NCBI GenBank assembly: GCA_902774335.1
Contig: CACYHW010000009.1
Span: 1 to 64,000 of the forward strand
Length of the DNA stretch: 64,000 nt
DNA from: an uncultured Bacteroidales bacterium
GTDB lineage: Bacteria > Bacteroidota > Bacteroidia > Bacteroidales > Bacteroidaceae
Reading direction: 5' to 3'
Part shown: positions 1 to 64,000 of the stretch, in pieces
How positions within the stretch are numbered: the stretch's first letter is position 1
How the letters are laid out: each line of letters starts with the position of its first letter
Program-made: the position numbers and the translations under genes
The notes under the pieces: generated by a model
Databases searched by the model: none
What the model was told of the DNA's origin: nothing
Seen by the model: only the letters and a program-made list of their open reading frames with translations

Positions 1-110
1 ACTCCGATTTCGGCCATAGCCTTGTGCAGCGATGCCAGGAAGAAGTGGTCACCGCATCCGGGGCACCAACGGGGCTGTCCCTTCTTGAAATCTTGTGCTG
101 TATATTCCAT
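1..110 (-). CDS. korB: 2-oxoacid:ferredoxin oxidoreductase beta subunit, N-terminal fragment
   Basis: Only the first 36 codons are inside the window; the gene runs off the left edge. The start ATG is at 110-108 and the protein opens [20 protein letters not shown]. The WCPGCG motif is typical of the thiamine-diphosphate and iron-sulfur beta subunit of 2-oxoglutarate and related 2-oxoacid:ferredoxin oxidoreductases. It lies 30 bp downstream of the alpha-subunit gene on the same strand, so the two form an operon for ferredoxin-linked oxidation of 2-oxoacids to acyl-CoA. Substrate choice (2-oxoglutarate or another 2-oxoacid) cannot be decided from this fragment. Confidence 0.9.
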
Positions 111-142
111 AATTTTCAATTTTCAATTATCAATTCTCAATT
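111..142 (-). repeat. Heptanucleotide tandem repeat (AATTGAN)4.5
   Basis: On the minus strand the gap between korA and korB is four heptamers AATTGAG, AATTGAT, AATTGAA, AATTGAA followed by AATT. It overlaps the last two bases of the korA stop codon and touches the korB ATG. A 32-base copy differing at one base lies at 50983-51014 in the same orientation relative to its downstream gene. Confidence 0.85.
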
Positions 143-1976
143 ATTTATTGAGGATTTCCTTAAATGCGTTGACTAACTCTTCAACCACAAACGGCTGACC
201 CTTTACCTGATTGAACTGGTAGGGAACCAGTCCGTCAACCTTCATGCGCAGGAATGCTGCCAACTGACCCATGTTCTGCTCGGCAACAACAACCTTCTTG
301 TACTTGGTAAGTACCTGAGCGGCGTTCTTGGGCAGCGGGTTGATGAACTTGAAGTGAGCGTGGGCAACCTTCTTGCCCTGAGCACGGAGTTCATCCATGG
401 CGGCACGCAGATGTCCGTATGTTCCACCGAATCCTACAATCAGCAGGTCGGCATCATCGACATCGCCGATAACCTCCAGATCAGGAACCTGGATGTTGTC
501 AATCTTCTGCTGACGCAGACGTGTCATCAGGTCATGGTTCTCAGGATTGGTGCTGATAGCGCCGGTCTTGTTATCCTTCTCCAGACCACCCAGGATATGT
601 GTGAATCCCTCACGTCCGGGAACAGCCCAGTAACGTGTACCGTTCTCGGCACGCATATAAGGTGTCCATGTACCCTTGAGTTCCTCGGGAACATAGGGAG
701 GATTGATGGCGGGATACTCAGCCAGGTTGGGCAGTTTGAATGCTGCAGAACCGTTGGCTACGAATGCATCGGTCAGAAGAACAACCGGAGTCATGTGCTC
801 CAGAGCCATCTTGCTTGCCTGGAAGGCTGCATCGAAGCAGTCAACAGGTGATGTGGCTGCAATTACAGGCATGGGGCTCTCACCGTTACGGCCAAACAGA
901 ACCTGCAGCAGGTCTGTCTGCTCTGACTTGGTGGGAAGACCTGTGGCAGGACCGCCGCGCTGTACGTCAAGTACTACGAGCGGAAGCTCCATGATGACAG
1001 CCAGGTTCATGGCCTCGGACTTAAGGCAGATACCGGGACCTGATGTTGATGTTACTGCAAGAGCACCTGCAAATGATGCACCTACGGCCGATGAGCAACC
1101 TGCAATCTCATCCTCGCACTGAACGGTGGTAACACCAAGTGACTTGTGCTTGGAGAGCTCGTGCAGAACATCGGTGGCAGGAGTGATAGGATATGAACCC
1201 AGATAGAGCTTGAGGCCGGCCTTCTCGGCAGCGGCGATGAAACCGTATGCTGTAGCCTTGTTACCGGTAATGTCCATGTAACGGCCGGGCTCCTTCTGCT
1301 TTGACTCAATGCGGTAAACATTCATGGCACTGCTGTGAGTGTTGTGACCGTAGTCATAACCGGCCTGGATAACCTTGATGTTGGCCTCGGCCAGCTCGGG
1401 CTTCTTGGCGAACTTGTCACGCAGATAGTTGAATGCAATCTCCAGGTCGCGGCTGAAGAGCCAGCATACAAGACCCAGAGCGAACATATTGCGGCACTTG
1501 AGAACGGCCTTAGCCTCCATTCCGCTGTCAGCAAGAGCGTCCTTTACCATCTGGGTAAGGGGGCATGCGATTACGCGGTCCGGATCAACACCCAGCTCTG
1601 CAAGGGGATCCTCGGTCTGGAATGCGGCTTTCTCAAGGTCAGCCTTCTTGAATGCGTCGGTATCGATTATTATTGTTGCGTTGGGCTTGGCATACTTGAG
1701 TTGTGTCTTGAGAGCGGCAGCGTTCATTGCTACCAGCACGTCACACTGATCACCCGGGGTATAAACCTTGCCTGCGCCGATGTGTACCTGGAAACCTGAT
1801 ACACCGGTAAGAGAGCCTTGCGGGGCGCGGATATCGGCAGGATAGTCAGGGAAGGTACTGATACTGTTTCCTACTGTTGCGGAAACAGTGGAGAAGATGT
1901 TGCCGGCCAGCTGCATTCCGTCGCCGGAGTCACCTGAAAAGCGGACAACTACCTGATCCAATTCTTTTACTGTCAT
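141..1976 (-). CDS. korA: 2-oxoacid:ferredoxin oxidoreductase alpha subunit (gamma-alpha fusion)
   Basis: This 611-residue protein is the alpha chain of a cytoplasmic, CoA-dependent 2-oxoacid:ferredoxin oxidoreductase. The N-terminal 190 residues are the gamma-type domain, opening with VVRFSGDSGDGMQLAGN. The pyrimidine-binding domain follows, with the YPITPATDVLHEL motif near residue 260, and a C-terminal domain completes the usual length for the fused form. The gene is followed by korB after a 30 bp gap filled by a heptamer repeat. The ATG at 1976 gives the standard N-terminus. A -7-like element lies about 45 bp upstream. Family assignment is firm. 2-Oxoglutarate is the likely substrate from family similarity but is not proven by sequence. 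Confidence 0.95.
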   Translation of the reverse strand: MTVKELDQVVVRFSGDSGDGMQLAGNIFSTVSATVGNSISTFPDYPADIRAPQGSLTGVSGFQVHIGAGKVYTPGDQCDVLVAMNAAALKTQLKYAKPNATIIIDTDAFKKADLEKAAFQTEDPLAELGVDPDRVIACPLTQMVKDALADSGMEAKAVLKCRNMFALGLVCWLFSRDLEIAFNYLRDKFAKKPELAEANIKVIQAGYDYGHNTHSSAMNVYRIESKQKEPGRYMDITGNKATAYGFIAAAEKAGLKLYLGSYPITPATDVLHELSKHKSLGVTTVQCEDEIAGCSSAVGASFAGALAVTSTSGPGICLKSEAMNLAVIMELPLVVLDVQRGGPATGLPTKSEQTDLLQVLFGRNGESPMPVIAATSPVDCFDAAFQASKMALEHMTPVVLLTDAFVANGSAAFKLPNLAEYPAINPPYVPEELKGTWTPYMRAENGTRYWAVPGREGFTHILGGLEKDNKTGAISTNPENHDLMTRLRQQKIDNIQVPDLEVIGDVDDADLLIVGFGGTYGHLRAAMDELRAQGKKVAHAHFKFINPLPKNAAQVLTKYKKVVVAEQNMGQLAAFLRMKVDGLVPYQFNQVKGQPFVVEELVNAFKEILNK

Positions 1977-2020
1977 AACTTTTTGTATAGCTTTTATAGA
2001 TTTATCGCATAAAAACGATG

Positions 2021-2028
2021 CAAAATTA
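2021..2028 (-). promoter_or_regulatory. Putative korA -7 element
   Basis: On the minus strand this reads TAATTTTG, a match to the Bacteroidetes -7 consensus TAnnTTTG. It is 45 bp upstream of the korA ATG. No clear TTTG -33 element sits at the expected distance, so support is partial. Confidence 0.4.
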
Positions 2029-2206
2029 CAAGAATATTCCGTTTATTATTCACTTTTAAACCTATTTAGCAGACAATTTGTATTTTTTCTTTATCAATTT
2101 CGCATATATGCAATTATTTATGCGGTGAATATACAAACAGAACACAAAAAAAAGTACTTCGGTGCCAGAGTGACACAGAAGTACCTGTTCTTATTATGCG
2201 GTTTTT

Positions 2207-3442
2207 TCAGAAGCCGAAGCCGCCCATGCCACCCATACCGCCGCTGGAACCGAAGCTTACAGTAGCGGAGTGCTGTGCCTGAACAACGGTACCGTCCTCC
2301 TTCTGTGCAGGAATCCAGTCAGGCATAACCATTACGGTGCGCAGAGCCTCCTTATCCATAATAAAGATCTCCACGTCGTTTACGACTGCATGGTTGGTTA
2401 CCACGGGGTTGATGACAGCGCCGTCGGTGTCGACTGTGAATGATACAGTAGCACGGCCGTTTATCTTCTGGGTCTTGAGGTTCTCAGGATAGTTGGTGTT
2501 GTTGCGGACAAACTGCTGCATGTTTCCGCTGGGGAACGTAGCCTGTGCGGGACGTGGACCCTGAGGTGCTGCACCAGGTGCTCCGCCCGGTCTTCCGCCA
2601 CCCGGCATTCCACCGCCGAATCCGCCGCCGGGGAATCCGCCGCCAAAGCCGCCCATGCTGTTTGCGGCCTGCTCCTTGATAGCCTCAATCTCCTGTGCTG
2701 TGGGCATGGGATCGATTCTCATGGGAACACCCATGCTGAGAACAGCCTGCAGTGAATCTATATACTGGGTGAAATTGGGGAATTCCAGCTGTGACTGGAG
2801 CAGGATACGGTACCATTTCTTGGCATCACGCAGAGCGGTGGTATCGTTGTCCATACGCCACTTGCCCAGGTTGATGGTGCCAAGCCATGCCTGTGCGTTG
2901 AGCACCTGCTCGTCCTTGTTGTTGATCTCGGAAACCTTGGGGTAGGTCTCGAGCACCTTAATACCTCCGTCTATGTACGATGGCTCCTTCTTGTATTTGC
3001 CGTACTCGTTGTAGAAACGTGCCAGCATTATGATGGAGCGGTTGTCACCGGCCTTTACAGCCTTCTTAAGCCATTTGATACCCTGCGAGAAGTATCCGTC
3101 GTTGGCCGGCTTTTGGAGCCAGAATATAAAGAAGTAGTTTCCAAGATTATACTGTGCGTCAACATAGTCCTGCTTTGCGGCAGCGTCCAGAAGGTTGAGT
3201 CCCATCTCCAGATTGGCCTTGACATTCTTGCCGGACATACATTCCATTCCCAGAAGGTTCATGGATTCGGTATCACCCTTGATGACACCCTTCTTGTACC
3301 GGTCAATCATCTGTTTCATGGCCTGGTTTGTAAGCTCGATCTTGTCCATCTCGGCTTTAATGGAGTCGGTGTTTACTTTCTGTGCTATAACGGGTAACGC
3401 AATAAGGACCGACATGACTACTGAAAGAAGTCTTTTTCTCAT
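2207..3442 (-). CDS. Secreted Sel1/TPR-repeat protein with TonB-like C-terminal domain
   Basis: The 411-residue product begins at an ATG (3442); an upstream TTG in frame is less likely. Residues 1-21 form a signal peptide ending VIAQ. Residues about 40-235 hold Sel1-like helical repeats (for example GMECMSGKNVKANLEMGLNL). A Gly/Pro-rich linker follows (GGFGGGFPGGG and similar). Residues about 310-395 resemble the TonB C-terminal domain, including INGRATVSFTVDTDGAV. The tail is again Gly-rich. Classical TonB has an uncleaved membrane anchor and a proline-rich span, both missing here, so an energy-transducing role is doubtful. The protein is probably periplasmic or envelope-associated and may scaffold protein contacts. 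The gene appears monocistronic. Confidence 0.75.
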   Translation of the reverse strand: MRKRLLSVVMSVLIALPVIAQKVNTDSIKAEMDKIELTNQAMKQMIDRYKKGVIKGDTESMNLLGMECMSGKNVKANLEMGLNLLDAAAKQDYVDAQYNLGNYFFIFWLQKPANDGYFSQGIKWLKKAVKAGDNRSIIMLARFYNEYGKYKKEPSYIDGGIKVLETYPKVSEINNKDEQVLNAQAWLGTINLGKWRMDNDTTALRDAKKWYRILLQSQLEFPNFTQYIDSLQAVLSMGVPMRIDPMPTAQEIEAIKEQAANSMGGFGGGFPGGGFGGGMPGGGRPGGAPGAAPQGPRPAQATFPSGNMQQFVRNNTNYPENLKTQKINGRATVSFTVDTDGAVINPVVTNHAVVNDVEIFIMDKEALRTVMVMPDWIPAQKEDGTVVQAQHSATVSFGSSGGMGGMGGFGF

Positions 3443-3568
3443 CTGCAAATTGATTTAGGTTGGTGCAAATATCGTGATTTCATTTCAATGTAAAGGATTT
3501 TTAACCAAAAAAATGACCGGATCCTTTTGGGACCCGGCCATTCAGATATTGTAAAGGATTTATGCCTT

Positions 3569-9803
<6,235 letters not shown>

Positions 9804-9807
9804 GTTT

Positions 9808-10887
9808 CTATTCCAATCGGATTATGCTGATGACCGGATAGTGGTCACTGTCCTTCTGGGTGCGGTCCACACGGGTGTGGAGCGGCGTTATGTTGGTGCT
9901 GCAGAATATGTGGTCAATCCTGTAATAGAGCCGGTGATCATGGTACGTGTGGCCTGCTCCAAGACCTGTCCTGGTGAATGAATCGGTCATAAAGCGGTTG
10001 AACACATGATGTGAATATGAGAGCGGAGTGTCGTTGAAATCGCCACCTACAATCACGTAACGTGCGGTCTCACCCTTGACCTTATCGGCCACCAGGACCG
10101 CCTGGCCGGCACGGAGCGAGGTTGACTCCAACAGTTTCTTGAGTACGGCCTTGGAGCCTTTGTAGTGGGCGCTGTCGGTGGGGTGCTCAATGAACCTGTA
10201 GTATTCCGATATCTCCTCCCTTTTGAGCATGTTGGACTGGAGGTGACAGTTGTAAACGGCTATGGTGTCTTTTCCTGCCAGCAGCCTGAGATACTGGCAT
10301 GCATTGGTGGACTCGTCAAAATGGATTGCCTGGTTCAGGATAACGGGATACTTTGACAGGCAGGCCTCGGTAGTGGATCCCGGTATGAGTTCAATGTAGG
10401 GATATCGGCTCTTGATATCCTTGTTGTTTTTTGCTTTTGTCAGCAGATCGCGTCTTACCTCCTGCAGCAGTACAATATCGGCATCAAGACCGGTAATGAA
10501 ACTCAGTACGGGATTGGTGAGTGTGTTGTCCTTGTTGTCATCGAACCCGAATCCCTCGGTATTGTATGTTACCACGGTTATGTAGGGCTCCTCGACTTTT
10601 GTGGAGCTCAGGAAGTGTACCGGGAAGAATCTGAGTGTGGGGGGAAGGCAGATAAGGATTGTCAGGAACGGCATGAGCGCTCCCTTTTTCCAGACTGCGA
10701 GCCAGAGCGTCAGGAACAGCAGGTTGAAGACATAGAGAAACGGGAATGCCAGACCGGACAGGGATGCAAAGGGCCACTTGCCTATTGGGGCGGCCATGGA
10801 ACCGTAGCAGCTGAATATGAGCAGCAGCGATATCACTGCGTTCACAGTCAGCATGGGGTATGCCAGCAGTTTCCCTACCAGTTTCAT
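9808..10887 (-). CDS. Membrane-anchored endonuclease/exonuclease/phosphatase family protein
   Basis: The 359-residue protein starts at the ATG 10887, whose first bases overlap the stop codon of the upstream rhomboid gene (ATGA); a longer in-frame extension into that gene is spurious. The N-terminal 100 residues hold three hydrophobic segments (about 8-28, 35-58 and 65-85). The rest is an EEP fold with the family motifs VVTYNTEGFG, LLQEVR, GDFND and SDHYPV. Members act as metal-dependent phosphodiesterases or phosphatases, and the topology suggests the catalytic domain is tethered to the inner membrane. The substrate is unknown. It is the last gene of a tightly overlapping three-gene operon with two rhomboid proteins. 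Confidence 0.88.
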   Translation of the reverse strand: MKLVGKLLAYPMLTVNAVISLLLIFSCYGSMAAPIGKWPFASLSGLAFPFLYVFNLLFLTLWLAVWKKGALMPFLTILICLPPTLRFFPVHFLSSTKVEEPYITVVTYNTEGFGFDDNKDNTLTNPVLSFITGLDADIVLLQEVRRDLLTKAKNNKDIKSRYPYIELIPGSTTEACLSKYPVILNQAIHFDESTNACQYLRLLAGKDTIAVYNCHLQSNMLKREEISEYYRFIEHPTDSAHYKGSKAVLKKLLESTSLRAGQAVLVADKVKGETARYVIVGGDFNDTPLSYSHHVFNRFMTDSFTRTGLGAGHTYHDHRLYYRIDHIFCSTNITPLHTRVDRTQKDSDHYPVISIIRLE

Positions 10888-11597
10888 TTCTTGGGAGTGA
10901 TGAGTTTGTCCAGCCAGACTATCACGTTGGTGACAGGCTGTGTTATGTCCTTTCCCTTGCGGAGCAGGTAATTGAAGAGCCATCCTGTGGCGGCGGCACC
11001 CAGGTGGGCGGCGTCATATGCAGGACTGACGTGTGGCAGAAGCGCTACATCTATTATGGCGAGCGTTAAGACTATGTACTTTATCTTGACAGGGCCTAGC
11101 AGGGGAATGTTCTCGGTGGTGTCGGGAGCACGGAATGCCAGGGCGGTGCAGAAGCACAGGATGCATGCCGAACAGAGCGGTATGTTCTGGACCCAGTCCT
11201 TGAGCTGTAACGATGGAAACAGCATGAAAACCGCGGTGAAAAGGATCATTCCTGAAATGCCTCCCAATATGTATAGTCCCCTAAGGTTGCTCGAGGTGAA
11301 GAATCTCAGGAAGATACCTCCCAGCCAGTAGAGGGTGAGCATATTGAACAGCAGGTGCCACAGTCCGGAGCTTGCAAACATCGATGTTACCAGACTCCAG
11401 GGCCTGAGAGCTATCATGTAGGGGCTCCACGGGTAGTTGCATACCACAAAGGCGAACTTGTTGCCGCCAAAGGAGAACAGGGTGAATATGATGTCAAGCA
11501 AGAGAAGCAGGACAAACAGCCCGCAGTTGATAAAGAGCAGACGTGTGAGTATGTCGCCCGTCTGGAATTTTATCTTGAGTTCTTGGAGCAGGTTCAT
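10884..11597 (-). CDS. Rhomboid-family membrane protein with degenerate active-site motif
   Basis: The 237-residue protein has the six-helix rhomboid layout. HLLFNM (81-86) in helix 2 and AAHLGAAATGW (196-206) in helix 6 match the family. The serine motif GxSG is altered to L141-C142-S143-A144: the serine remains but both glycines that shape the oxyanion region are replaced. H198 is in place. Activity is therefore uncertain; it may be a divergent protease or a pseudoprotease. It overlaps the upstream canonical rhomboid gene by one base (TAATG) and the downstream EEP gene by four (ATGA), so translation is probably coupled. Confidence 0.85.
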   Translation of the reverse strand: MNLLQELKIKFQTGDILTRLLFINCGLFVLLLLLDIIFTLFSFGGNKFAFVVCNYPWSPYMIALRPWSLVTSMFASSGLWHLLFNMLTLYWLGGIFLRFFTSSNLRGLYILGGISGMILFTAVFMLFPSLQLKDWVQNIPLCSACILCFCTALAFRAPDTTENIPLLGPVKIKYIVLTLAIIDVALLPHVSPAYDAAHLGAAATGWLFNYLLRKGKDITQPVTNVIVWLDKLITPKK

Positions 11598-12295
11598 TAC
11601 CAGGTGAATTTGATGTGGTTGTCACGGTCTCGGCGCTCCTTGTGCCTCCAGTACAGGATAATCAGGAATCCGGCCAGCATGCCTCCCAGATGGGCAAAGT
11701 GGGCTACGTTGTCGGCTGCGCTGCCGCGTATGCCAAGGCTCAGTTCAAGAACCACGTATCCAATCACAAGCCACTTGGCCTTGATGGGTACCGGTATGGG
11801 GATAATGAAAAGTCTGTTTTCGGGGAATGTCATTCCGTAACCCAGAAGGATTCCGTAAACGGATCCCGATGCACCTACGGTGAGTATCCTGTCCAGATAC
11901 TGCATCATGGGAATGGTGATGCCGCCTCCTATGGATGCAACCTCGTAGTGGGCGTAAACCAACTCGTAGTGCACAAACTGGCAGAGCTCCTGCATAAGGC
12001 CGGCGCCTATTCCGCATATCAGGTAGAACCATATGAACCTTTTGGACCCCCACTGAACCTCCATGATGCGGCCGAACATCCATACGGCAAACATATTGAA
12101 GAACAGATGCTCGAATCCCTCGTGAAGGAACTGGTATGATATGAGCTGCCAAATCCTGAAGCTGGGTGCCATAAAGAAATGCAGGCCCAGAAGCTTGTGC
12201 AGGTCTATCCCGTATTTGGCAAGAGCAAGGGTTGCCATCCAGCACAGGACGTTGATGATGAGCAGATTTTTGGTTACTGGCGGTAGTTTATTCAT
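11597..12295 (-). CDS. Rhomboid family intramembrane serine protease
   Basis: This 232-residue protein is a canonical rhomboid. It has HLFFNM in helix 2, the catalytic serine motif GASG at 141-144 (S143) followed by SVYG, and the catalytic histidine H202 in AHLGG. It cleaves transmembrane segments of other proteins inside the inner membrane. The substrate is unknown. It is the first gene of the operon with the degenerate rhomboid and the EEP-family protein. Six hydrophobic segments are visible, and the C-terminus is a short charged cytoplasmic tail (RHKERRDRDNH). Length and motifs are normal for bacterial rhomboids. Confidence 0.94.
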   Translation of the reverse strand: MNKLPPVTKNLLIINVLCWMATLALAKYGIDLHKLLGLHFFMAPSFRIWQLISYQFLHEGFEHLFFNMFAVWMFGRIMEVQWGSKRFIWFYLICGIGAGLMQELCQFVHYELVYAHYEVASIGGGITIPMMQYLDRILTVGASGSVYGILLGYGMTFPENRLFIIPIPVPIKAKWLVIGYVVLELSLGIRGSAADNVAHFAHLGGMLAGFLIILYWRHKERRDRDNHIKFTW

Positions 12296-12313
12296 AATCT
12301 ATATGGTGAGCCG

Positions 12314-12321
12314 CAAAAATA
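12314..12321 (-). promoter_or_regulatory. Putative rhomboid operon -7 element
   Basis: The minus strand reads TATTTTTG, matching TAnnTTTG, 18 bp before the first rhomboid ATG. No good -33 TTTG is at the usual distance. Confidence 0.4.
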
Positions 12322-12334
12322 GCCATTTTTTCAG

Positions 12335-12342
12335 TAACTTTG
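12335..12342 (+). promoter_or_regulatory. Putative argS -7 element
   Basis: TAACTTTG matches the TAnnTTTG consensus and lies 19 bp upstream of the argS ATG. A -33 element is not clear. It is divergent from, and 13 bp away from, the rhomboid -7 element. Confidence 0.45.
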
Positions 12343-12361
12343 CGGTCCATAAACCATTAAT

Positions 12362-14191
12362 ATGAAAATAGAGACACTTATAGCTCAGATGACCGTGAAC
12401 GCCGTCAAGGCTCTGTACGGTCAGGACATCGAAGCATCATCAGTACAGGTACAGAAGACCAAGCGTGAGTTCGAGGGACATCTCACCATCGTGGTGTTCC
12501 CATATCTTAAGATGTCACGCAAAGGCCCCGAGCAGACTGCAGGCGAGATTGGAACCTGGCTCAGGGAGAATGTTGAAGAGGTAAGTTCGTACAACGTAAT
12601 CAAGGGTTTCCTTAACCTTGTGATATCGACATCGGCATGGATGGACATGCTCAACGATATCAACTCGGACCCCGAATTCGGCACACGCAAGAGTACCGAT
12701 GAGTCTCCGCTGGTCATGATTGAGTACTCCAGCCCCAACACCAACAAGCCCCTCCATCTGGGACACGTGCGCAACAACCTGCTGGGTGGTGCCCTTTCAA
12801 ATATTATGGCTGCCAACGGCTACCGCGTGGTCAAGACCAACATTGTGAACGACCGCGGTATTCACATATGCAAATCCATGCTTGCATGGCTCAAGTGGGG
12901 TAACGGCGCTACTCCCGAATCCACCGGTAAAAAGGGTGATCACCTGATCGGTGACTACTACGTGGAGTTTGACAAGCACTTCCGTGCCGAGGTAAAGAGC
13001 CTGCTGCCCGCCAACTATGCCGAGCTTGACGAGAAGGCTCAGGAGGAGGCTAAGGCCAAGGCCGAGAAGGAGTCACCCCTGATGCAGGAGGCACACGCCA
13101 TGCTGGTCAAGTGGGAGGCCGGTGATCCCGAGGTGCGTGCCCTTTGGGAGCGCATGAACAACTGGGTATATGCCGGTTTTGATGAGACATACCGTCGTCT
13201 GGGCGTAAGCTTTGACAAAATATACTACGAGTCACAGACCTATCTGGAGGGTAAGAAAACTGTTATGGAGGGTCTCGAGAAGGGCCTCTTCTTCCGCAAG
13301 GAGGACGGCTCCGTATGGGCCGATCTGACCGAGAACGGTCTGGACCAGAAACTGCTGCTGCGCAGTGACGGCACATCGGTCTACATGACTCAGGATATCG
13401 GTACCGCTCAGCTCCGTTTCAAGGATTTCCCCATTGACCGTATGATTTACGTGGTGGGTAATGAGCAGAACTACCATTTCCAGGTGCTCTCCATACTGCT
13501 TGACCGTCTGGGATTCAAGTGGGGCAAGGACCTTGTACACTTCTCCTACGGTATGGTGGAGCTTCCCGAGGGTAAGATGAAGAGCCGCGAGGGAACAGTG
13601 GTCGATGCCGATGACCTGATGGACGAGATGATTGAGACTGCACGTGCCACATCGGCCGAACTTGGCAAGCTGGACGGCCTGACCAAGGAGGAGCAGGACG
13701 AGATAATGCGTATTGTGGGCCTGGGTGCTCTCAAGTACTTCATCCTTAAGGTGGATGCCCGCAAGAACATGACCTTCAACCCCAAGGAATCCATCGATTT
13801 CAACGGCAATACAGGCCCGTTCATCCAGTATACCTACGCCCGTATACGCTCAATCATGCGTAAGGCGGCCGACGAGGGTATCAAGCTGGAGACCAGGCTT
13901 TACGCTGACGAGGCAGCCCAGATCTCCGAGAAGGAGATAGGCCTTATCCAGATGCTCAACGGCTTCCAGGATGTGGTCCGTCAGGCTGCCGATGACTATA
14001 ATCCTTCGGTCATTGCAAACTACTGCTATGACCTGGCTAAGGAGTTCAACCAGTTCTACCATGACTTCAGCATCATGCATGAGCCCAGCCGTGAGCTCAA
14101 GATGTTCCGTCTGGTTCTGGCTCAGAACGTCGGCAAGATCCTTAAGCTTGGTACCGGACTGCTTGGCATCGAGCTCCCCGACAGAATGTAA
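12362..14191 (+). CDS. argS: Arginyl-tRNA synthetase
   Basis: The 609-residue class I synthetase charges tRNA-Arg with arginine. It has the ArgS N-terminal Add-1 domain (about 1-100), the HIGH-type motif HLGH within SSPNTNKPLHLGHVRNN near residue 135, a KMSKS-equivalent KMKSREGTVV near residue 405, and an alpha-helical DALR anticodon-binding domain at the C-terminus. Length and motifs are normal. It is followed after 12 bp by the RNase HI gene and then a sulfatase gene on the same strand, so co-transcription is likely. Confidence 0.97.
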   Translation: MKIETLIAQMTVNAVKALYGQDIEASSVQVQKTKREFEGHLTIVVFPYLKMSRKGPEQTAGEIGTWLRENVEEVSSYNVIKGFLNLVISTSAWMDMLNDINSDPEFGTRKSTDESPLVMIEYSSPNTNKPLHLGHVRNNLLGGALSNIMAANGYRVVKTNIVNDRGIHICKSMLAWLKWGNGATPESTGKKGDHLIGDYYVEFDKHFRAEVKSLLPANYAELDEKAQEEAKAKAEKESPLMQEAHAMLVKWEAGDPEVRALWERMNNWVYAGFDETYRRLGVSFDKIYYESQTYLEGKKTVMEGLEKGLFFRKEDGSVWADLTENGLDQKLLLRSDGTSVYMTQDIGTAQLRFKDFPIDRMIYVVGNEQNYHFQVLSILLDRLGFKWGKDLVHFSYGMVELPEGKMKSREGTVVDADDLMDEMIETARATSAELGKLDGLTKEEQDEIMRIVGLGALKYFILKVDARKNMTFNPKESIDFNGNTGPFIQYTYARIRSIMRKAADEGIKLETRLYADEAAQISEKEIGLIQMLNGFQDVVRQAADDYNPSVIANYCYDLAKEFNQFYHDFSIMHEPSRELKMFRLVLAQNVGKILKLGTGLLGIELPDRM

Positions 14192-14203
14192 AAACTACTG
14201 CAT

Positions 14204-14833
14204 ATGGCACGGGCCAATTTTTATGTTGTTTGGATTGGACTGAATCCCGGGGTGTATGACTCCTGGGAGGCCTGCAAACAGCAGGTCGAAGGCTGGAAAG
14301 GTGCCGTTTACAAAGGATTCGAAACCAGGGAGGAGGCCGATGAAGCCATCAACCGTCCGCCCGAGGATTTCATCGAGAAGAAGGCACCCTCCGGAGGCCG
14401 GAAGAAACAACCCAAGCCCATTCCACCGGAAGTTATCCGTCAGGCACTGGCAGTCGATGCCGCCTGCAGCGGCAATCCCGGTCAGATGGAGTACCGAGGG
14501 GTCTATCTTGGCGACATGGAGGAGAAGTTCCATTTCGGCCCCATTCTGGGAACAAACAACATAGGCGAATTCCTGGCTATAGTACATGCTCTTGCGCTCT
14601 ACAAGAGCCGCGGACTAAACTGGCCCCTGTACAGCGACAGCCGCAACGCGATAGACTGGGTAAAGCGCAAGCAGTGCCGCACCAAACTGGAGCGCACCCC
14701 CGAGACCGAGGCCGTATTCCAGAGGATAGAGAGTGCCGAGCGATGGCTGCGTGAGAACAGTTTCAGCAACCCCATCTATAAGTGGGACACCAGGAAATGG
14801 GGAGAGATTCCTGCCGATTTCGGCCGTAAATGA
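14204..14833 (+). CDS. rnhA: Ribonuclease HI with N-terminal RNA-DNA hybrid-binding domain
   Basis: The 209-residue protein degrades RNA in RNA-DNA hybrids. Residues 4-45 are the small hybrid-binding (viroplasmin-like) domain, with FYVVWIGLNPGVYDSWEAC and YKGFETREEADEAI. A charged linker follows. The RNase H fold begins near residue 83 (ALAVDAACSGNPG). Acidic residues D84, E117 and D145 are candidates for metal binding (the last in LYSDSRNAIDWV). This domain order is typical of Bacteroidetes RNase HI. It sits 12 bp after argS and 6 bp before the sulfatase gene. Confidence 0.92.
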   Translation: MARANFYVVWIGLNPGVYDSWEACKQQVEGWKGAVYKGFETREEADEAINRPPEDFIEKKAPSGGRKKQPKPIPPEVIRQALAVDAACSGNPGQMEYRGVYLGDMEEKFHFGPILGTNNIGEFLAIVHALALYKSRGLNWPLYSDSRNAIDWVKRKQCRTKLERTPETEAVFQRIESAERWLRENSFSNPIYKWDTRKWGEIPADFGRK

Positions 14834-14839
14834 TAGGAG

Positions 14840-16687
14840 ATGGAGAGTAACGTCAAAGGTAAGGGAAGGTTCTGGATGCTGCTCAGCCACTATTTCGGGC
14901 TGGTCCTTATCTTTGTGCTGCAAAAGCCCCTGTTCATGCTCTACGCCGGCGGCCTGCGTCACCATTACGCCTTCAGGGAGTGGCTGGCGGTCATGTGGCA
15001 CGGAATACCCATCGACCTCTCCGTAGCCGGATATCTTACGCTTTTTCCGCTTCTGATTGTTATCATAGGGATATGGATACAGTCCCTTCCCGTTAAGAGA
15101 ATCATTCAGATCTATGACATTCCTGTGGCACTGCTGCTCTCGTCGCTGTTTGTGGGCGACGCCGTACTCTATCCTTTCTGGGGATTCAAGCTGGACGCAT
15201 CGGTGCTCTTTTATCTTAAGACTCCCAAGGAGGCTGTTGCAAGCGTGTCACCCCTGATGACGGTGCTCGGCATAGTGGTGATCATTGCCGTTGCCTGGAT
15301 AATCTTCAGGATTCTGTCAAGAGCCCTGCGTCCCATAGAGGTGCCATACAACAAGGTGCTCATGAGAGTGCCTGTAACACTCTTCAACCTGATCCTTTTT
15401 GCGCCCCTGTTCCTGGCAATACGCGGTGGAATGGGCGAATCCACCATGAACGTTGGTCATGCCTACTTTACGTCGGACCAGTTCCTGAATCATTCGGCCG
15501 TGAACCCGGGATTCAGCGTACTCAGCTCGCTGAGCAAGACATCTAACTACTCCGAGTGGTACGATTACCTGGACGAGAGCCGCCGTGCCGAGCTGTTCCA
15601 GGGTCTTTATGAGACCGATGACACCGGCGTGGAGCAGCTGCTCAATACCGACCGTCCCAATATACTGGTCATAGTCCTTGAGAGCTTTGGAGGAGATTTT
15701 GTCGATGCCATAAGCGGCAAGAAGGAGGTATCGCCCTGCCTGGACAGCCTGATAAACGAGGGCGTTTTCTTCAGCAACTGCTATGCCGGCAGTTTCCGTA
15801 CCGACCGCGGTCTGGTTTGCATCATGAACGGCCACCCCGGACTTACCAAGACATCCATCATGAAACTGCCTTCCAAGAGCGCCGCTCTGCCGTCGCTTCC
15901 CGGTAAACTGGCTGACAAGGGCTATCAGACATACTTTATGTACGGAGGTGACATCAACTTCACCAACATGAAGAGCTGGCTCTACGGCACGGGATTCAGT
16001 AACGTGACATCGGATGCCGATTTCACCCTGGCCGAGCGTCATACCAACGCATGGGGCGTGAACGATGACATCACATTCAGCCGTCTGCTTTCGGATATAA
16101 AAGAGCGGAAGGATTCACTCTGGTTCCAGGGATTCCTGAGCCTGAGCAGCCACGAGCCCTTTGAGGTTCCCTTCAGCAGGCTGTCCGATAAGGTGGACAA
16201 TGCGTTTGCCTACACCGACAGTTGTCTGGGCGCCTTTGTGAACGGTCTTAAGGAGACTCCGGTGTGGAACAACCTGCTGGTGATGATACTTCCCGACCAT
16301 GGATTCCGTTATACCAAGACCGGTCTTTCAAGCGATCCGCACGTACATCATATCCCGGTACTGTGGGTGGGCGGTGCCGTAAAGAAGCCCATGGTAATTG
16401 ACCGTTTCACCGGACAATCCGACATGGCCGCCACCATTCTGGGCCAGTTGGGAATAGATCACAGCGACTTCAGGTTCAGCCGTAACGTACTGGCTGACTC
16501 CTATACCTATCCGTTCTCTTTCTATACCTACAACAACGGACTGTGCTTTATCGACAGCACGGGCGTGACTCTCTATGACGACGACGCGTCACAGTGTCTT
16601 ATAAATGATTCGTTCGGATCGGAGTTGCGTCTTGACCGCGGAAAGGCTATACTTCAGACCCTGTATGACGATCTGGAGAGCCGCTGA
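14840..16687 (+). CDS. LTA-synthase-family membrane sulfatase/phosphotransferase
   Basis: The 615-residue protein has five N-terminal transmembrane segments (within residues 10-195) and a large extracytoplasmic sulfatase-fold domain from about residue 270. Motifs include ILVIVLESFGGDFVDA (metal-binding Glu), a nucleophile region SFRTDRG (Thr), and LPDHGFRY near residue 482. The family includes lipoteichoic acid synthase and phosphoethanolamine or phosphoglycerol transferases. Because the organism is Gram-negative, transfer of a phospho-alcohol head group to an envelope glycan or lipid is the reasonable inference; the actual acceptor is unknown. A second family member lies at 23142-25103. The start ATG follows rnhA by 6 bp. 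Confidence 0.85.
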   Translation: MESNVKGKGRFWMLLSHYFGLVLIFVLQKPLFMLYAGGLRHHYAFREWLAVMWHGIPIDLSVAGYLTLFPLLIVIIGIWIQSLPVKRIIQIYDIPVALLLSSLFVGDAVLYPFWGFKLDASVLFYLKTPKEAVASVSPLMTVLGIVVIIAVAWIIFRILSRALRPIEVPYNKVLMRVPVTLFNLILFAPLFLAIRGGMGESTMNVGHAYFTSDQFLNHSAVNPGFSVLSSLSKTSNYSEWYDYLDESRRAELFQGLYETDDTGVEQLLNTDRPNILVIVLESFGGDFVDAISGKKEVSPCLDSLINEGVFFSNCYAGSFRTDRGLVCIMNGHPGLTKTSIMKLPSKSAALPSLPGKLADKGYQTYFMYGGDINFTNMKSWLYGTGFSNVTSDADFTLAERHTNAWGVNDDITFSRLLSDIKERKDSLWFQGFLSLSSHEPFEVPFSRLSDKVDNAFAYTDSCLGAFVNGLKETPVWNNLLVMILPDHGFRYTKTGLSSDPHVHHIPVLWVGGAVKKPMVIDRFTGQSDMAATILGQLGIDHSDFRFSRNVLADSYTYPFSFYTYNNGLCFIDSTGVTLYDDDASQCLINDSFGSELRLDRGKAILQTLYDDLESR

Positions 16688-17635
16688 TCACTCCTGCTGA
16701 TTGTTCTTACCGTTTCTCTTGGCTACGGCCAGCCACTCCTGATAACCCTGGCGTGTGCGTTTCCATCGGTTATGTGTCCACAACCACAGTTCGGGGCACT
16801 CGCGGATATTGTCCTCAAGCAGACGCATGTATTTTTCGGTTACGGCAAACTCCGGAAGATCGGCCGTATGCTCAAAAATGAGCTGAAGGTCACAGCGGTA
16901 ATAGCCGCGGCGCTTGCGGGTTATATGCATATACCACACCTCCAGGTCCAGCCTGCGGGCCAGACGCTCGGCGCCGGTAAAGACGGGAGTCTCCCTGTTC
17001 ATGAACTGTGTCCAGTAGTGTATGTTCCACCACAGGGGCACCTGGTCGGCAATCATTCCTATAAAGAACTTAGTGCCCTCGTTCCTGTAACTCAGGAAAC
17101 GTCTGAGGACCTGTTCCATGGGTATGCTCTCCGTACCGAACCTATTGCGCAGCTTGTACATGAACAGTTCCATGGCGGGGTTCTCCAACTTGTGATAAAC
17201 CTGTCCTCCCACAAAGTTGTCCACTCCTTCAAAGAAGAGGTTCATGGAGGGTATCCATTCCCAGTTGCCCACATGTCCCAGATAGCCGATGCCCGACCTT
17301 CCCTTACGGGTCTCGCTCACCAGCTTCTCCTGACCGGTAAACTCCATGTGACGCATTATCCAGCGCTTTCCGGCCGATACGGTCTTGAGAGCCTCTACTA
17401 TCTGGCACGCAAACTGATAGTAGAACCTGAGCTCGGTACGGCGCAGCCACGCGCGGTCCTTGTCGGGGAACGATAGGGCCAGGTTGGTGCGTACAATCTT
17501 ACGTCTGTACCGCAGGGGCGGACAGATGAACATTAGGAGCCAGACTATATCCGAAAAGAGGTACAATATGGGAAGCGGAAGCAGGGAGATAACCCATACC
17601 AGACCATACAGAACCGATGCCAGGAATTTAGCCAT
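16688..17635 (-). CDS. Lipid A biosynthesis acyltransferase (LpxL/HtrB family)
   Basis: The 315-residue inner-membrane protein has one N-terminal hydrophobic segment (about 10-35) and the HX4E catalytic motif in GHVGNWEW near residue 121. This motif defines lysophospholipid/lipid A late acyltransferases, which add a secondary acyl chain to Kdo-lipid A or its relatives. It ends the operon after the PAP2 phosphatase and outer membrane protein genes; the spacing to PAP2 is two bases. That context supports lipid A maturation or modification. Which acyl chain is transferred is not determinable from sequence. Confidence 0.9.
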   Translation of the reverse strand: MAKFLASVLYGLVWVISLLPLPILYLFSDIVWLLMFICPPLRYRRKIVRTNLALSFPDKDRAWLRRTELRFYYQFACQIVEALKTVSAGKRWIMRHMEFTGQEKLVSETRKGRSGIGYLGHVGNWEWIPSMNLFFEGVDNFVGGQVYHKLENPAMELFMYKLRNRFGTESIPMEQVLRRFLSYRNEGTKFFIGMIADQVPLWWNIHYWTQFMNRETPVFTGAERLARRLDLEVWYMHITRKRRGYYRCDLQLIFEHTADLPEFAVTEKYMRLLEDNIRECPELWLWTHNRWKRTRQGYQEWLAVAKRNGKNNQQE

Positions 17636-17637
17636 AA

Positions 17638-18906
17638 TCAGAAGTTGAAATTGAAGCGTGCGCCCAGAACGAATGACCTCCAGACTTTGTCATAATAATC
17701 CAAACCGCCGTTGACCGCAACGCTTGAGAACGATGAGGTCCTGACGGTCATGCCTAAGTTGGCATAGCAGTGAAGCCCGGCGGGAATATCCCATTCCAAC
17801 GGCATATCCTGACTGTCCAGGAAGCTGTAGCTGTTGGCACAGGGTGAATAACCGGCTATAGCCTGCCCGTTCAGGCTTATCCTGCTGAGTACGGGTATGT
17901 CCATCTCCAGTCCGGCGCCCACGGTGTAGACATCGGCCACGCTGCCCATGTCGGGCAGGAATACGGGATCCTTGCCGGTCCATTTCATCTGGGTTACTCC
18001 GGCGTGGATTGCGGGTCCTATGTAACCGGGCATCCAGGTGGCGTCAATGCCTATGGAGCAGGCAGGCTTGGCATCGGGATTGCCGTATCCGGCATTCGTA
18101 AAGACATCGGCCCCGAAGGAGTAGCTTGTGGTCAGACCGAATCTCCACTGTACCGTCTCGTCAATATCGGGAGCCATGATGGGTTTGCGCAGGCCCTGCT
18201 CGCCGAATATTATATCGGTGAGCTCGTACGCCAACTCAGTGGAGAATATGCCTATTGCGGCTCCGCCCAGCACATCCGAACACCAGTGACGGTTGGCAAT
18301 GACACGGAACAATCCGGTTGTGGCGGCCAGCCCGTATCCTCCCACGCTTATCCAGGGGCTCACCGTCTCGCCGTACTCCTTATGGAGCAAATGAGCGGCC
18401 ATGAATGCTGTTGCGGTATGTCCCGAAGGGTATGAGTTGAAGCCCCTTGAATCGGGACGCTCTCTGTCTATCATGTTTTTGGTGGCCTGTGTAATGCCGT
18501 TCATCAGGCCTACGGCGGCAAGATCGGCCGTAATCATGCGCGGCCAGTCGCTGCGACCCTCCAATCCTGCAATCTTGAGCAGATACATGATTGCTGCGGG
18601 TGAATACTGGATCAAATCGGCCGATTTGAGTGCCGGCGATGCTATGTGTCCCTTCTTGATGATGGTCTTGTCCAGATAGTTGTCGTTGTAGAGTATGCTT
18701 GTGGCAAGCAGGCCTACAGGCAGCAGCGAACGGTCTGTCAGAGTTGCCGGCTTGAACGCTATGCTGGACGAATCGCGGCCCAGTGACCAGTTGAGCGCGT
18801 AATCAATCTCTCTTAACGGCTTGTAGGGCTTGAAGGGGTTGATGATGGCGTGGGCCCTCGTAAACGGGAGCAGCAGTATGGCCGATATGAGCAGGAGTCT
18901 CTTCAT
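17638..18906 (-). CDS. PAP2 phosphatase with C-terminal beta-barrel-like domain
   Basis: The 422-residue protein has a signal peptide (ending RAHA) and a PAP2 domain at about 60-235. The three PAP2 motifs are visible: KNMIDRERP, YPSGHTATAF, and a variant third motif FRVIANRHWCSDVLGG. Residues about 245-422 are rich in alternating polar/aromatic strands and end with NFNF, as outer-membrane barrels often do. PAP2 enzymes remove phosphate from lipids such as lipid A or undecaprenyl pyrophosphate. The operon context (LpxL-type gene downstream) favours lipid A or a related lipid. The barrel-like tail is unusual and may put the enzyme at the outer membrane. The gene overlaps the upstream gene by 4 bp. 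Confidence 0.82.
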   Translation of the reverse strand: MKRLLLISAILLLPFTRAHAIINPFKPYKPLREIDYALNWSLGRDSSSIAFKPATLTDRSLLPVGLLATSILYNDNYLDKTIIKKGHIASPALKSADLIQYSPAAIMYLLKIAGLEGRSDWPRMITADLAAVGLMNGITQATKNMIDRERPDSRGFNSYPSGHTATAFMAAHLLHKEYGETVSPWISVGGYGLAATTGLFRVIANRHWCSDVLGGAAIGIFSTELAYELTDIIFGEQGLRKPIMAPDIDETVQWRFGLTTSYSFGADVFTNAGYGNPDAKPACSIGIDATWMPGYIGPAIHAGVTQMKWTGKDPVFLPDMGSVADVYTVGAGLEMDIPVLSRISLNGQAIAGYSPCANSYSFLDSQDMPLEWDIPAGLHCYANLGMTVRTSSFSSVAVNGGLDYYDKVWRSFVLGARFNFNF

Positions 18907-19979
18907 TGCTGGCTGTGTAAATTCATGTACCTGCCGAGTCTGAACTTGAGTGTTATCAGCTGCTGGTTGTGTATCTGATTGTCGGATGTCATGTGCATGT
19001 TCCAGTTGAATCCCATCAGAACGTTTTGCCGGTTAATGAGCTGGACCTTGAACTCCGTTTTCAAGTATCGGCCGTCCTGGTAGAACGGGTCGCTGCGGTG
19101 AAAGGCCAGACCCGCTTCGCTGTCTCTAAGGAAAGGCTGCTGGTTCCCGCCATTATAGAGGGTGGTTTTTATGTCAAACATTTTCCAACCTACCTGTATG
19201 TCGCCCAGGAATCCTATCGGCTTGTGCCAATCACCGTCCTTGCGGCAGCGTATCATTGAGTAGAGCAATCCCACATTTGCCATCACTCTCCAGTCTGAAT
19301 CAATGATCTGGCTCAGGTTAAAACCTATGTAGGGGTTGAACTGGAACTGGTCGTATATAAAATGCCCATCCTCCTTCGGTTTGGCCCAATGGGTCATGGT
19401 TACAAACCATCCGGCGTGAATTAAATCATATTCAGGCAAACCACACTCTCCGTCCTTTCCACTATAGGACACGTATCCGTCCCATACTATGCGGAATGCC
19501 TCACGCTGTGTCTCTGTCTGGCGGCTGAACCAGTTGCAGTACAGTTCCGTCTGCCAGTATTGACCGTAACGCTGAAACAGTGTGCCGTTTATGGTGGGTT
19601 CAAAAAACGCGATGGAATCATACAGAAGGGCATCGGGGAGCTGCCTGTGAAGCTCACCGCGCGGAATGCTTCCGAACAGAGCATTCCATTTGTCGTGATG
19701 ATACTTGTAGTAGAGTATGATGTTGGGATCTATCCTGTCCTCGGCTCCGAACTCCCATATCTTGGAGAATCCCGCAATGAGTTCACTCTGATCGTATCTG
19801 ATGCCGACCTTGGGCATGACGCGCATTCCGTAGATGGTCTGCGGAAGCATGTCGTTCTTGTACTCACGGTTGTCAAAAAGACCGTCAAATTCCACGTCGG
19901 CGTATAGATCCTGACTGTGGGCTCCAATGCATAGCATTGACAATGCGGCCGATATAAACAGTTTAAGATGACGGGTCAT
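18903..19979 (-). CDS. Predicted outer membrane beta-barrel protein
   Basis: I do not recognise a named family. The ATG at 19979 gives a 358-residue protein with a signal peptide (MTRHLKLFISAALSMLCIGAHSQ); a TTG two codons earlier is less likely. The mature part is rich in alternating aromatic strands (for example KVGIRYDQSELIAGFSKIWE and WRVMANVGLLYSMIRC), consistent with an outer membrane barrel of perhaps 14-18 strands. It is the first gene of the operon with the PAP2 phosphatase and the lipid A acyltransferase, so a role at the outer membrane lipid layer is likely. A -7 element lies 27 bp upstream. Confidence 0.7.
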   Translation of the reverse strand: MTRHLKLFISAALSMLCIGAHSQDLYADVEFDGLFDNREYKNDMLPQTIYGMRVMPKVGIRYDQSELIAGFSKIWEFGAEDRIDPNIILYYKYHHDKWNALFGSIPRGELHRQLPDALLYDSIAFFEPTINGTLFQRYGQYWQTELYCNWFSRQTETQREAFRIVWDGYVSYSGKDGECGLPEYDLIHAGWFVTMTHWAKPKEDGHFIYDQFQFNPYIGFNLSQIIDSDWRVMANVGLLYSMIRCRKDGDWHKPIGFLGDIQVGWKMFDIKTTLYNGGNQQPFLRDSEAGLAFHRSDPFYQDGRYLKTEFKVQLINRQNVLMGFNWNMHMTSDNQIHNQQLITLKFRLGRYMNLHSQQ

Positions 19980-20005
19980 GTTCAAAAACTTATCAACATA
20001 TTGGG

Positions 20006-20013
20006 CAAAGTTA
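20006..20013 (-). promoter_or_regulatory. Putative envelope operon -7 element
   Basis: The minus strand reads TAACTTTG, matching TAnnTTTG, and lies 27 bp upstream of the outer membrane protein ATG. No clear -33 TTTG is present. Confidence 0.45.
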
Positions 20014-20058
20014 CCTAATTATAACGCATTTCCCGTTTTTTAGGCCGTATAAAATTTG

Positions 20059-20066
20059 TAACTTCG
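20059..20066 (+). promoter_or_regulatory. Putative ABC transporter -7 element
   Basis: TAACTTCG is one mismatch from TAnnTTTG and lies 26 bp upstream of the ABC transporter ATG. Support is modest. Confidence 0.3.
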
Positions 20067-20092
20067 CGAATCAAACAAATGTATCTGCTTAA

Positions 20093-21934
20093 ATGAAAGA
20101 GCTTTTCGCATTTCTGAGACGTTTTGTGCGCCCCTATCGCCGTAATCTGGTGGGCAGCGTGGTGTACAATCTGCTTTCGGCCATACTCAATGTCTTCTCG
20201 TTTGCGCTCATTGTTCCGATACTCAGGATTCTGTTCAAGATAGACACGGAGGTGTATGTCTATACCCCGCTTTCCCAGGCTGAGGGAGTAAGGGAGTATG
20301 TTCAGGTTCTCACGAATAATTTCTTCTTCAAGGTTTCCGAGTTTGTCGATATGTACGGCGAGTCCCGCACCCTGCTTATCCTGGGTCTGGTTCTCATTGT
20401 GATGACATTCTTCAAGACCGCCTGCTACTTCGGTGCATCGGCCGTGATGGTGCCGCTGCGTAACGGTGTGGTACGTGACATAAGAATCCGCATTTATGAC
20501 AAGATACTTAGCCTGCCCATGGGCTTTTTCTCCAAGGAGCGTAAGGGCGACATCATAACCCGCATGAGCGGTGACGTGACCGAGATTGAGAATTCCATCA
20601 CCCAGTCTCTGGACATGCTCATCAAGAACCCCATCCTGATTCTGGTCTATCTGGGAACTTTGATTGCCATCAGCTGGAAGATGACCATCTTCACGCTGGT
20701 TATCGGACCGCTCATTATCTGGGTGATGGGCTCCATCGGACGTAAGCTCAAGGCCACCTCTCTGGTGGTTCAGTCTTTCTGGAGCGAGACCATGTCGGAG
20801 CTCGAGGAGACTCTGGGAGGCCTGCGTGTGATCAAGGCTTTCCTGGCCGAGGGTAAGATGTCCAAGCGCTTTGCAGCCAGCAGTGAGCAGCTGCGCAAGG
20901 CATCCAACCGCGTTCATCTTCGTCAGGCCCTTGCCCATCCGGTAAGCGAATTCATGGGAACGGCTCTGATTGTGCTTGTGCTCTGGTTCGGCGGAACACT
21001 TATCCTGGGTGGCAACGCCAGCATCGACGCCTCTACCTTCATCTGGTACATGACCATCCTGTACAGCGTAATCAATCCTATCAAGGACTTCTCAAAGGCC
21101 GGTTACGCCATTCCCAAGGGACTTGCATCGGTTGACCGTATAGACAAGATCCTGCTGGCCGAGAATAATATCACCGACTGCGAGAACCCCGAGGAACTCA
21201 AGGAGGTCAAGAACGAGATACGTTACAATGGCGTCTCATTCTCATACGAGGATGACCGCGAGGTTCTTCATAACATAGACCTGACCATCCCGCGCGGCAA
21301 GACCGTGGCACTGGTAGGACAGTCGGGATCCGGTAAGTCCACCCTTGTGGATCTGCTGCCGCGTTTCTACGACGTAAAGAACGGCTTCATCACTATTGAC
21401 GGCAAGGATATCCGCAAGGTCTCTCTCAAGTCACTGCGCAGCCTGATGGGTAACGTGAACCAGGAGGCAATCCTGTTCAACGACACGTTCTACAACAACA
21501 TCACCTTCGGTGTCAAGGATGCTACCCGCGAGCAGGTCATCGCAGCGGCCAAGATAGCCAATGCACACGATTTCATCATGGAATCGGAGAACGGATACGA
21601 TACCAACATAGGTGACCGCGGCTGTCTGCTCTCAGGAGGTCAGAGACAGCGCATAAGCATAGCCCGCGCCATACTCAAGAACCCGCCCATCCTGATTCTG
21701 GACGAGGCAACCAGCGCACTTGACACGGAGTCGGAGCGTCTGGTGCAGGAGGCTCTTGAGCGCCTTATGAAGGACCGTACTACAATTGCCATCGCACACC
21801 GTCTGTCGACCATCAAAAATGCCGATGAAATCTGTGTTCTGCATGAGGGTCAGATAGTGGAGCGCGGTACGCACGAGGAGCTGATAGCTCTCAACGGATA
21901 TTATAAGAGACTGCATGACATGCAGCAACTGTAA
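20093..21934 (+). CDS. ABC exporter, fused permease/ATPase (MsbA-like)
   Basis: The 613-residue half-transporter has a six-helix membrane domain (about residues 15-340) and a C-terminal ATPase. Walker A is GQSGSGKST, the signature is LSGGQRQR, and Walker B with the catalytic Glu is [12 protein letters not shown]. The best family match is the MsbA/lipid exporter group, which flips lipid-linked molecules across the inner membrane as a homodimer. A lipid A or lipid substrate is plausible given the adjacent envelope operon, but other exporters share this architecture. It is followed by purT after 22 bp, with no obvious functional link. Confidence 0.9.
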
Positions 21935-21956
21935 GGATGTTATTTCATTCAACAAT

Positions 21957-23141
21957 ATGGTAAAGATAGGAACTCCGCTTACAAAGGTTGCCAAGAAGGC
22001 GCTTCTGTGCGGCTCAGGTGAACTGGGAAAGGAGGTTGCAATCGAATTGCAGCGCTTTGGTGTCGAGGTGGTTGCCCTTGACAGGTATGAGAACGCCCCT
22101 GCCATGCAGGTGGCTCACCGCAGTTATGTACTCTCAATGCTGGACGGCGCACGTCTGCGTGAGATTATCGAGAAGGAAAAGCCGGATATGATCATTCCCG
22201 AGGTAGAGGCCATTGCTACTCCCGAGCTGGTTAAGCTGGAAAAGGAGGGTTACAACGTAATCCCCACAGCCAACGCTACATTCCTTACTATGAACCGTAA
22301 GGGTATCCGTCAGCTTGCACACGAGAAGCTGGGTCTGCCCACATCCAACTACCGTTTTGCCGCTACCCGTGAGGAGTTCGATGCCGCCATCAAGGAGATA
22401 GGCACACCCTGCGTGGTTAAGCCCATCATGAGTTCATCAGGTCATGGTCAGAGCGTTTGCAAGACTCCTGCCGATGCCGATGCTTCATGGAAGATTGCCC
22501 AGGAGGGCGGTCGCGCCGGAGGCGGTGAGGTTATCGTTGAGGGTTTTGTAAAGTTCGACTATGAGATCACTCTTCTGACCGTACGTCACAGCGGCGGTAC
22601 CACATTCCTGAACCCCATAGGTCACCATCAGGTTGACGGCGACTACCGTGAGTCATGGCAGGCACAGCCCATGAGCGACAAGGCCATTGCACAGGCTCAG
22701 GATATCGCCAAGAAGATTACCGACGCTCTGGGCGGTTACGGTATCTTTGGCGTAGAGATGTTTATCTGCGGTGACGATGTACTCTTCAGCGAGGTTTCAC
22801 CCCGTCCGCACGATACCGGTATGGTAACAATGATTTCACAGGATCTGTCGGAGTTCGCACTGCACGCACGTGCCGTACTCGGCCTGCCTATCCCCAAGAT
22901 CAACTTCTACGGCCCCAGCGCTTCAAAAGCTATCGTAGTTGAGGGTGATACCACAATGGTAGAGTTCGAGAACCTTGATGAGATTCTGTCAGAGCCCGAT
23001 GTACAGATCCGTCTGTTCGGCAAGCCCTTCATTAAGGGTCACCGTCGTATGGGTGTAATCCTGGCCCGCGCCGAGAGCGTTGAGAAGGCTCTGGAGAAGG
23101 TTGAGCGTGCTTACGCTAAGCTTAAGGTCAAGGTTTATTGA
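21957..23141 (+). CDS. purT: Formate-dependent phosphoribosylglycinamide formyltransferase
   Basis: The 394-residue ATP-grasp enzyme makes formyl-GAR from GAR, formate and ATP in purine synthesis, bypassing the folate-dependent PurN route. The ATG at 21957 gives the family N-terminus ([19 protein letters not shown]); an upstream extension overlapping the ABC gene is spurious. The nucleotide-binding entry [12 protein letters not shown] is near residue 21. The ATP-grasp core has [16 protein letters not shown] and the metal-binding region [15 protein letters not shown] near residue 280. The C-terminal domain includes [14 protein letters not shown]. Length is normal. Confidence 0.96.
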
Positions 23142-25103
23142 TTATTCAGGAATAACCAATTCTTTGGTTGTCATGTGCTCAAGGTACTGTTGAATCAGTG
23201 CCTTGAGTTCTTTTATCATCTCTTCTTCCACCTCGGGCATGGTTCCTTTGAGGTTCTCCTTGAGTGCGGCATCCTTGCGGAAGGCATATAATCCTGCCTG
23301 CTGCTCTCCGTCGAACTTGATCATCCAGTCACCCTTGTAGTACATGTACATGCCGTTCTGATAGTTGGCTGCCCATGTCTGGTCATCGGGCGTGGCAAAG
23401 AGGTTCTGTCCGAAACTTATGAAAGGCTTGTCATATCCCAGGTAACCCAGAATGGAGGGGAGGATGTCCGACTGCTGGGCTATGGCATCACGGTGTCCGG
23501 CTATATCTCCTGACGGATCGTAGAATATGATGGGTATGCGGAACTGGCCGTATTCGGCCTGATAGGCGGGATGCTCAGACTGGTTGGTGTGATCGGCCGT
23601 GAGAACAAACAGCGTGTTGTTGAACCAAGGCTCCTTGCTGGCCTTCTCAAAGAACAGACGCAGGGCGTTGTCCGAGTAGCGGATGCAGCGGTACATATCC
23701 AGGTTGGGTTCCTCGGGATAGATGTCCTTGTAACGGTCCGGAATGTTGAACGGATGGTGTGATGTGGCGGTGAAAACAGTCGAAACGAACGGCTCCTTGA
23801 AGCTGCTCAGCTTGGCGCACATGAATTGCAGGAACTCCTCGTCCCAGATGGCCCATACTCCGTCAAACATGCTGTGACCTCCAAACCTGGGGTCGGCGTC
23901 GAACTCTTCCATGCCAAAGTAATCCTTATAGCCGATGGCGCGCGAGTATGACTGGAATCCCATGGACTGGTTGTCGGCTCCGTGGAAATATGCCGAGTAG
24001 TAACCCTTGCGGTCCAACTCCTCGGCCAGGCCGCTTACCTCCTTTGACATCATGGTGGTGGTAAGCACAAAGTTGTCCTTAAGCATGGGGATGCCTGACA
24101 GTACCGACGGCGATGCATCTATGCTCTTACGGCCGTTGGCAAACGAGTGCTCAAAGGTCAGGCTGCGGCTCATGAGTGAATCCAGGAACGGAGTGCAGTC
24201 GTGTATACCCTCAAGTCCCTTGTTCATGAATCCCACGTACTCTCCGCCAAAGCTCTCAAGAATGAATACAACCACGTTCTTGGGGGTGAAAACGGCGGTG
24301 GAATCGGGCATTATTACGGGTGAGTATATCTCCTCAAGTTCCTCCTGACTGAAATATGTGGGAACCTCGATCTTGACTCTTCCGGCAGTACGGATAACGC
24401 AGAAGGGGGTGTTGAGCACAGCTGCCGCATCGGCGGGACGGTCGGCGTACTGGTATGCGTTACTCATGGTGATGGGCCTGATGCTTGTGGATATGCCGCC
24501 TCTTATGCCGATCACGCTTACGAACATGCAGAGCAGCAGGCAGCTGGTTTTGACGGCATAGTATACCGAAAGTCTCTTGTACTGTACCGCAACGGGAATC
24601 CTTATCGTTATGCACAGTATCCACACCATCATGATGAACAGGAGTACCAGATACCAGTTGTCCAAAACGGCGTTCAATACTATGGTGCGCATCTGGCCTC
24701 CGCTCTCGTTCTGGAATTCGGCCAGAACGTTCAGTGTGCTTCGGCATCCGGTAAAGGGGAAGTAGACGGTGTCAATCAGGTTGGCGGCTATGCCGGCCGA
24801 CACCAGGATTATGAGTATTACCTTGACAATGCTGTAGTAGGTCCTGTTCTCCTTGAAATGCAGTGGGAGCATGGTCAGGAACATGTAAGGAACGGTCAGA
24901 TACATGATTCCGGCGGTATCGAACCTGAGTGCTCCGCGAAGCATCTTCAATATGATCGCTGAGTCCAGATTGCCCCTGTAAACATCCCAGTTGTACCACA
25001 TGAAAACAACGCGGCACACCATGAATGAGATGTAGATAACAAGAAGATTCAAAAGGACTGTCATGAACGGAGTCATGAACAGGGCATTGTCTTTTTTTCT
25101 CAT
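23142..25103 (-). CDS. LTA-synthase-family membrane sulfatase/phosphotransferase
   Basis: The 653-residue protein has five N-terminal membrane segments (within about 10-215) and a periplasmic sulfatase-fold domain. Key motifs are VVVFILESFGGEYVG, the nucleophile region ANGRKSIDASPS (Ser or Thr position), FHGADNQSMGF, and the metal-binding LTADHTNQSE. As with the 14840-16687 paralogue, it probably transfers a phospho-alcohol to an envelope lipid or glycan; its acceptor is unknown. It is the last gene of an operon with the arabinose-5-phosphate isomerase and PfkB-type kinase, which might point to the Kdo-containing part of LPS, though that is inference. It converges with purT with no gap. Confidence 0.85.
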   Translation of the reverse strand: MRKKDNALFMTPFMTVLLNLLVIYISFMVCRVVFMWYNWDVYRGNLDSAIILKMLRGALRFDTAGIMYLTVPYMFLTMLPLHFKENRTYYSIVKVILIILVSAGIAANLIDTVYFPFTGCRSTLNVLAEFQNESGGQMRTIVLNAVLDNWYLVLLFIMMVWILCITIRIPVAVQYKRLSVYYAVKTSCLLLCMFVSVIGIRGGISTSIRPITMSNAYQYADRPADAAAVLNTPFCVIRTAGRVKIEVPTYFSQEELEEIYSPVIMPDSTAVFTPKNVVVFILESFGGEYVGFMNKGLEGIHDCTPFLDSLMSRSLTFEHSFANGRKSIDASPSVLSGIPMLKDNFVLTTTMMSKEVSGLAEELDRKGYYSAYFHGADNQSMGFQSYSRAIGYKDYFGMEEFDADPRFGGHSMFDGVWAIWDEEFLQFMCAKLSSFKEPFVSTVFTATSHHPFNIPDRYKDIYPEEPNLDMYRCIRYSDNALRLFFEKASKEPWFNNTLFVLTADHTNQSEHPAYQAEYGQFRIPIIFYDPSGDIAGHRDAIAQQSDILPSILGYLGYDKPFISFGQNLFATPDDQTWAANYQNGMYMYYKGDWMIKFDGEQQAGLYAFRKDAALKENLKGTMPEVEEEMIKELKALIQQYLEHMTTKELVIPE

Positions 25104-25112
25104 TTCATCGGT

Positions 25113-26039
25113 TTATTCTATGCGGAAACGCTCGGCGAACTCCTTGCTTACGTAGTTCGAGGTGCTCATGCAGGCCTCTGTTCCGAACTCTATTCCGTAG
25201 CCTATCAGCTTGCTCCATTTCTGCTCGTTCATGTTTTCCAGATCCGGACGGTAGATACCCTCCTTGATGAATCCGTATATCAGTCCGGCGTTGAAGTTAT
25301 CGCCGGCGCCGATGGTACTTACTGGAATGATGGGACGGGCGCTGAAGTAGTACTCCTGACCGTGGTCAATCACCTGTACTCCGTCCTTACCGCGGGTGCA
25401 GATAAGTCTGGGGCAGTAGCGTGATGTCTCCTCGTCATAAATCCTGCGGCAGTTGTCGTGGCCGAACAGGTTTATAAAGTCCTCGTGACTTCCGCGTACT
25501 ATGTCGGTAAGCGCAAAGTTGTCTTTGAAGGTGTCGCGCAGGCTCTCGACCTCGTGCGCGTGGTTGTCGCGGAAGTTAAGGTCGTAGTAGAGTATGGCTC
25601 CCTGGTCCTTGGCGTACTGAAGGAATGGTCTGACCTTGTCGCGCAGTACCGGATTAAGGGAGAAATAGGCTCCGAAAGCCATTATGTCATTCTCCTCGAT
25701 GAACGGCATCTCAAAGTCCAGACGGTTGTTGGGGTAATCCTTGTAGAAGCTGTACTTGGCGTCGCTGTTTTCGTCCAGATATGCCAGTGAAATGGCGGTT
25801 TTTTTACCCTGGTAGCAAGATACGTAGTCGGTGTTGATGCCGTTCTCCTGCATAAAACCAAGTATGTGCTGACCTACCAGATCAGCACCTATCTCTGTGA
25901 CGAACGTACAGTCCATGCCGGTACGTCCCAATGAAATCAGACCGTTGAACACAGATCCGCCGGGGACGGCAGCTACAGGTTTGTCTCCCTTGAAGAGGAT
26001 GTCATAAATTGTCTCCCCTATACCGAATATTTTCCTCAT
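25113..26039 (-). CDS. PfkB-family carbohydrate kinase
   Basis: The 308-residue kinase has the PfkB N-terminal signature region (VPGGSVFNGLISLGRTG) near residue 25 and the C-terminal catalytic motif STIGAGDNFNAGLIYG near residue 245, with the catalytic Asp in GAGD. It phosphorylates a sugar or nucleoside; fructokinase-type activity is common in close relatives. It overlaps the isomerase gene by 4 bp (ATGA) and precedes the sulfatase gene by 9 bp, so the three are co-translated. The substrate cannot be called from the sequence alone. Confidence 0.88.
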   Translation of the reverse strand: MRKIFGIGETIYDILFKGDKPVAAVPGGSVFNGLISLGRTGMDCTFVTEIGADLVGQHILGFMQENGINTDYVSCYQGKKTAISLAYLDENSDAKYSFYKDYPNNRLDFEMPFIEENDIMAFGAYFSLNPVLRDKVRPFLQYAKDQGAILYYDLNFRDNHAHEVESLRDTFKDNFALTDIVRGSHEDFINLFGHDNCRRIYDEETSRYCPRLICTRGKDGVQVIDHGQEYYFSARPIIPVSTIGAGDNFNAGLIYGFIKEGIYRPDLENMNEQKWSKLIGYGIEFGTEACMSTSNYVSKEFAERFRIE

Positions 26040-26635
26040 AACAGTTTTTTGGAACGCATTCCAAGATATCCTCCGTGATGGCGCTTGTTGTAGTCCTCCA
26101 CTGTAAATCCAATCTTTTTCATTGTCTCCACCACAAGGGCGTCACCGATCACGTTCATGACGGTGGTGCTGGTAGTGGGAGCCAGTCCCAATGCGCAAAC
26201 CTCCTCGGGTTGACCGGTGGCCAGCACGACGTCGGCCTGACGTGCAAGCGGACTTGAAGTGTTACCGGTCAGAACAATGAATTTGAGGGTGGGGTCGAGC
26301 GTGAGGCTCAGGTCCATCAACTCAAGCACCTCTCTTGTCTTACCGGAGTTGGATACCAGCAGAAACAGGTCATTCTTTTGGAGAATGCCCAAATCACCAT
26401 GCTGTGCTTCACTGGGGTGAAGGAATATGGAAGGAGTTCCGGTTGAGCTGAAGGTGGTTGCCATGTTCATGGCTATCTGACCAGCCTTGCCCATACCGCT
26501 GGTTATGAGCTTTCCTTTCAATTCATGCACATGCCGTACTATCAGGTCTACTGCCTTTTCGTACTCATCGCCTATGGGGATGTTCAGAATAGCCTGTGCC
26601 TCCCTTGAAACGATGTCTTTAATTGATTCGATCAT
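26036..26635 (-). CDS. kdsD: Single-domain arabinose-5-phosphate isomerase (SIS domain)
   Basis: The 199-residue protein is a KpsF/GutQ-type SIS isomerase that interconverts ribulose 5-phosphate and arabinose 5-phosphate, the first step towards Kdo for LPS. Sugar-binding segments are visible: KLITSGMGKAGQIAMNMA, TPSIFLHPSEAQHGDLG and LLVSNSGKTREVLEL. It lacks the two CBS domains found in E. coli KdsD (about 320 residues). Such shortened isomerases are known in Bacteroides, so this is a normal form for the group. A related sugar-phosphate isomerase activity cannot be excluded. It is first in the operon. Confidence 0.85.
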   Translation of the reverse strand: MIESIKDIVSREAQAILNIPIGDEYEKAVDLIVRHVHELKGKLITSGMGKAGQIAMNMATTFSSTGTPSIFLHPSEAQHGDLGILQKNDLFLLVSNSGKTREVLELMDLSLTLDPTLKFIVLTGNTSSPLARQADVVLATGQPEEVCALGLAPTTSTTVMNVIGDALVVETMKKIGFTVEDYNKRHHGGYLGMRSKKLL

Positions 26636-26673
26636 TGCTTTTGTCCAATGAAGATTCTCTCATAAATATTCTG

Positions 26674-26681
26674 CAAATTTA
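26674..26681 (-). promoter_or_regulatory. Putative kdsD operon -7 element
   Basis: The minus strand reads TAAATTTG, a match to TAnnTTTG, 38 bp before the isomerase ATG. A weak -33-like TTTC lies 19 bp upstream. Confidence 0.45.
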
Positions 26682-26717
26682 CATACTTTATTCTGGAAAT
26701 GAAACTTGGGGATTAAA

Positions 26718-26735
26718 AATTGAGGATTCTCAATT
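26718..26735. other. Hairpin between divergent kdsD and pnp
   Basis: AATTGAG and CTCAATT form a perfect 7-bp inverted repeat around a GATT loop. It lies just upstream of the pnp -7 element and could be an operator or chance. Confidence 0.4.
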
Positions 26736-26743
26736 ATATTTCT

Positions 26744-26751
26744 TACTTTTG
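26744..26751 (+). promoter_or_regulatory. Putative pnp -7 element
   Basis: TACTTTTG matches TAnnTTTG and lies 53 bp upstream of the pnp start. No clear -33 element is present. Confidence 0.45.
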
Positions 26752-26804
26752 CCGCAATTTACTCTGTAAGAGGAATATTTTTATTAGATGTTTTTAATAT
26801 TTTA

Positions 26805-29072
26805 ATGATGAAAATTGTAACAAAAGAGTTCCAGCTCCCCGATGGAAGAACCATCAAACTGGAGACCGGGAAACTGGCAAAGCAAGCCGATGGAGCCGTG
26901 ATGCTGACATGTGGCAAAACAATGCTCCTGGCCACTGTATGTGCCGCCAAAGATGCAGTTCCCGGAACTGATTTCATGCCGCTGCAGGTTGAGTACAGAG
27001 AAAAGTATGCGTCAATCGGACGTTATCCCGGCGGCTTTACCAAGCGTGAGGGACGTCCCTCAGATTATGAGATTTTGACTTGCCGTCTTGTGGACCGCGC
27101 TCTGCGTCCTTTGTTTCCGGACAATTACCATGCCGAAGTTTATGTAAACATCATACTGTTCTCCGCCGACGGAGAGCAGATGCCTGATGCTCTTGCAGGT
27201 CTGGCAGCATCGGCTGCTCTGGCCGTATCGGACATACCTTTCCAGGGTCCGATATCCGAGGTACGCGTAGCCCGTATCAACGGCGAGTACGTGATAGACC
27301 CCACATTCAAGCAGCTTGAAGAGGCCGATATGGATGTGATGGTTGCCGCAACCTATGACAACATCATGATGGTTGAGGGTGAGATGAAGGAGGTCAGCGA
27401 GGCTGATCTGCTTGGTGCCATGAAGGCCGCTCACGACGAGATCAAGAAGCACTGCAAGATCCAGATGGAGCTGACCGAGGAGGTAGGCAAGACCGTTAAG
27501 CGCGAGTATTGCCACGAGGTCAACGACGAGGAGCTGCGTCAGGCTGTCAAGGATGCCTGCTACCAGAAGTCATACAACCTGGCAGCTGAGGGCAATGCCG
27601 ATAAGCATTCACGTGAGGCTAACTTTGAGGCCGTACGTGATGAGTTCAAGGAGCAATATCATGCAGCACATCCCGAGCTGAGTGAGGATGAGCTGGCAGA
27701 GAAGGATGCTCTCATTGACCGTTACTACCACGATGTTGAGCGTGACGCAATGCGTCGCTGCGTGCTCGATGAGGGCAAGCGCCTGGACGGTCGTAAGACA
27801 ACCGATATCCGTCCTATCTGGTGCGAGGTAGGTTACCTGCCCGGACCTCACGGATCATCAATATTCACCCGTGGTGAGACACAGGCTCTGTGCTCTGTCA
27901 CACTGGGTACCAAGGATGATGAGAAGATGGTAGACGATGTGCTGGATCAGCACGATGAGCGTTTCCTGCTCCACTACAACTTCCCCCCGTTCTGCACAGG
28001 TGAGGCTAAGGCACAGCGCAGTCTGGGTCGTCGTGAGATTGGTCACGGACACCTGGCATGGCGTGCCCTCAAGGGTCAGATTCCTGAGGATTATCCCTAC
28101 TGCGTACGCGTAGTTTCCGATATTCTTGAGTCTAACGGTTCTTCATCAATGGCTACCGTGTGCGCAGGTACACTGGCTCTGATGGATGCCGGCGTAAAGA
28201 TCAAGAACCCTGTATCAGGTATTGCCATGGGTCTTATCAAGAACCCGGGCGAAGACAAGTATGCAGTCCTTTCAGATATCCTTGGTGATGAGGATCATCT
28301 GGGCGATATGGACTTCAAGACCACCGGTACCGTTAAGGGTCTTACCGCCACACAGATGGATATCAAGTGCGACGGTTTGTCATATGAGATTCTGGAGAAG
28401 GCTTTGGCTCAGGCCAAGGCCGGTCGTGAGTATATCCTCAGCAAGATCACCGATACCATCGCAGAGCCTCGCGCTGATCTTAAGCCCCATGCTCCGCGCA
28501 TCGAGACCCTTACCATTCCTAAGGAGTTCATCGGCGCAGTCATTGGCCCGGGCGGAAAGATCATCCAGGGTATGCAGGAGGAGACAGGCGCAACCATCAG
28601 CATCGATGAGGTTGACGGCGTAGGTAAGATCGAGGTTGCCGCTTCTAACCGCGACAGCATCGAGGCCGCTCTGGCCAAGATCCGCGCTATCGTTGCCATC
28701 CCCGAGGTTGGTGAGGTTTACGAGGGCAAGGTTCGCTCAGTAATGCCTTACGGTCTGTTCGTAGAGTTCCTGCCCGGCAAGGACGGTCTGCTCCACATCA
28801 GTGAGATTGACTGGAAGCGTTACGAGACCATCGAGGAGACCGGTATCAAGGAGGGTGACAAGATTCAGGTTAAGCTGATTGACATCGATCCCAAGACCGG
28901 TAAGTTCAAGCTGTCACGTCGTGCTCTCATCGAGAAGCCCGAGGGTTATGAGGAGCGTCCCGCCCGTCAGCCCCGTCAGGATCGCGGCGAGCGTCAGGAC
29001 CGTGGTCCCCGTCATCATCACGATAACAAAAAGAACGATCAGCACGAGAATGAAAACAATGAAGAGAAGTAA
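26805..29072 (+). CDS. pnp: Polyribonucleotide nucleotidyltransferase (PNPase)
   Basis: The 755-residue enzyme degrades RNA 3' to 5' using phosphate and joins RNA turnover complexes. It has two RNase PH-like cores (the first from residue 5, the second from about 325 with [20 protein letters not shown]), a KH domain near 565 ([20 protein letters not shown]), and an S1 RNA-binding domain near 640 ([20 protein letters not shown]). The C-terminal tail is unusually rich in Arg, Gln, Asp and His, ending in Asn/Glu, and may be disordered. Either of two adjacent ATG codons (26805, 26808) could start it. Its last 23 bp overlap the next gene. Confidence 0.97.
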
Positions 29073-30228
29073 TCTTGTATTACTTGCTCTGACCCTTTTA
29101 ACAGTAGCCTGTCAACCCAAAGTTGACAGGTTTACTTTAAATGGTCAGATAGTCGAGGCCGATGGCAAGATGCTCTATCTGGACCATCTGGCTCTGGATA
29201 AGGTCGAGGTCATTGACTCAGTCAAACTAGATGCCGACGGCAAGTTCAGTTTTAAACCCGCCGCACCTCAGGACTGCTTTGACTTTTACCGCCTGCGCAT
29301 AGACCGCAAGGTGGTCAACCTGGTCATTGACTCGACAGAGACCGTTACCGTCACAGCCAGTCTGCCCGTGATGCAGGTGGCTTATATGGTTGAAGGATCG
29401 GAAAACTGCTCTACACTCAAGGAACTGGTGATGCGTCAGATGGGCCTGCTTCAGGACCTTCGTCGTGTCAGCTCAGGCTATAACAGCCCTGACCCCACCA
29501 TGCTTCAGCAGCAGATACAGGAGATGGTCGATGTGTTCAAGTCGGAGATAATGACAGAGTTCATTCTGCCTGCTCCCGCTTCACCCTGTGCTTACTACGC
29601 CCTGTTCCTGAGCATCAATGGTCAGACCCTGTATAATCCGCAGGCCGACCGCCAGGATGCCAAGTGCTATGCCGCAGTAGCCACTCAGATGGATATAAAT
29701 TATCCGGATGCAGTGCGCACATCGCACCTGCATAACGTTGCCCTCAAGGGTATGGCCAAGACATCGCCCTCCAGGAACAACGTATCGGAGGAGGCTATCC
29801 AGCAGTTTGAGAGCATGGTCGTAGAGTCCGGCCTGATTGATATCGAGCTGCCCGACTACAAGAACCGTATGCAGAAGCTCAGTGACGGAAAGGGTAATGT
29901 CATCCTGCTTGACTTTACAGCCTATAAGACCGATTACTCATCGGCCTACAATATGCTGCTCCGCGGTCTTTACGACAAATACGCTGATCAGGGCCTTTCC
30001 ATCTATCAGGTATCGGTCGATACTGACGAGAGCTACTGGCTGAATGTGGCATCCAACCTGCCGTGGACTTGCGTTCGCGACGAGGAGAGCTTGGGCTCCA
30101 CGTACCTTAAATTATATAATGTACAGCAGCTTCCCACAGTATTCCTGATAGACCGTGAAGGTAATATTACGGATCGTCCTGAGGGTTCTGACGAGCTGGA
30201 TGCAAAGATTTCCAGGCTTTTGAAGTAA
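29050..30228 (+). CDS. DUF4369/thioredoxin-like lipoprotein lacking CxxC
   Basis: The start is the ATG at 29050 or 29059, inside the last codons of pnp; the longer in-frame extension is spurious. The N-terminus has a signal peptide with a lipobox-like LTVAC, so it is probably a lipoprotein. Residues about 30-130 fit the DUF4369 beta-rich domain ([20 protein letters not shown]). The C-terminal part, from about 260, is thioredoxin-like and keeps the cis-Pro region ([15 protein letters not shown]). Where TlpA-type proteins have WCxxC, this one reads [14 protein letters not shown], so it cannot do thiol-disulfide chemistry. Translational coupling to pnp is likely. Function is unknown. Confidence 0.82.
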
Positions 30229-30275
30229 AAGGCTTTAAAAATCACGTTTTTGTTGGGATAGTTTAAAAATAAACC

Positions 30276-30283
30276 TATCTTTG
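30276..30283 (+). promoter_or_regulatory. Putative greA leader promoter (-7)
   Basis: TATCTTTG matches TAnnTTTG. A TTTG lies 23 bp upstream (30249-30252). The predicted start near 30290 would give a leader of about 100 nt before greA that includes the terminator at 30311-30347. Confidence 0.5.
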
Positions 30284-30310
30284 CAGAGGACGTGAGACAT
30301 AAAAAATGGG

Positions 30311-30347
30311 TTCCAACAACTAAACCGGATTGTTGGAATTCTTTTTT
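30311..30347 (+). terminator. Intrinsic terminator/attenuator in the greA leader
   Basis: TTCCAACAA (30311-30319) and TTGTTGGAA (30330-30338) form a perfect 9-bp stem with a 10-nt loop, followed by TTC and six T residues. The A6 tract at 30301-30306 can extend the stem against the T tract. It lies downstream of a promoter-like element and 45 bp upstream of the greA ATG, so it could end a short leader RNA or simply end upstream transcription. Confidence 0.75.
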
Positions 30348-30392
30348 GCTCGTGTCAAAACTAGATTGTAAAACTTACAAAATACTGATATT

Positions 30393-30857
30393 ATGGCATA
30401 TATGTCAGAAGAGGGTTACAAGAAACTGGTAACCGAATTACAGTATCTGGAGGGTGTACGCCGTCCCGAGATCATTCAGCAGATTGCCGAGGCCCGCGAT
30501 AAGGGTGACCTCTCGGAGAATGCCGAGTATGATGCAGCCAAGGAGGCCCAGGGTATGCTCGAGGCTAAGATTGCACAGCTCAAGTCACAGATTGCCGATG
30601 CCAAGATCATTGACGAGAGCAAGATTGATACATCAACTGTTCAGATCCTGACCAAGGTTAAGCTGCGCAACACCAAGAATAACGCCACTATGGTTTACTC
30701 CATCGTTCCTGAGAGCGAGGCAGACCTTAAGAGCGGCAAGATTTCAAGCAGCACTCCCATCGCCAAGGGTCTTCTGGGCCACAAGGTAGGTGAGACCGTT
30801 GAGATTACCATTCCCAGCGGTAAGATAGGTTTTGAAATACTGGAGATCTCATTATGA
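30393..30857 (+). CDS. greA: Transcription elongation factor GreA
   Basis: The 154-residue protein rescues backtracked RNA polymerase by stimulating transcript cleavage. The N-terminal coiled coil (about 5-75) includes the loop acidic region DLSENAEYDAAKEAQG, with the catalytic acidic pair, and the C-terminal FKBP-like domain includes PIAKGLLGHKVGETVEI. Length is normal. The leader contains an intrinsic terminator downstream of a promoter, recalling the attenuated greA leader of enterobacteria. The HIT gene overlaps its stop by 4 bp (ATGA). Confidence 0.96.
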   Translation: MAYMSEEGYKKLVTELQYLEGVRRPEIIQQIAEARDKGDLSENAEYDAAKEAQGMLEAKIAQLKSQIADAKIIDESKIDTSTVQILTKVKLRNTKNNATMVYSIVPESEADLKSGKISSSTPIAKGLLGHKVGETVEITIPSGKIGFEILEISL

Positions 30858-31243
30858 CCATCTTTTCCAGAATCATTGCAGGTGAGATACCTTGCTACAA
30901 GATAGCAGAGACCGAGAACTGCTTTGCTTTCCTGGATATCAACCCGCTTGTTAAGGGTCACGTCCTGTGCATCCCCAAGCGTGAGGTTGACTATCTGTTT
31001 GACCTGACCGATCAGGAACTGTGCGACCTGCAGCTCTTTGCCAAGAAGATTGCCGCAGCTCAGAAGAAGGTATTTAACTGCATCAAGGTAGGTGAGGCCG
31101 TGCTGGGTCTTGAGGTCCCCCATGCCCATATCCACCTCATCCCAATGCAGAGTGAGAAGGATATGCTCTTTAGCAATCCCAAACTAAAACTCACTCCCGC
31201 TGAATTCGAGCAGATTGCAGCCGATATCCGCGCTGCACTCTAA
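30854..31243 (+). CDS. HIT-family nucleotide hydrolase/transferase
   Basis: The 129-residue protein carries the histidine triad HAHIHLIPM near residue 94 and the N-terminal FSRIIAGEIPCYKIAE segment of Hint-like proteins. The family hydrolyses or transfers nucleotide phosphoramidates and related phosphoester nucleotides in the cytoplasm. The physiological substrate is unknown. It overlaps greA by 4 bp, so the two genes are translationally coupled; this pairing is common in Bacteroidales. Confidence 0.93.
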   Translation: MTIFSRIIAGEIPCYKIAETENCFAFLDINPLVKGHVLCIPKREVDYLFDLTDQELCDLQLFAKKIAAAQKKVFNCIKVGEAVLGLEVPHAHIHLIPMQSEKDMLFSNPKLKLTPAEFEQIAADIRAAL

Positions 31244-31253
31244 ATAACACAAT

Positions 31254-31267
31254 AGGGACAGTCCCCT
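31254..31267. repeat. GGGACAGTCCC-type palindrome between convergent genes
   Basis: AGGGACAGTCCCCT lies in the 28-bp gap between the HIT gene and the convergent membrane-protein gene. Palindromes of this type occur as dispersed extragenic repeats in several bacterial groups. Only one copy was seen here. Confidence 0.4.
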
Positions 31268-31271
31268 CTTG

Positions 31272-32408
31272 TCAAATTTTCTGTCCGGCGTATCCTTGTA
31301 GGATTGTAAGAAGGAATCCGCATGCCGAAGATTCATCATCAAAGGTTATGGGATATATGTTATCAAAACGACCTATTGAGAAAAACCACCATAATCCGTC
31401 GGATGCAATTATATTATATGTGCTGGCAGATTCCATTTCACGTATTGTTAAATTGACACTAAAACCATCAGAGTCATCCTTTGCAATTGAAACCGTATAA
31501 TTGTTAAGCCCCTTGAACATATCCTTTGTTCTCTTTGCCATATCCTTTAAGAAAAGAGAAGGCTTGCATCTGTTATGTGAGGCTGCATTGTATAACTCCT
31601 TATATTCATCTTCATTCAGAGATGTATCAATCTCTTGAGTCCAGTTGTTATAAAACTGTTTGTAGTTCAGATATAGTTTATCAAGGTTATGCTTTAAAAG
31701 AACTGCGCTTTGAAGCAGATTTCCTTTGTGGTACCGATACTCCTTTCCAATAGATGTAAAGTTACAGACGAACCAGGAATAATCTTGAAGATTGTATTTG
31801 CCGATAATATCAATTATGTTTTTCTGTAACTCAATCAATAATGAAGGTGTAGCTTTCTTGAAGAGAAACTCCAACGCAAACGGCTGTCCTGTCCATATTA
31901 TTGGTTCCTCATCCTTGTTTTCTTTATTTTCACGTTCATTGCTGTCTTTGACTATAGGATTGAACAGAGTAAGCAGTCCCTCTTTTTGTAAACGGTCAAT
32001 AATATCCTGTAAATCTCTTTTAATAGCTTCCTTAACCATAGAATCACGGTCAACATCATTTCCTGATGGAAAAGGAATACCAACCTCCATAGTAATGTAT
32101 GTCTTGTTTATATGATCATTGGTGTTTTCCTTATCATATACTCTGTATATAAAACGGTAGTGTCCTATATCTATAGCAGCAATATGTTGTGTAATGAGTT
32201 TGCTATCCGCAGGTAGTGAGTCCATCAGTTTTTTGAAATCACGGGACCATTTACTTAAAGCATAACCTATTATTATTAGCAATAAGAGAAATCCTAGAAT
32301 ATATAAACCACTTGCGTCATGTTCATGAACAAAGGAAATAATTGCCATAACAAGGATAAAAAGAAGCCCGGCACCTAAAATGAGCCAGCTTTTGGTGTTT
32401 TGTCTCAT
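31272..32408 (-). CDS. Membrane protein of unknown function
   Basis: I do not recognise this 378-residue protein. It has two N-terminal hydrophobic segments (about 8-28 and 34-54), so a long hydrophilic domain (about 55-378) is held at the inner membrane. That domain is rich in Lys, Asp and Asn and contains a charged insert near residue 155 (NERENKENKDEEP). No catalytic motif is evident. The coding sequence is more AT-rich than the genes to its left. It follows the polysaccharide flippase gene after 10 bp on the same strand, so the two may be co-transcribed. Confidence 0.7.
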   Translation of the reverse strand: MRQNTKSWLILGAGLLFILVMAIISFVHEHDASGLYILGFLLLLIIIGYALSKWSRDFKKLMDSLPADSKLITQHIAAIDIGHYRFIYRVYDKENTNDHINKTYITMEVGIPFPSGNDVDRDSMVKEAIKRDLQDIIDRLQKEGLLTLFNPIVKDSNERENKENKDEEPIIWTGQPFALEFLFKKATPSLLIELQKNIIDIIGKYNLQDYSWFVCNFTSIGKEYRYHKGNLLQSAVLLKHNLDKLYLNYKQFYNNWTQEIDTSLNEDEYKELYNAASHNRCKPSLFLKDMAKRTKDMFKGLNNYTVSIAKDDSDGFSVNLTIREMESASTYNIIASDGLWWFFSIGRFDNIYPITFDDESSACGFLLTILQGYAGQKI

Positions 32409-32418
32409 ATCTTATTTC

Positions 32419-33921
32419 TTATTTGCGTAAGTACTTGCCGATGACAGGGAGGCTTGAGAGTGGCAGGTCTTTCTTAACGAGGTATACCAGGTAGATGCCG
32501 ATGAGTACCGTGTTGATTATCAGTGCCAGCCAGGTGGGTAATGGTTTTGCACCTAGATAGACAACGTACAGAACAGCTGCCAGCAGTACGTACTTAAAAA
32601 TGTCCATGAGCGGATAGTTAATGGGACTTTTTTTCTGACCGATGAAATAGGACAGGAGCATGCATGTACCGTAACCTGCAAATCCGCCCCATGCGCAGGC
32701 CATGTAGCCGTATTTGGGAACAAAAATCCAGTTGATACATATCATCACGGCAGCTCCTATGCCGCTCATCACGGCACCCCACCATGTCTTGTCAATAAGC
32801 TTGTACCAGAATGACAGGTTAAAGTAGATACCCATGAACAACTCTGCCAGCATTACAATAGGGACTACTTTGAGTCCTACCCAATAAGCATGATTGGAAA
32901 CCAGATAACGGAATACGGGCATGTAGAACATCACTCCCAGGAATGCCAGAATACCGAATATCACAAAGTATTTCATACCCTGTGCCAGAGTATCAGATGA
33001 GTTCTTGTCTTTTGATCCTCCAAAAACAAAAGGCTCATAAGCGTATCTGAATGCTTGGGTGAGCAATGCCAATATCATGGCAATCTTACAGCAAGCACCA
33101 TATATGCCCAATTGAACCTGACCATAATCCTGATCTGTTACTAAATGTTTGAATGCGATCTTGTCAAATACCTGATTCAGTATTCCCACCAATCCCAATA
33201 AAAGTATAGGCCATGCATAAGCCAACATGCGTCGTGCCAGCTTTCTGTCAAAACCAAACGATATGCCCTTTAGTTCCTTAATGAAACCAAAAGTAACGCA
33301 GAATGTACAAAGCAGATTTACAAAGAATATAAGTCCTACACCATAGTTGAACCTTATATATATATCCTCCAAGCCCGGGAACGTACCAAACAACTTGGGC
33401 ATGAGCCAGAATACAGCGATATTAAGCAGAACGTTAGGTATGATAAACGCCATCTTTAGTGTCATGAACTTAATGGGCCGGTGTTGCTGGCGCAGACGAC
33501 TGAACAGTATGGCCTGGAATGCATCAAGAGCTCCAATTATGGCAAAACATGCTACGTACTCCGGATGATTGGAGTAATGCAGCAATCCAGAAATAGGGCC
33601 AAGGAAACAGAATACCAAAACCAGAAACAATAATCCTACACCGCCAACCAGTCGTAGAGCAGTACTGTAAACCATTGACTCGTTCTCGCCCTCCTTGTTA
33701 GCAAACCTGAAGAACGTGGTCTCCATTCCGAATGTGAGAAGGACAAACAATAAGGCAGCCCAAGCATACATCTCGGTCACAATTCCATAACCTCCGCTCT
33801 CAGGACTGATAAACTTGGTATGAATGGGGACAAGCAGATAATTCAAAAATCTGCCGACTATGCTGCTTACTCCGTAAATGGCCGTATCCTTGGCCAGCGT
33901 CGCCATCTTATTAGCTGCCAT
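32419..33921 (-). CDS. Polysaccharide flippase (Wzx/MOP superfamily)
   Basis: The 500-residue integral membrane protein has about 14 hydrophobic segments and the N-terminal KDTAIYGVSSIVGRFLNYLL typical of Wzx-type polysaccharide exporters. It probably flips a lipid-linked oligosaccharide across the inner membrane. I chose the ATG at 33921 because a promoter match (33942-33976) lies between it and the longer in-frame start at 33975. No glycosyltransferase cluster is adjacent, which is unusual for a flippase, although O-antigen-ligase-like genes occur in the island to the right. The cargo is unknown. Confidence 0.88.
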   Translation of the reverse strand: MAANKMATLAKDTAIYGVSSIVGRFLNYLLVPIHTKFISPESGGYGIVTEMYAWAALLFVLLTFGMETTFFRFANKEGENESMVYSTALRLVGGVGLLFLVLVFCFLGPISGLLHYSNHPEYVACFAIIGALDAFQAILFSRLRQQHRPIKFMTLKMAFIIPNVLLNIAVFWLMPKLFGTFPGLEDIYIRFNYGVGLIFFVNLLCTFCVTFGFIKELKGISFGFDRKLARRMLAYAWPILLLGLVGILNQVFDKIAFKHLVTDQDYGQVQLGIYGACCKIAMILALLTQAFRYAYEPFVFGGSKDKNSSDTLAQGMKYFVIFGILAFLGVMFYMPVFRYLVSNHAYWVGLKVVPIVMLAELFMGIYFNLSFWYKLIDKTWWGAVMSGIGAAVMICINWIFVPKYGYMACAWGGFAGYGTCMLLSYFIGQKKSPINYPLMDIFKYVLLAAVLYVVYLGAKPLPTWLALIINTVLIGIYLVYLVKKDLPLSSLPVIGKYLRK

Positions 33922-33941
33922 TGAATCAGTATGTTTTTCCT

Positions 33942-33976
33942 CAAAGATACGTACTACTTTCACATGAAGTGTCAAA
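33942..33976 (-). promoter_or_regulatory. Putative flippase promoter
   Basis: On the minus strand TTTG (33976-33973) and TATCTTTG (33949-33942) are separated by 23 bp. Transcription would start about 15 bp before the ATG at 33921, which supports that start. Confidence 0.5.
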
Positions 33977-34523
33977 AAATTGGACGATTATTAGCCGTTT
34001 TTGAAAAAAGTTCATCAAATGTTAGGAACTCTCTTTTGAGCACCCATATATTTGCCATGCATGTTTAAGGAAACATGTTTGTAAACAGACAAATATAATC
34101 TAATACTATATGTGTTTCTCATTCAAGAGTTCCTTGTTTGCAAAGTTGTGGCATATTGAAACCACCATGATTAACACAACCGTGCGTAAAGCGTTACGCA
34201 TTAAATCTGTTTTGAGCGCTTTGACGGGTAAATTGCAAGGGGCCCGTTCAAAGCCGCTCATGACAGAGAAATTTAGAAAACAGACAAAGAGAGAATTAAC
34301 CGGGACTGTAAAGAAAGAAGATATGAGGCAGTGCCACCCTTGCAAAGTACTCTGCTGGACGCCTTCCCAATTCGGTTCCAATGTTTAACCTTAAAACTTA
34401 AAACAGCAAAGATTATTACCTATCCTAACCGGTCCTTTGATAATAGTTGTCTTAGATCATTAAAAGTTTGATTATTAATTATTTAAAAAACATTTATTCA
34501 CTTTAAACCATAAAATTACTACT
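33977..34523. other. Gene-free block before the peptide island
   Basis: This stretch has no gene I can support. It holds a -7-like element and paired inverted repeats (34047-34087). A block at about 34110-34390 is less AT-rich than its surroundings and is open on both strands (92 and 91 codons), with a perfect inverted repeat TGCGTAA/TTACGCA at 34183-34200. The last 130 bp before the peptide gene are very AT-rich. Neither open frame resembles a family I know. A structured RNA, a small protein or a decayed gene are all possible. Confidence 0.5.
34047..34087 (+). promoter_or_regulatory. Putative promoter element with adjacent inverted repeats
   Basis: TATATTTG (34047-34054) matches TAnnTTTG. 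It is followed at once by CATGTTT-AAGG-AAACATG (34060-34077) and the overlapping TGTTT-GT-AAACA (34076-34087). These could be operator half-sites or a 5' hairpin of a transcript entering the island. No -33 TTTG is at the right distance. Confidence 0.4.
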
Positions 34524-34973
34524 ATGAAAAAAAGATTGTATATCCTTTCTTGTGTTGCTATGCTTGCTGTTGGTCTTGCATTGTATGCTAATAACACATC
34601 TACAGTAAAGTCTCTCACCGAGTCTACCGTTGAAGCTCTATCCCAGGATGGAGATAATGGTAGTGGCAATAATGCAAACAATGTTGACTATGCCAATGAG
34701 AAGTTTGGTACTGCTCCATATGTCGTTTTTAATGATGCTGTATCGCATATTCTTATAATAGGTAATGCCGAAAATAAAACAAACGCTAAAGGAAAACCTA
34801 TTAATAATTGTAATTTCAAAGTTGGTGGTACTTGTAGAATGAACACTAATTCTACTTGTTCGTATATTGCTGAAATAAAAGATTTGATTTGTGATGTTTT
34901 ACGTGCAGCAGGTGGCTTAGCACAAGCATTGTCATCCAGTATAGCACAATATCTTATAAGTAAGTTTAAGTAA
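34524..34973 (+). CDS. NVEALA-type secreted peptide precursor, copy A
   Basis: The 149-residue product has a basic start (MKKR), a hydrophobic stretch to about residue 21, a likely signal peptidase site after LYA (22), and the segment STVEALSQD at 34-42. That segment resembles the NVEALA signature of a Bacteroidales family of small secreted proteins; here the motif is relaxed. The C-terminal half has four cysteines (96, 104, 112, 123), which could form disulfides, and an Ala/Ser-rich end. The family's function is unknown. It leads cassette A and is followed by a long hairpin before the next gene. Cysteine 10 sits in a lipobox-like ILSC but too close to the N-terminus for a normal lipoprotein. 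Confidence 0.7.
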   Translation: MKKRLYILSCVAMLAVGLALYANNTSTVKSLTESTVEALSQDGDNGSGNNANNVDYANEKFGTAPYVVFNDAVSHILIIGNAENKTNAKGKPINNCNFKVGGTCRMNTNSTCSYIAEIKDLICDVLRAAGGLAQALSSSIAQYLISKFK

Positions 34974-34982
34974 TTTGAAAGG

Positions 34983-35019
34983 ACTGACTATCGTGAGACT
35001 TATATTCACGATAGTCAGT
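34983..35019 (+). other. Intercistronic 14-bp hairpin after peptide A
   Basis: ACTGACTATCGTGA (34983-34996) and TCACGATAGTCAGT (35006-35019) pair perfectly around a 9-nt loop. The following bases are only weakly T-rich (TAATCTTTAATG). It may act as a partial terminator or protect the 3' end of the peptide mRNA. Cassette B has an equivalent hairpin at the same place. Confidence 0.8.
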
Positions 35020-35047
35020 TAATCTTTAATGATTTAGTTACAGTAAT

Positions 35048-36217
35048 ATGAATATAGTTCAGTTTTGTTTAAAGCCCCATAGTTTTATTACTATATCTTT
35101 TTTATCAGTAATGCTATTGTGGGGATGTAATCAACACAAATATAGTGTTGTAGACTTGGATGTAGTGGAGGAACTAGAATTGAATCTGCAAACGTCAGAA
35201 GTAGATATTATACCTATAAAATGTTCTGTTCCAATGGATGGAATATATAGAATGGTTGAAAATGGAGAATACACATTTCTTCTTGGTAATCAAGGCGATG
35301 TAATATATTGTATGCAAGGAGATACGGTCGTTTCTATTCTTAATGCAAAAGGACGTGGATATGGAGAATACATTCAAATAAATGATTTTGTTTATGATGA
35401 AAGATCTTCTTTATTATATGTTAATGCTGATAAGAAAATAATGAAGTACAATGTCCCATCGATGTCTTTTGTAGGTTCTTTTGATATAGATTTCTCTTGT
35501 GATGGTATGATTGTTCTCAACAATGAAGAATTATTAGTCAATTGCAGTTTTTGGGAAGATAAAGAATACAAAGAAGTGTATAGAGGACTATGTGTGGTTT
35601 CTACAATTAATGGAGAAATAGTGAAACGTTGTTATGAATTAGGTGGATATGGAGATTTTTGTTTCTTAACTCGTGATATGTCAAGAATCAATGGTGATAT
35701 AGTTGTAGTTGTTAACGATTTGTATAGCAGCAAAATAATAAAATTTGATGAAAAGACTTATTCATTTGAAACGATAGAATCGTTTGTTGTAACTCCAAAA
35801 TGGAGAGTTCCAAAGAAAATTGCAAAAAACTTAGAAAAACGTCATCTTACGCTAAAAAACGATTATTACGACCAAAAAGTCTACTGTAAAGGTTTCCATT
35901 ACCCTTCATTGTTTGATACAAAGACTATTTGTTGGTGTTTTCCAGAGGAATATGAAATATCAAGGGAAGTAGCAATTATCAAATGTGGTGATAGCTTAGT
36001 ATGTAGGTCGTATAAGATACCAGGAACTAACATAGATGTTAATCCTTATTATGTAAAGGGTAACACATTTGTCGAAATAGTTGAAGATGAAGCTGAGTCA
36101 ATCATTGATGATTGGGATGAGTTGTCTCCGTTAGGAAGGGAGATTTATGAGACTATGAAAGCACAACCTTTCAATAATCCGGTTTTATTGTCATTTACTG
36201 TTGATAAAGGTTTGTAA
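35048..36217 (+). CDS. 6-bladed beta-propeller lipoprotein, copy A
   Basis: The 389-residue protein has a signal peptide with lipobox LWGC (C27), so it is a predicted lipoprotein. The rest is beta-rich with repeated strand pairs typical of six-bladed propellers. One segment, NAKGRGYGEYIQINDFVYDE near residue 98, fits the G-x-G-x-x-E-[YF] pattern of the Bacteroidales propeller family that neighbours NVEALA genes. Function is unknown; propellers commonly bind ligands or partner proteins. It follows peptide A after the hairpin and is 4 bp upstream of the CxxC protein start. The gene is AT-rich compared with genes left of 33 kb. Confidence 0.75.
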   Translation: MNIVQFCLKPHSFITISFLSVMLLWGCNQHKYSVVDLDVVEELELNLQTSEVDIIPIKCSVPMDGIYRMVENGEYTFLLGNQGDVIYCMQGDTVVSILNAKGRGYGEYIQINDFVYDERSSLLYVNADKKIMKYNVPSMSFVGSFDIDFSCDGMIVLNNEELLVNCSFWEDKEYKEVYRGLCVVSTINGEIVKRCYELGGYGDFCFLTRDMSRINGDIVVVVNDLYSSKIIKFDEKTYSFETIESFVVTPKWRVPKKIAKNLEKRHLTLKNDYYDQKVYCKGFHYPSLFDTKTICWCFPEEYEISREVAIIKCGDSLVCRSYKIPGTNIDVNPYYVKGNTFVEIVEDEAESIIDDWDELSPLGREIYETMKAQPFNNPVLLSFTVDKGL

Positions 36218-36221
36218 GATT

Positions 36222-36776
36222 ATGTTTATACTTAGAGTTTTTGCAGGTTTCTTGAGCGTGGTACTTTACGTTCTATTTGGTTTTTTAATATTTACGGTAT
36301 CAACTCTTCTATTGGTGCAAAAAGATATTAGTGAAAGACAGCAAAAGCCGGCGATGGTAACAACTGCTGATAGTTGTTCTTTTGATGCATCGATTCAGAT
36401 TATGGATTTATGTCAGGGTGGAGGAGTAATGGTATATCTGGAATCGCAGTCGTGTGCATCGTGCACATCGAAAGCATTAAAACCTATTACGGACTTTCTA
36501 ATTGATTCAATTGGTTTGGAAAAGCCTGTTTTGGTGTATCACATGAAATCGGACTCGGATCTGACAAAGATTGATGAATATCATGAGTGGTTTGGTGACA
36601 GTTATAATGTAATTGTGTCATCTGATGATTCCATTAGGATTAAGAATGATTGGATGATGTTTTCCACTGGAGTTTGGGGTTTTGTGACAGATTCTCTAAA
36701 CAGAGTTGAATATGGAGGATTCCTTTATGCCGATCAGTTTTTTGAGACCTGTAAGAACCATTTTGACCCAATATGA
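36222..36776 (+). CDS. Membrane-anchored thioredoxin-like protein with CASC motif, copy A
   Basis: I chose the ATG at 36222, four bases after the upstream stop, giving 184 residues, the same length as the cassette B counterpart; an overlapping start at 36201 is possible. Residues about 3-33 form one transmembrane anchor. The soluble part has a CxxC motif, C78-A-S-C81, after a predicted strand (GVMVYLESQSCASC), as in thioredoxin-like folds, and a later strand ending VWGFVTDSLNRVEYGG. It is probably a periplasmic thiol-disulfide protein that could handle cysteines of the peptide, but this is inference. It overlaps the next gene by 4 bp (ATGA). Confidence 0.65.
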   Translation: MFILRVFAGFLSVVLYVLFGFLIFTVSTLLLVQKDISERQQKPAMVTTADSCSFDASIQIMDLCQGGGVMVYLESQSCASCTSKALKPITDFLIDSIGLEKPVLVYHMKSDSDLTKIDEYHEWFGDSYNVIVSSDDSIRIKNDWMMFSTGVWGFVTDSLNRVEYGGFLYADQFFETCKNHFDPI

Positions 36777-38368
36777 GGATTCTGAACATTGTTGACGGGC
36801 TGTTTGTCCTCTTGAGTGTGGCATTGATATATGCTGCATACGGTTCCTTTCAAACAGGTAGCAGCGTAATCGTGGTTCTGATAGAGCCGTTTTTAATGGC
36901 TTACTGTCTGTTCAGGATCATGTTTGGACTGAGCCATAAATGGAGTTCATTCGTTTTTATATGGGTTATCGCTACTCTATGTGTATATCAGGAGTATTTG
37001 GGTTATAGTCAGTTGTTGACTAATTTGGGTAAGAACAACGGCCAGGATATTTGTGTGGGATCGTTTTCAAATTCGGGTCCGTATGGTGGTTTCCTGGCCG
37101 TTTGTTCAACCCTGTTGGTGGCAGCATATTTCAAAGAACCTCGCAAATGGATCAAAATAACGTATATCGTAATTGCGGGACTTGCTCTTATTCTGCTGCC
37201 ATGTACTTTAAGCCGAGCCTCAATCCTGTCATTCGGAATAGCTATGCTAGTCCTGGGATTAAGGAACAAAAGGGTGGTGGCTTTGTTGCGAAGATACTGG
37301 ACCTATATAACTATAGCTGCGGTAATGATATGCGTGGGAGCGTACATTTACAAGAAACCTTCGGCCGATGGCCGGCTGCTGATGGCAAGAGTGGGCCTGA
37401 GAATGATCAAGGAGAATGGTTGGCATGGGGTAGGATTGGGCAATTACTCGGGAGCTTACGGCAGGGCTCAGGCCGGATTGTTTGAGGAATACCTGTATGA
37501 CGAAGCAGGGAACTTTAAAACAGATAATATTCCGGAGAGAGTCCGCATGGTAGCCGATTGTCCAACTTATGCCTTCAACGAGTATCTCAGGATGGGGATC
37601 GAAGCCGGTCCGGTGGCAATGATTGTTTTTATTCTACTTATTGTTGCAGCTTTGGTCCAGCTATACAAAAGTGACAGTTACTGGTTATATCCTCTGATAT
37701 GCATGTCGGTTTTCGCTTTCTTCTCTTATCCGCTTGAGATAGATATGCTCGTATTTATGTCAGTACTATTTCTGGCATCGGCCAATAATGAGTGTGACAA
37801 AAGACTTGGAACATCGGCGTTCTTTGTGTTTTTATGCGTGTTTTTGGGATCACAGTATATTGATAAATATGGTCAGAATGGGCTTGACAGGGGATTTAAT
37901 CCTTATTCTGTCAGTATGAAAAGTTTGTGCTCCAGTAGGGCCAGGCGTATCATTGTTAATGAACAGAAATGGATGGATCAAACAACATATGATGCTTCCA
38001 CATTGTTTATTTACGGAAGGTTTTTAAATCAAAACGGCAATTATGAACTGAGTGATTCGGTTCTTATGGTTGGGGCCGAACACAGCAATGATCCTATGTT
38101 CTGGAATGTGATGGGAAACAACAGCCTTGCTTTGGGCAAGTACCGTGAAGCCGAGCTGCGATACAAATATGCATTCAGTATGGTGCCAAACCGTCTTTAC
38201 CCGCTCTGCCTGTTGGCCAAACTGTATTATGCCCAGGGAGATACTCTGCATTTTATGGAAATGGCAGGCATTATCAGATCTTTCAAGGCAAAGGTGGAGT
38301 CTCAAAACACATCGCTTTTACGTGATGAAATCGCTGTTTTGGAATCAGAAATAACCTATTCACGATAA
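36773..38368 (+). CDS. O-antigen ligase-like membrane protein with TPR tail, copy A
   Basis: The 531-residue protein has about ten membrane segments up to residue 365, then a soluble tail with a TPR-like pair (FWNVMGNNSLALGKYREAE, 441-459). The membrane part resembles the Wzy/WaaL family, with SFSNSGPYGGFLAVCST (near 97), KKPSADGRLL (near 197) and GWHGVGLGNYSGAYG (near 217). The ligase His usually found in AHNxYL is replaced: the segment reads ADCPTYAFNEYL. In the family, these proteins join lipid-linked glycans to an acceptor or polymerise them. Its paralogue at 46608-48185 shares all of these segments. The acceptor here could be a peptide or surface polymer; unproven. Confidence 0.72.
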   Translation: MRILNIVDGLFVLLSVALIYAAYGSFQTGSSVIVVLIEPFLMAYCLFRIMFGLSHKWSSFVFIWVIATLCVYQEYLGYSQLLTNLGKNNGQDICVGSFSNSGPYGGFLAVCSTLLVAAYFKEPRKWIKITYIVIAGLALILLPCTLSRASILSFGIAMLVLGLRNKRVVALLRRYWTYITIAAVMICVGAYIYKKPSADGRLLMARVGLRMIKENGWHGVGLGNYSGAYGRAQAGLFEEYLYDEAGNFKTDNIPERVRMVADCPTYAFNEYLRMGIEAGPVAMIVFILLIVAALVQLYKSDSYWLYPLICMSVFAFFSYPLEIDMLVFMSVLFLASANNECDKRLGTSAFFVFLCVFLGSQYIDKYGQNGLDRGFNPYSVSMKSLCSSRARRIIVNEQKWMDQTTYDASTLFIYGRFLNQNGNYELSDSVLMVGAEHSNDPMFWNVMGNNSLALGKYREAELRYKYAFSMVPNRLYPLCLLAKLYYAQGDTLHFMEMAGIIRSFKAKVESQNTSLLRDEIAVLESEITYSR

Positions 38369-38400
38369 TTTGTCTTTTTAATGATTTCATTGTACTTTTG
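38369..38400 (+). promoter_or_regulatory. Putative promoter of the TPR/HTH regulator
   Basis: TTTG (38369-38372) and TACTTTTG (38393-38400) are separated by 20 bp, a full match to the Bacteroidetes promoter. The regulator ATG lies 62 bp downstream, so it has its own promoter within the island. Confidence 0.65.
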
Positions 38401-38462
38401 ATGCTGGTTCATTAATGGGAATCCGGTTTTCCGGATGCTGTTAATATAGTTGCTCATAGTCT

Positions 38463-40160
38463 ATGAATAGTGATAGGTTTGTAAAGATATGGGCTGCAGT
38501 TGTGGCTGTCGCATTGTTTGCAGTTACAGGATGTAGCCGAATTAATGACGGAAAAATAAGGAGCGGCAGCGCAATTGACGCTCTTATGAATAATGTCGAA
38601 TCTATAATTAACAGTGATGCCGAATTAGCGGACTCACTGATGAATCTGATAGATTCCAATAGTTTAAGAGGAAAGGAACGCAAGGCCCGTTACGCGCTTT
38701 TATATTCAGAGGCACAGTTTAAGAACTACCAGCCGTTTACCAGCGATTCCCTTATCCTGACGGCTGCCCGCTATTACTCCATAAGCAATAATCTGGATAA
38801 CAGATTCCTTTCCTATTACTATCTTGGTTGCGCCTATATGGAGCTCAAGCAATTTACGGATGCGGCTGTAGCTCTTGCGCAGGCCGAGATGCTGGTCAAT
38901 GTAATTGACAATGATTATTGGAAAGGATTGTTGTATACACAATTGGGAGACCTGTTCAATGAATCATACGATTATCATCGTGCCGAAGAGTATTTCCGAA
39001 AGAGTGCCGATTATTTTGAAAAAGCGGGAAAGGAAGCCCATCATATATATGCATTGTATGATATAGCAAGATGCAAAAATGATTTACATGACTATCATAA
39101 AGGGGATTCATTGTTGAAAGTTATAGAAAAGTGGGCTATTCAGAATGACGATACTGATTTGTGTTCAAGCATTGTTTACGACAGGCTGTTCTGTTCCTTG
39201 TTTCTTAAGGATTCCGACTTTTCATCCGATGTTTTTAAAGATAATATCACCAAGGCACAATATAACTATGAACGTGTAAACTATCTTGAGTTGATGGCTT
39301 TGTACCATAACTCGATAAAAGATTTTGCTCAATCGGACTCGTATCTGCAGGAAGCATGGAATTGTAAGCTTTCTGCAAGAGATTCAATTTATCTCAGTTA
39401 TGTCAGTTTCTTACTTGCAGACAGCCGAGGACAGGCTGACAAATCATTGGAGTATTACCGCAATTATATTTCTCTGCAGAATGAAAGCTTAAGGAAGGTT
39501 TTAAACCAACCTATTTTGGGCGTCCAGAAAGAGCATTACAGGGTCTTTGCCGAGAATGAACAGCTCAAAAACAGGCATGCGCGTACTACACTTGTTCTCT
39601 GTGTGCTGATTTTCATGCTTATTATAGTGATAGTGATGGTTACCTATCATTATAAAAAGAAACATATGCAGGAACAACTTTATGATTCACTTGCGGTTGT
39701 AGAGGAGCTTTCGGCCATAAACCACATAAATACAGACAAGATAGAGCATCTCAAGAATGAGGTCCGCCGCCAGTTCCGCGAGCGTCATGATATGTCAAAC
39801 CGCCTCTATTCAATGTATTTTGACTCGGAGAGTCAGGATAAGATCACAAAACAGCAACTTAAGGTTACCATAAACGGACTTATTAAGGATTATACGGCTC
39901 CGGAGAATGTCAAGAAACTTGACGGACTCATTGACGAGTCTTACGATGGCATAATGACCCGCCTGTCCGCTCAGGATTTCGGACTTACTGAAAAGGAACT
40001 TCAGTTGCTTCGATTCTCGTTTGCCGGTCTGTCATCAAAATCAGTAAGTGTTATCATTAATGAGACTCCGCAAAACATCTATCAGTTAAAATCGCGTCTT
40101 TTGAAGAAAGTCAAGCGCAATTCGGAGGAATTGTGGGAAACATTAAATAACATTTGGTAG
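38463..40160 (+). CDS. Membrane-spanning TPR regulator with C-terminal LuxR-like HTH
   Basis: The 565-residue protein starts with a signal segment with lipobox-like VTGC (C24). Residues about 40-350 are helical TPR-like repeats (YYYLGCAYMELKQFTDAAVA). One transmembrane segment lies near 375-397 (LVLCVLIFMLIIVIVMVTY). A coiled coil follows (400-450). The C-terminus (about 505-560, FGLTEKELQLLRFSFAGLSS) resembles the LuxR-type DNA-binding helix-turn-helix. The layout implies a periplasmic sensing half and a cytoplasmic DNA-binding half in one chain. Such proteins are common beside DUF3244 genes. Likely it senses an envelope signal and controls island genes; targets are unknown. Confidence 0.78.
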   Translation: MNSDRFVKIWAAVVAVALFAVTGCSRINDGKIRSGSAIDALMNNVESIINSDAELADSLMNLIDSNSLRGKERKARYALLYSEAQFKNYQPFTSDSLILTAARYYSISNNLDNRFLSYYYLGCAYMELKQFTDAAVALAQAEMLVNVIDNDYWKGLLYTQLGDLFNESYDYHRAEEYFRKSADYFEKAGKEAHHIYALYDIARCKNDLHDYHKGDSLLKVIEKWAIQNDDTDLCSSIVYDRLFCSLFLKDSDFSSDVFKDNITKAQYNYERVNYLELMALYHNSIKDFAQSDSYLQEAWNCKLSARDSIYLSYVSFLLADSRGQADKSLEYYRNYISLQNESLRKVLNQPILGVQKEHYRVFAENEQLKNRHARTTLVLCVLIFMLIIVIVMVTYHYKKKHMQEQLYDSLAVVEELSAINHINTDKIEHLKNEVRRQFRERHDMSNRLYSMYFDSESQDKITKQQLKVTINGLIKDYTAPENVKKLDGLIDESYDGIMTRLSAQDFGLTEKELQLLRFSFAGLSSKSVSVIINETPQNIYQLKSRLLKKVKRNSEELWETLNNIW

Positions 40161-40195
40161 ATTATCATACAAAATAGGGTGTAAAAACCATCTTT

Positions 40196-40230
40196 TTGGG
40201 GCGTGTCAGATAAAAAGTAAAACGCCCCAA
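40196..40230 (+). other. Hairpin after the regulator gene
   Basis: TTGGGGCGT (40196-40204) and ACGCCCCAA (40222-40230) pair perfectly with a 17-nt loop. It is 36 bp after the regulator stop. No T-run follows, so it is more likely an RNA-stabilising hairpin than a terminator. Confidence 0.6.
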
Positions 40231-40247
40231 TACAAATAACTGAATAT

Positions 40248-40295
40248 TAGGCAATTACAAAGTCGCTTGTCAGACTTATAATTGCCTATTTTTTT
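40248..40295 (+). terminator. Intrinsic terminator between regulator and DUF3244 gene
   Basis: TAGGCAATTA (40248-40257) pairs with TAATTGCCTA (40279-40288), with an inner AAGTC/GACTT stem, followed by seven T residues (40289-40295). The T tract is also part of the -33 element of the next promoter, so one unit ends and the next begins on shared bases. Confidence 0.85.
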
Positions 40296-40324
40296 GGCTG
40301 TAAGTCTGGGAGGTCCTATCTTTG
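40293..40324 (+). promoter_or_regulatory. Putative promoter of the DUF3244 gene
   Basis: TTTG (40293-40296) and TATCTTTG (40317-40324) are separated by 20 bp, an excellent match to the Bacteroidetes promoter. The start ATG at 40351 gives a short leader of about 20 nt. Confidence 0.7.
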
Positions 40325-40350
40325 CACTGAACCTAATCACTTAAATGTTT

Positions 40351-40746
40351 ATGAAAAAGAACCTGAAGTTATTCCTGTTGATGTTGCTGGCATTGATGAC
40401 CAGCTTACCTACTGTAGTCTTGGCAGATGATGATGAACCCGAACCGGATGATATTCCAATCGTACCGTATCCCCGTATCAAGATTCCTCGCCCGCGTGCA
40501 CGCGCGTTAAATGTTGAGGTATATCCTGAGTGCTCGTACTACAATGGTGTAGTAACAATATCGGCTGAGCCTGACATTACTGGTATCAGCGCCGAGGTGG
40601 AGGACTTGGAAGGCGGACAGGTATGGTCAGATTCCAGTGTTGGCAACATTCTTGTTTTAGAGGTGTCTACCGATCCGGGTTCATATAGCCTGTTACTGAC
40701 ACTTTCAAACGGAAAAAGCTACTACGGAGAATACTCCATACAATAA
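40351..40746 (+). CDS. DUF3244-type secreted small protein
   Basis: The 131-residue product has a clear signal peptide (MKKNLKLFLLMLLALMTSL, with VLA before DDDEPE). An acidic and then Pro/Arg-rich segment follows (PRIKIPRPRARALN). The C-terminal 75 residues are beta-rich (YYNGVVTISAEPDITGISAE, YYGEYSIQ) and match the Ig-like pattern of DUF3244 proteins, which Bacteroidales encode next to TPR/HTH regulators. It is probably secreted and of unknown function. The ATG at 40351 is preferred over one two codons upstream. It has its own promoter and precedes the transglutaminase-like genes. Confidence 0.75.
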   Translation: MKKNLKLFLLMLLALMTSLPTVVLADDDEPEPDDIPIVPYPRIKIPRPRARALNVEVYPECSYYNGVVTISAEPDITGISAEVEDLEGGQVWSDSSVGNILVLEVSTDPGSYSLLLTLSNGKSYYGEYSIQ

Positions 40747-40796
40747 AAAATCAGTTCAGTTATTTATTTAGGTTAATATTAATTTGAAGTGTGGAG

Positions 40797-42146
40797 ATGA
40801 AAAATCTTCATTGGACCTCCTTGTTTGCAGCAACAGTCGTGATGATGGGTTGCGTACGAGGCTCACACATTGATGAGATTCTTGATTCAGCCGGCTCCAA
40901 CAGAATAGAGTTGGAGACCGTGCTGAACCATTATCGTACGGTTGATCCGAATCCGGATAAACTCCGTGCGGCCGAGTTTCTGATAGAGAACATGCCTGCT
41001 CATTACTCATATGCCGGCAATGATATCTACCGATACTATGATAGTGCAGCAAAGATCTTGGCCGACAAGTCATTAACCCCGGAACAGCATCGCGACAGCC
41101 TTCTTGTAATAACTGATAGGGAATTCCGGGAACTGCCTAACCATACCGTGCCTGATGCACAGATAATAAAGGCGGATTTTCTGATAGCGAACATTGACAA
41201 GTCTTATGCCCAGTGGGATACCTGTGCGTGGGCCAGTCAGATAACTTTTGACGAGTATCTGGAGTGGCTTCTTCCGTACAAGGTAATGGAATTACAGGAA
41301 CTTGATGCCTGGCGTGATACATTACTTGCACATTTTGGCAGTGGCCTTGAGCACCCCATCAAAAACGATGTGGAGTATAATACGACAATTGCTACGGCCG
41401 ACATGCTCCGCAATGATGCATATCATGGCCTGAACCGCTATGGTCTCTATACCCGTGCCGGTTTGCCATTGATAAATGCACACCTTTTTGTAGCTCAGAC
41501 ATTTGGCGATATTCCAGATTATGCCAGAACTGCGGTACTCGTTTTCCGCAGCGCAGGTGTACCGGCCGTGCTTGACGAGACACCGGTAGGCAGTCGAGGA
41601 ACCGCAGCAACACATTGGTACGTTATCTATTCGGACCGTGGTGAACAGCTGACATCCGAGTGGGATCTTGCTACACAGATCGGAGGCAGTTTCTTCCCTT
41701 ATGATCGTGGTCCCAAGGTGTACAGAAATACTTATGCCATCAATCAGGAACGTTGGGAGTACAGAAAGAATGCCAAGTATCAGTATCCGTTTGAGTTAGG
41801 CAAGAAAGATGTCACTTCGCAGTATTTCTTAACCAGCAACCTGTCCATTCCCATAGAAAAGGGCGTAAAGAAACAGCTTAAAGACAAATATGTCTACATA
41901 GCATCGGCAGTGCGTAATGATGAGAATCCATGGAAGATAGTGGATTTTGGAGTCATCAGACACGGCAAGGCCGAATTCCATGACATGGGCCGTGAAGTAC
42001 TCTACCAGGTTATGGGCTATAACGGTAAAGAACTAATTCCAATAATTGAACCATTTATCCTGCACAAGGACTCCCGTATTGAGTACGTGAGCGCAGACAC
42101 TCTCAGTTCGGGCAGTCTTGATAAATGGAAAAACAACTCCTTATGA
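40797..42146 (+). CDS. Transglutaminase-like lipoprotein, catalytic Cys absent (copy 1)
   Basis: The ATG at 40797 gives 449 residues with lipobox MMGC (C19); a GTG two codons earlier is less likely. The protein shares its whole architecture with copy 2 (LPYKV, DAWRDTL, VFRS, DRG landmarks). In copy 2 the active-site segment is TYGSCYDY; here it is TFGDIPDY, so the catalytic cysteine is Ile (I239). The histidine segment is THWYV instead of HSWYT, so the conserved His is Thr with His in the next position. It is therefore probably not a thiol enzyme and may bind a substrate or partner. Its stop overlaps copy 2 (ATGA). Confidence 0.78.
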   Translation: MKNLHWTSLFAATVVMMGCVRGSHIDEILDSAGSNRIELETVLNHYRTVDPNPDKLRAAEFLIENMPAHYSYAGNDIYRYYDSAAKILADKSLTPEQHRDSLLVITDREFRELPNHTVPDAQIIKADFLIANIDKSYAQWDTCAWASQITFDEYLEWLLPYKVMELQELDAWRDTLLAHFGSGLEHPIKNDVEYNTTIATADMLRNDAYHGLNRYGLYTRAGLPLINAHLFVAQTFGDIPDYARTAVLVFRSAGVPAVLDETPVGSRGTAATHWYVIYSDRGEQLTSEWDLATQIGGSFFPYDRGPKVYRNTYAINQERWEYRKNAKYQYPFELGKKDVTSQYFLTSNLSIPIEKGVKKQLKDKYVYIASAVRNDENPWKIVDFGVIRHGKAEFHDMGREVLYQVMGYNGKELIPIIEPFILHKDSRIEYVSADTLSSGSLDKWKNNSL

Positions 42147-44140
42147 TAAAATTAAAATTCAGACCAAAACTCTTCTTGTTTGCATCTTTATCACTGCTTG
42201 TTTTCGGAGGCTGTAGTAAAGATGACATTTATCTTCACTACGCCCTGAAAGCAGCAGGTGATAATAAAGGGGAACTCAAAGCTGTTCTGCGCCACTATCG
42301 TACCGAGGACAAGGATCCCCTTAAACTGAAAGCAGCCAAATATCTTATTGCCAATATGCCGGCTCACTACTCGTATCGTGACACGGCCGCAATAAACAAG
42401 TATTACAGCAAGGCTTTGGAAATCCTTGGCACAGGTCCCAGTCCCGACTGGCAGCGCGATACATTGCGCCGAATTGGCGATACTCAGTTTGCCGGAATAA
42501 CCAGAAGTGTTGTATCGGATGTAGAGGTGATGACCGCCGATTATCTGATTTACAGCATAGACCACGCATTCAACCAGTGGCGCACCAGGCCTTGGGCCAA
42601 ACATCTTTCATATGAGGAGTTCCGTGACTGGCTGTTGCCCTATAAAGTGATTGATCGTCAGAGTCTTGATGCATGGCGAGATACTCTTTCAGATCATTAC
42701 AGCGACAGTCTAAGAACTATACCTATTGATGACTTTGAGAGAAACACTATATATGGTGCTATTGAGATAGTACGCAATGAATTGCACTCAAAATTATCAG
42801 ACATAGGACATCGTGTCATATGGGAGGATCGCGGCAGTATACCTATGCGTAGTGCAGCCACGTGGGTAAGGATGACTTATGGTAGTTGTTATGATTATGT
42901 AGTTATGGGAACTGCTGTTTTCCGCAGTCTTGGATTTCCTGCTGTAGTCGATAACGTACCCACGTGGGGACGTAATAGCGATGGCCATAGTTGGTATACT
43001 TTTCTTGATGACCGCGGGCGTGAACAGGTAACCATTAATTCTCTTATTATGGGGGCGGGCTTTCAGTTCTATCCATATGAGCGCATTCCTAAGGTTTTTC
43101 GAAATACTTATGAAATAGATCATGATGTTGTAAAATATCGCAATACTGCCAAATATGTACATCCATTTGAAGTATGCCAAAAGGATGTTACAAATAAATA
43201 CAATGTTGTATCGGACATACAAGTTGAAACTGATAAGGTTCTTACAAAAAATCTTAAGGATAAGAAATACGTTTACATAGCTATGGCTGTAAATTCCAAT
43301 GGTCCAGATTGGAGATTGTTGGATTTTGGAGTTCTTAAAAATGGTAAGGCTTGCTTTAAGAAAATGGGCCGAAATATGCTATATATTGCATTGGGTTATA
43401 ATGGTATTAGTTTTGTTCCAATAAGTCATCCTTTTATCTTGTATAAGGATGGGCATATCGAGTATATTGATGGCAGTGATAATCCCGTAAAAGTGAGTAT
43501 GGATTTACGTCGCAAATACTACGAATCATATAATGTAGTAGATATGCGTCGTCGTATTTTGGGTGGAAAGGTTCAATGTTCAGACTATCCTGACTTCAGG
43601 GATGCGATTACTCTTTACACAATTGAGCGTACTGATATTCCTGATAAAATACAACTGAATGCAGGTCGTCCTTATCGTTACTGGCGTTATTTAACGCCCG
43701 ATGGTTCGTGGGGCAGCATATCTGAGATATCATTCTATGACAGGGATGGAAACAGATTGAACCATAAAGGAATTGCTAATCCCGAGGCTGGTCAGGATGC
43801 CATAGAACGTGCATATGATGGTAATCTGCTCTCAAACTTTGAAATCAACCAGCCTAACGGCAACTGGGTTGGAATGGATATGGGGAAGCCTACTGATGTA
43901 GGTTACGTAAGCATTTCTCCCCGTAGTGATGATAATGATGTTTGCCCTGGCAATGAATACGAGCTGTTGTATTTTAACGGAAAGACATGGCACTCATTGG
44001 GCTTCAAAAAAGCAGAGGGCAATTCGTTACATTATAATGGTATTCCTCTCAACACTCTACTCTGGATGCGCAATTATACCCGTGGTCAAAATGAGCGTCC
44101 ATTCATTATTAGAGAGAGTGGAGATATTGAATGGTGGTAA
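42143..44140 (+). CDS. Transglutaminase-like lipoprotein with discoidin-like C-terminus (copy 2)
   Basis: I chose the ATG at 42143, which overlaps the copy 1 stop (ATGA) and gives 665 residues with lipobox FGGC (C24). The transglutaminase-like core keeps the catalytic Cys (C249, TYGSCYDY) and His (H282, GHSWYT). The C-terminal region (about 505-665; GSWGSISEISFYDRDGNRL, NWVGMDMGKPTDVGYVSISP) resembles a discoidin/F5-8 type C sugar- or protein-binding domain. Such proteins may act as peptidases or acyl transferases on proteins or peptides. The first ~560 bp have base use like copy 1, then the gene turns AT-rich until about 43600, suggesting mosaic origin. Confidence 0.78.
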   Translation: MIKLKFRPKLFLFASLSLLVFGGCSKDDIYLHYALKAAGDNKGELKAVLRHYRTEDKDPLKLKAAKYLIANMPAHYSYRDTAAINKYYSKALEILGTGPSPDWQRDTLRRIGDTQFAGITRSVVSDVEVMTADYLIYSIDHAFNQWRTRPWAKHLSYEEFRDWLLPYKVIDRQSLDAWRDTLSDHYSDSLRTIPIDDFERNTIYGAIEIVRNELHSKLSDIGHRVIWEDRGSIPMRSAATWVRMTYGSCYDYVVMGTAVFRSLGFPAVVDNVPTWGRNSDGHSWYTFLDDRGREQVTINSLIMGAGFQFYPYERIPKVFRNTYEIDHDVVKYRNTAKYVHPFEVCQKDVTNKYNVVSDIQVETDKVLTKNLKDKKYVYIAMAVNSNGPDWRLLDFGVLKNGKACFKKMGRNMLYIALGYNGISFVPISHPFILYKDGHIEYIDGSDNPVKVSMDLRRKYYESYNVVDMRRRILGGKVQCSDYPDFRDAITLYTIERTDIPDKIQLNAGRPYRYWRYLTPDGSWGSISEISFYDRDGNRLNHKGIANPEAGQDAIERAYDGNLLSNFEINQPNGNWVGMDMGKPTDVGYVSISPRSDDNDVCPGNEYELLYFNGKTWHSLGFKKAEGNSLHYNGIPLNTLLWMRNYTRGQNERPFIIRESGDIEWW

Positions 44141-44189
44141 GGCACAAAGTGTTCATACACATCGAGATTATTATTGGATTTGGATAAGT

Positions 44190-44242
44190 GAAGGGGTATA
44201 ATGGTCAAAACCCTTGCAAAGTCGCACCATTTATACCCCTTC
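44190..44242 (+). terminator. Hairpin between copy 2 and peptide B
   Basis: GAAGGGGTATAATGGT (44190-44205) pairs with ACCATTTATACCCCTTC (44226-44242) with one extra base, around a 20-nt loop. No T-run follows, so it may be a weak terminator or an RNA-protecting structure. Confidence 0.65.
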
Positions 44243-44327
44243 CATCCATTTCTTAAGTGTAACCCTTAAAAATGAATAATGCAAAGGTAAAAAAATGAAT
44301 TAATTTGATTGTTATTTCCCATATGCG

Positions 44328-44345
44328 GATATGGGTTTTCTGATA
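44328..44345 (+). other. Leader hairpin upstream of peptide B
   Basis: CCCATAT (44328-44334), loop GCGG, ATATGGG (44339-44345), followed by TTTTC. It is 55 bp before the peptide ATG at 44400. Its position suggests a leader structure, but chance is possible. Confidence 0.55.
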
Positions 44346-44399
44346 AATAGAAATGAGAATAATCCGCAACTTTATTTAACCGAACTAACTAAGAAAAAA

Positions 44400-44822
44400 A
44401 TGAAGAGAACAAAATTATTATTAGGGTGTTTAATGATAGTTTCTGCTATTGCTGTCTGGGCTAGTCAGAAAATGAACAATAATCTTATTTCAGAGAATGT
44501 TGAAGCTCTGACTCAAGATGATTGGTTTGATACATGGAGAAGGCAGAATATGCCGCAATTAATAGACATACAACATCCTAGTGGTTACTTTGAAGCGAGC
44601 TATATAATTAAGGCTGATAATAATGCTCAGTGGGGTGATGATGGCGGATATGTTTATATTGATTCATCTACCTATTATACAAATTCTAGCCATACTACAC
44701 ATGCAAGTGTATGTTCTGGAGATTGGTATCATGGTAACCCTCAAACAACCTGTAGAGTTATAACAAGCTGGGCAATGGTTGAACATATTCTTGGCGAGAA
44801 TATATACCTCTATTTTGTCTAA
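44400..44822 (+). CDS. NVEALA-type secreted peptide precursor, copy B
   Basis: The 140-residue product starts at 44400 (MKRTK); a longer in-frame start within the leader hairpin is unlikely. A hydrophobic segment follows with a likely signal peptidase site after AVWA (21). ENVEALTQDD (32-41) contains the signature motif. The mature part is rich in Tyr, Trp, Asn and Thr and has two cysteines (105, 118) that could form a disulfide. Its sequence after the motif differs from copy A, so only the leader-motif region is conserved between the two. It leads cassette B and is followed by a 16-bp hairpin. Function is unknown. Confidence 0.75.
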   Translation: MKRTKLLLGCLMIVSAIAVWASQKMNNNLISENVEALTQDDWFDTWRRQNMPQLIDIQHPSGYFEASYIIKADNNAQWGDDGGYVYIDSSTYYTNSSHTTHASVCSGDWYHGNPQTTCRVITSWAMVEHILGENIYLYFV

Positions 44823-44861
44823 ACGCTTAGCGTTAGATGTCTATTTAAAGATATTATTCAT

Positions 44862-44914
44862 TAGGGTAGAGATGATGAAAAACAGATAGATGATTTTACA
44901 TCATCTTTACCCTA
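44862..44914 (+). other. Intercistronic 16-bp hairpin after peptide B
   Basis: TAGGGTAGAGATGATG (44862-44877) pairs with CATCATCTTTACCCTA (44899-44914) with one mismatch, around a 21-nt loop. It occupies the same place as the hairpin after peptide A (34983-35019), with unrelated sequence. A small AACGC/GCGTT stem also overlaps the peptide stop (44822-44834). Confidence 0.8.
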
Positions 44915-44948
44915 TATTAATCAATTAGCAAACAATCATTTAAAAGAT

Positions 44949-46028
44949 ATGTCTGTTTCTCGTTATTATTTTAAGATTCTAATGATAGTGTTATTGGGTT
45001 TTACTGCGAGTTGTAAACCTGTTTATTATGAAAACGATATTAAGGAAATAGATTTTCTTGATACTCCCAGATATGCTCTAATTCCGGAACAACTCGATTC
45101 ATGTCCTATTGGTATTGATGATATTATATCTTTTGGAGATTATTTGTTTGCTACGGTAAAAGATCCTTCCAGTCAGCTTAGAATCTATGATGTTAATAAT
45201 GATTGTTTGATTGCATCTATAGGTTCAAGAGGAAGAGCGAATAATGAGTTCATATCTCCACAATTTGTTGGAGATCAGGTTTATATTAGGGACGATGAGT
45301 TGTATTTACCTGTGATTGATAATATGACCATATTGAAGGAGATAAATGTAACGGAGTCTATAAAGCAGTCTGAAGCTGTTGTGCCTTTCCGTACTTTTTG
45401 CATTGGTCCGGCAGAAGGTCGTATATCGTTGTTAGATAATGACATAACAAAAACTTTTGTTTTTGTAAAACCGCTACTTCTCAATGAAAAAGCTACTCAA
45501 CCTCTTTATCTCATTAAGGAAGAGGGGTTAGATGCTGTTAGAATACCTGCGTTTAAGGATGTTATAGAAGGAGATAATCGAGTTAATGTATTAGCACAAT
45601 ATTTGGGTGGATTAAAAAAACATCCTCAAAGAAATGTAATCGTTCAACCTATGCAGAATATGGATTATATTCTATTTTTTGATGTAGACAGTATGCGATA
45701 TTATGCAGTCCATCAGCTGGGATCTAGGACTTTTGAAGATAAAGTGATTGAAAATATTAATTATAGTCCTTCTAGTTATTGTTTTGGTGATGGTGCTGTT
45801 TCGAAAGATTTTTTCCTTGTTAATTATTGTGCTAGAGTAATAGCAAATCCGGATGATGAAGTAAAGACTGAGATTTTGATGTTTGATTGGGAGGGCAACT
45901 TTATTAAGGGTTTTACCGCAAATGTTGCGATGCATAGAATTACTTATAATGAAAGTAATCAAACATTATACGGTTGTGATCTATCAAATGAGAAATTATA
46001 TAAAGTTAGCCTAAAGGATTATTTATGA
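44949..46028 (+). CDS. Beta-propeller-like lipoprotein (BF3164-type), copy B
   Basis: The 359-residue protein has a signal peptide with lipobox TASC (C22). The mature part is beta-rich with the segments LRIYDVNNDCLIASIGSRGR near residue 76 and LMFDWEGNFIKGFTANVAMH, which match propeller blades of BF3164/TolB-like Bacteroidales lipoproteins. It differs in sequence from the cassette A protein but has the same place, fold type and lipid anchor. Function is unknown. It follows peptide B after the hairpin, and overlaps the CxxC protein gene by 4 bp (ATGA). Strongly AT-rich. Confidence 0.75.
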   Translation: MSVSRYYFKILMIVLLGFTASCKPVYYENDIKEIDFLDTPRYALIPEQLDSCPIGIDDIISFGDYLFATVKDPSSQLRIYDVNNDCLIASIGSRGRANNEFISPQFVGDQVYIRDDELYLPVIDNMTILKEINVTESIKQSEAVVPFRTFCIGPAEGRISLLDNDITKTFVFVKPLLLNEKATQPLYLIKEEGLDAVRIPAFKDVIEGDNRVNVLAQYLGGLKKHPQRNVIVQPMQNMDYILFFDVDSMRYYAVHQLGSRTFEDKVIENINYSPSSYCFGDGAVSKDFFLVNYCARVIANPDDEVKTEILMFDWEGNFIKGFTANVAMHRITYNESNQTLYGCDLSNEKLYKVSLKDYL

Positions 46029-46579
46029 TTAAATATAGAAATCATATTATTTCTGTCTTATTATTGTTATTAACAGCTTGTGGGCACTCTCCAAGATCTA
46101 TTATGAACAGTTTAATGTATCGTAAAATAGATTATTTAAGTGGAGGAACAGTACTGACAGATTCTGTTGAAAGATATTCTCCGGTAAAGGCTCAAATAAA
46201 AATTGTTTCATATGTTGATTCCCTTGTTTGTACCAAATGTCTTGCTAATTATCTAAATGCAGCATCGGAGTATGTGGATTCATTTAATACTGACAGTGTC
46301 ATTTATTTATGTGTTCTACAGAAGCGTTCAATAGAAGAAACTCAGAATATGATTAATCAATTGAATATTAAGAACGTTGTTGTAATATATGATGCTTCTG
46401 ATCATTATTTGAAAAAAAATAAAATAGATAAGATTCCTTCTCTATACACATCTTTCTTGCTTAATTCCAATGATGAGATAGTTTCTATTGGTGATCCATT
46501 GAGAAACCTTGATATTCGTTTACTTTTTGACAAAAGAATTCGTGGCCTGATTGATAATGGAGGGGAAAATATACCCTAA
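46025..46579 (+). CDS. Thioredoxin-like lipoprotein with CTKC motif, copy B
   Basis: The 184-residue protein has a signal peptide with lipobox LTAC (C19). A CxxC motif, C69-T-K-C72, follows a predicted strand (QIKIVSYVDSLVC). Later segments IKNVVVIYDASDH and KIDKIPSLYTSFLLNSNDE fit the thioredoxin beta-strand and cis-Pro loop. It is the positional equivalent of the cassette A CASC protein and has the same length, but is anchored by a lipid rather than by a transmembrane helix. It may act on disulfides or thiols of secreted peptides; this is inference. Confidence 0.68.
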   Translation: MIKYRNHIISVLLLLLTACGHSPRSIMNSLMYRKIDYLSGGTVLTDSVERYSPVKAQIKIVSYVDSLVCTKCLANYLNAASEYVDSFNTDSVIYLCVLQKRSIEETQNMINQLNIKNVVVIYDASDHYLKKNKIDKIPSLYTSFLLNSNDEIVSIGDPLRNLDIRLLFDKRIRGLIDNGGENIP

Positions 46580-46607
46580 ACTAATATCAAATAATAGACA
46601 CAATTAT

Positions 46608-48185
46608 ATGTATGATCAATCGCGAATAAATAAAATGACAAAAGTGTACAAGTCCATACTTTTGTATTCTTTTATCTTTTTCATAGCCTTAACCTGTTTA
46701 AAAGAATGTTTTGTAGGAGTCAAACAACTTTTTTGGGGCTTTGTTTACAATAATCCATTATACGTTTGTGGATCGTTCGATGGTTCCGGTTCTTATGGAG
46801 GTTATCTTGCCGTATGTGTTAGTTTGCTTGTTGCCTATGCAATCCATTACAGATCCTTGAACAGTAGAACAATGCTGTCTACAATTCTATATAGAATGGT
46901 TATTATTGTTATCTGTGCAGCATTGATCATGATATCATCAACATTATGCCGTAGTGCAATTCTTGCTTTATGTTGTGGATTGTCATTCCTTGTTATTCAA
47001 ACAGATCATCTAAAGTCAAAAGCGAAATACATAATTAAAAAGAATTGGACTTCTATTCTTCTTGGCTGTTGCATAATTATATCAGGTGTTTATCTCATAA
47101 AAAAACCTTCAGCAGATGGACGCTTTTTTATGAATAAGATAAACATTTACTCGATATGCACAAATGGGTGGAGGGGAACTGGAATAGGTTCTTTTGGAGG
47201 AACCTATGGAAATGCTCAAGCTATATATTTCAAAAAGCAAATAGAAAAGAATGGTAGCTCTGATTTGGATTGGAAATCAATTGGTGAGCATGATAGAATG
47301 TCAGCGGATTGTCCAAACGATTCATTTAACGATTATCTATTCATAGGTGTTGAACGTGGTCCTTTAGTCATGTTCATATTGCTTTTTATCGTTATTCTTG
47401 CAATTGTTATTTCTTTCAGAAGAAAAACTCTTTGGGGGTGCGGACTAATCACATTTGCTGTTTTTGCGACGTTTTATTATCCTCTTCGTTTACAGCAATT
47501 TCAGTTGTTGTTTATAGCCTTGACACTTCTATGCGTAATGGATCTTAAACTGTGTGATTGTGATCAACTTGATTATACGATTGATCAGCAAACATGTCAG
47601 CCTAAGCGATTGATTAATATATTAACTGTAATAATTGTCATAGGAGGCCTATGCATAGTAATTAAGCCAAATAATAGTCAAGTGGAGAAGCCTTTACGAT
47701 TATGGGAAAAGGCAAAGCCTTGGTATAATAGCGAATACTATGATAATTATGTGAAGGAATGCGATACTCTGATGACCTTTTTTAAAGATAATCCTCAGTT
47801 CCTTTTTGAATATGGACATTCTTTGAATAAAATAGGATTGTATGAAAAGAGTGATTCAGTTCTAATGATTGGAACAAGAATCAGTAGTGACCCGATGTTT
47901 TGGAATGTCATGGGAAACAACAGCCTGGCTCAAGGTAAGTACCGTGAAGCTGAGGGACGTTACAAACATGCTTTTTATATGGTTCCCAACAGGCTATATC
48001 CGCTTGTGTTGTTGACAAAACTGTACTATGAGGAGGGCGATACAGCTCGCTTTCTGGAAATGACGGATGTCGTGGAAAACTTTGTTCCTAAGGTGGAATC
48101 AATAAGAACAGAAAAACTACGGGCTGAAATAAGGGAGTTAAAAAACAGTTACTTAACTGAAATAGAGGAAAATAATGAAGACTGA
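46608..48185 (+). CDS. O-antigen ligase-like membrane protein with TPR tail, copy B
   Basis: I chose the first ATG after the upstream stop (46608), giving 525 residues; starts at 46551 or 46635 are possible. The protein has about ten membrane segments and a C-terminal TPR-like tail (FWNVMGNNSLAQGKYREAE). It matches the cassette A paralogue in SFDGSGSYGGYLAVCVS, KKPSADGRFFM and GWRGTGIGSFGGTYG. The usual ligase His is missing (SADCPNDSFNDYL), as in copy A. The tail is far more similar to copy A, at both DNA and protein level, than the membrane part. It overlaps the signal peptidase gene by 11 bp. Confidence 0.72.
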   Translation: MYDQSRINKMTKVYKSILLYSFIFFIALTCLKECFVGVKQLFWGFVYNNPLYVCGSFDGSGSYGGYLAVCVSLLVAYAIHYRSLNSRTMLSTILYRMVIIVICAALIMISSTLCRSAILALCCGLSFLVIQTDHLKSKAKYIIKKNWTSILLGCCIIISGVYLIKKPSADGRFFMNKINIYSICTNGWRGTGIGSFGGTYGNAQAIYFKKQIEKNGSSDLDWKSIGEHDRMSADCPNDSFNDYLFIGVERGPLVMFILLFIVILAIVISFRRKTLWGCGLITFAVFATFYYPLRLQQFQLLFIALTLLCVMDLKLCDCDQLDYTIDQQTCQPKRLINILTVIIVIGGLCIVIKPNNSQVEKPLRLWEKAKPWYNSEYYDNYVKECDTLMTFFKDNPQFLFEYGHSLNKIGLYEKSDSVLMIGTRISSDPMFWNVMGNNSLAQGKYREAEGRYKHAFYMVPNRLYPLVLLTKLYYEEGDTARFLEMTDVVENFVPKVESIRTEKLRAEIRELKNSYLTEIEENNED

Positions 48186-49011
48186 AGAAGATTCTTTTTG
48201 GGACAGATTGGTTAATAGAATCTGGAAGATAATGATGTGCCTGCTGGTTGTGATTGCTTTGCATTATGGCAGACGTATTTTTATTGCCGACAGGTTCAAA
48301 ATTCCTTCAGAATCTATGGCGCCTACACTCGTACCAGGAGATAATGTATGGGTGGACAAATTGTTATTCGGTCCCAGAATATACACCTCATTCAATTTTG
48401 AAGATCATGCACCTTTAAAGTGCTTCCGTTTGCCCGGACTTAGAAAAATTAGACCTGGTGATGTAATCTGTTTTAATTTTCCTCTGGGATATGGACAATG
48501 GACTGTTATTGAGTTCAAGATTAATTTTGTTTATTGCAAACGTGTGGTTGGCGTTCCTGGCGATACAATTGGCGTAAAAGAAGGCATAGTATGGAACAAT
48601 AACTATAAGGGAACTATTGGTGTACTTGAAAACCAAATGAAGATTCATGACACACCGGACAGCATTCTGTGGCGTACTACGTCAATGGCAACTATGCCCT
48701 TTACAAGACCCATGTGGACAATCAAGAACTTTGGTCCCATGTATGTTCCTGAAAAAGGTGTAACTATTGAACTTGATTCTATTGGGCGTGCCATTTATGG
48801 ACCTGTGATTGAGTTTGAAACTGGCTTATGGCCACCTGAAGATATGACGTGTCATACTTTCAAAAATAATTACTATTTCGCGTTTGGAGACAACAGTACC
48901 AGCTCACAGGATTCCCGTTACTGGGGATTCATACCTGAAGATTTCATAATAGGTGTTGTAGGTGGAAAAAAGACGAAGAACAATCCGAACCAACAGGTTG
49001 TTGGTAATTAA
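48175..49011 (+). CDS. Signal peptidase I
   Basis: The 278-residue S26 protease removes signal peptides of secreted proteins. After one membrane helix (about 17-38) the catalytic serine is S47 in PSESMAPTL and the general base lysine is K122 in YCKRVVGVPGD. Box E is seen as FGDNSTSSQDSRYWGFIPED near residue 239. All landmarks are intact. An insert between the boxes is typical of Bacteroidetes forms. Placement inside the peptide island, overlapping the ligase-like gene, suggests a dedicated peptidase for island peptides; a housekeeping copy presumably lies elsewhere. It is unclear whether the DUF1573 gene 16 bp downstream is co-transcribed, but it is likely. Confidence 0.9.
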   Translation: MKTEEDSFWDRLVNRIWKIMMCLLVVIALHYGRRIFIADRFKIPSESMAPTLVPGDNVWVDKLLFGPRIYTSFNFEDHAPLKCFRLPGLRKIRPGDVICFNFPLGYGQWTVIEFKINFVYCKRVVGVPGDTIGVKEGIVWNNNYKGTIGVLENQMKIHDTPDSILWRTTSMATMPFTRPMWTIKNFGPMYVPEKGVTIELDSIGRAIYGPVIEFETGLWPPEDMTCHTFKNNYYFAFGDNSTSSQDSRYWGFIPEDFIIGVVGGKKTKNNPNQQVVGN

Positions 49012-49027
49012 TCAATAGGTAAGTAAT

Positions 49028-49420
49028 ATGAAAGAAAGATCTAAACCTGAGAAGTTGTTTAAAAAGTTACTTGCGGCAATAGTATGCCTGACCGTTTTGT
49101 CAGGATGCTATTATGATGCGGGATTCGTGTCGGTGCGAAAGGATAGTGTGGATGTAGGGAACGCGGTTGTGGGCGATTCGGTCCATACTGCTTTCAAGTT
49201 CTGGAACAGGTCGGATGATACTGTCAGGATGACATTCATTCCGGAGTGTGACTGCACTACGGTCAGTGCCGATGTAATGGAACTGGAGCCTGGCCGGCGC
49301 GGCTTGCTTAAGGTAAGCGTCGGCATTGATGCTCCGGGTGAGTTCCATAAGTATGTTTTTGTCCAGGCTAAGGGTGATGACGGTTTTCTCACTGTTTCGG
49401 TCCATGGTCATGCAGAGTGA
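49028..49420 (+). CDS. DUF1573-domain lipoprotein
   Basis: The 130-residue protein has a signal peptide with lipobox LSGC (C27) and a single DUF1573 Ig-like domain, with DVGNAVVGDSVHTAFKFWNR and the CDCTTVSADVMELEPGRRG segment near residue 75. DUF1573 proteins are common in Bacteroidetes and of unknown function. It follows signal peptidase I by 16 bp and is the last gene on this side of the island, since a promoter-like element and the efflux operon follow. Base use is closer to the right-hand flank than to the AT-rich cassette. Confidence 0.82.
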   Translation: MKERSKPEKLFKKLLAAIVCLTVLSGCYYDAGFVSVRKDSVDVGNAVVGDSVHTAFKFWNRSDDTVRMTFIPECDCTTVSADVMELEPGRRGLLKVSVGIDAPGEFHKYVFVQAKGDDGFLTVSVHGHAE

Positions 49421-49431
49421 AATTTATTTGT

Positions 49432-49439
49432 TACATTTG
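49432..49439 (+). promoter_or_regulatory. Putative efflux operon -7 element
   Basis: TACATTTG matches TAnnTTTG and lies 44 bp upstream of the TolC-like gene ATG at 49484. No clear -33 TTTG was seen. Confidence 0.45.
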
Positions 49440-49483
49440 CCAAAACCTATTATTAACTATAAAAATTGTTTGCAGTAAATCTT

Positions 49484-50977
49484 ATGAAAAATCCTTTTCT
49501 GAGAGTGTCGCTTTTGTTGCCGGCATTGCTGGTACATTCGCTTGGTTGGGGACAGATTATCGGCCCCAGGACACTAACTATGAAAGACGTGATGGAGTTG
49601 GCCCAGGAGCACTCCATATCGGCCATGAGTAACAGGAACACTTTTGTGGCTTCTTATTGGAGCTATCGTTCGTACAAGGCACAGTTGTTGCCTTCACTTA
49701 GCCTTAGTGCAGGTCTGGCGCAGTTTAACCGCTCGCTGGTGGCCCTGCAGGATTACAACACTGGCGCAATCAGCTATCGCGCCCAGTATAACATGAACAA
49801 TCAGGTGTCTCTGAACTTCCGTCAGAACATTCCGTGGACGGGCGGTACGGTGACACTTTACACGGATATGTCCCGGTTGGATCAGTACAGCCCCAAACGT
49901 GCCGTCACTTATGTGGCCCAGCCTATCAACCTGTCTTATTCACAGAGTATGTGGGGATTCAACCAGTTCAAGTGGGACAAGAAAACACAGCCGCAGCAGT
50001 ATGAGATAGCCAAGCGGCAGTACATAGAGAATATGGAGCAACTTAGCCAGAACACCATCAGGCTGTTTTGGAACTGTGTGACCGCCAAGGAGAATTATGA
50101 GCGTGCCCTCAAGAGCTTTGAGGAGGGCAAGCGCCTTTTTGTGGCCGGACAGACCCGTTTTGAGATGGGTACCATTACCCGTGACCAGCTTATGCAGATC
50201 GAGGTCCGTGTGCTGAACGATTCGCTCAGCCTTAGTTCCAGCCGCGTGAGCATGCGTACCAACATGAACAGCCTGTGCTCTTATATAGGCTATCAGGAGG
50301 ATACGGATCTGAACCTTATAATTGATTATGATATTCCGGATATTACTTTGGATTATAATGATGTGCTTGAGCGCGCCCTGCAGAACTCGTCGTTCCGCTT
50401 AAGGCAGGATGTGCAGAGCATACAGGCCGAGGAGAGTGTGGCACGCGCCAAGGCCAACCGCGGACTGTCGGCTCAGTTCAATGCCAGGTTCGGTATGTCG
50501 GGTTCGTCCAATGCGTTTAACGAGACTTTTGTGCAGCTTAAGGACCAGGAGGTGCTGGGCGTGCAGTTGAATATACCTATTCTGGACTGGGGGCAGGGAC
50601 GCGGACGCGTACGTATGGCCGAGGCTCAGGCCCTGACAACCCGTAACAGTATTGAGCAGAACATGATTGATTTCCGTCAGGATCTGTATACTCAGGTCAT
50701 GACGTTCAACGACCAGCGCAGCCAGTGTGAGATAGCCAAGCGTGCAGCCCAGCTGGCCGAGGAGAGTTACGACCTGGCACTGCGCAACTTTGGCAGCGGC
50801 AGCATGACCATGACACAGCTGGATCAGCTTAAGGACAAGCGTGACAGTGCCGTGAGCTCGTACCTGAGTAAGGTGGCCAATTTCTGGACATCCTACTACG
50901 GAATACGTAAGGCTACGCTTTATGACTATATTACAGGTACTGATATCAGTGCTGAGTTCGATAAAATGGTTAGATGA
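49484..50977 (+). CDS. TolC-family outer membrane efflux protein
   Basis: The 497-residue protein starts at the ATG 49484; a TTG six codons upstream is less likely. It has a signal peptide ending around GWGQ and two TolC-type repeats rich in coiled-coil helices, with ARAKANRGLSAQFNARFGMS and NFGSGSMTMTQLDQLKDKRD as late landmarks. It forms an outer-membrane channel in an RND efflux system with the lipoprotein adaptor and two permeases downstream. The export substrate is unknown. A heptamer repeat separates it from the adaptor gene. Confidence 0.9.
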   Translation: MKNPFLRVSLLLPALLVHSLGWGQIIGPRTLTMKDVMELAQEHSISAMSNRNTFVASYWSYRSYKAQLLPSLSLSAGLAQFNRSLVALQDYNTGAISYRAQYNMNNQVSLNFRQNIPWTGGTVTLYTDMSRLDQYSPKRAVTYVAQPINLSYSQSMWGFNQFKWDKKTQPQQYEIAKRQYIENMEQLSQNTIRLFWNCVTAKENYERALKSFEEGKRLFVAGQTRFEMGTITRDQLMQIEVRVLNDSLSLSSSRVSMRTNMNSLCSYIGYQEDTDLNLIIDYDIPDITLDYNDVLERALQNSSFRLRQDVQSIQAEESVARAKANRGLSAQFNARFGMSGSSNAFNETFVQLKDQEVLGVQLNIPILDWGQGRGRVRMAEAQALTTRNSIEQNMIDFRQDLYTQVMTFNDQRSQCEIAKRAAQLAEESYDLALRNFGSGSMTMTQLDQLKDKRDSAVSSYLSKVANFWTSYYGIRKATLYDYITGTDISAEFDKMVR

Positions 50978-50982
50978 GTTTA

Positions 50983-51014
50983 AATTGAGAATTGATAATT
51001 GAAAATTGAGAATT
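50983..51014 (+). repeat. Heptanucleotide tandem repeat (AATTGAN)4.5
   Basis: Four heptamers, AATTGAG, AATTGAT, AATTGAA, AATTGAG, then AATT, fill the gap between the TolC-like and adaptor genes and end two bases before the adaptor ATG (51017). The korA-korB copy (111-142) has one base difference and the same placement. Confidence 0.85.
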
Positions 51015-51016
51015 AT

Positions 51017-52099
51017 ATGAGACGTTTTAATACTATTTTGATGTTTGCTGTGGCTGCTGTCCTTATTTGCGGCTGCAAGGGTAAGAAAGACAAAGAGTCC
51101 GATGAGAACAAGACGGAGATGGCCCGTGGTAATTATAATGCCGAGAAAAATGTTGTAACCGTAGCTCCGCTGGAGCGTAAGGTATTCAATAAGCAGTTGG
51201 TGTGCAACGGTAAGCTGGAGGCGCAGAGCAAGGTGACCGTTCAGTTTGCCACACAGGGCACGGTTGCCGATATAAAGGTCCGTGACGGCCAGAAGGTGCA
51301 GAAGGGACAGATCCTGGCATCGCTTGACAAGGAGCAGCCCCAGCGTCAGCTGGAGCAGGCCCGTCTGGCTTATGACAAGGCCGAGATGAACCTGGCTGAC
51401 CGCCTGCTGGATTACGGATACACTCTTGCCGATACGGCAAGTATTCCTGCCGACCAGAAGCGTGTGATATATATCAATACCGGTTTCATTGATGCGCAGA
51501 TGTCACTTGCCAATGCCGAGCGCACATTCCGTCAGTGTGACCTGAAGGCTCCTTTCAGTGGTAAGGTGGCCAGCCTCAAGGCACGTGTCCATGAGCAGGG
51601 CGGACAGCTGTGCACCCTGATAGATGACAGCCGTTATCTGGTACGCTTTAATGTACTGGAGACCGAGTATAAGTTTGTAAAGGTGGGCCAGCAGGTGCTG
51701 GTGTCACCGTTTGTGGACAGCGACGTAGTTCTCAAGGGCTCAGTGCTGTCTATCAACCCCACTGTTGACCAGAACGGTCAGATTGCCGTTACCGCACAGG
51801 TGCCCGGATCGGACGCACTGATGGACGGTATGAACGTGCGCATCACCATCGAGAACAGCATACCCGATCAGCTGGTTGTTCCCAAGAGTGCAGTGGTTAT
51901 CCGCGACAATATGGAGGTGCTGTTCCGTTATGAGGACGGCCAGAGCGTCTGGACATATGTGAACGTGCTCATGTCCAACACCACACAGCATGTGGTGGAG
52001 GCTAACAAGGATCGCGGCGCCGAGCTCAACATCGGCGATCTGATTATTACCAGCGGTAATCTTAACCTGGGTGATGCAGCCCCTGTAACCTTGGAATGA
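51017..52099 (+). CDS. RND efflux periplasmic adaptor lipoprotein
   Basis: The 360-residue adaptor has a lipobox ICGC (C20) and the membrane-fusion-protein layout. The lipoyl half-motifs are VTVQFATQGTVADIKVRDGQ near residue 73 and LKAPFSGKVASLKARVHEQG near residue 175, flanking an alpha-helical hairpin. It bridges the TolC-like channel and RND permeases. The ATG at 51017, just after the heptamer repeat, is preferred over a TTG at 50999. The permease gene follows after 1 bp. Confidence 0.92.
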   Translation: MRRFNTILMFAVAAVLICGCKGKKDKESDENKTEMARGNYNAEKNVVTVAPLERKVFNKQLVCNGKLEAQSKVTVQFATQGTVADIKVRDGQKVQKGQILASLDKEQPQRQLEQARLAYDKAEMNLADRLLDYGYTLADTASIPADQKRVIYINTGFIDAQMSLANAERTFRQCDLKAPFSGKVASLKARVHEQGGQLCTLIDDSRYLVRFNVLETEYKFVKVGQQVLVSPFVDSDVVLKGSVLSINPTVDQNGQIAVTAQVPGSDALMDGMNVRITIENSIPDQLVVPKSAVVIRDNMEVLFRYEDGQSVWTYVNVLMSNTTQHVVEANKDRGAELNIGDLIITSGNLNLGDAAPVTLE

Positions 52100-52100
52100 T

Positions 52101-55100
52101 ATGTTCAAGGGATTGACCAACCGCCCCATAGCGGTGACCATGGTGCTTATAGCGGTCATGGTCCTGGGTATAGCAGCCATTCGCAAGCTGCCGGTATCGC
52201 TTGTGCCGGATATAAACATACCCCAGATAACGGTCCAGGTGACATCGCCTGAACGGAGTGCCCGTGAGCTCAATGATGTGCTTTTGTCGCCGTTGCGCTC
52301 ACAGCTGGTGCAGGTTCCCCATCTGCAGGATATCACCTGCACAGCCAAGGACGGCGGCGGACTCATCCAGATGACATTTGAGTACGGAGCCGATGCCGAT
52401 TATATCTTTATCGATGTGAACGAGCGTGTGGACCGCGCCACATCGGGCTGGCCTCAGAGCGAGGAACGCCCCATGATTGCACGTGCCAGCGCCACCGATA
52501 TACCAGCGTTCTTTATCAACGTATCGCTCAAGAAGGGCCAGAATACAAGCAGTCAGCGCTTCATGGAGATGAGCGACTTTACCCGTCAGGTGATTGTGCG
52601 CCGCTTGGAGCAGATCCCCGAGGTGGCAATGGTGGATATATCGGGACAGGTATTCCCGCAGTTGCTTGTCATCCCCGACATGGAGAAGCTGCGTGCAATC
52701 GGTGCCGATGAGAACCAGCTGAGCAACGCCATCCGCAGTGCTAACGTAAGTCTGGGTAGCCTGTCCATCCGTGACGGCGAGTACCGTTTTGACGTACGTT
52801 TTGAGTCAAGCGTGGTAACGCGTGAGGATGTTGAGAACGTATGGCTCAAGTTAGGAGGACGCACCTATCAGATCAAGGATCTGGCCCAGGTACGTGAGGA
52901 GCAGCAGCGTGTCAAGGGTATGGTCAGGAGCGACGGCAATCAGTGCGTGACACTGGCTGTCATCAAGCGTACCGATGCCCGCATGGCCTCACTGTGCGAC
53001 GGAATTCAGAAACTGATGGAAGCCTTTGAGCGTGACTATCCCGACCTGGAGTTCCAGGTTACACGTGACCAGACGGAGCTGCTGGATTACTCCATAAACA
53101 ACATGGTACGAAACCTTCTGTTCGGTGCCCTGTTTGCCTGTCTGATCATATTCTTCTTTATGCAGGATTTCCGCAGTCCTCTGCTGGTGGTTATCACCAT
53201 TCCCACGGCACTGATCCTGTCGTTCCTGTTCTTCTATGTGCTTAAGATATCCATCAACATCATATCCCTGTCGGGTCTGGTGCTTGGTTTGGGTATGATG
53301 GTGGATAACTCCATCATCACCATCGACAACATAACGCAGCGTTGGATCAAGGGTGAGCCGCTGCAGGATGCCTGCGTTTACGGAACCCAGGAGGTGTTCA
53401 CTCCTATGCTGAGCTCGGTGCTTACCACATGCGCCATATTCATACCGCTTATCTTTATGAGCGGAATAGCCGGTGCACTGTTCTACGACGAGGCTATGGC
53501 AGTTACCATAACGCTGTTGTCGGCCCTTATCGTGTCGGTGCTCATAATACCGGTGTTCTATTACAGGTTCTACCGTAAGCAGCCCTGCTTTACACCCAAC
53601 AAGTTCATAAGCAAGATCAGCGTGGGTAACATGACCGGCGGTTATGATGCCATACTCAGTTGGTTCTTCCGTCACCGTGGTGTCATGTGGAGCATATTCG
53701 GTGCTGCCATAGTGTTTATAGGATTGCTGTTTGTCAAGTTGGATAAGCAGAAACTACCGGAACTGTCGCACAGCGATACCCTGGTCAATATTGAGTGGAA
53801 CCAGCGTATCTCGGTGGAGGAGAACAACCGCCGCTGCGAGCAGATACTGGCGCAGTTCCCCGATCTGGTGGAGCAGTATACATGCATGGTTGGCGCACAG
53901 CAGTTCGCTCTGTCACACACCCGCGAGATAAGTCTGTCGGAGGCCATCATCTACATCAAGGCCGGCGGTACTCAGGAAATAGATCAGATAGAGTCCAAGG
54001 TAGGGGAGTATATCCACTCCAACTGGCCTGACGCCGTTCACAGCAGTCAGGCATCGGGCAACATATTCGATATGCTGTTCTCGGACCGCGAGGCTCCTCT
54101 GGTGGCACGACTCAAGCGCAGCGACGGCTCTACTCCGGAACCGGACCAGCTCTCAACCATCCTGGCATCAATACGTGCAGCACTGCCCGGAATCGAGGTG
54201 CAGCAGGCCGAGTGGAACGAGTACATAGAGCTCATTACCGATCCGGAGCGTCTGGCTCTGTATGATGTGAGCTTTGACATGATCCTGAATTACCTCAAGA
54301 ACTCCATGAATGCCAGCTCGGTGCTGCGTATCTCCAAGGGTGACATATCCATGCCGGTGGTTATAGGTGTGGGCACAAAGGAGGCTCGTGACCTTATCCA
54401 GGGCAGTTATATCGATACCCGCGGCGGTCGTGTGCCGCTTGAGATACTGCTCAAGGAGAGCCGTAACCGTGACCTCAAGTCAATATCATCGGGCGTGGAC
54501 GGTGAGTTCTATCCTCTGGTGTTTGACGTAAGGGGCAAGGAGGCACGCCGCGTCATGGAGGAGGTCAAGAAGGTGGTGCATCAGGATGAAAAGTTTGACG
54601 TGAGCTTTACCGGCACATACTTCAGCAACCGTGAGATGATCAAGGAACTGATAGGAGTGCTTATTATCTCCATACTGCTGCTGTTCTTTATTCTGGCAGC
54701 TCAGTTTGAGAGTCTGGTACAGCCGTTCATAATCCTGAGCGAACTTATTATCGACATATTCGCCGTATTGGGTATTCTCTGGATATTCGGCGAGTCACTG
54801 AACCTGATGTCCATGATAGGTATGGTGGTTATGTGCGGTATCGTTATCAATGACTCTATCCTGAAGGTGGATACCATAAACCGTCTGAGGGAGAACGGAA
54901 TGGGTCTGAAACATGCCATTCTGGAGGCCGGCAGCCGTCGTCTCAAGGCTATCGTTATGACCTCGCTCACCACTATCCTGGCTATTGCACCGTTCCTGGT
55001 GCGCGGTGACATGGGAAGCGACCTGCAGTATCCGCTGTCGCTGGCTCTCATAAGCGGTATGATAGCAGGTACCTTTGTGAGCGTATTCTTTGTACCGTTG

Positions 55101-55136
55101 GCCTATTATGTAATCTACAAGAAATCAGACCTATGA
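52101..55136 (+). CDS. RND efflux permease, first subunit
   Basis: The 1011-residue permease has the AcrB-type layout of 12 membrane helices with two large periplasmic loops. Landmarks are PVSLVPDINIPQITVQVTSP near residue 30, the TM4 region GLGMMVDNSIITIDNITQR near 395 (with a conserved Asp), and the TM10 region GIVINDSILKVDTINRLREN near 915. It pumps substrates using the proton gradient. It overlaps the second, different permease gene by 4 bp (ATGA), so a mixed trimer like MdtBC is possible. The substrate is unknown. Confidence 0.93.
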   Translation: MFKGLTNRPIAVTMVLIAVMVLGIAAIRKLPVSLVPDINIPQITVQVTSPERSARELNDVLLSPLRSQLVQVPHLQDITCTAKDGGGLIQMTFEYGADADYIFIDVNERVDRATSGWPQSEERPMIARASATDIPAFFINVSLKKGQNTSSQRFMEMSDFTRQVIVRRLEQIPEVAMVDISGQVFPQLLVIPDMEKLRAIGADENQLSNAIRSANVSLGSLSIRDGEYRFDVRFESSVVTREDVENVWLKLGGRTYQIKDLAQVREEQQRVKGMVRSDGNQCVTLAVIKRTDARMASLCDGIQKLMEAFERDYPDLEFQVTRDQTELLDYSINNMVRNLLFGALFACLIIFFFMQDFRSPLLVVITIPTALILSFLFFYVLKISINIISLSGLVLGLGMMVDNSIITIDNITQRWIKGEPLQDACVYGTQEVFTPMLSSVLTTCAIFIPLIFMSGIAGALFYDEAMAVTITLLSALIVSVLIIPVFYYRFYRKQPCFTPNKFISKISVGNMTGGYDAILSWFFRHRGVMWSIFGAAIVFIGLLFVKLDKQKLPELSHSDTLVNIEWNQRISVEENNRRCEQILAQFPDLVEQYTCMVGAQQFALSHTREISLSEAIIYIKAGGTQEIDQIESKVGEYIHSNWPDAVHSSQASGNIFDMLFSDREAPLVARLKRSDGSTPEPDQLSTILASIRAALPGIEVQQAEWNEYIELITDPERLALYDVSFDMILNYLKNSMNASSVLRISKGDISMPVVIGVGTKEARDLIQGSYIDTRGGRVPLEILLKESRNRDLKSISSGVDGEFYPLVFDVRGKEARRVMEEVKKVVHQDEKFDVSFTGTYFSNREMIKELIGVLIISILLLFFILAAQFESLVQPFIILSELIIDIFAVLGILWIFGESLNLMSMIGMVVMCGIVINDSILKVDTINRLRENGMGLKHAILEAGSRRLKAIVMTSLTTILAIAPFLVRGDMGSDLQYPLSLALISGMIAGTFVSVFFVPLAYYVIYKKSDL

Positions 55137-58100
55137 AAGACAATACACCGGAAGAGGTCAAGGGCGGACAGCCTGTGCAGCGCACGGCCAAGAGCCACTC
55201 CTTTTCCATAATACTGATAATGATTGTGCTCATGCTGGTGGGTGCGGCCTGCATCCCACTGCTGAATGTGCAGTATCAGCCGTTGCGCGAGAACCTGAGC
55301 CTGAGCATAGGCTTTAACGGTCATGGATCGGCCCGTGTCATTGAAAGTGAGGTGACATCGGTCATAGAGGGCGCGGTCAATACTGTGGCAGGCGTGAGCA
55401 GCGTGACCGCCTATTCGTATTACGGAGGCGGCAACATAAACTTGAGTTTCAAGAAGGGGACCGATATGGAGACCACGCGTTTTGACGTGGCAACCCGTCT
55501 GCGTCAGATACGTAACAAACTGCCCGAGGGTACATCGGCTCCTTGGGTGAGCGGTTCGTCGGGCGGCGGCGGACGCGGAAAGAAGCGACTGCTCTCCTAT
55601 ACCATAAACGCCGATATGCCCGCATCCGAGATTGTGCGCTATGCCCAGGATCATCTGGTCACGCCTATCTCAAGGATAGAGGGTGTGGACGGAGTGGAGA
55701 CATCGGGCGCAATGCCGTTCGAGTGGGTGGTGACTTTTGATCCCAACTCATTGCGTGCGGTGGGCCTGACCCCTGGGAGCCTGAACTCGGCTATGGGCCG
55801 ATACTTCCAGAACAGCATAGTGGGAACGGAGGTTCTTGACGACCGCCTGCTGCTGGTACGTCTCAAGACCCCGTATCTTAAGGGTGACCTGGAGCGTATC
55901 CCTCTGAGCAAGGTGGGCGACCGTCTGTACTACCTGGGTGACTTTGCCACTGTAACGTATCAGGAGCAGACTCCCGGTTCGTACAGCAGGATAAACGGCT
56001 TGAACACCATCAATATCACAGTTTACGGACAGGAGGATATCAACACCATCACGGTGACCGATGCCGCCAAGAAAAAGATGGAGGAGCTGAGCGAATCGTT
56101 CCCCGAGAACTACGCCCTCAGGCTCAACTATGATGCCTCCAAGAATCTGAGCAACGAGATCCGCAAGATATTCTTCCGTGCGGTCATGTCGCTTGCCATT
56201 CTGTTGCTGTTCGTGCTGGCGGTGAGCCGCAGTTTCCGTTACCTGCTGGTGATTGGACTGACTATCACCGTGAACCTGCTGAGTGCAGTGATATTCTACA
56301 AGCTGTTCGGAGTGGATATCGAGCTCTACTCAATGGCCGGAATAACGGTCTCGCTGGGTATAATAATCGATACGGCCATAGTGATAGCGGACCATTACAC
56401 GTACTATGGCAACCGCAAGGTGATGTTCTCCATAACAGGAGCCCTGCTTACCACTATAGCGGCGCTTATGCTCATATTCTTCCTGCCGGAGAACGCCCGG
56501 GCCAACCTGACTGACTTTATCTGGGTGATTGTAATAAACCTCACGCTCTCCATGATTGTGGCCTTCCTGTTTGTGCCGGCCCTGCTGGAGAAGATGCCTC
56601 TGAGCGGCAAGGGAGTGGTCAACAACACCATGAACCGCATGCGCCGTCTGGTGCGTATCTCATCAAAATATGAGCGTGTGGTAGTGTGGGGACGCAGTCA
56701 CAGGTGGATCTACATTGTAGTCTTGATCTTCCTGTTCGGAATACCCGTCTATCTGCTACCCCAGCAGGTACGTCACAAGGAGAGCTATAAGGGCGAAGAC
56801 AGGACCAAAGGCGGCCTGGTAGGGTTGTACAACAAGACTCTTGGCGGCCGATGGTACCAGCGTAACAAGGCCTGGTTCGAGTATCCGCTGGGAGGATCGC
56901 TCAACATCTTCCATAAGCATGCGCGCAACCGTATGTCTTTTGACAGGAATGAGGAGGAACGTGAGATTGTGCTCCGTGTGAATGCCAGTCTGGACGAGGG
57001 GCAGAACGTGCAGCAGCTCAATGAGATAGTAAAGGAGATGGAGAACTGGCTGCAGCAGTTTGACGAGATCAAGGAGTTCTACACAGACCTGTCGGGTACA
57101 TCGGGCAGCATTGAAATACATTTCAAGGATGAGGCCCAGAAAACCCGTTTCCCGTTCGAGCTCAAGCAGCGTCTGTGGGGTAAGGCAGTCCGTTACGGAG
57201 GTGCCGTGTGGAGTATTCCTGCGCTTGACGAGAACGACCAGTATCTTTCAAACAGCGTATACCGCACCAGCTGGTCCAACTCCATTTCCCTGTACGGTTA
57301 CAACTATGATCTTCTGTACAGATATGCCGAGGAGCTGATTGACTCGCTCAAGGTTAACCGTCGTGTGAACGGTCAGGCCGGTTTCAGCAGCGGCTACAAC
57401 TCGTATGTGACCAGTGAGTTCTATCTGGATTTTGACGAGGAGAAGATTGTTCGTGAGGGAACCAACCTGAACCGTTATTTCTCATTCCTGGGTGAGCAGC
57501 TTTACAACAGCAGCGGCAACAGGATCTATGACGGTCGCAAATATACTCCCATACGTCTGGTATCGTCCGAGAGGGACTACTATGACCTGTGGCATATTCG
57601 CAACGATATGGTGCAGATTGACAGCACCAGCACACGTCTGAACGACGTGGGCTCCATCACCAAGCGGCGTACCGGTCTGGACATCCAGCGTAACAACCAG
57701 GAGTATGTGATTTCGGTGGGATACGAGTTCATCGGCTCATGGGACCTGAAGAACCGCATGCAGACCGAGCTTGTCAAGAGGTTCAATGAGCGTCTGCCCA
57801 TGGGATTCCATGTGGGCGGATCGGGATACGGTTACGGCTGGAGTGCCGAGAAGCAGCGTACGGTGCTTATTTTCGTGGTTATCATGGTGATATTCATGAT
57901 ATGCTCCATCCTGTTCGAGTCGTTAAGATACCCGCTGGTGGTTGTGCTGCTTATTCCGGTAAGCTTTATCGGCATGTTCCTGGCATTCCCCATACTGGGT
58001 ATCGGCTTTGATCAGGGCGGATTTGCGGCTATGATCATGCTGTGCGGTATCACTGTGAATGCAGGCATCTACCTGACATCGGAGTACAACACCATTGCGG

Positions 58101-58345
58101 AGGCTACCGGAAAACGTGGTCTTAAGACATACATCAAGGCGTACAACCGTAAGATTGTACCCACCATGCTCACTATCCTGAGTACGGTGCTGGGTCTGAT
58201 CCCGTTCCTGTTTGACGGCCGCGACAGTCAGTTCTGGTTCAGTTTTGCCATAGGTGTGATGAGCGGCATGCTATTCTCCGTAATAGCCATAGTTCTGGTT
58301 ATGCCGGTGTTCTTCCCGCTCAAGGTGCGCAAAAAGCGTGATTGA
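55133..58345 (+). CDS. RND efflux permease, second subunit
   Basis: The 1070-residue permease also has the 12-helix RND layout but is only distantly related to the one upstream. It has VQYQPLRENLSLSIGFNGHG near residue 46 and the TM4 region SLGIIIDTAIVIADHYTYYG (Asp present) near 411. The TM10 position reads GITVNAGIYLTSEYNT, without the Asp or Asn-Asp pair seen at the same place in the first permease (GIVINDSIL). A Gly-rich insert (SGSSGGGGRGKKR) lies near 142. Two unlike permeases in one operon suggest a hetero-oligomeric pump, which is inference. It converges with the antiporter gene. Confidence 0.9.
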   Translation: MKDNTPEEVKGGQPVQRTAKSHSFSIILIMIVLMLVGAACIPLLNVQYQPLRENLSLSIGFNGHGSARVIESEVTSVIEGAVNTVAGVSSVTAYSYYGGGNINLSFKKGTDMETTRFDVATRLRQIRNKLPEGTSAPWVSGSSGGGGRGKKRLLSYTINADMPASEIVRYAQDHLVTPISRIEGVDGVETSGAMPFEWVVTFDPNSLRAVGLTPGSLNSAMGRYFQNSIVGTEVLDDRLLLVRLKTPYLKGDLERIPLSKVGDRLYYLGDFATVTYQEQTPGSYSRINGLNTINITVYGQEDINTITVTDAAKKKMEELSESFPENYALRLNYDASKNLSNEIRKIFFRAVMSLAILLLFVLAVSRSFRYLLVIGLTITVNLLSAVIFYKLFGVDIELYSMAGITVSLGIIIDTAIVIADHYTYYGNRKVMFSITGALLTTIAALMLIFFLPENARANLTDFIWVIVINLTLSMIVAFLFVPALLEKMPLSGKGVVNNTMNRMRRLVRISSKYERVVVWGRSHRWIYIVVLIFLFGIPVYLLPQQVRHKESYKGEDRTKGGLVGLYNKTLGGRWYQRNKAWFEYPLGGSLNIFHKHARNRMSFDRNEEEREIVLRVNASLDEGQNVQQLNEIVKEMENWLQQFDEIKEFYTDLSGTSGSIEIHFKDEAQKTRFPFELKQRLWGKAVRYGGAVWSIPALDENDQYLSNSVYRTSWSNSISLYGYNYDLLYRYAEELIDSLKVNRRVNGQAGFSSGYNSYVTSEFYLDFDEEKIVREGTNLNRYFSFLGEQLYNSSGNRIYDGRKYTPIRLVSSERDYYDLWHIRNDMVQIDSTSTRLNDVGSITKRRTGLDIQRNNQEYVISVGYEFIGSWDLKNRMQTELVKRFNERLPMGFHVGGSGYGYGWSAEKQRTVLIFVVIMVIFMICSILFESLRYPLVVVLLIPVSFIGMFLAFPILGIGFDQGGFAAMIMLCGITVNAGIYLTSEYNTIAEATGKRGLKTYIKAYNRKIVPTMLTILSTVLGLIPFLFDGRDSQFWFSFAIGVMSGMLFSVIAIVLVMPVFFPLKVRKKRD

Positions 58346-58346
58346 G

Positions 58347-59624
58347 CTACTTCCTCCTGAGTAGGATGGAGAGCACTACGCAGATGCCGGCTGCAAAGGG
58401 ATAATAGAGGTAGGGGATTATTTGGGTGGTGGCCAGACCGGTCAGTCCGGCTGCCATCAGGAGTTGGGCTCCGTAGGGGATAATTCCCTGCACAAAACAG
58501 CTGAATATATCCATCAGGCTGGCTGCACGGCGTTTGGGAATCTGGTATTTATCGGATATATCGTCCACGATGCTGCCCACCGTTATGATGGCTATGGTGT
58601 TGTTGGCTGTGCAGAAATTAGCCAGGCTGGTAATCAGTCCTATGCCCAATTCGGCCCCCTTGCGTCCGTGCACGTGGCGTACTATACCCTTCATGATGTA
58701 TTCCAATCCACCGTTGTAGCGTATTATGCCTAGCATTCCGCCAGCCAGCAGGGTTACAATTATCAGGTCGCCCATACCGGCTATTCCGTTGCCGATGGAG
58801 CCTAAAAAGGTGAACCAGTCAAGTGTGCCGGTGTCAAAGCCCACCACTGCGTTGAGCACTATACCCAGTAGGAGCACCAGTGTAACGTCCACTCCGCATA
58901 CGGCAAGCACAATGACCGATATGTAGGGGATCAGTTTGATCCATTCAACATCTTCAGTATGGGGCTCCACGCCTATGTTGAGGCCTTTGTAGATATATAT
59001 GCCGGTTACTACGAGTACGGCCGGCAGCACAGTCATGAAGTTGGCGCGGAACTTGTCCTTCATGGCACATCCCACGGCACGGGTGGCGGCTATTGTGGTA
59101 TCGGATATGAAAGACAGGTTATCGCCAAAGAATGATCCGCCTACAATCAGGGCTGCTATCATGGGCTGGCTCAACCCGGTCTGGGTGGCAATGCCGTTGG
59201 CAACAGGAATCAGGGCTACAATAGTGCCTACGCTGGTTCCTATGGCCAGTGATACAAAACATGCAGTCAGGAACAGTCCCGCCAGGAGAGCCTTGACCGG
59301 CACGATGCTGAGCGTAAAGTTCACCGTGGCCTCAATGGAGCCTATCTCCTTGGCCGATCCGGCGAACGCGCCTGCCAGCATGAATATCCATACCATGAGC
59401 ATGATATTCCAGTGTCCGGCGCTCTCGGAAAAGATGTTGATGCGCGTCATCAGATTCTCGCGTGTTATGGCTATGGCGTAGACCGATGCCAACATGAACG
59501 CGGCCGATACGGGAACCTTGTAGAAATCGCCCGCCAGCAGCGAAGAGACCAGATAGACAACCAGAAATACCAAAAGGGGGCTCAAAGCCAAGAGTCCCGG
59601 CATCTGTTTTTTTTGCTTGGCCAT
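58347..59624 (-). CDS. NhaC-family Na+/H+ antiporter
   Basis: The 425-residue integral membrane protein has about 11 hydrophobic segments and NhaC-type landmarks, SLAIGTSVGTIVALIPVANG near residue 126 and GGSFFGDNLSFISDTTIAAT near 160. NhaC-type proteins exchange sodium for protons or, in some relatives, carry organic acids. The substrate pair cannot be fixed by sequence alone. It directly follows the mannose-1-phosphate guanylyltransferase gene on the same strand with no gap, so they are probably co-transcribed, though their functions are unrelated. Confidence 0.88.
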   Translation of the reverse strand: MAKQKKQMPGLLALSPLLVFLVVYLVSSLLAGDFYKVPVSAAFMLASVYAIAITRENLMTRINIFSESAGHWNIMLMVWIFMLAGAFAGSAKEIGSIEATVNFTLSIVPVKALLAGLFLTACFVSLAIGTSVGTIVALIPVANGIATQTGLSQPMIAALIVGGSFFGDNLSFISDTTIAATRAVGCAMKDKFRANFMTVLPAVLVVTGIYIYKGLNIGVEPHTEDVEWIKLIPYISVIVLAVCGVDVTLVLLLGIVLNAVVGFDTGTLDWFTFLGSIGNGIAGMGDLIIVTLLAGGMLGIIRYNGGLEYIMKGIVRHVHGRKGAELGIGLITSLANFCTANNTIAIITVGSIVDDISDKYQIPKRRAASLMDIFSCFVQGIIPYGAQLLMAAGLTGLATTQIIPYLYYPFAAGICVVLSILLRRK

Positions 59625-60713
59625 TCAGGAGTATTTTTCGCCATACTTGAGCATGGCGTCGTTTATATATTTCTTGAAGTCAGTTTCGTTGTTGCGGCGG
59701 CATATCACCAGCACGTCATCGGTATCGACCACAAGAAAATCGGACAGATCGTCAATCACTACAAGCTTTTTCTCCTTGTTGCACAGGAACATGCTGTTGT
59801 GGCAGTCGTAGACCTGATAGTTGTACATACCCAGCACGTTGCCGTCGGCATCCTTGGCACAGTAGTCGTACAGGAGGTCCCAGCTCTCAATGTCGTTCCA
59901 GCGGAAATCACCTATGGCCATGCAGACCTTATCGGTCTTTTCAAGAATGCCGTAGTCTATGGATATGCGCGGGAAGGCTTCGTAGACCGAGTAGAGCAGG
60001 CTGCGGCGCTCGTCGCGGCTGTGCTTGGAGTCGAATATGCGGTCAAACTGGCCTATCATCTCGGGCTGACATGATTTGGCTATGTCGATGAATGCGTTGG
60101 CGTTCCACATCAGGATGCCGGAGTTCCAGTAGAACTCGCCGCTGTCCACAAAGACCTTGGCAAACGCCTCCTCGGGCTTCTCGGTGAATGTACGCACGTT
60201 GTAGATGCCTTCGGCGCGCTTCTCGTCTATCTGGATGTAGCCGAATCTGGTCTCCGGACGGGTGGGCTTGATGCCGACCGTCATTATGCAGTTGTTGGTG
60301 CTGATAAACTCCATGCCGCGGTTTATCACGTCCATGTAGGGCTCCTCGTCCTTGATTACAAGGTCGGACGGCACAACCAGGATGTTTGCATCGGGCTGCA
60401 TGTCCCGGATATGGTATGTGGCAAGCATGATGCTGGGTGCTGTGCCTTTCATTACGGGCTCGCGCAGTACCTGCAGCGGGTTGAGTTCAGGCAGTTGGGC
60501 GCATACGTCCTCGTAATAATCCAGGTTTGTTGAAACTATTACGTTGTTTTTGGGGAATATGCGCATCATTCTCTCTACAGTCTCTCTAAGCAATGTGTGG
60601 CCGTTGTTGTTAAAGTCAAGGAACTGCTTAGGCATGCCCTTGCGGCTAAGTGGCCACAGTCTCGTCCCGAAACCGCCAGCCAGAACAACACAGTAATTAT
60701 TTGATCCTAACAT
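59625..60713 (-). CDS. manC: Mannose-1-phosphate guanylyltransferase
   Basis: The ATG at 60713 gives a 362-residue enzyme; an upstream extension is spurious. It makes GDP-mannose for glycan and LPS synthesis from mannose 1-phosphate and GTP. The nucleotidyltransferase signature VVLAGGFGTRLWPLSRKGMP is at the N-terminus and PKQFLDF follows. Further landmarks are NILVVPSDLVI near 103 and FTEKPEEAFAKVF near 170. The C-terminal isomerase domain found in bifunctional ManC/AlgA is absent. This is the common short form. Confidence 0.93.
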   Translation of the reverse strand: MLGSNNYCVVLAGGFGTRLWPLSRKGMPKQFLDFNNNGHTLLRETVERMMRIFPKNNVIVSTNLDYYEDVCAQLPELNPLQVLREPVMKGTAPSIMLATYHIRDMQPDANILVVPSDLVIKDEEPYMDVINRGMEFISTNNCIMTVGIKPTRPETRFGYIQIDEKRAEGIYNVRTFTEKPEEAFAKVFVDSGEFYWNSGILMWNANAFIDIAKSCQPEMIGQFDRIFDSKHSRDERRSLLYSVYEAFPRISIDYGILEKTDKVCMAIGDFRWNDIESWDLLYDYCAKDADGNVLGMYNYQVYDCHNSMFLCNKEKKLVVIDDLSDFLVVDTDDVLVICRRNNETDFKKYINDAMLKYGEKYS

Positions 60714-60858
60714 AGTTCTTTTTACTCTGCTACGAAGATATTGCATTTTCAGAAACAATCAAGCGTTTGGCGTCTAAAAACGCCCACGGACAAAAAAATA
60801 GGCGCAGTTCCCCTATGTTTCATCAATTTGTTGTACCTTCGCGGCGGTTTGATACCAA

Positions 60859-60940
60859 GCCCAGATGGCGGAATCGGTAGACGCGCTGGTCTCAAACACC
60901 AGTGGGGCAACCCGTGCCGGTTCGACCCCGGCTCTGGGTA
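60859..60940 (+). tRNA. tRNA-Leu (CAA)
   Basis: The 82-base class II tRNA has acceptor arm GCCCAGA paired with TCTGGGT plus A73, anticodon stem CTGGT/ACCAG, loop CTCAAAC with anticodon CAA at 60893-60895, a GGG/CCC variable arm and T arm GCCGG-TTCGACC-CCGGC. CCA is not encoded. A promoter-like TACCTTCG lies at 60834-60841. Confidence 0.95.
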
Positions 60941-60998
60941 CAGGAAAAGGAGAGGTTTTGACCCCTCCTTTTTCTGTACCCAGGCCGGGGCTCGAACC
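60919..60998. repeat. Large inverted repeat mirroring the tRNA-Leu 3' half
   Basis: The left arm (60919-60955) covers the tRNA T arm, acceptor 3' strand and trailer. The right arm (60962-60998) is its inverted copy with one insertion, one deletion and two substitutions. Both arms share GGTTCGA, CCCCGGC and CTGGGTACAG. The loop is TTTTGA. It is much longer than needed for a terminator. Confidence 0.85.
60944..60974 (+). terminator. tRNA-Leu trailer hairpin
   Basis: GAAAAGGAGAGG (60944-60955) pairs with CCCCTCCTTTTTC (60962-60974) with a TTTTGA loop and a T5 tract in the 3' arm. It is the inner part of the larger inverted repeat and probably ends tRNA transcription. Confidence 0.6.
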
Positions 60999-61263
60999 CG
61001 TTCCTTTTTTTAGTTCGCCACAGCGAACGCGCTCCCTATGGTCGCTTGGCGGCCCTCCGGGACCGCTCTCGCTCGCATACTCGCTTCGCCCCAATACGCT
61101 TGAACCTGCGCATGAACTCGCCAAAGTGTCCCGCGCTCACCCCCGCGAGAGCACCCTCTAACGCAGGTGCGTGCGTAACATACCCTCATCTCGAGGGTGT
61201 GTCCCACGCCAACCCCACTCACAAACCCCACTGGGCCGATGCGCGCGTTACACGTTGGCAGAA
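60999..61263. other. GC-rich gene-free block
   Basis: With the tRNA trailer, more than 300 bp lack a gene. This part is markedly GC-rich. It contains a GTTCGC-CACA-GCGAAC hairpin at 61013-61028 and an ACCCTC/GAGGGT hairpin at 61182-61198. Short open frames on both strands look like chance products of high GC. It could be a dispersed tRNA-linked repeat or an RNA; nothing in it is recognised with confidence. Confidence 0.5.
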
Positions 61264-63456
61264 TTACGGGCAAACCGGACGGACAAGCTGGTTATAGCAA
61301 CGCTGGATTTTTTGGTCTTTCCAGACATCATACATCTCACCAAGCTTAAGGATATACATGGTGTAAGCATCGGTAGAGCCGGGATAGTCACCTACATCCA
61401 TTATAGCTTCATTCAGTGTACTGGACCAGTAATAGCTGCACATTTTTATAATGCCGTATCCCTGATCTGTAGTAGTGTTGGTAGGAAGGAATATGAAACG
61501 GTCCGTGTAACCCGGCTTGTTGCTTATCACAATGTAACCGTACACACCGTTCATGGAGGCCCACACGAACGTACAGTTATCAATCAGTTCATTACACTCA
61601 TCACGGGTGGGCAAACGCCATTTTCCGCCCAAGTTCACGTGAGCAGCGTCATCAGACTGCTGCAGAACGGTCCGCTTGTCAACACGTCCCAAATCACGGG
61701 ACAGGTTATATTTGGATAACTGCACTTTCCAGCCGTCCTCCATACCGTTGTAGAATTTGTAGTTCTCCCATGTGTATTCAGACTTGGTTGTTGTCTCGCC
61801 CCACGCATACAAGTCACCGGCAACATAGGGCTCATCGGCCCCCATATTACAGGTGGCCCACTTCACGCTCAGACCCAGGTCCACATATGCATAGCCGTTC
61901 TCCTTATTGGAATAATAATCTTCAGGCAACGCCATGATATGCTTTGTCCCGTTTGAATCAACATTAATCTCAAGTCCCGGAATGTCCATAGGCATAGGAG
62001 CGCCCGGTTTAACCTTGGGGGTATTGGGGGTGAATGTCAGATCCGTTCCCGATGGCATGGGACGCGCTTCAGGTGTGGGGACATCGGTCTTACGGCATAC
62101 GGGACGTACTGAGAAACCCTGGGCCCTGGTAGAAAAGCCACGAGCTTCATCAGGTTCTTCATTCAAACCGAATACACCTGCCGAATAGGAATAGCAGAAT
62201 TCAAAACCGTACAGCGTATTGTACCAGTAGGAACCATCCATACCTGCAAAGTCAAATTCATCCCCATAATAACGGCCGGCTGCCGGCAGGAATATGAAAT
62301 TATCGGTATATCCCGGCTTCTTACTCTGCACCTTGAAACCGGCTACGCCGCCAAACTCGCTGTTGCCGATTCCATACCAGGTCCAGATGGTATTTTCCAG
62401 GTTTGTAAGTTCCGATACTTCGGCCGCACTGGGTATACGCCACTCGCCGCCCCAGTTTACATGCGCGGCATCATCGGCCAGTTCAAGGATATGCTTGTCA
62501 TCAACCTGACCATGTGTGCTGCTCACACAGTATTTTGTCATAGTTGATTCAGAGCCCTCACAATAGCTGTACGAGTCCCAAGAGTAACCACGCTCCTTGC
62601 CCTTCTTCCACTTAGCTTTTTCAGCTCTGGCGTAACCCGGCTTATAGTAAGGCTCAGTCTCACCCCACGCAAAATAGTCGCCATACTCAACCGGGTTGTC
62701 AGCACCCACATTACAGGTGCCCCACAAGGTGCTCAGACCCAGATCAACATACCCGTGACCATTCTCCATACCCGTATAGTGGTGCTCCGGCAGGCTGGTT
62801 ATGACCTGCTTGCCCGTATTCACATCATAAACCTTTTCTATGAGAATCCCTTCCCACCACTCCGGGTATATTTCTTCAATCCCAGATACTTCACCGGCAT
62901 CCTTTCCCGGGTAGTATGTCAATCTAATAAATGCAGTGCCTGGAGACGGGGCGTTTCTATCTTCAAGCACAACTCTGTGTGAGTTGTCGTAGTATTCCTG
63001 GTCAATTGTCCTCAAAAAGACAGTTCCTTCTTTCAGTTTACGATCACCATTATTCACCGTAATCGGGTCTGTGGAGTACACTATAGTATGGTCAAATACG
63101 ATATCCGTAATTTCTGCCTTGCCGCTTTTAGTAATCATCTTTCCGTCTTTGGCATATTCCACACCAGGCAGTTGTGACAGCAGTTCCTTAACTGTAGTAC
63201 CTACAGGCACTCTACTGGTTTTATCCTTGTTGGGATCATTTTTTGACTTGCTCTTTTTTGGTGATCCTACCTCTATGATATACTCATTCTTCGCTATCTT
63301 CTGGGCACTGGGCACATAAGCCTTGACATTTGCTATCATATCGGCCGTAAGTTGCGTAAAGCTCACTGTAGAATCACTCTGTTGCTGGGCACTGACTGGA
63401 ATGCAGAGTGAAATCAGCAAGGATGTCAATACTATAAAAAGGACATTCTTTCTCAT
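61264..63456 (-). CDS. Secreted protein with plug-like N-terminus and two FISUMP domains
   Basis: The 730-residue protein has a signal peptide (ending VSAQ). Residues about 85-130 (VKELLSQLPGVEYAKDGKMI) resemble the first half of a TonB-receptor plug domain. Two copies of the Fibrobacter succinogenes major paralogous (FISUMP) domain follow, at about 230-460 and 510-730, each with YVDLGLS, CNxGAD, AWGET, WRxPT/S and RPVC landmarks. A Pro-rich linker joins them. The function of FISUMP domains is unknown; they occur on secreted and surface proteins. It is the last gene of an operon with a 117-residue protein and a plug-like fragment gene. Confidence 0.8.
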   Translation of the reverse strand: MRKNVLFIVLTSLLISLCIPVSAQQQSDSTVSFTQLTADMIANVKAYVPSAQKIAKNEYIIEVGSPKKSKSKNDPNKDKTSRVPVGTTVKELLSQLPGVEYAKDGKMITKSGKAEITDIVFDHTIVYSTDPITVNNGDRKLKEGTVFLRTIDQEYYDNSHRVVLEDRNAPSPGTAFIRLTYYPGKDAGEVSGIEEIYPEWWEGILIEKVYDVNTGKQVITSLPEHHYTGMENGHGYVDLGLSTLWGTCNVGADNPVEYGDYFAWGETEPYYKPGYARAEKAKWKKGKERGYSWDSYSYCEGSESTMTKYCVSSTHGQVDDKHILELADDAAHVNWGGEWRIPSAAEVSELTNLENTIWTWYGIGNSEFGGVAGFKVQSKKPGYTDNFIFLPAAGRYYGDEFDFAGMDGSYWYNTLYGFEFCYSYSAGVFGLNEEPDEARGFSTRAQGFSVRPVCRKTDVPTPEARPMPSGTDLTFTPNTPKVKPGAPMPMDIPGLEINVDSNGTKHIMALPEDYYSNKENGYAYVDLGLSVKWATCNMGADEPYVAGDLYAWGETTTKSEYTWENYKFYNGMEDGWKVQLSKYNLSRDLGRVDKRTVLQQSDDAAHVNLGGKWRLPTRDECNELIDNCTFVWASMNGVYGYIVISNKPGYTDRFIFLPTNTTTDQGYGIIKMCSYYWSSTLNEAIMDVGDYPGSTDAYTMYILKLGEMYDVWKDQKIQRCYNQLVRPVCP

Positions 63457-63473
63457 ATTATTTTTATTGAGGT

Positions 63474-63827
63474 TTATTTTCTGGCTCTTCTGGCTGCTCT
63501 ACGCTGATCTCTTTTAGAGGGTATGAGATCCATTACGGTCTCCTCTTCTCCATTATCAGCCGCAGGCCCATATGCTACCATCCTTCTTGGATTGCTCTTT
63601 TTCTCATACTGAATTATTTTCTCAACCATCTCAGGTGAAATCTGCAAAACAGCAGCTATTGAATCAATATTTACAGAAGCACTTTCTTTAGTGTCTTTAT
63701 GAGAACGATTGGCCGCCGATGCACTCTTACAGGAGTTGCAAAACAGTGGCGCCAGCAAGAGCGATACCCCTGAAACCACGTGGAACCACCCACAGGAGAG
63801 CCATATTTTGATTCTACGGATAATCAT
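63474..63827 (-). CDS. Small membrane-anchored or secreted protein of unknown function
   Basis: I do not recognise this 117-residue product. It has an N-terminal hydrophobic segment (about 8-28) ending near LFCNSC, which resembles a weak lipobox. A short helical region follows (VNIDSIAAVLQISPEMVEKI), then a basic end (KRDQRRAARRARK). The segment is reminiscent of a small helix-turn-helix, but this is uncertain. It lies 9 bp downstream of the partial gene and 17 bp upstream of the FISUMP gene, all on one strand, so it is probably part of one operon. Confidence 0.55.
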   Translation of the reverse strand: MIIRRIKIWLSCGWFHVVSGVSLLLAPLFCNSCKSASAANRSHKDTKESASVNIDSIAAVLQISPEMVEKIIQYEKKSNPRRMVAYGPAADNGEEETVMDLIPSKRDQRRAARRARK

Positions 63828-63836
63828 AGAGTATTC

Positions 63837-64000
63837 TCAAAAGATTACGTATTCATTCTTGTATTTCCGGGCATCATCCACGATTTCAGGATAGCCTTTT
63901 GTGGTGACCACCTCTACCAGTCCGTTGGTCCCTTTATCACCCCATATCGTAACTGCTTTCTTGCTTTCAAGTACCCTGAAAGCCTTTACATCTTTTTTCT
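63837..64000 (-). CDS. Protein with TonB-plug-like C-terminus, partial
   Basis: Only the last 54 codons are inside the window; the 5' end lies to the right. The fragment reads AFRVLESKKAVTIWGDKGTN and continues with GLVEVVTTKGYPEIVDDAR. This matches the second half of a TonB-receptor plug domain (VLKDASATAIYG-type), which in Bacteroidetes also ends some BlaR1/M56-type peptidases. The rest is not visible, so the protein class is unknown. It is 9 bp upstream of the 117-residue gene and looks co-transcribed with it. Confidence 0.6.
   Translation of the reverse strand, partial: KKDVKAFRVLESKKAVTIWGDKGTNGLVEVVTTKGYPEIVDDARKYKNEYVIF

Follow-up and report, generated by a model that had tools for sequence, protein, structure and literature searches.

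A recurring Bacteroidales gene block with a putative role in the maturation and export of small cysteine-rich peptides

In a set of Bacteroidales bacteria there recurs a block whose genes suggest that it matures and exports small peptides rich in cysteine. The peptides begin with a leader that ends in NVEAL plus A, S or T and is alike within a genome, and they continue into a variable core with a mostly even number of cysteines; the recurring neighbourhood comprises, besides a CxxC protein, a protein with a predicted WaaL fold and a TPR tail, an S26 peptidase, transglutaminase-like proteins and TolC, HlyD and RND proteins. The block was studied in a stretch of 64,000 nucleotides from an uncultured Bacteroidales bacterium (contig CACYHW010000009.1, positions 1 to 64,000; hereafter, the window). 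The main result, going beyond a preliminary description of this DNA (which also lacked the rest of the locus), is that constant leaders are joined to variable cores and that these cores are paired with beta-propeller lipoproteins, and the explanation proposed, which may have nearly an even chance of being right, is a cargo-swapping system of peptide maturation and export with cognate propellers. A fuller version, offered tentatively and somewhat more likely wrong than right, is that of an interchangeable secreted-peptide system, in which recombination at the NVEALA boundary would bring new cargoes, together with their own propellers, to a constant promoter-plus-leader; the additional signal peptidase would cut them all, and RND-TolC would send them out with the help of a non-ligating WaaL-fold protein. 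To our knowledge, the NVEALA family (PF14055) has no known function and no described system, and no paper on it was found in the open-licence literature, preprints excluded. The pattern predicts a testable job for NVEALA genes, namely a leader for shared machinery, variable cysteine-containing cores and a matching propeller for each. If true, it would reveal how gut bacteria can secrete small peptides, explain why they have some of their propeller lipoproteins, and present a case of a WaaL-fold protein turned to work other than glycan ligation.

The order peptide, propeller, CxxC protein, ligase-like protein occurs twice in the window, as described earlier, with all genes on the forward strand. 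The first cassette holds peptide 1 (34,524–34,973; hydrophobic leader, TVEALS at residues 35–40, cysteine-containing core and amphipathic-looking C-terminus), propeller lipoprotein 1 (35,048–36,217; DUF5128, six-bladed, PF17170 at 41.6 bits against a cut-off of 22.9), CxxC protein 1 (36,222–36,776; in a profile family common with copy 2, its CxxC cysteines invariant) and copy 1 of the membrane protein with a TPR tail and modelled WaaL fold (36,773–38,368; Wzy_C 40.3 bits, cut-off 31.7). The second holds peptide 2 (44,400–44,822; leader with NVEALT, cysteine-containing core), propeller lipoprotein 2 (44,949–46,028; in the profile superfamily of propeller 1, and in Pfam matching TolB_like alone at a sub-threshold 20.1 bits against 29.2), CxxC protein 2 (46,025–46,579; thioredoxin fold predicted from an AlphaFold2 model and PDB match) and copy 2 of the WaaL-fold/TPR protein (46,557–48,185, start approximate; Wzy_C 9.6 bits against 31.7). 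The ligase-like proteins are the paralogues that they were taken to be (38% identity over 498 columns, E 1e-99). That the copies otherwise have little sequence in common held by pairwise comparison, in that the peptides can be aligned in their leader alone (33% over 42 aa, E 8e-4), the propellers have almost no blastp similarity (E 0.015) and the CxxC proteins give no blastp match to each other, but it did not hold for profiles: those grown from either CxxC protein end on the same 30 proteins, and those from the two propellers gather 63 and 77 proteins, 57 of them common. Local duplication of the cassette is unsupported, as the tree places the two ligases with different nearest relatives, copy 1 with L004, L005 and L006 (support 100/100) and copy 2 with L009 and L022 (89/85, less than the tree tool takes as firm); the copies appear instead to be members of two ligase lineages. 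In their own genome (87% complete), ligase matches at E 0.001 are these two genes only. The core of peptide 1 resembles the peptides beside the three closest relatives of propeller 1 found in the genus (z 8.8–9.9). For propeller 2, the ~1.5 kb upstream of 11 fetched relatives held no convincing peptide; in L186 one weak ORF, with z 3.8 to peptide 2, fits the loose peptide pattern, but it lies beyond another gene and does not look leader-like.

The unit is larger than was first stated, running to about 58.3 kb, with all the added genes again on the forward strand. Between the cassettes lie a TPR protein whose C-terminal region, on our own reading, is LuxR-type HTH-like, making it a possible regulator (38,463–40,160; TPR_2 16.4 bits, below cut-off), a small secreted-looking protein (40,345–40,746; a profile family of five proteins in the set, no Pfam match at 0.01), a short transglutaminase-like protein with its catalytic Cys replaced (40,797–42,146; no Pfam match of its own) and a long one that keeps the catalytic Cys and His of transglutaminases at a Pfam score below cut-off (42,125–44,140; Transglut_core 19.0 bits, cut-off 23). 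Relatives of the TPR/HTH-like gene adjoin small secreted protein and transglutaminase-like genes in four other loci (L009, L011, L014 and L022). The catalytic C and H are kept in 43/43 long forms; in the 14 short forms the Cys column holds I in 11 and C in three, and His is kept in four. After the second cassette come an S26 signal peptidase I (48,175–49,011; PF10502 98.5 bits), which has both the family score and the Ser-Lys dyad, a DUF1573 protein (49,028–49,420; PF07610 45.3 bits), a TolC-family outer-membrane factor (49,484–50,977; PF02321 116 bits), an HlyD-type periplasmic adaptor (50,999–52,099; PF13437 56 bits) and RND pumps 1 (52,101–55,136; ACR_tran 508 bits) and 2 (55,133–58,345; ACR_tran 341 bits), so that the TolC, HlyD and RND families of a tripartite RND efflux system stand consecutively. 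Among 45 relatives of the window S26, the dyad Ser is present in 44 (with one gap) and the Lys in all 45. The same genome has a second S26 match, in a 493-aa frame on contig C18, the window enzyme thus being additional.

The preliminary description took the cassette for an old, selected module, and both the recurrence of its gene order across loci and a peptide-gene dN/dS of 0.31 in the one close pair tested agree with that. The ligase set was made up of 40 fetched regions (from search matches), 20 further loci and the window. Among the 43 ligase loci with enough flank, two of which are the window's, 31 have a propeller (absent from 12) and 28 a peptide, as counted with component profiles grown on these same loci and leaving out L017 and L020, where the ORF caller missed the ligase, and the fragments L021, L023 and L061; TolC, HlyD and RND are undercounted because most of the 40 fetched regions end ~5 kb past the ligase. 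Co-occurrence, proposed earlier as a check, was found: the ligase is present in 17/19 genomes with an NVEALA gene over the Pfam cut-off, and missing from two, vs 50/151 overall (Fisher P 8e-8). In this count and the next, sub-cut-off NVEALA rows and second stretches of one ligase gene are omitted. Of 94 over-cut-off NVEALA genes, 27 are ≤10 kb from a ligase vs 0.93 expected at random (computed on the 17 genomes with both genes, using rounded genome sizes), and 44 are ≤40 kb away, 43 of them upstream of the ligase and 43 sharing its strand. NVEALA exceeds the cut-off in 19/151 Bacteroidaceae genomes, 20/38 of one genus and 18/393 sampled across the order, the most in a single genome being 21 matches at E 0.01. 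That the genes are chance neighbours or non-coding ORFs would fit two window copies that are alike in little besides the ligase, but the co-occurrence counts speak strongly against such an origin, the recurrence of the locus and the dN/dS value of the one pair also speak against it, and it is scarcely credible.

The peptides, as surmised before, look secreted, having a hydrophobic leader and a cysteine-containing core. Their assignment to the NVEALA type stood as regards the leader and failed as regards the Pfam family: neither window peptide matches PF14055 (no match at E≤1, and none at E≤10 in their genome), so the name rests on the position and motif of the leader. N-V/I-E-A-L-A/S/T, ~36–40 residues from the start and after a hydrophobic stretch, was found in both, with V at 36 in peptide 1 and by alignment in peptide 2. 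When four peptides from elsewhere were scanned (cut-off 27), three from ligase loci reached 17.7, 18.4 and 26.3 bits, near but under the cut-off, and one from an array 40.9. A pattern search provided 155 peptides, identical sequences being counted once, from 58 genome labels (57 after merging two on one contig; 52 in the pairing test; a named contig equals one label); window peptide 2 falls outside this set because the ORF caller started it 69 bases earlier. The 80 array regions used had been chosen for their PF14055 matches. V lies at residues 36–40 in 132/155, and E-A-L is conserved partly because the search pattern itself demands A and very nearly demands E and L. The conserved end is A-L-A/S/T, then a weak x-G-E, and an Ala-x-Ala rule is not strict because NVELLA, NVEVIA and similar variants occur. 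Within a genome, like leaders are joined to unrelated cysteine-rich cores: in G080, leader identity has a mean of 0.83 and a median of 0.95, and core identity a median of 0.23 vs 0.22 for shuffled cores. At the DNA level, identity falls from 80–95% to ~30% right after NVEALA in 3/9 genomes tested (0.80/0.90 to 0.27 in G080, 0.81/0.84 to 0.33 in G554 and 0.91/0.95 to 0.34 in G540), and the nearest leader is in the same genome for just 47 of the 97 peptides having a sibling. Cysteine counts per core are even in 118, odd in 35 and nil in two (P 1e-11), and disulfides are the only core modification that the sequences suggest, which bears on any likeness to RiPPs. Net core charge averages −1.86 (s.d. 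2.71); cationic antimicrobial peptides are thus rejected as the class. The last stretch of some cores is hydrophobic or looks amphipathic. Bacteriocins with double-glycine leaders, which go with C39 ABC exporters, likewise have a leader and a variable cysteine-rich core, but the leader here ends in A-L-A/S/T, not Gly-Gly, and the neighbours are TolC-HlyD-RND.

The gene after the peptide encodes a propeller in 122/154 peptides; in an earlier peptide set a propeller came next in 58/70 vs 54/845 control genes. Across the 122 pairs, core similarity predicts the similarity of neighbouring propellers (r 0.61, P 3e-4; largest r among 3000 within-genome permutations, 0.27), whereas leader similarity does not (r 0.12, P 0.35). 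For cross-genome pairs with core similarity ≥0.4, the neighbouring propeller was the best match in 41/42 directed tests (12.1 expected), and among core-similar pairs with unlike leaders in 19/19 (5.6 expected), these 19 stemming from 12 unordered pairs in eight core families. Over all cross-genome pairs, the core-propeller Spearman correlation is near zero (0.08; 0.04–0.06 in an earlier run), so the signal comes from the small number of pairs whose cores are related. By these comparisons it is the core, rather than the leader, that the propeller is inherited with, which could be linkage alone because the two genes adjoin. Another propeller precedes 43/244 propellers, and stand-alone propellers exist.

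Such pairing also fits polymorphic antagonism, in which the core would be a bacteriocin-like effector, the propeller its immunity protein and the NVEALA boundary a counterpart of VENN, which marks the boundary in CDI toxins. CdiA-CT/CdiI and other polymorphic toxin-immunity modules have the same constant part, boundary, variable end and co-inherited downstream partner, but here there is a small peptide with a hydrophobic leader, a propeller partner and other neighbours. The sharp boundary in three genomes, the propellers lacking a peptide and the hydrophobic or amphipathic-looking ends noted above speak for antagonism; the acidity of the cores speaks against it, as does the size of the propeller, whose 300–460 residues are large for immunity to a core of often 30–50, and we hold it somewhat unlikely. 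A 2012 survey (PMC3482391) states that no immunity protein with a propeller domain had yet come to light, which also speaks against antagonism. PADLOC, a phage-defence library, gave no match in nine window proteins, which sets aside a phage-defence system and says little about bacteriocins. Decidedly unlikely, in our estimation, is a reading in which the propeller, a periplasmic sensor or envelope factor, has the peptide as its small ligand or subunit, and in which the RND pump and S26 peptidase are neighbours that have another envelope role and do not export the peptide. The pairing, the stand-alone propellers and the TPR/HTH-like gene within the block agree with it, but it leaves unexplained both the likeness of leaders within genomes and the recurrent S26 and pump genes. 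Acidic residues after the lipobox are a surface-export signal. A lipobox pattern was found in 140/242 propellers; by a simplified form of the rule, with no known surface lipoprotein as control, ≥2 acids at +2 to +5 occur in 5/121 propeller lipoboxes and in 4/16 sequences of the inner-membrane adaptor, a rarity that favours the ligand or subunit and argues weakly against the propeller as a surface receptor.

For the ligase-like protein, the membrane fold is WaaL-like according to the model of copy 1 (pLDDT 82.8), whose best PDB match is WaaL 7tpg (E 2.8e-4; TM 0.52 when normalised to the target length and 0.41 to the query). WaaL O-antigen ligase and PglL O-oligosaccharyltransferase resemble it in fold and in a pair of Arg columns, conserved in 61/61 distinct ligases, but it differs in its TPR tail and at the catalytic-His position, occupied by F in 53, Y in six and L in two, never by His, the residue alignment to 7tpg being weak; the next residue is N in 60/61. 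The essential WaaL His residues are given in PMC10269572, and PMC3643930, on PglL homologues, added nothing to the ligase reading. In the preliminary description the peptides are processed and perhaps attached to an acceptor, either a glycan or the surface, a step that would fall to the ligase-like enzyme; the fold and the Arg columns accord with this, but the idea is weakened by F, Y or L at the catalytic-His position and by the absence of any glycosylation family among the recurring families seen, and is very unlikely. Ordinary glycan ligation is lowered by the same lost position. PEP-CTERM/exosortase loci resemble the present arrangement in linking a sorted substrate to proteins of two kinds, O-antigen-ligase-like and TPR, but the signal here is N-terminal. 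A similar gene pair is seen in Bacteroides thetaiotaomicron, with BT0662 (O-antigen ligase family) and BT0664 (six-bladed propeller) given as lower under iron depletion in the data drawn from PMC10434189 (P 0.132 and 0.353); nothing on iron regulation is taken from these figures.

Under the favoured explanation of cargo-swapping maturation and export, the peptide would cross the inner membrane by Sec and remain tethered through its leader until the locus S26 peptidase cuts it at or near NVEALA. In the periplasm, the propeller would bind the core with which it is paired and so escort or protect it. The WaaL-fold/TPR protein may act as an inner-membrane component for assembly or transfer, and the RND-TolC pump would carry the peptide out of the cell; a constant leader would allow one machine to serve many cargoes. 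The CxxC protein would form or proofread disulfides within the core. Both of its CxxC cysteines are invariant in 15/15 aligned proteins, and a thioredoxin fold is predicted for copy 2 (pLDDT 88.3; best PDB match the thiol-disulfide oxidoreductase 4nmu, E 3.7e-6, next ResA). It has this fold and the CxxC in common with thiol-disulfide oxidoreductases of the ResA/TlpA type, but it lacks a Pfam match and is tied to peptide cassettes. A longer CxxC form was found after a second peptide class.

Both copies of the four-gene cassette set out in the preliminary description (NVEALA-type peptide, propeller lipoprotein, CxxC protein and ligase-like protein with a TPR tail) are found in the window, at 34524-38368 and 44400-48185, and the ligase-like proteins, claimed there as paralogues, are 38 % identical (E 1e-99). 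On pairwise comparison, the sole shared part of peptides 1 and 2 is the leader, i.e. the N-terminus ending at NVEAL plus A, S or T, after which comes a variable, Cys-containing core; the two propellers and the two CxxC proteins also seem unrelated pairwise, yet fall into common profile families once relatives are added. All genes assigned at 34.5-58.3 kb lie on the plus strand, and several overlap. The stretch between the copies encodes a TPR protein whose C-terminal end is HTH-like, a small protein that looks secreted and a pair of transglutaminase-like proteins, while the second ligase is followed by an S26 signal peptidase (signal peptidase I) and then by DUF1573, TolC, HlyD and two RND proteins. 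Directly upstream of the block, on the minus strand, is a polysaccharide flippase-like gene (32419-33975).

The system recurs across genomes. Twenty loci came from scanning named genomes, in Bacteroidota records including Alistipes, Odoribacter, Prevotellaceae and Salinivirgaceae, and the ligase turned up in 50 of the 151 genomes searched within the family. Of 43 ligase loci flanked by 4 kb or more upstream and 3.5 kb or more downstream, 31 have a propeller, 29 a transglutaminase-like protein, 28 an NVEALA-type peptide, 25 S26, 23 each CxxC, TolC and HlyD, and 20 RND, the downstream genes being undercounted because most fetched regions stop approximately 5 kb past the ligase. An NVEALA-type peptide is present in 27/31 of the loci with a propeller versus 1/12 of those without; the corresponding fractions are 23/31 and 0/12 for CxxC, and 22/31 and 3/12 for S26. 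Genes above the cut-off of the NVEALA Pfam family (PF14055) number 94 and are spread over 19 of the 151 genomes, with the ligase also found in 17 of the 19 (Fisher P 8e-8) and missing from two. For 27 of these genes a ligase is no more than 10 kb away, versus 0.93 expected, and of 44 NVEALA genes within 40 kb of a ligase, 43 are upstream and 43 are on the same strand. About half of the NVEALA genes have no nearby ligase on the searched contigs, and many of these sit in arrays, i.e. runs of peptide-propeller pairs. Such arrays are seen in the fetched regions L094, L097, L100 and others, with up to 21 NVEALA matches per genome (E 0.01).

Judging from sequence, the leader is kept within a genome and the cargo, i.e. 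the core, is variable. Across 155 distinct NVEALA-type peptides from 58 genome labels (57 once merged), the V of the motif falls at residue 36-40 in 132, and A, S or T directly follows EAL in 152; information content is high across the motif, with conservation of the E-A-L columns partly set by the search pattern itself, and at a Glu three residues past it, and falls afterwards. Within genome G080, leader identity has a mean of 83 % and a median of 95 %, whereas core identity, at 23 %, matches that of shuffled sequences. In the DNA of G080, G554 and G540, identity is 0.67-0.84 over the 100 bases before the start and 0.80-0.95 in the leader, but the high-identity block stops past the motif, giving way to 0.27-0.34. 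The step is less marked in the remaining six of the nine genomes, with DNA identities for leader and core of 0.68/0.73 and 0.32 (G062), 0.51/0.58 and 0.29 (G109), 0.53/0.56 and 0.32 (G032), 0.48/0.55 and 0.34 (G541), 0.32/0.61 and 0.26 (G566), and 0.31/0.54 and 0.21 (G561). For the 97 peptides with a sibling, the own genome supplies the nearest leader for 47, the nearest core for 8 and the nearest propeller for 12. In one close pair of loci (L004/L005), the leader has a dN/dS of 0.13, the core 0.39, the propeller 0.23, the ligase 0.15, and CxxC and S26 0.17 each. The core ends of window peptide 1 (34524-34973), L004:7357-7758, L005:2550-2951 and L006:7820-8224 look hydrophobic or amphipathic, unlike array cores, which are short and Cys-rich. 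A second peptide class has a conserved CxGxGxxxC core, and the next gene encodes a longer CxxC protein for 11 of its 19 members, versus 1 of 136 other peptides; that protein replaces the propeller in L063, L096, L102, L115, L118, L134, L136, L137, L145, L146 and L150.

A propeller is the next gene for 122 of 154 peptides, and these 122 pairs, from 52 genome labels, allowed similarities to be compared between genomes. Core similarity correlates with that of the neighbouring propeller (r 0.61, P 3e-4; the top of 3000 within-genome permutations was 0.27), whereas leader similarity in the same pairs does not (r 0.12, P 0.35). Over all cross-genome pairs, the rank correlation of core and propeller is near zero (Spearman 0.08), because related cores occur in few pairs. 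Where core similarity is at least 0.4, 41 of 42 directed tests pick out the neighbouring propeller as top match in the other genome (12.1 expected), and it ranks second of 8 in the single miss; these include 19 of 19 tests (5.6 expected; 12 unordered pairs, 8 core families) in which similar cores follow unlike leaders. The fraction is 18/25 (7.2 expected) at 0.3-0.4, 61/119 (32.3 expected) at 0.2-0.3 and 264/882 (246.6 expected) at 0.15-0.2. Core and propeller are thus shown to be inherited jointly, which, because the two genes adjoin, need not mean binding. Peptide 1 and propeller 1 of the window behave as a conserved pair: in the genus, three genomes have a propeller 44-46 % identical to propeller 1, and each carries an upstream peptide with a core like that of peptide 1 (similarity score z 8.8-9.9), although, with one peptide identical to that of L004, they and the L004/L005 group do not count as independent cases. 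Eight more distant relatives of propeller 1 (24-29 %) were fetched and have no peptide-1-like peptide upstream, and 11 fetched relatives of propeller 2 (L177-L187, 32-44 % identical) have no convincing upstream peptide. As seen from the latter, the propeller superfamily extends past the cassette.

No description of the system was found in the open-licence literature, a range outside which fall preprints and most subscription papers, and, judged within that literature, we regard it, as a system, as categorically new. Its logic is like that of polymorphic toxin-immunity modules, but its substrate, partner and neighbours differ. If the propellers were immunity proteins, the system would join a known kind and no longer be categorically new; according to a 2012 survey, immunity proteins with propeller domains had not been found (PMC3482391). 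A similar ligase-propeller pair may exist in Bacteroides thetaiotaomicron, a standard laboratory species, since BT0662 is listed under the O-antigen ligase family and BT0664 as a 6-bladed propeller, with iron responses that are not significant for either (PMC10434189).

Leaders that stay similar in one genome suggest that a common factor reads them, the best candidate being the cassette S26. Its relatives keep the Ser in 44/45 (one gap) and the Lys in 45/45; another S26 match in the genome lies in a 493-aa frame on a different contig. In most motifs the last three residues are Ala-Leu-Ala/Ser, in keeping with the rule for a signal-peptidase site, although variants such as NVELLA occur. Disulfides in the core are suggested by the CxxC partner and by Cys numbers, which are even in 118 of the 155 peptides, odd in 35 and zero in two (P 1e-11); CxxC protein 2 has a predicted thioredoxin fold (pLDDT 88.3), matching the thiol-disulfide oxidoreductase structure 4nmu (E 3.7e-6), with ResA next. 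The propeller is more likely a periplasmic partner than a surface receptor, because few propellers carry an acidic surface-export-like signal, in a check run without a positive control. Peptide exit would most obviously be through the TolC-HlyD-RND set. Ligase-like protein 1 is predicted to have a WaaL fold plus TPR (pLDDT 82.8; match to the WaaL structure 7tpg, E 2.8e-4). Two Arg are invariant in a set of 61 distinct ligases, in which, on a weak residue-level alignment to 7tpg, the position of the WaaL catalytic His holds F, Y or L, with the adjoining Asn kept in 60. The long transglutaminase-like form has the catalytic Cys and His in 43/43 relatives, and the short form mostly lacks the Cys (I in 11/14), such that the pair at 40797-44140 of the window looks like an active enzyme with an inactive partner.
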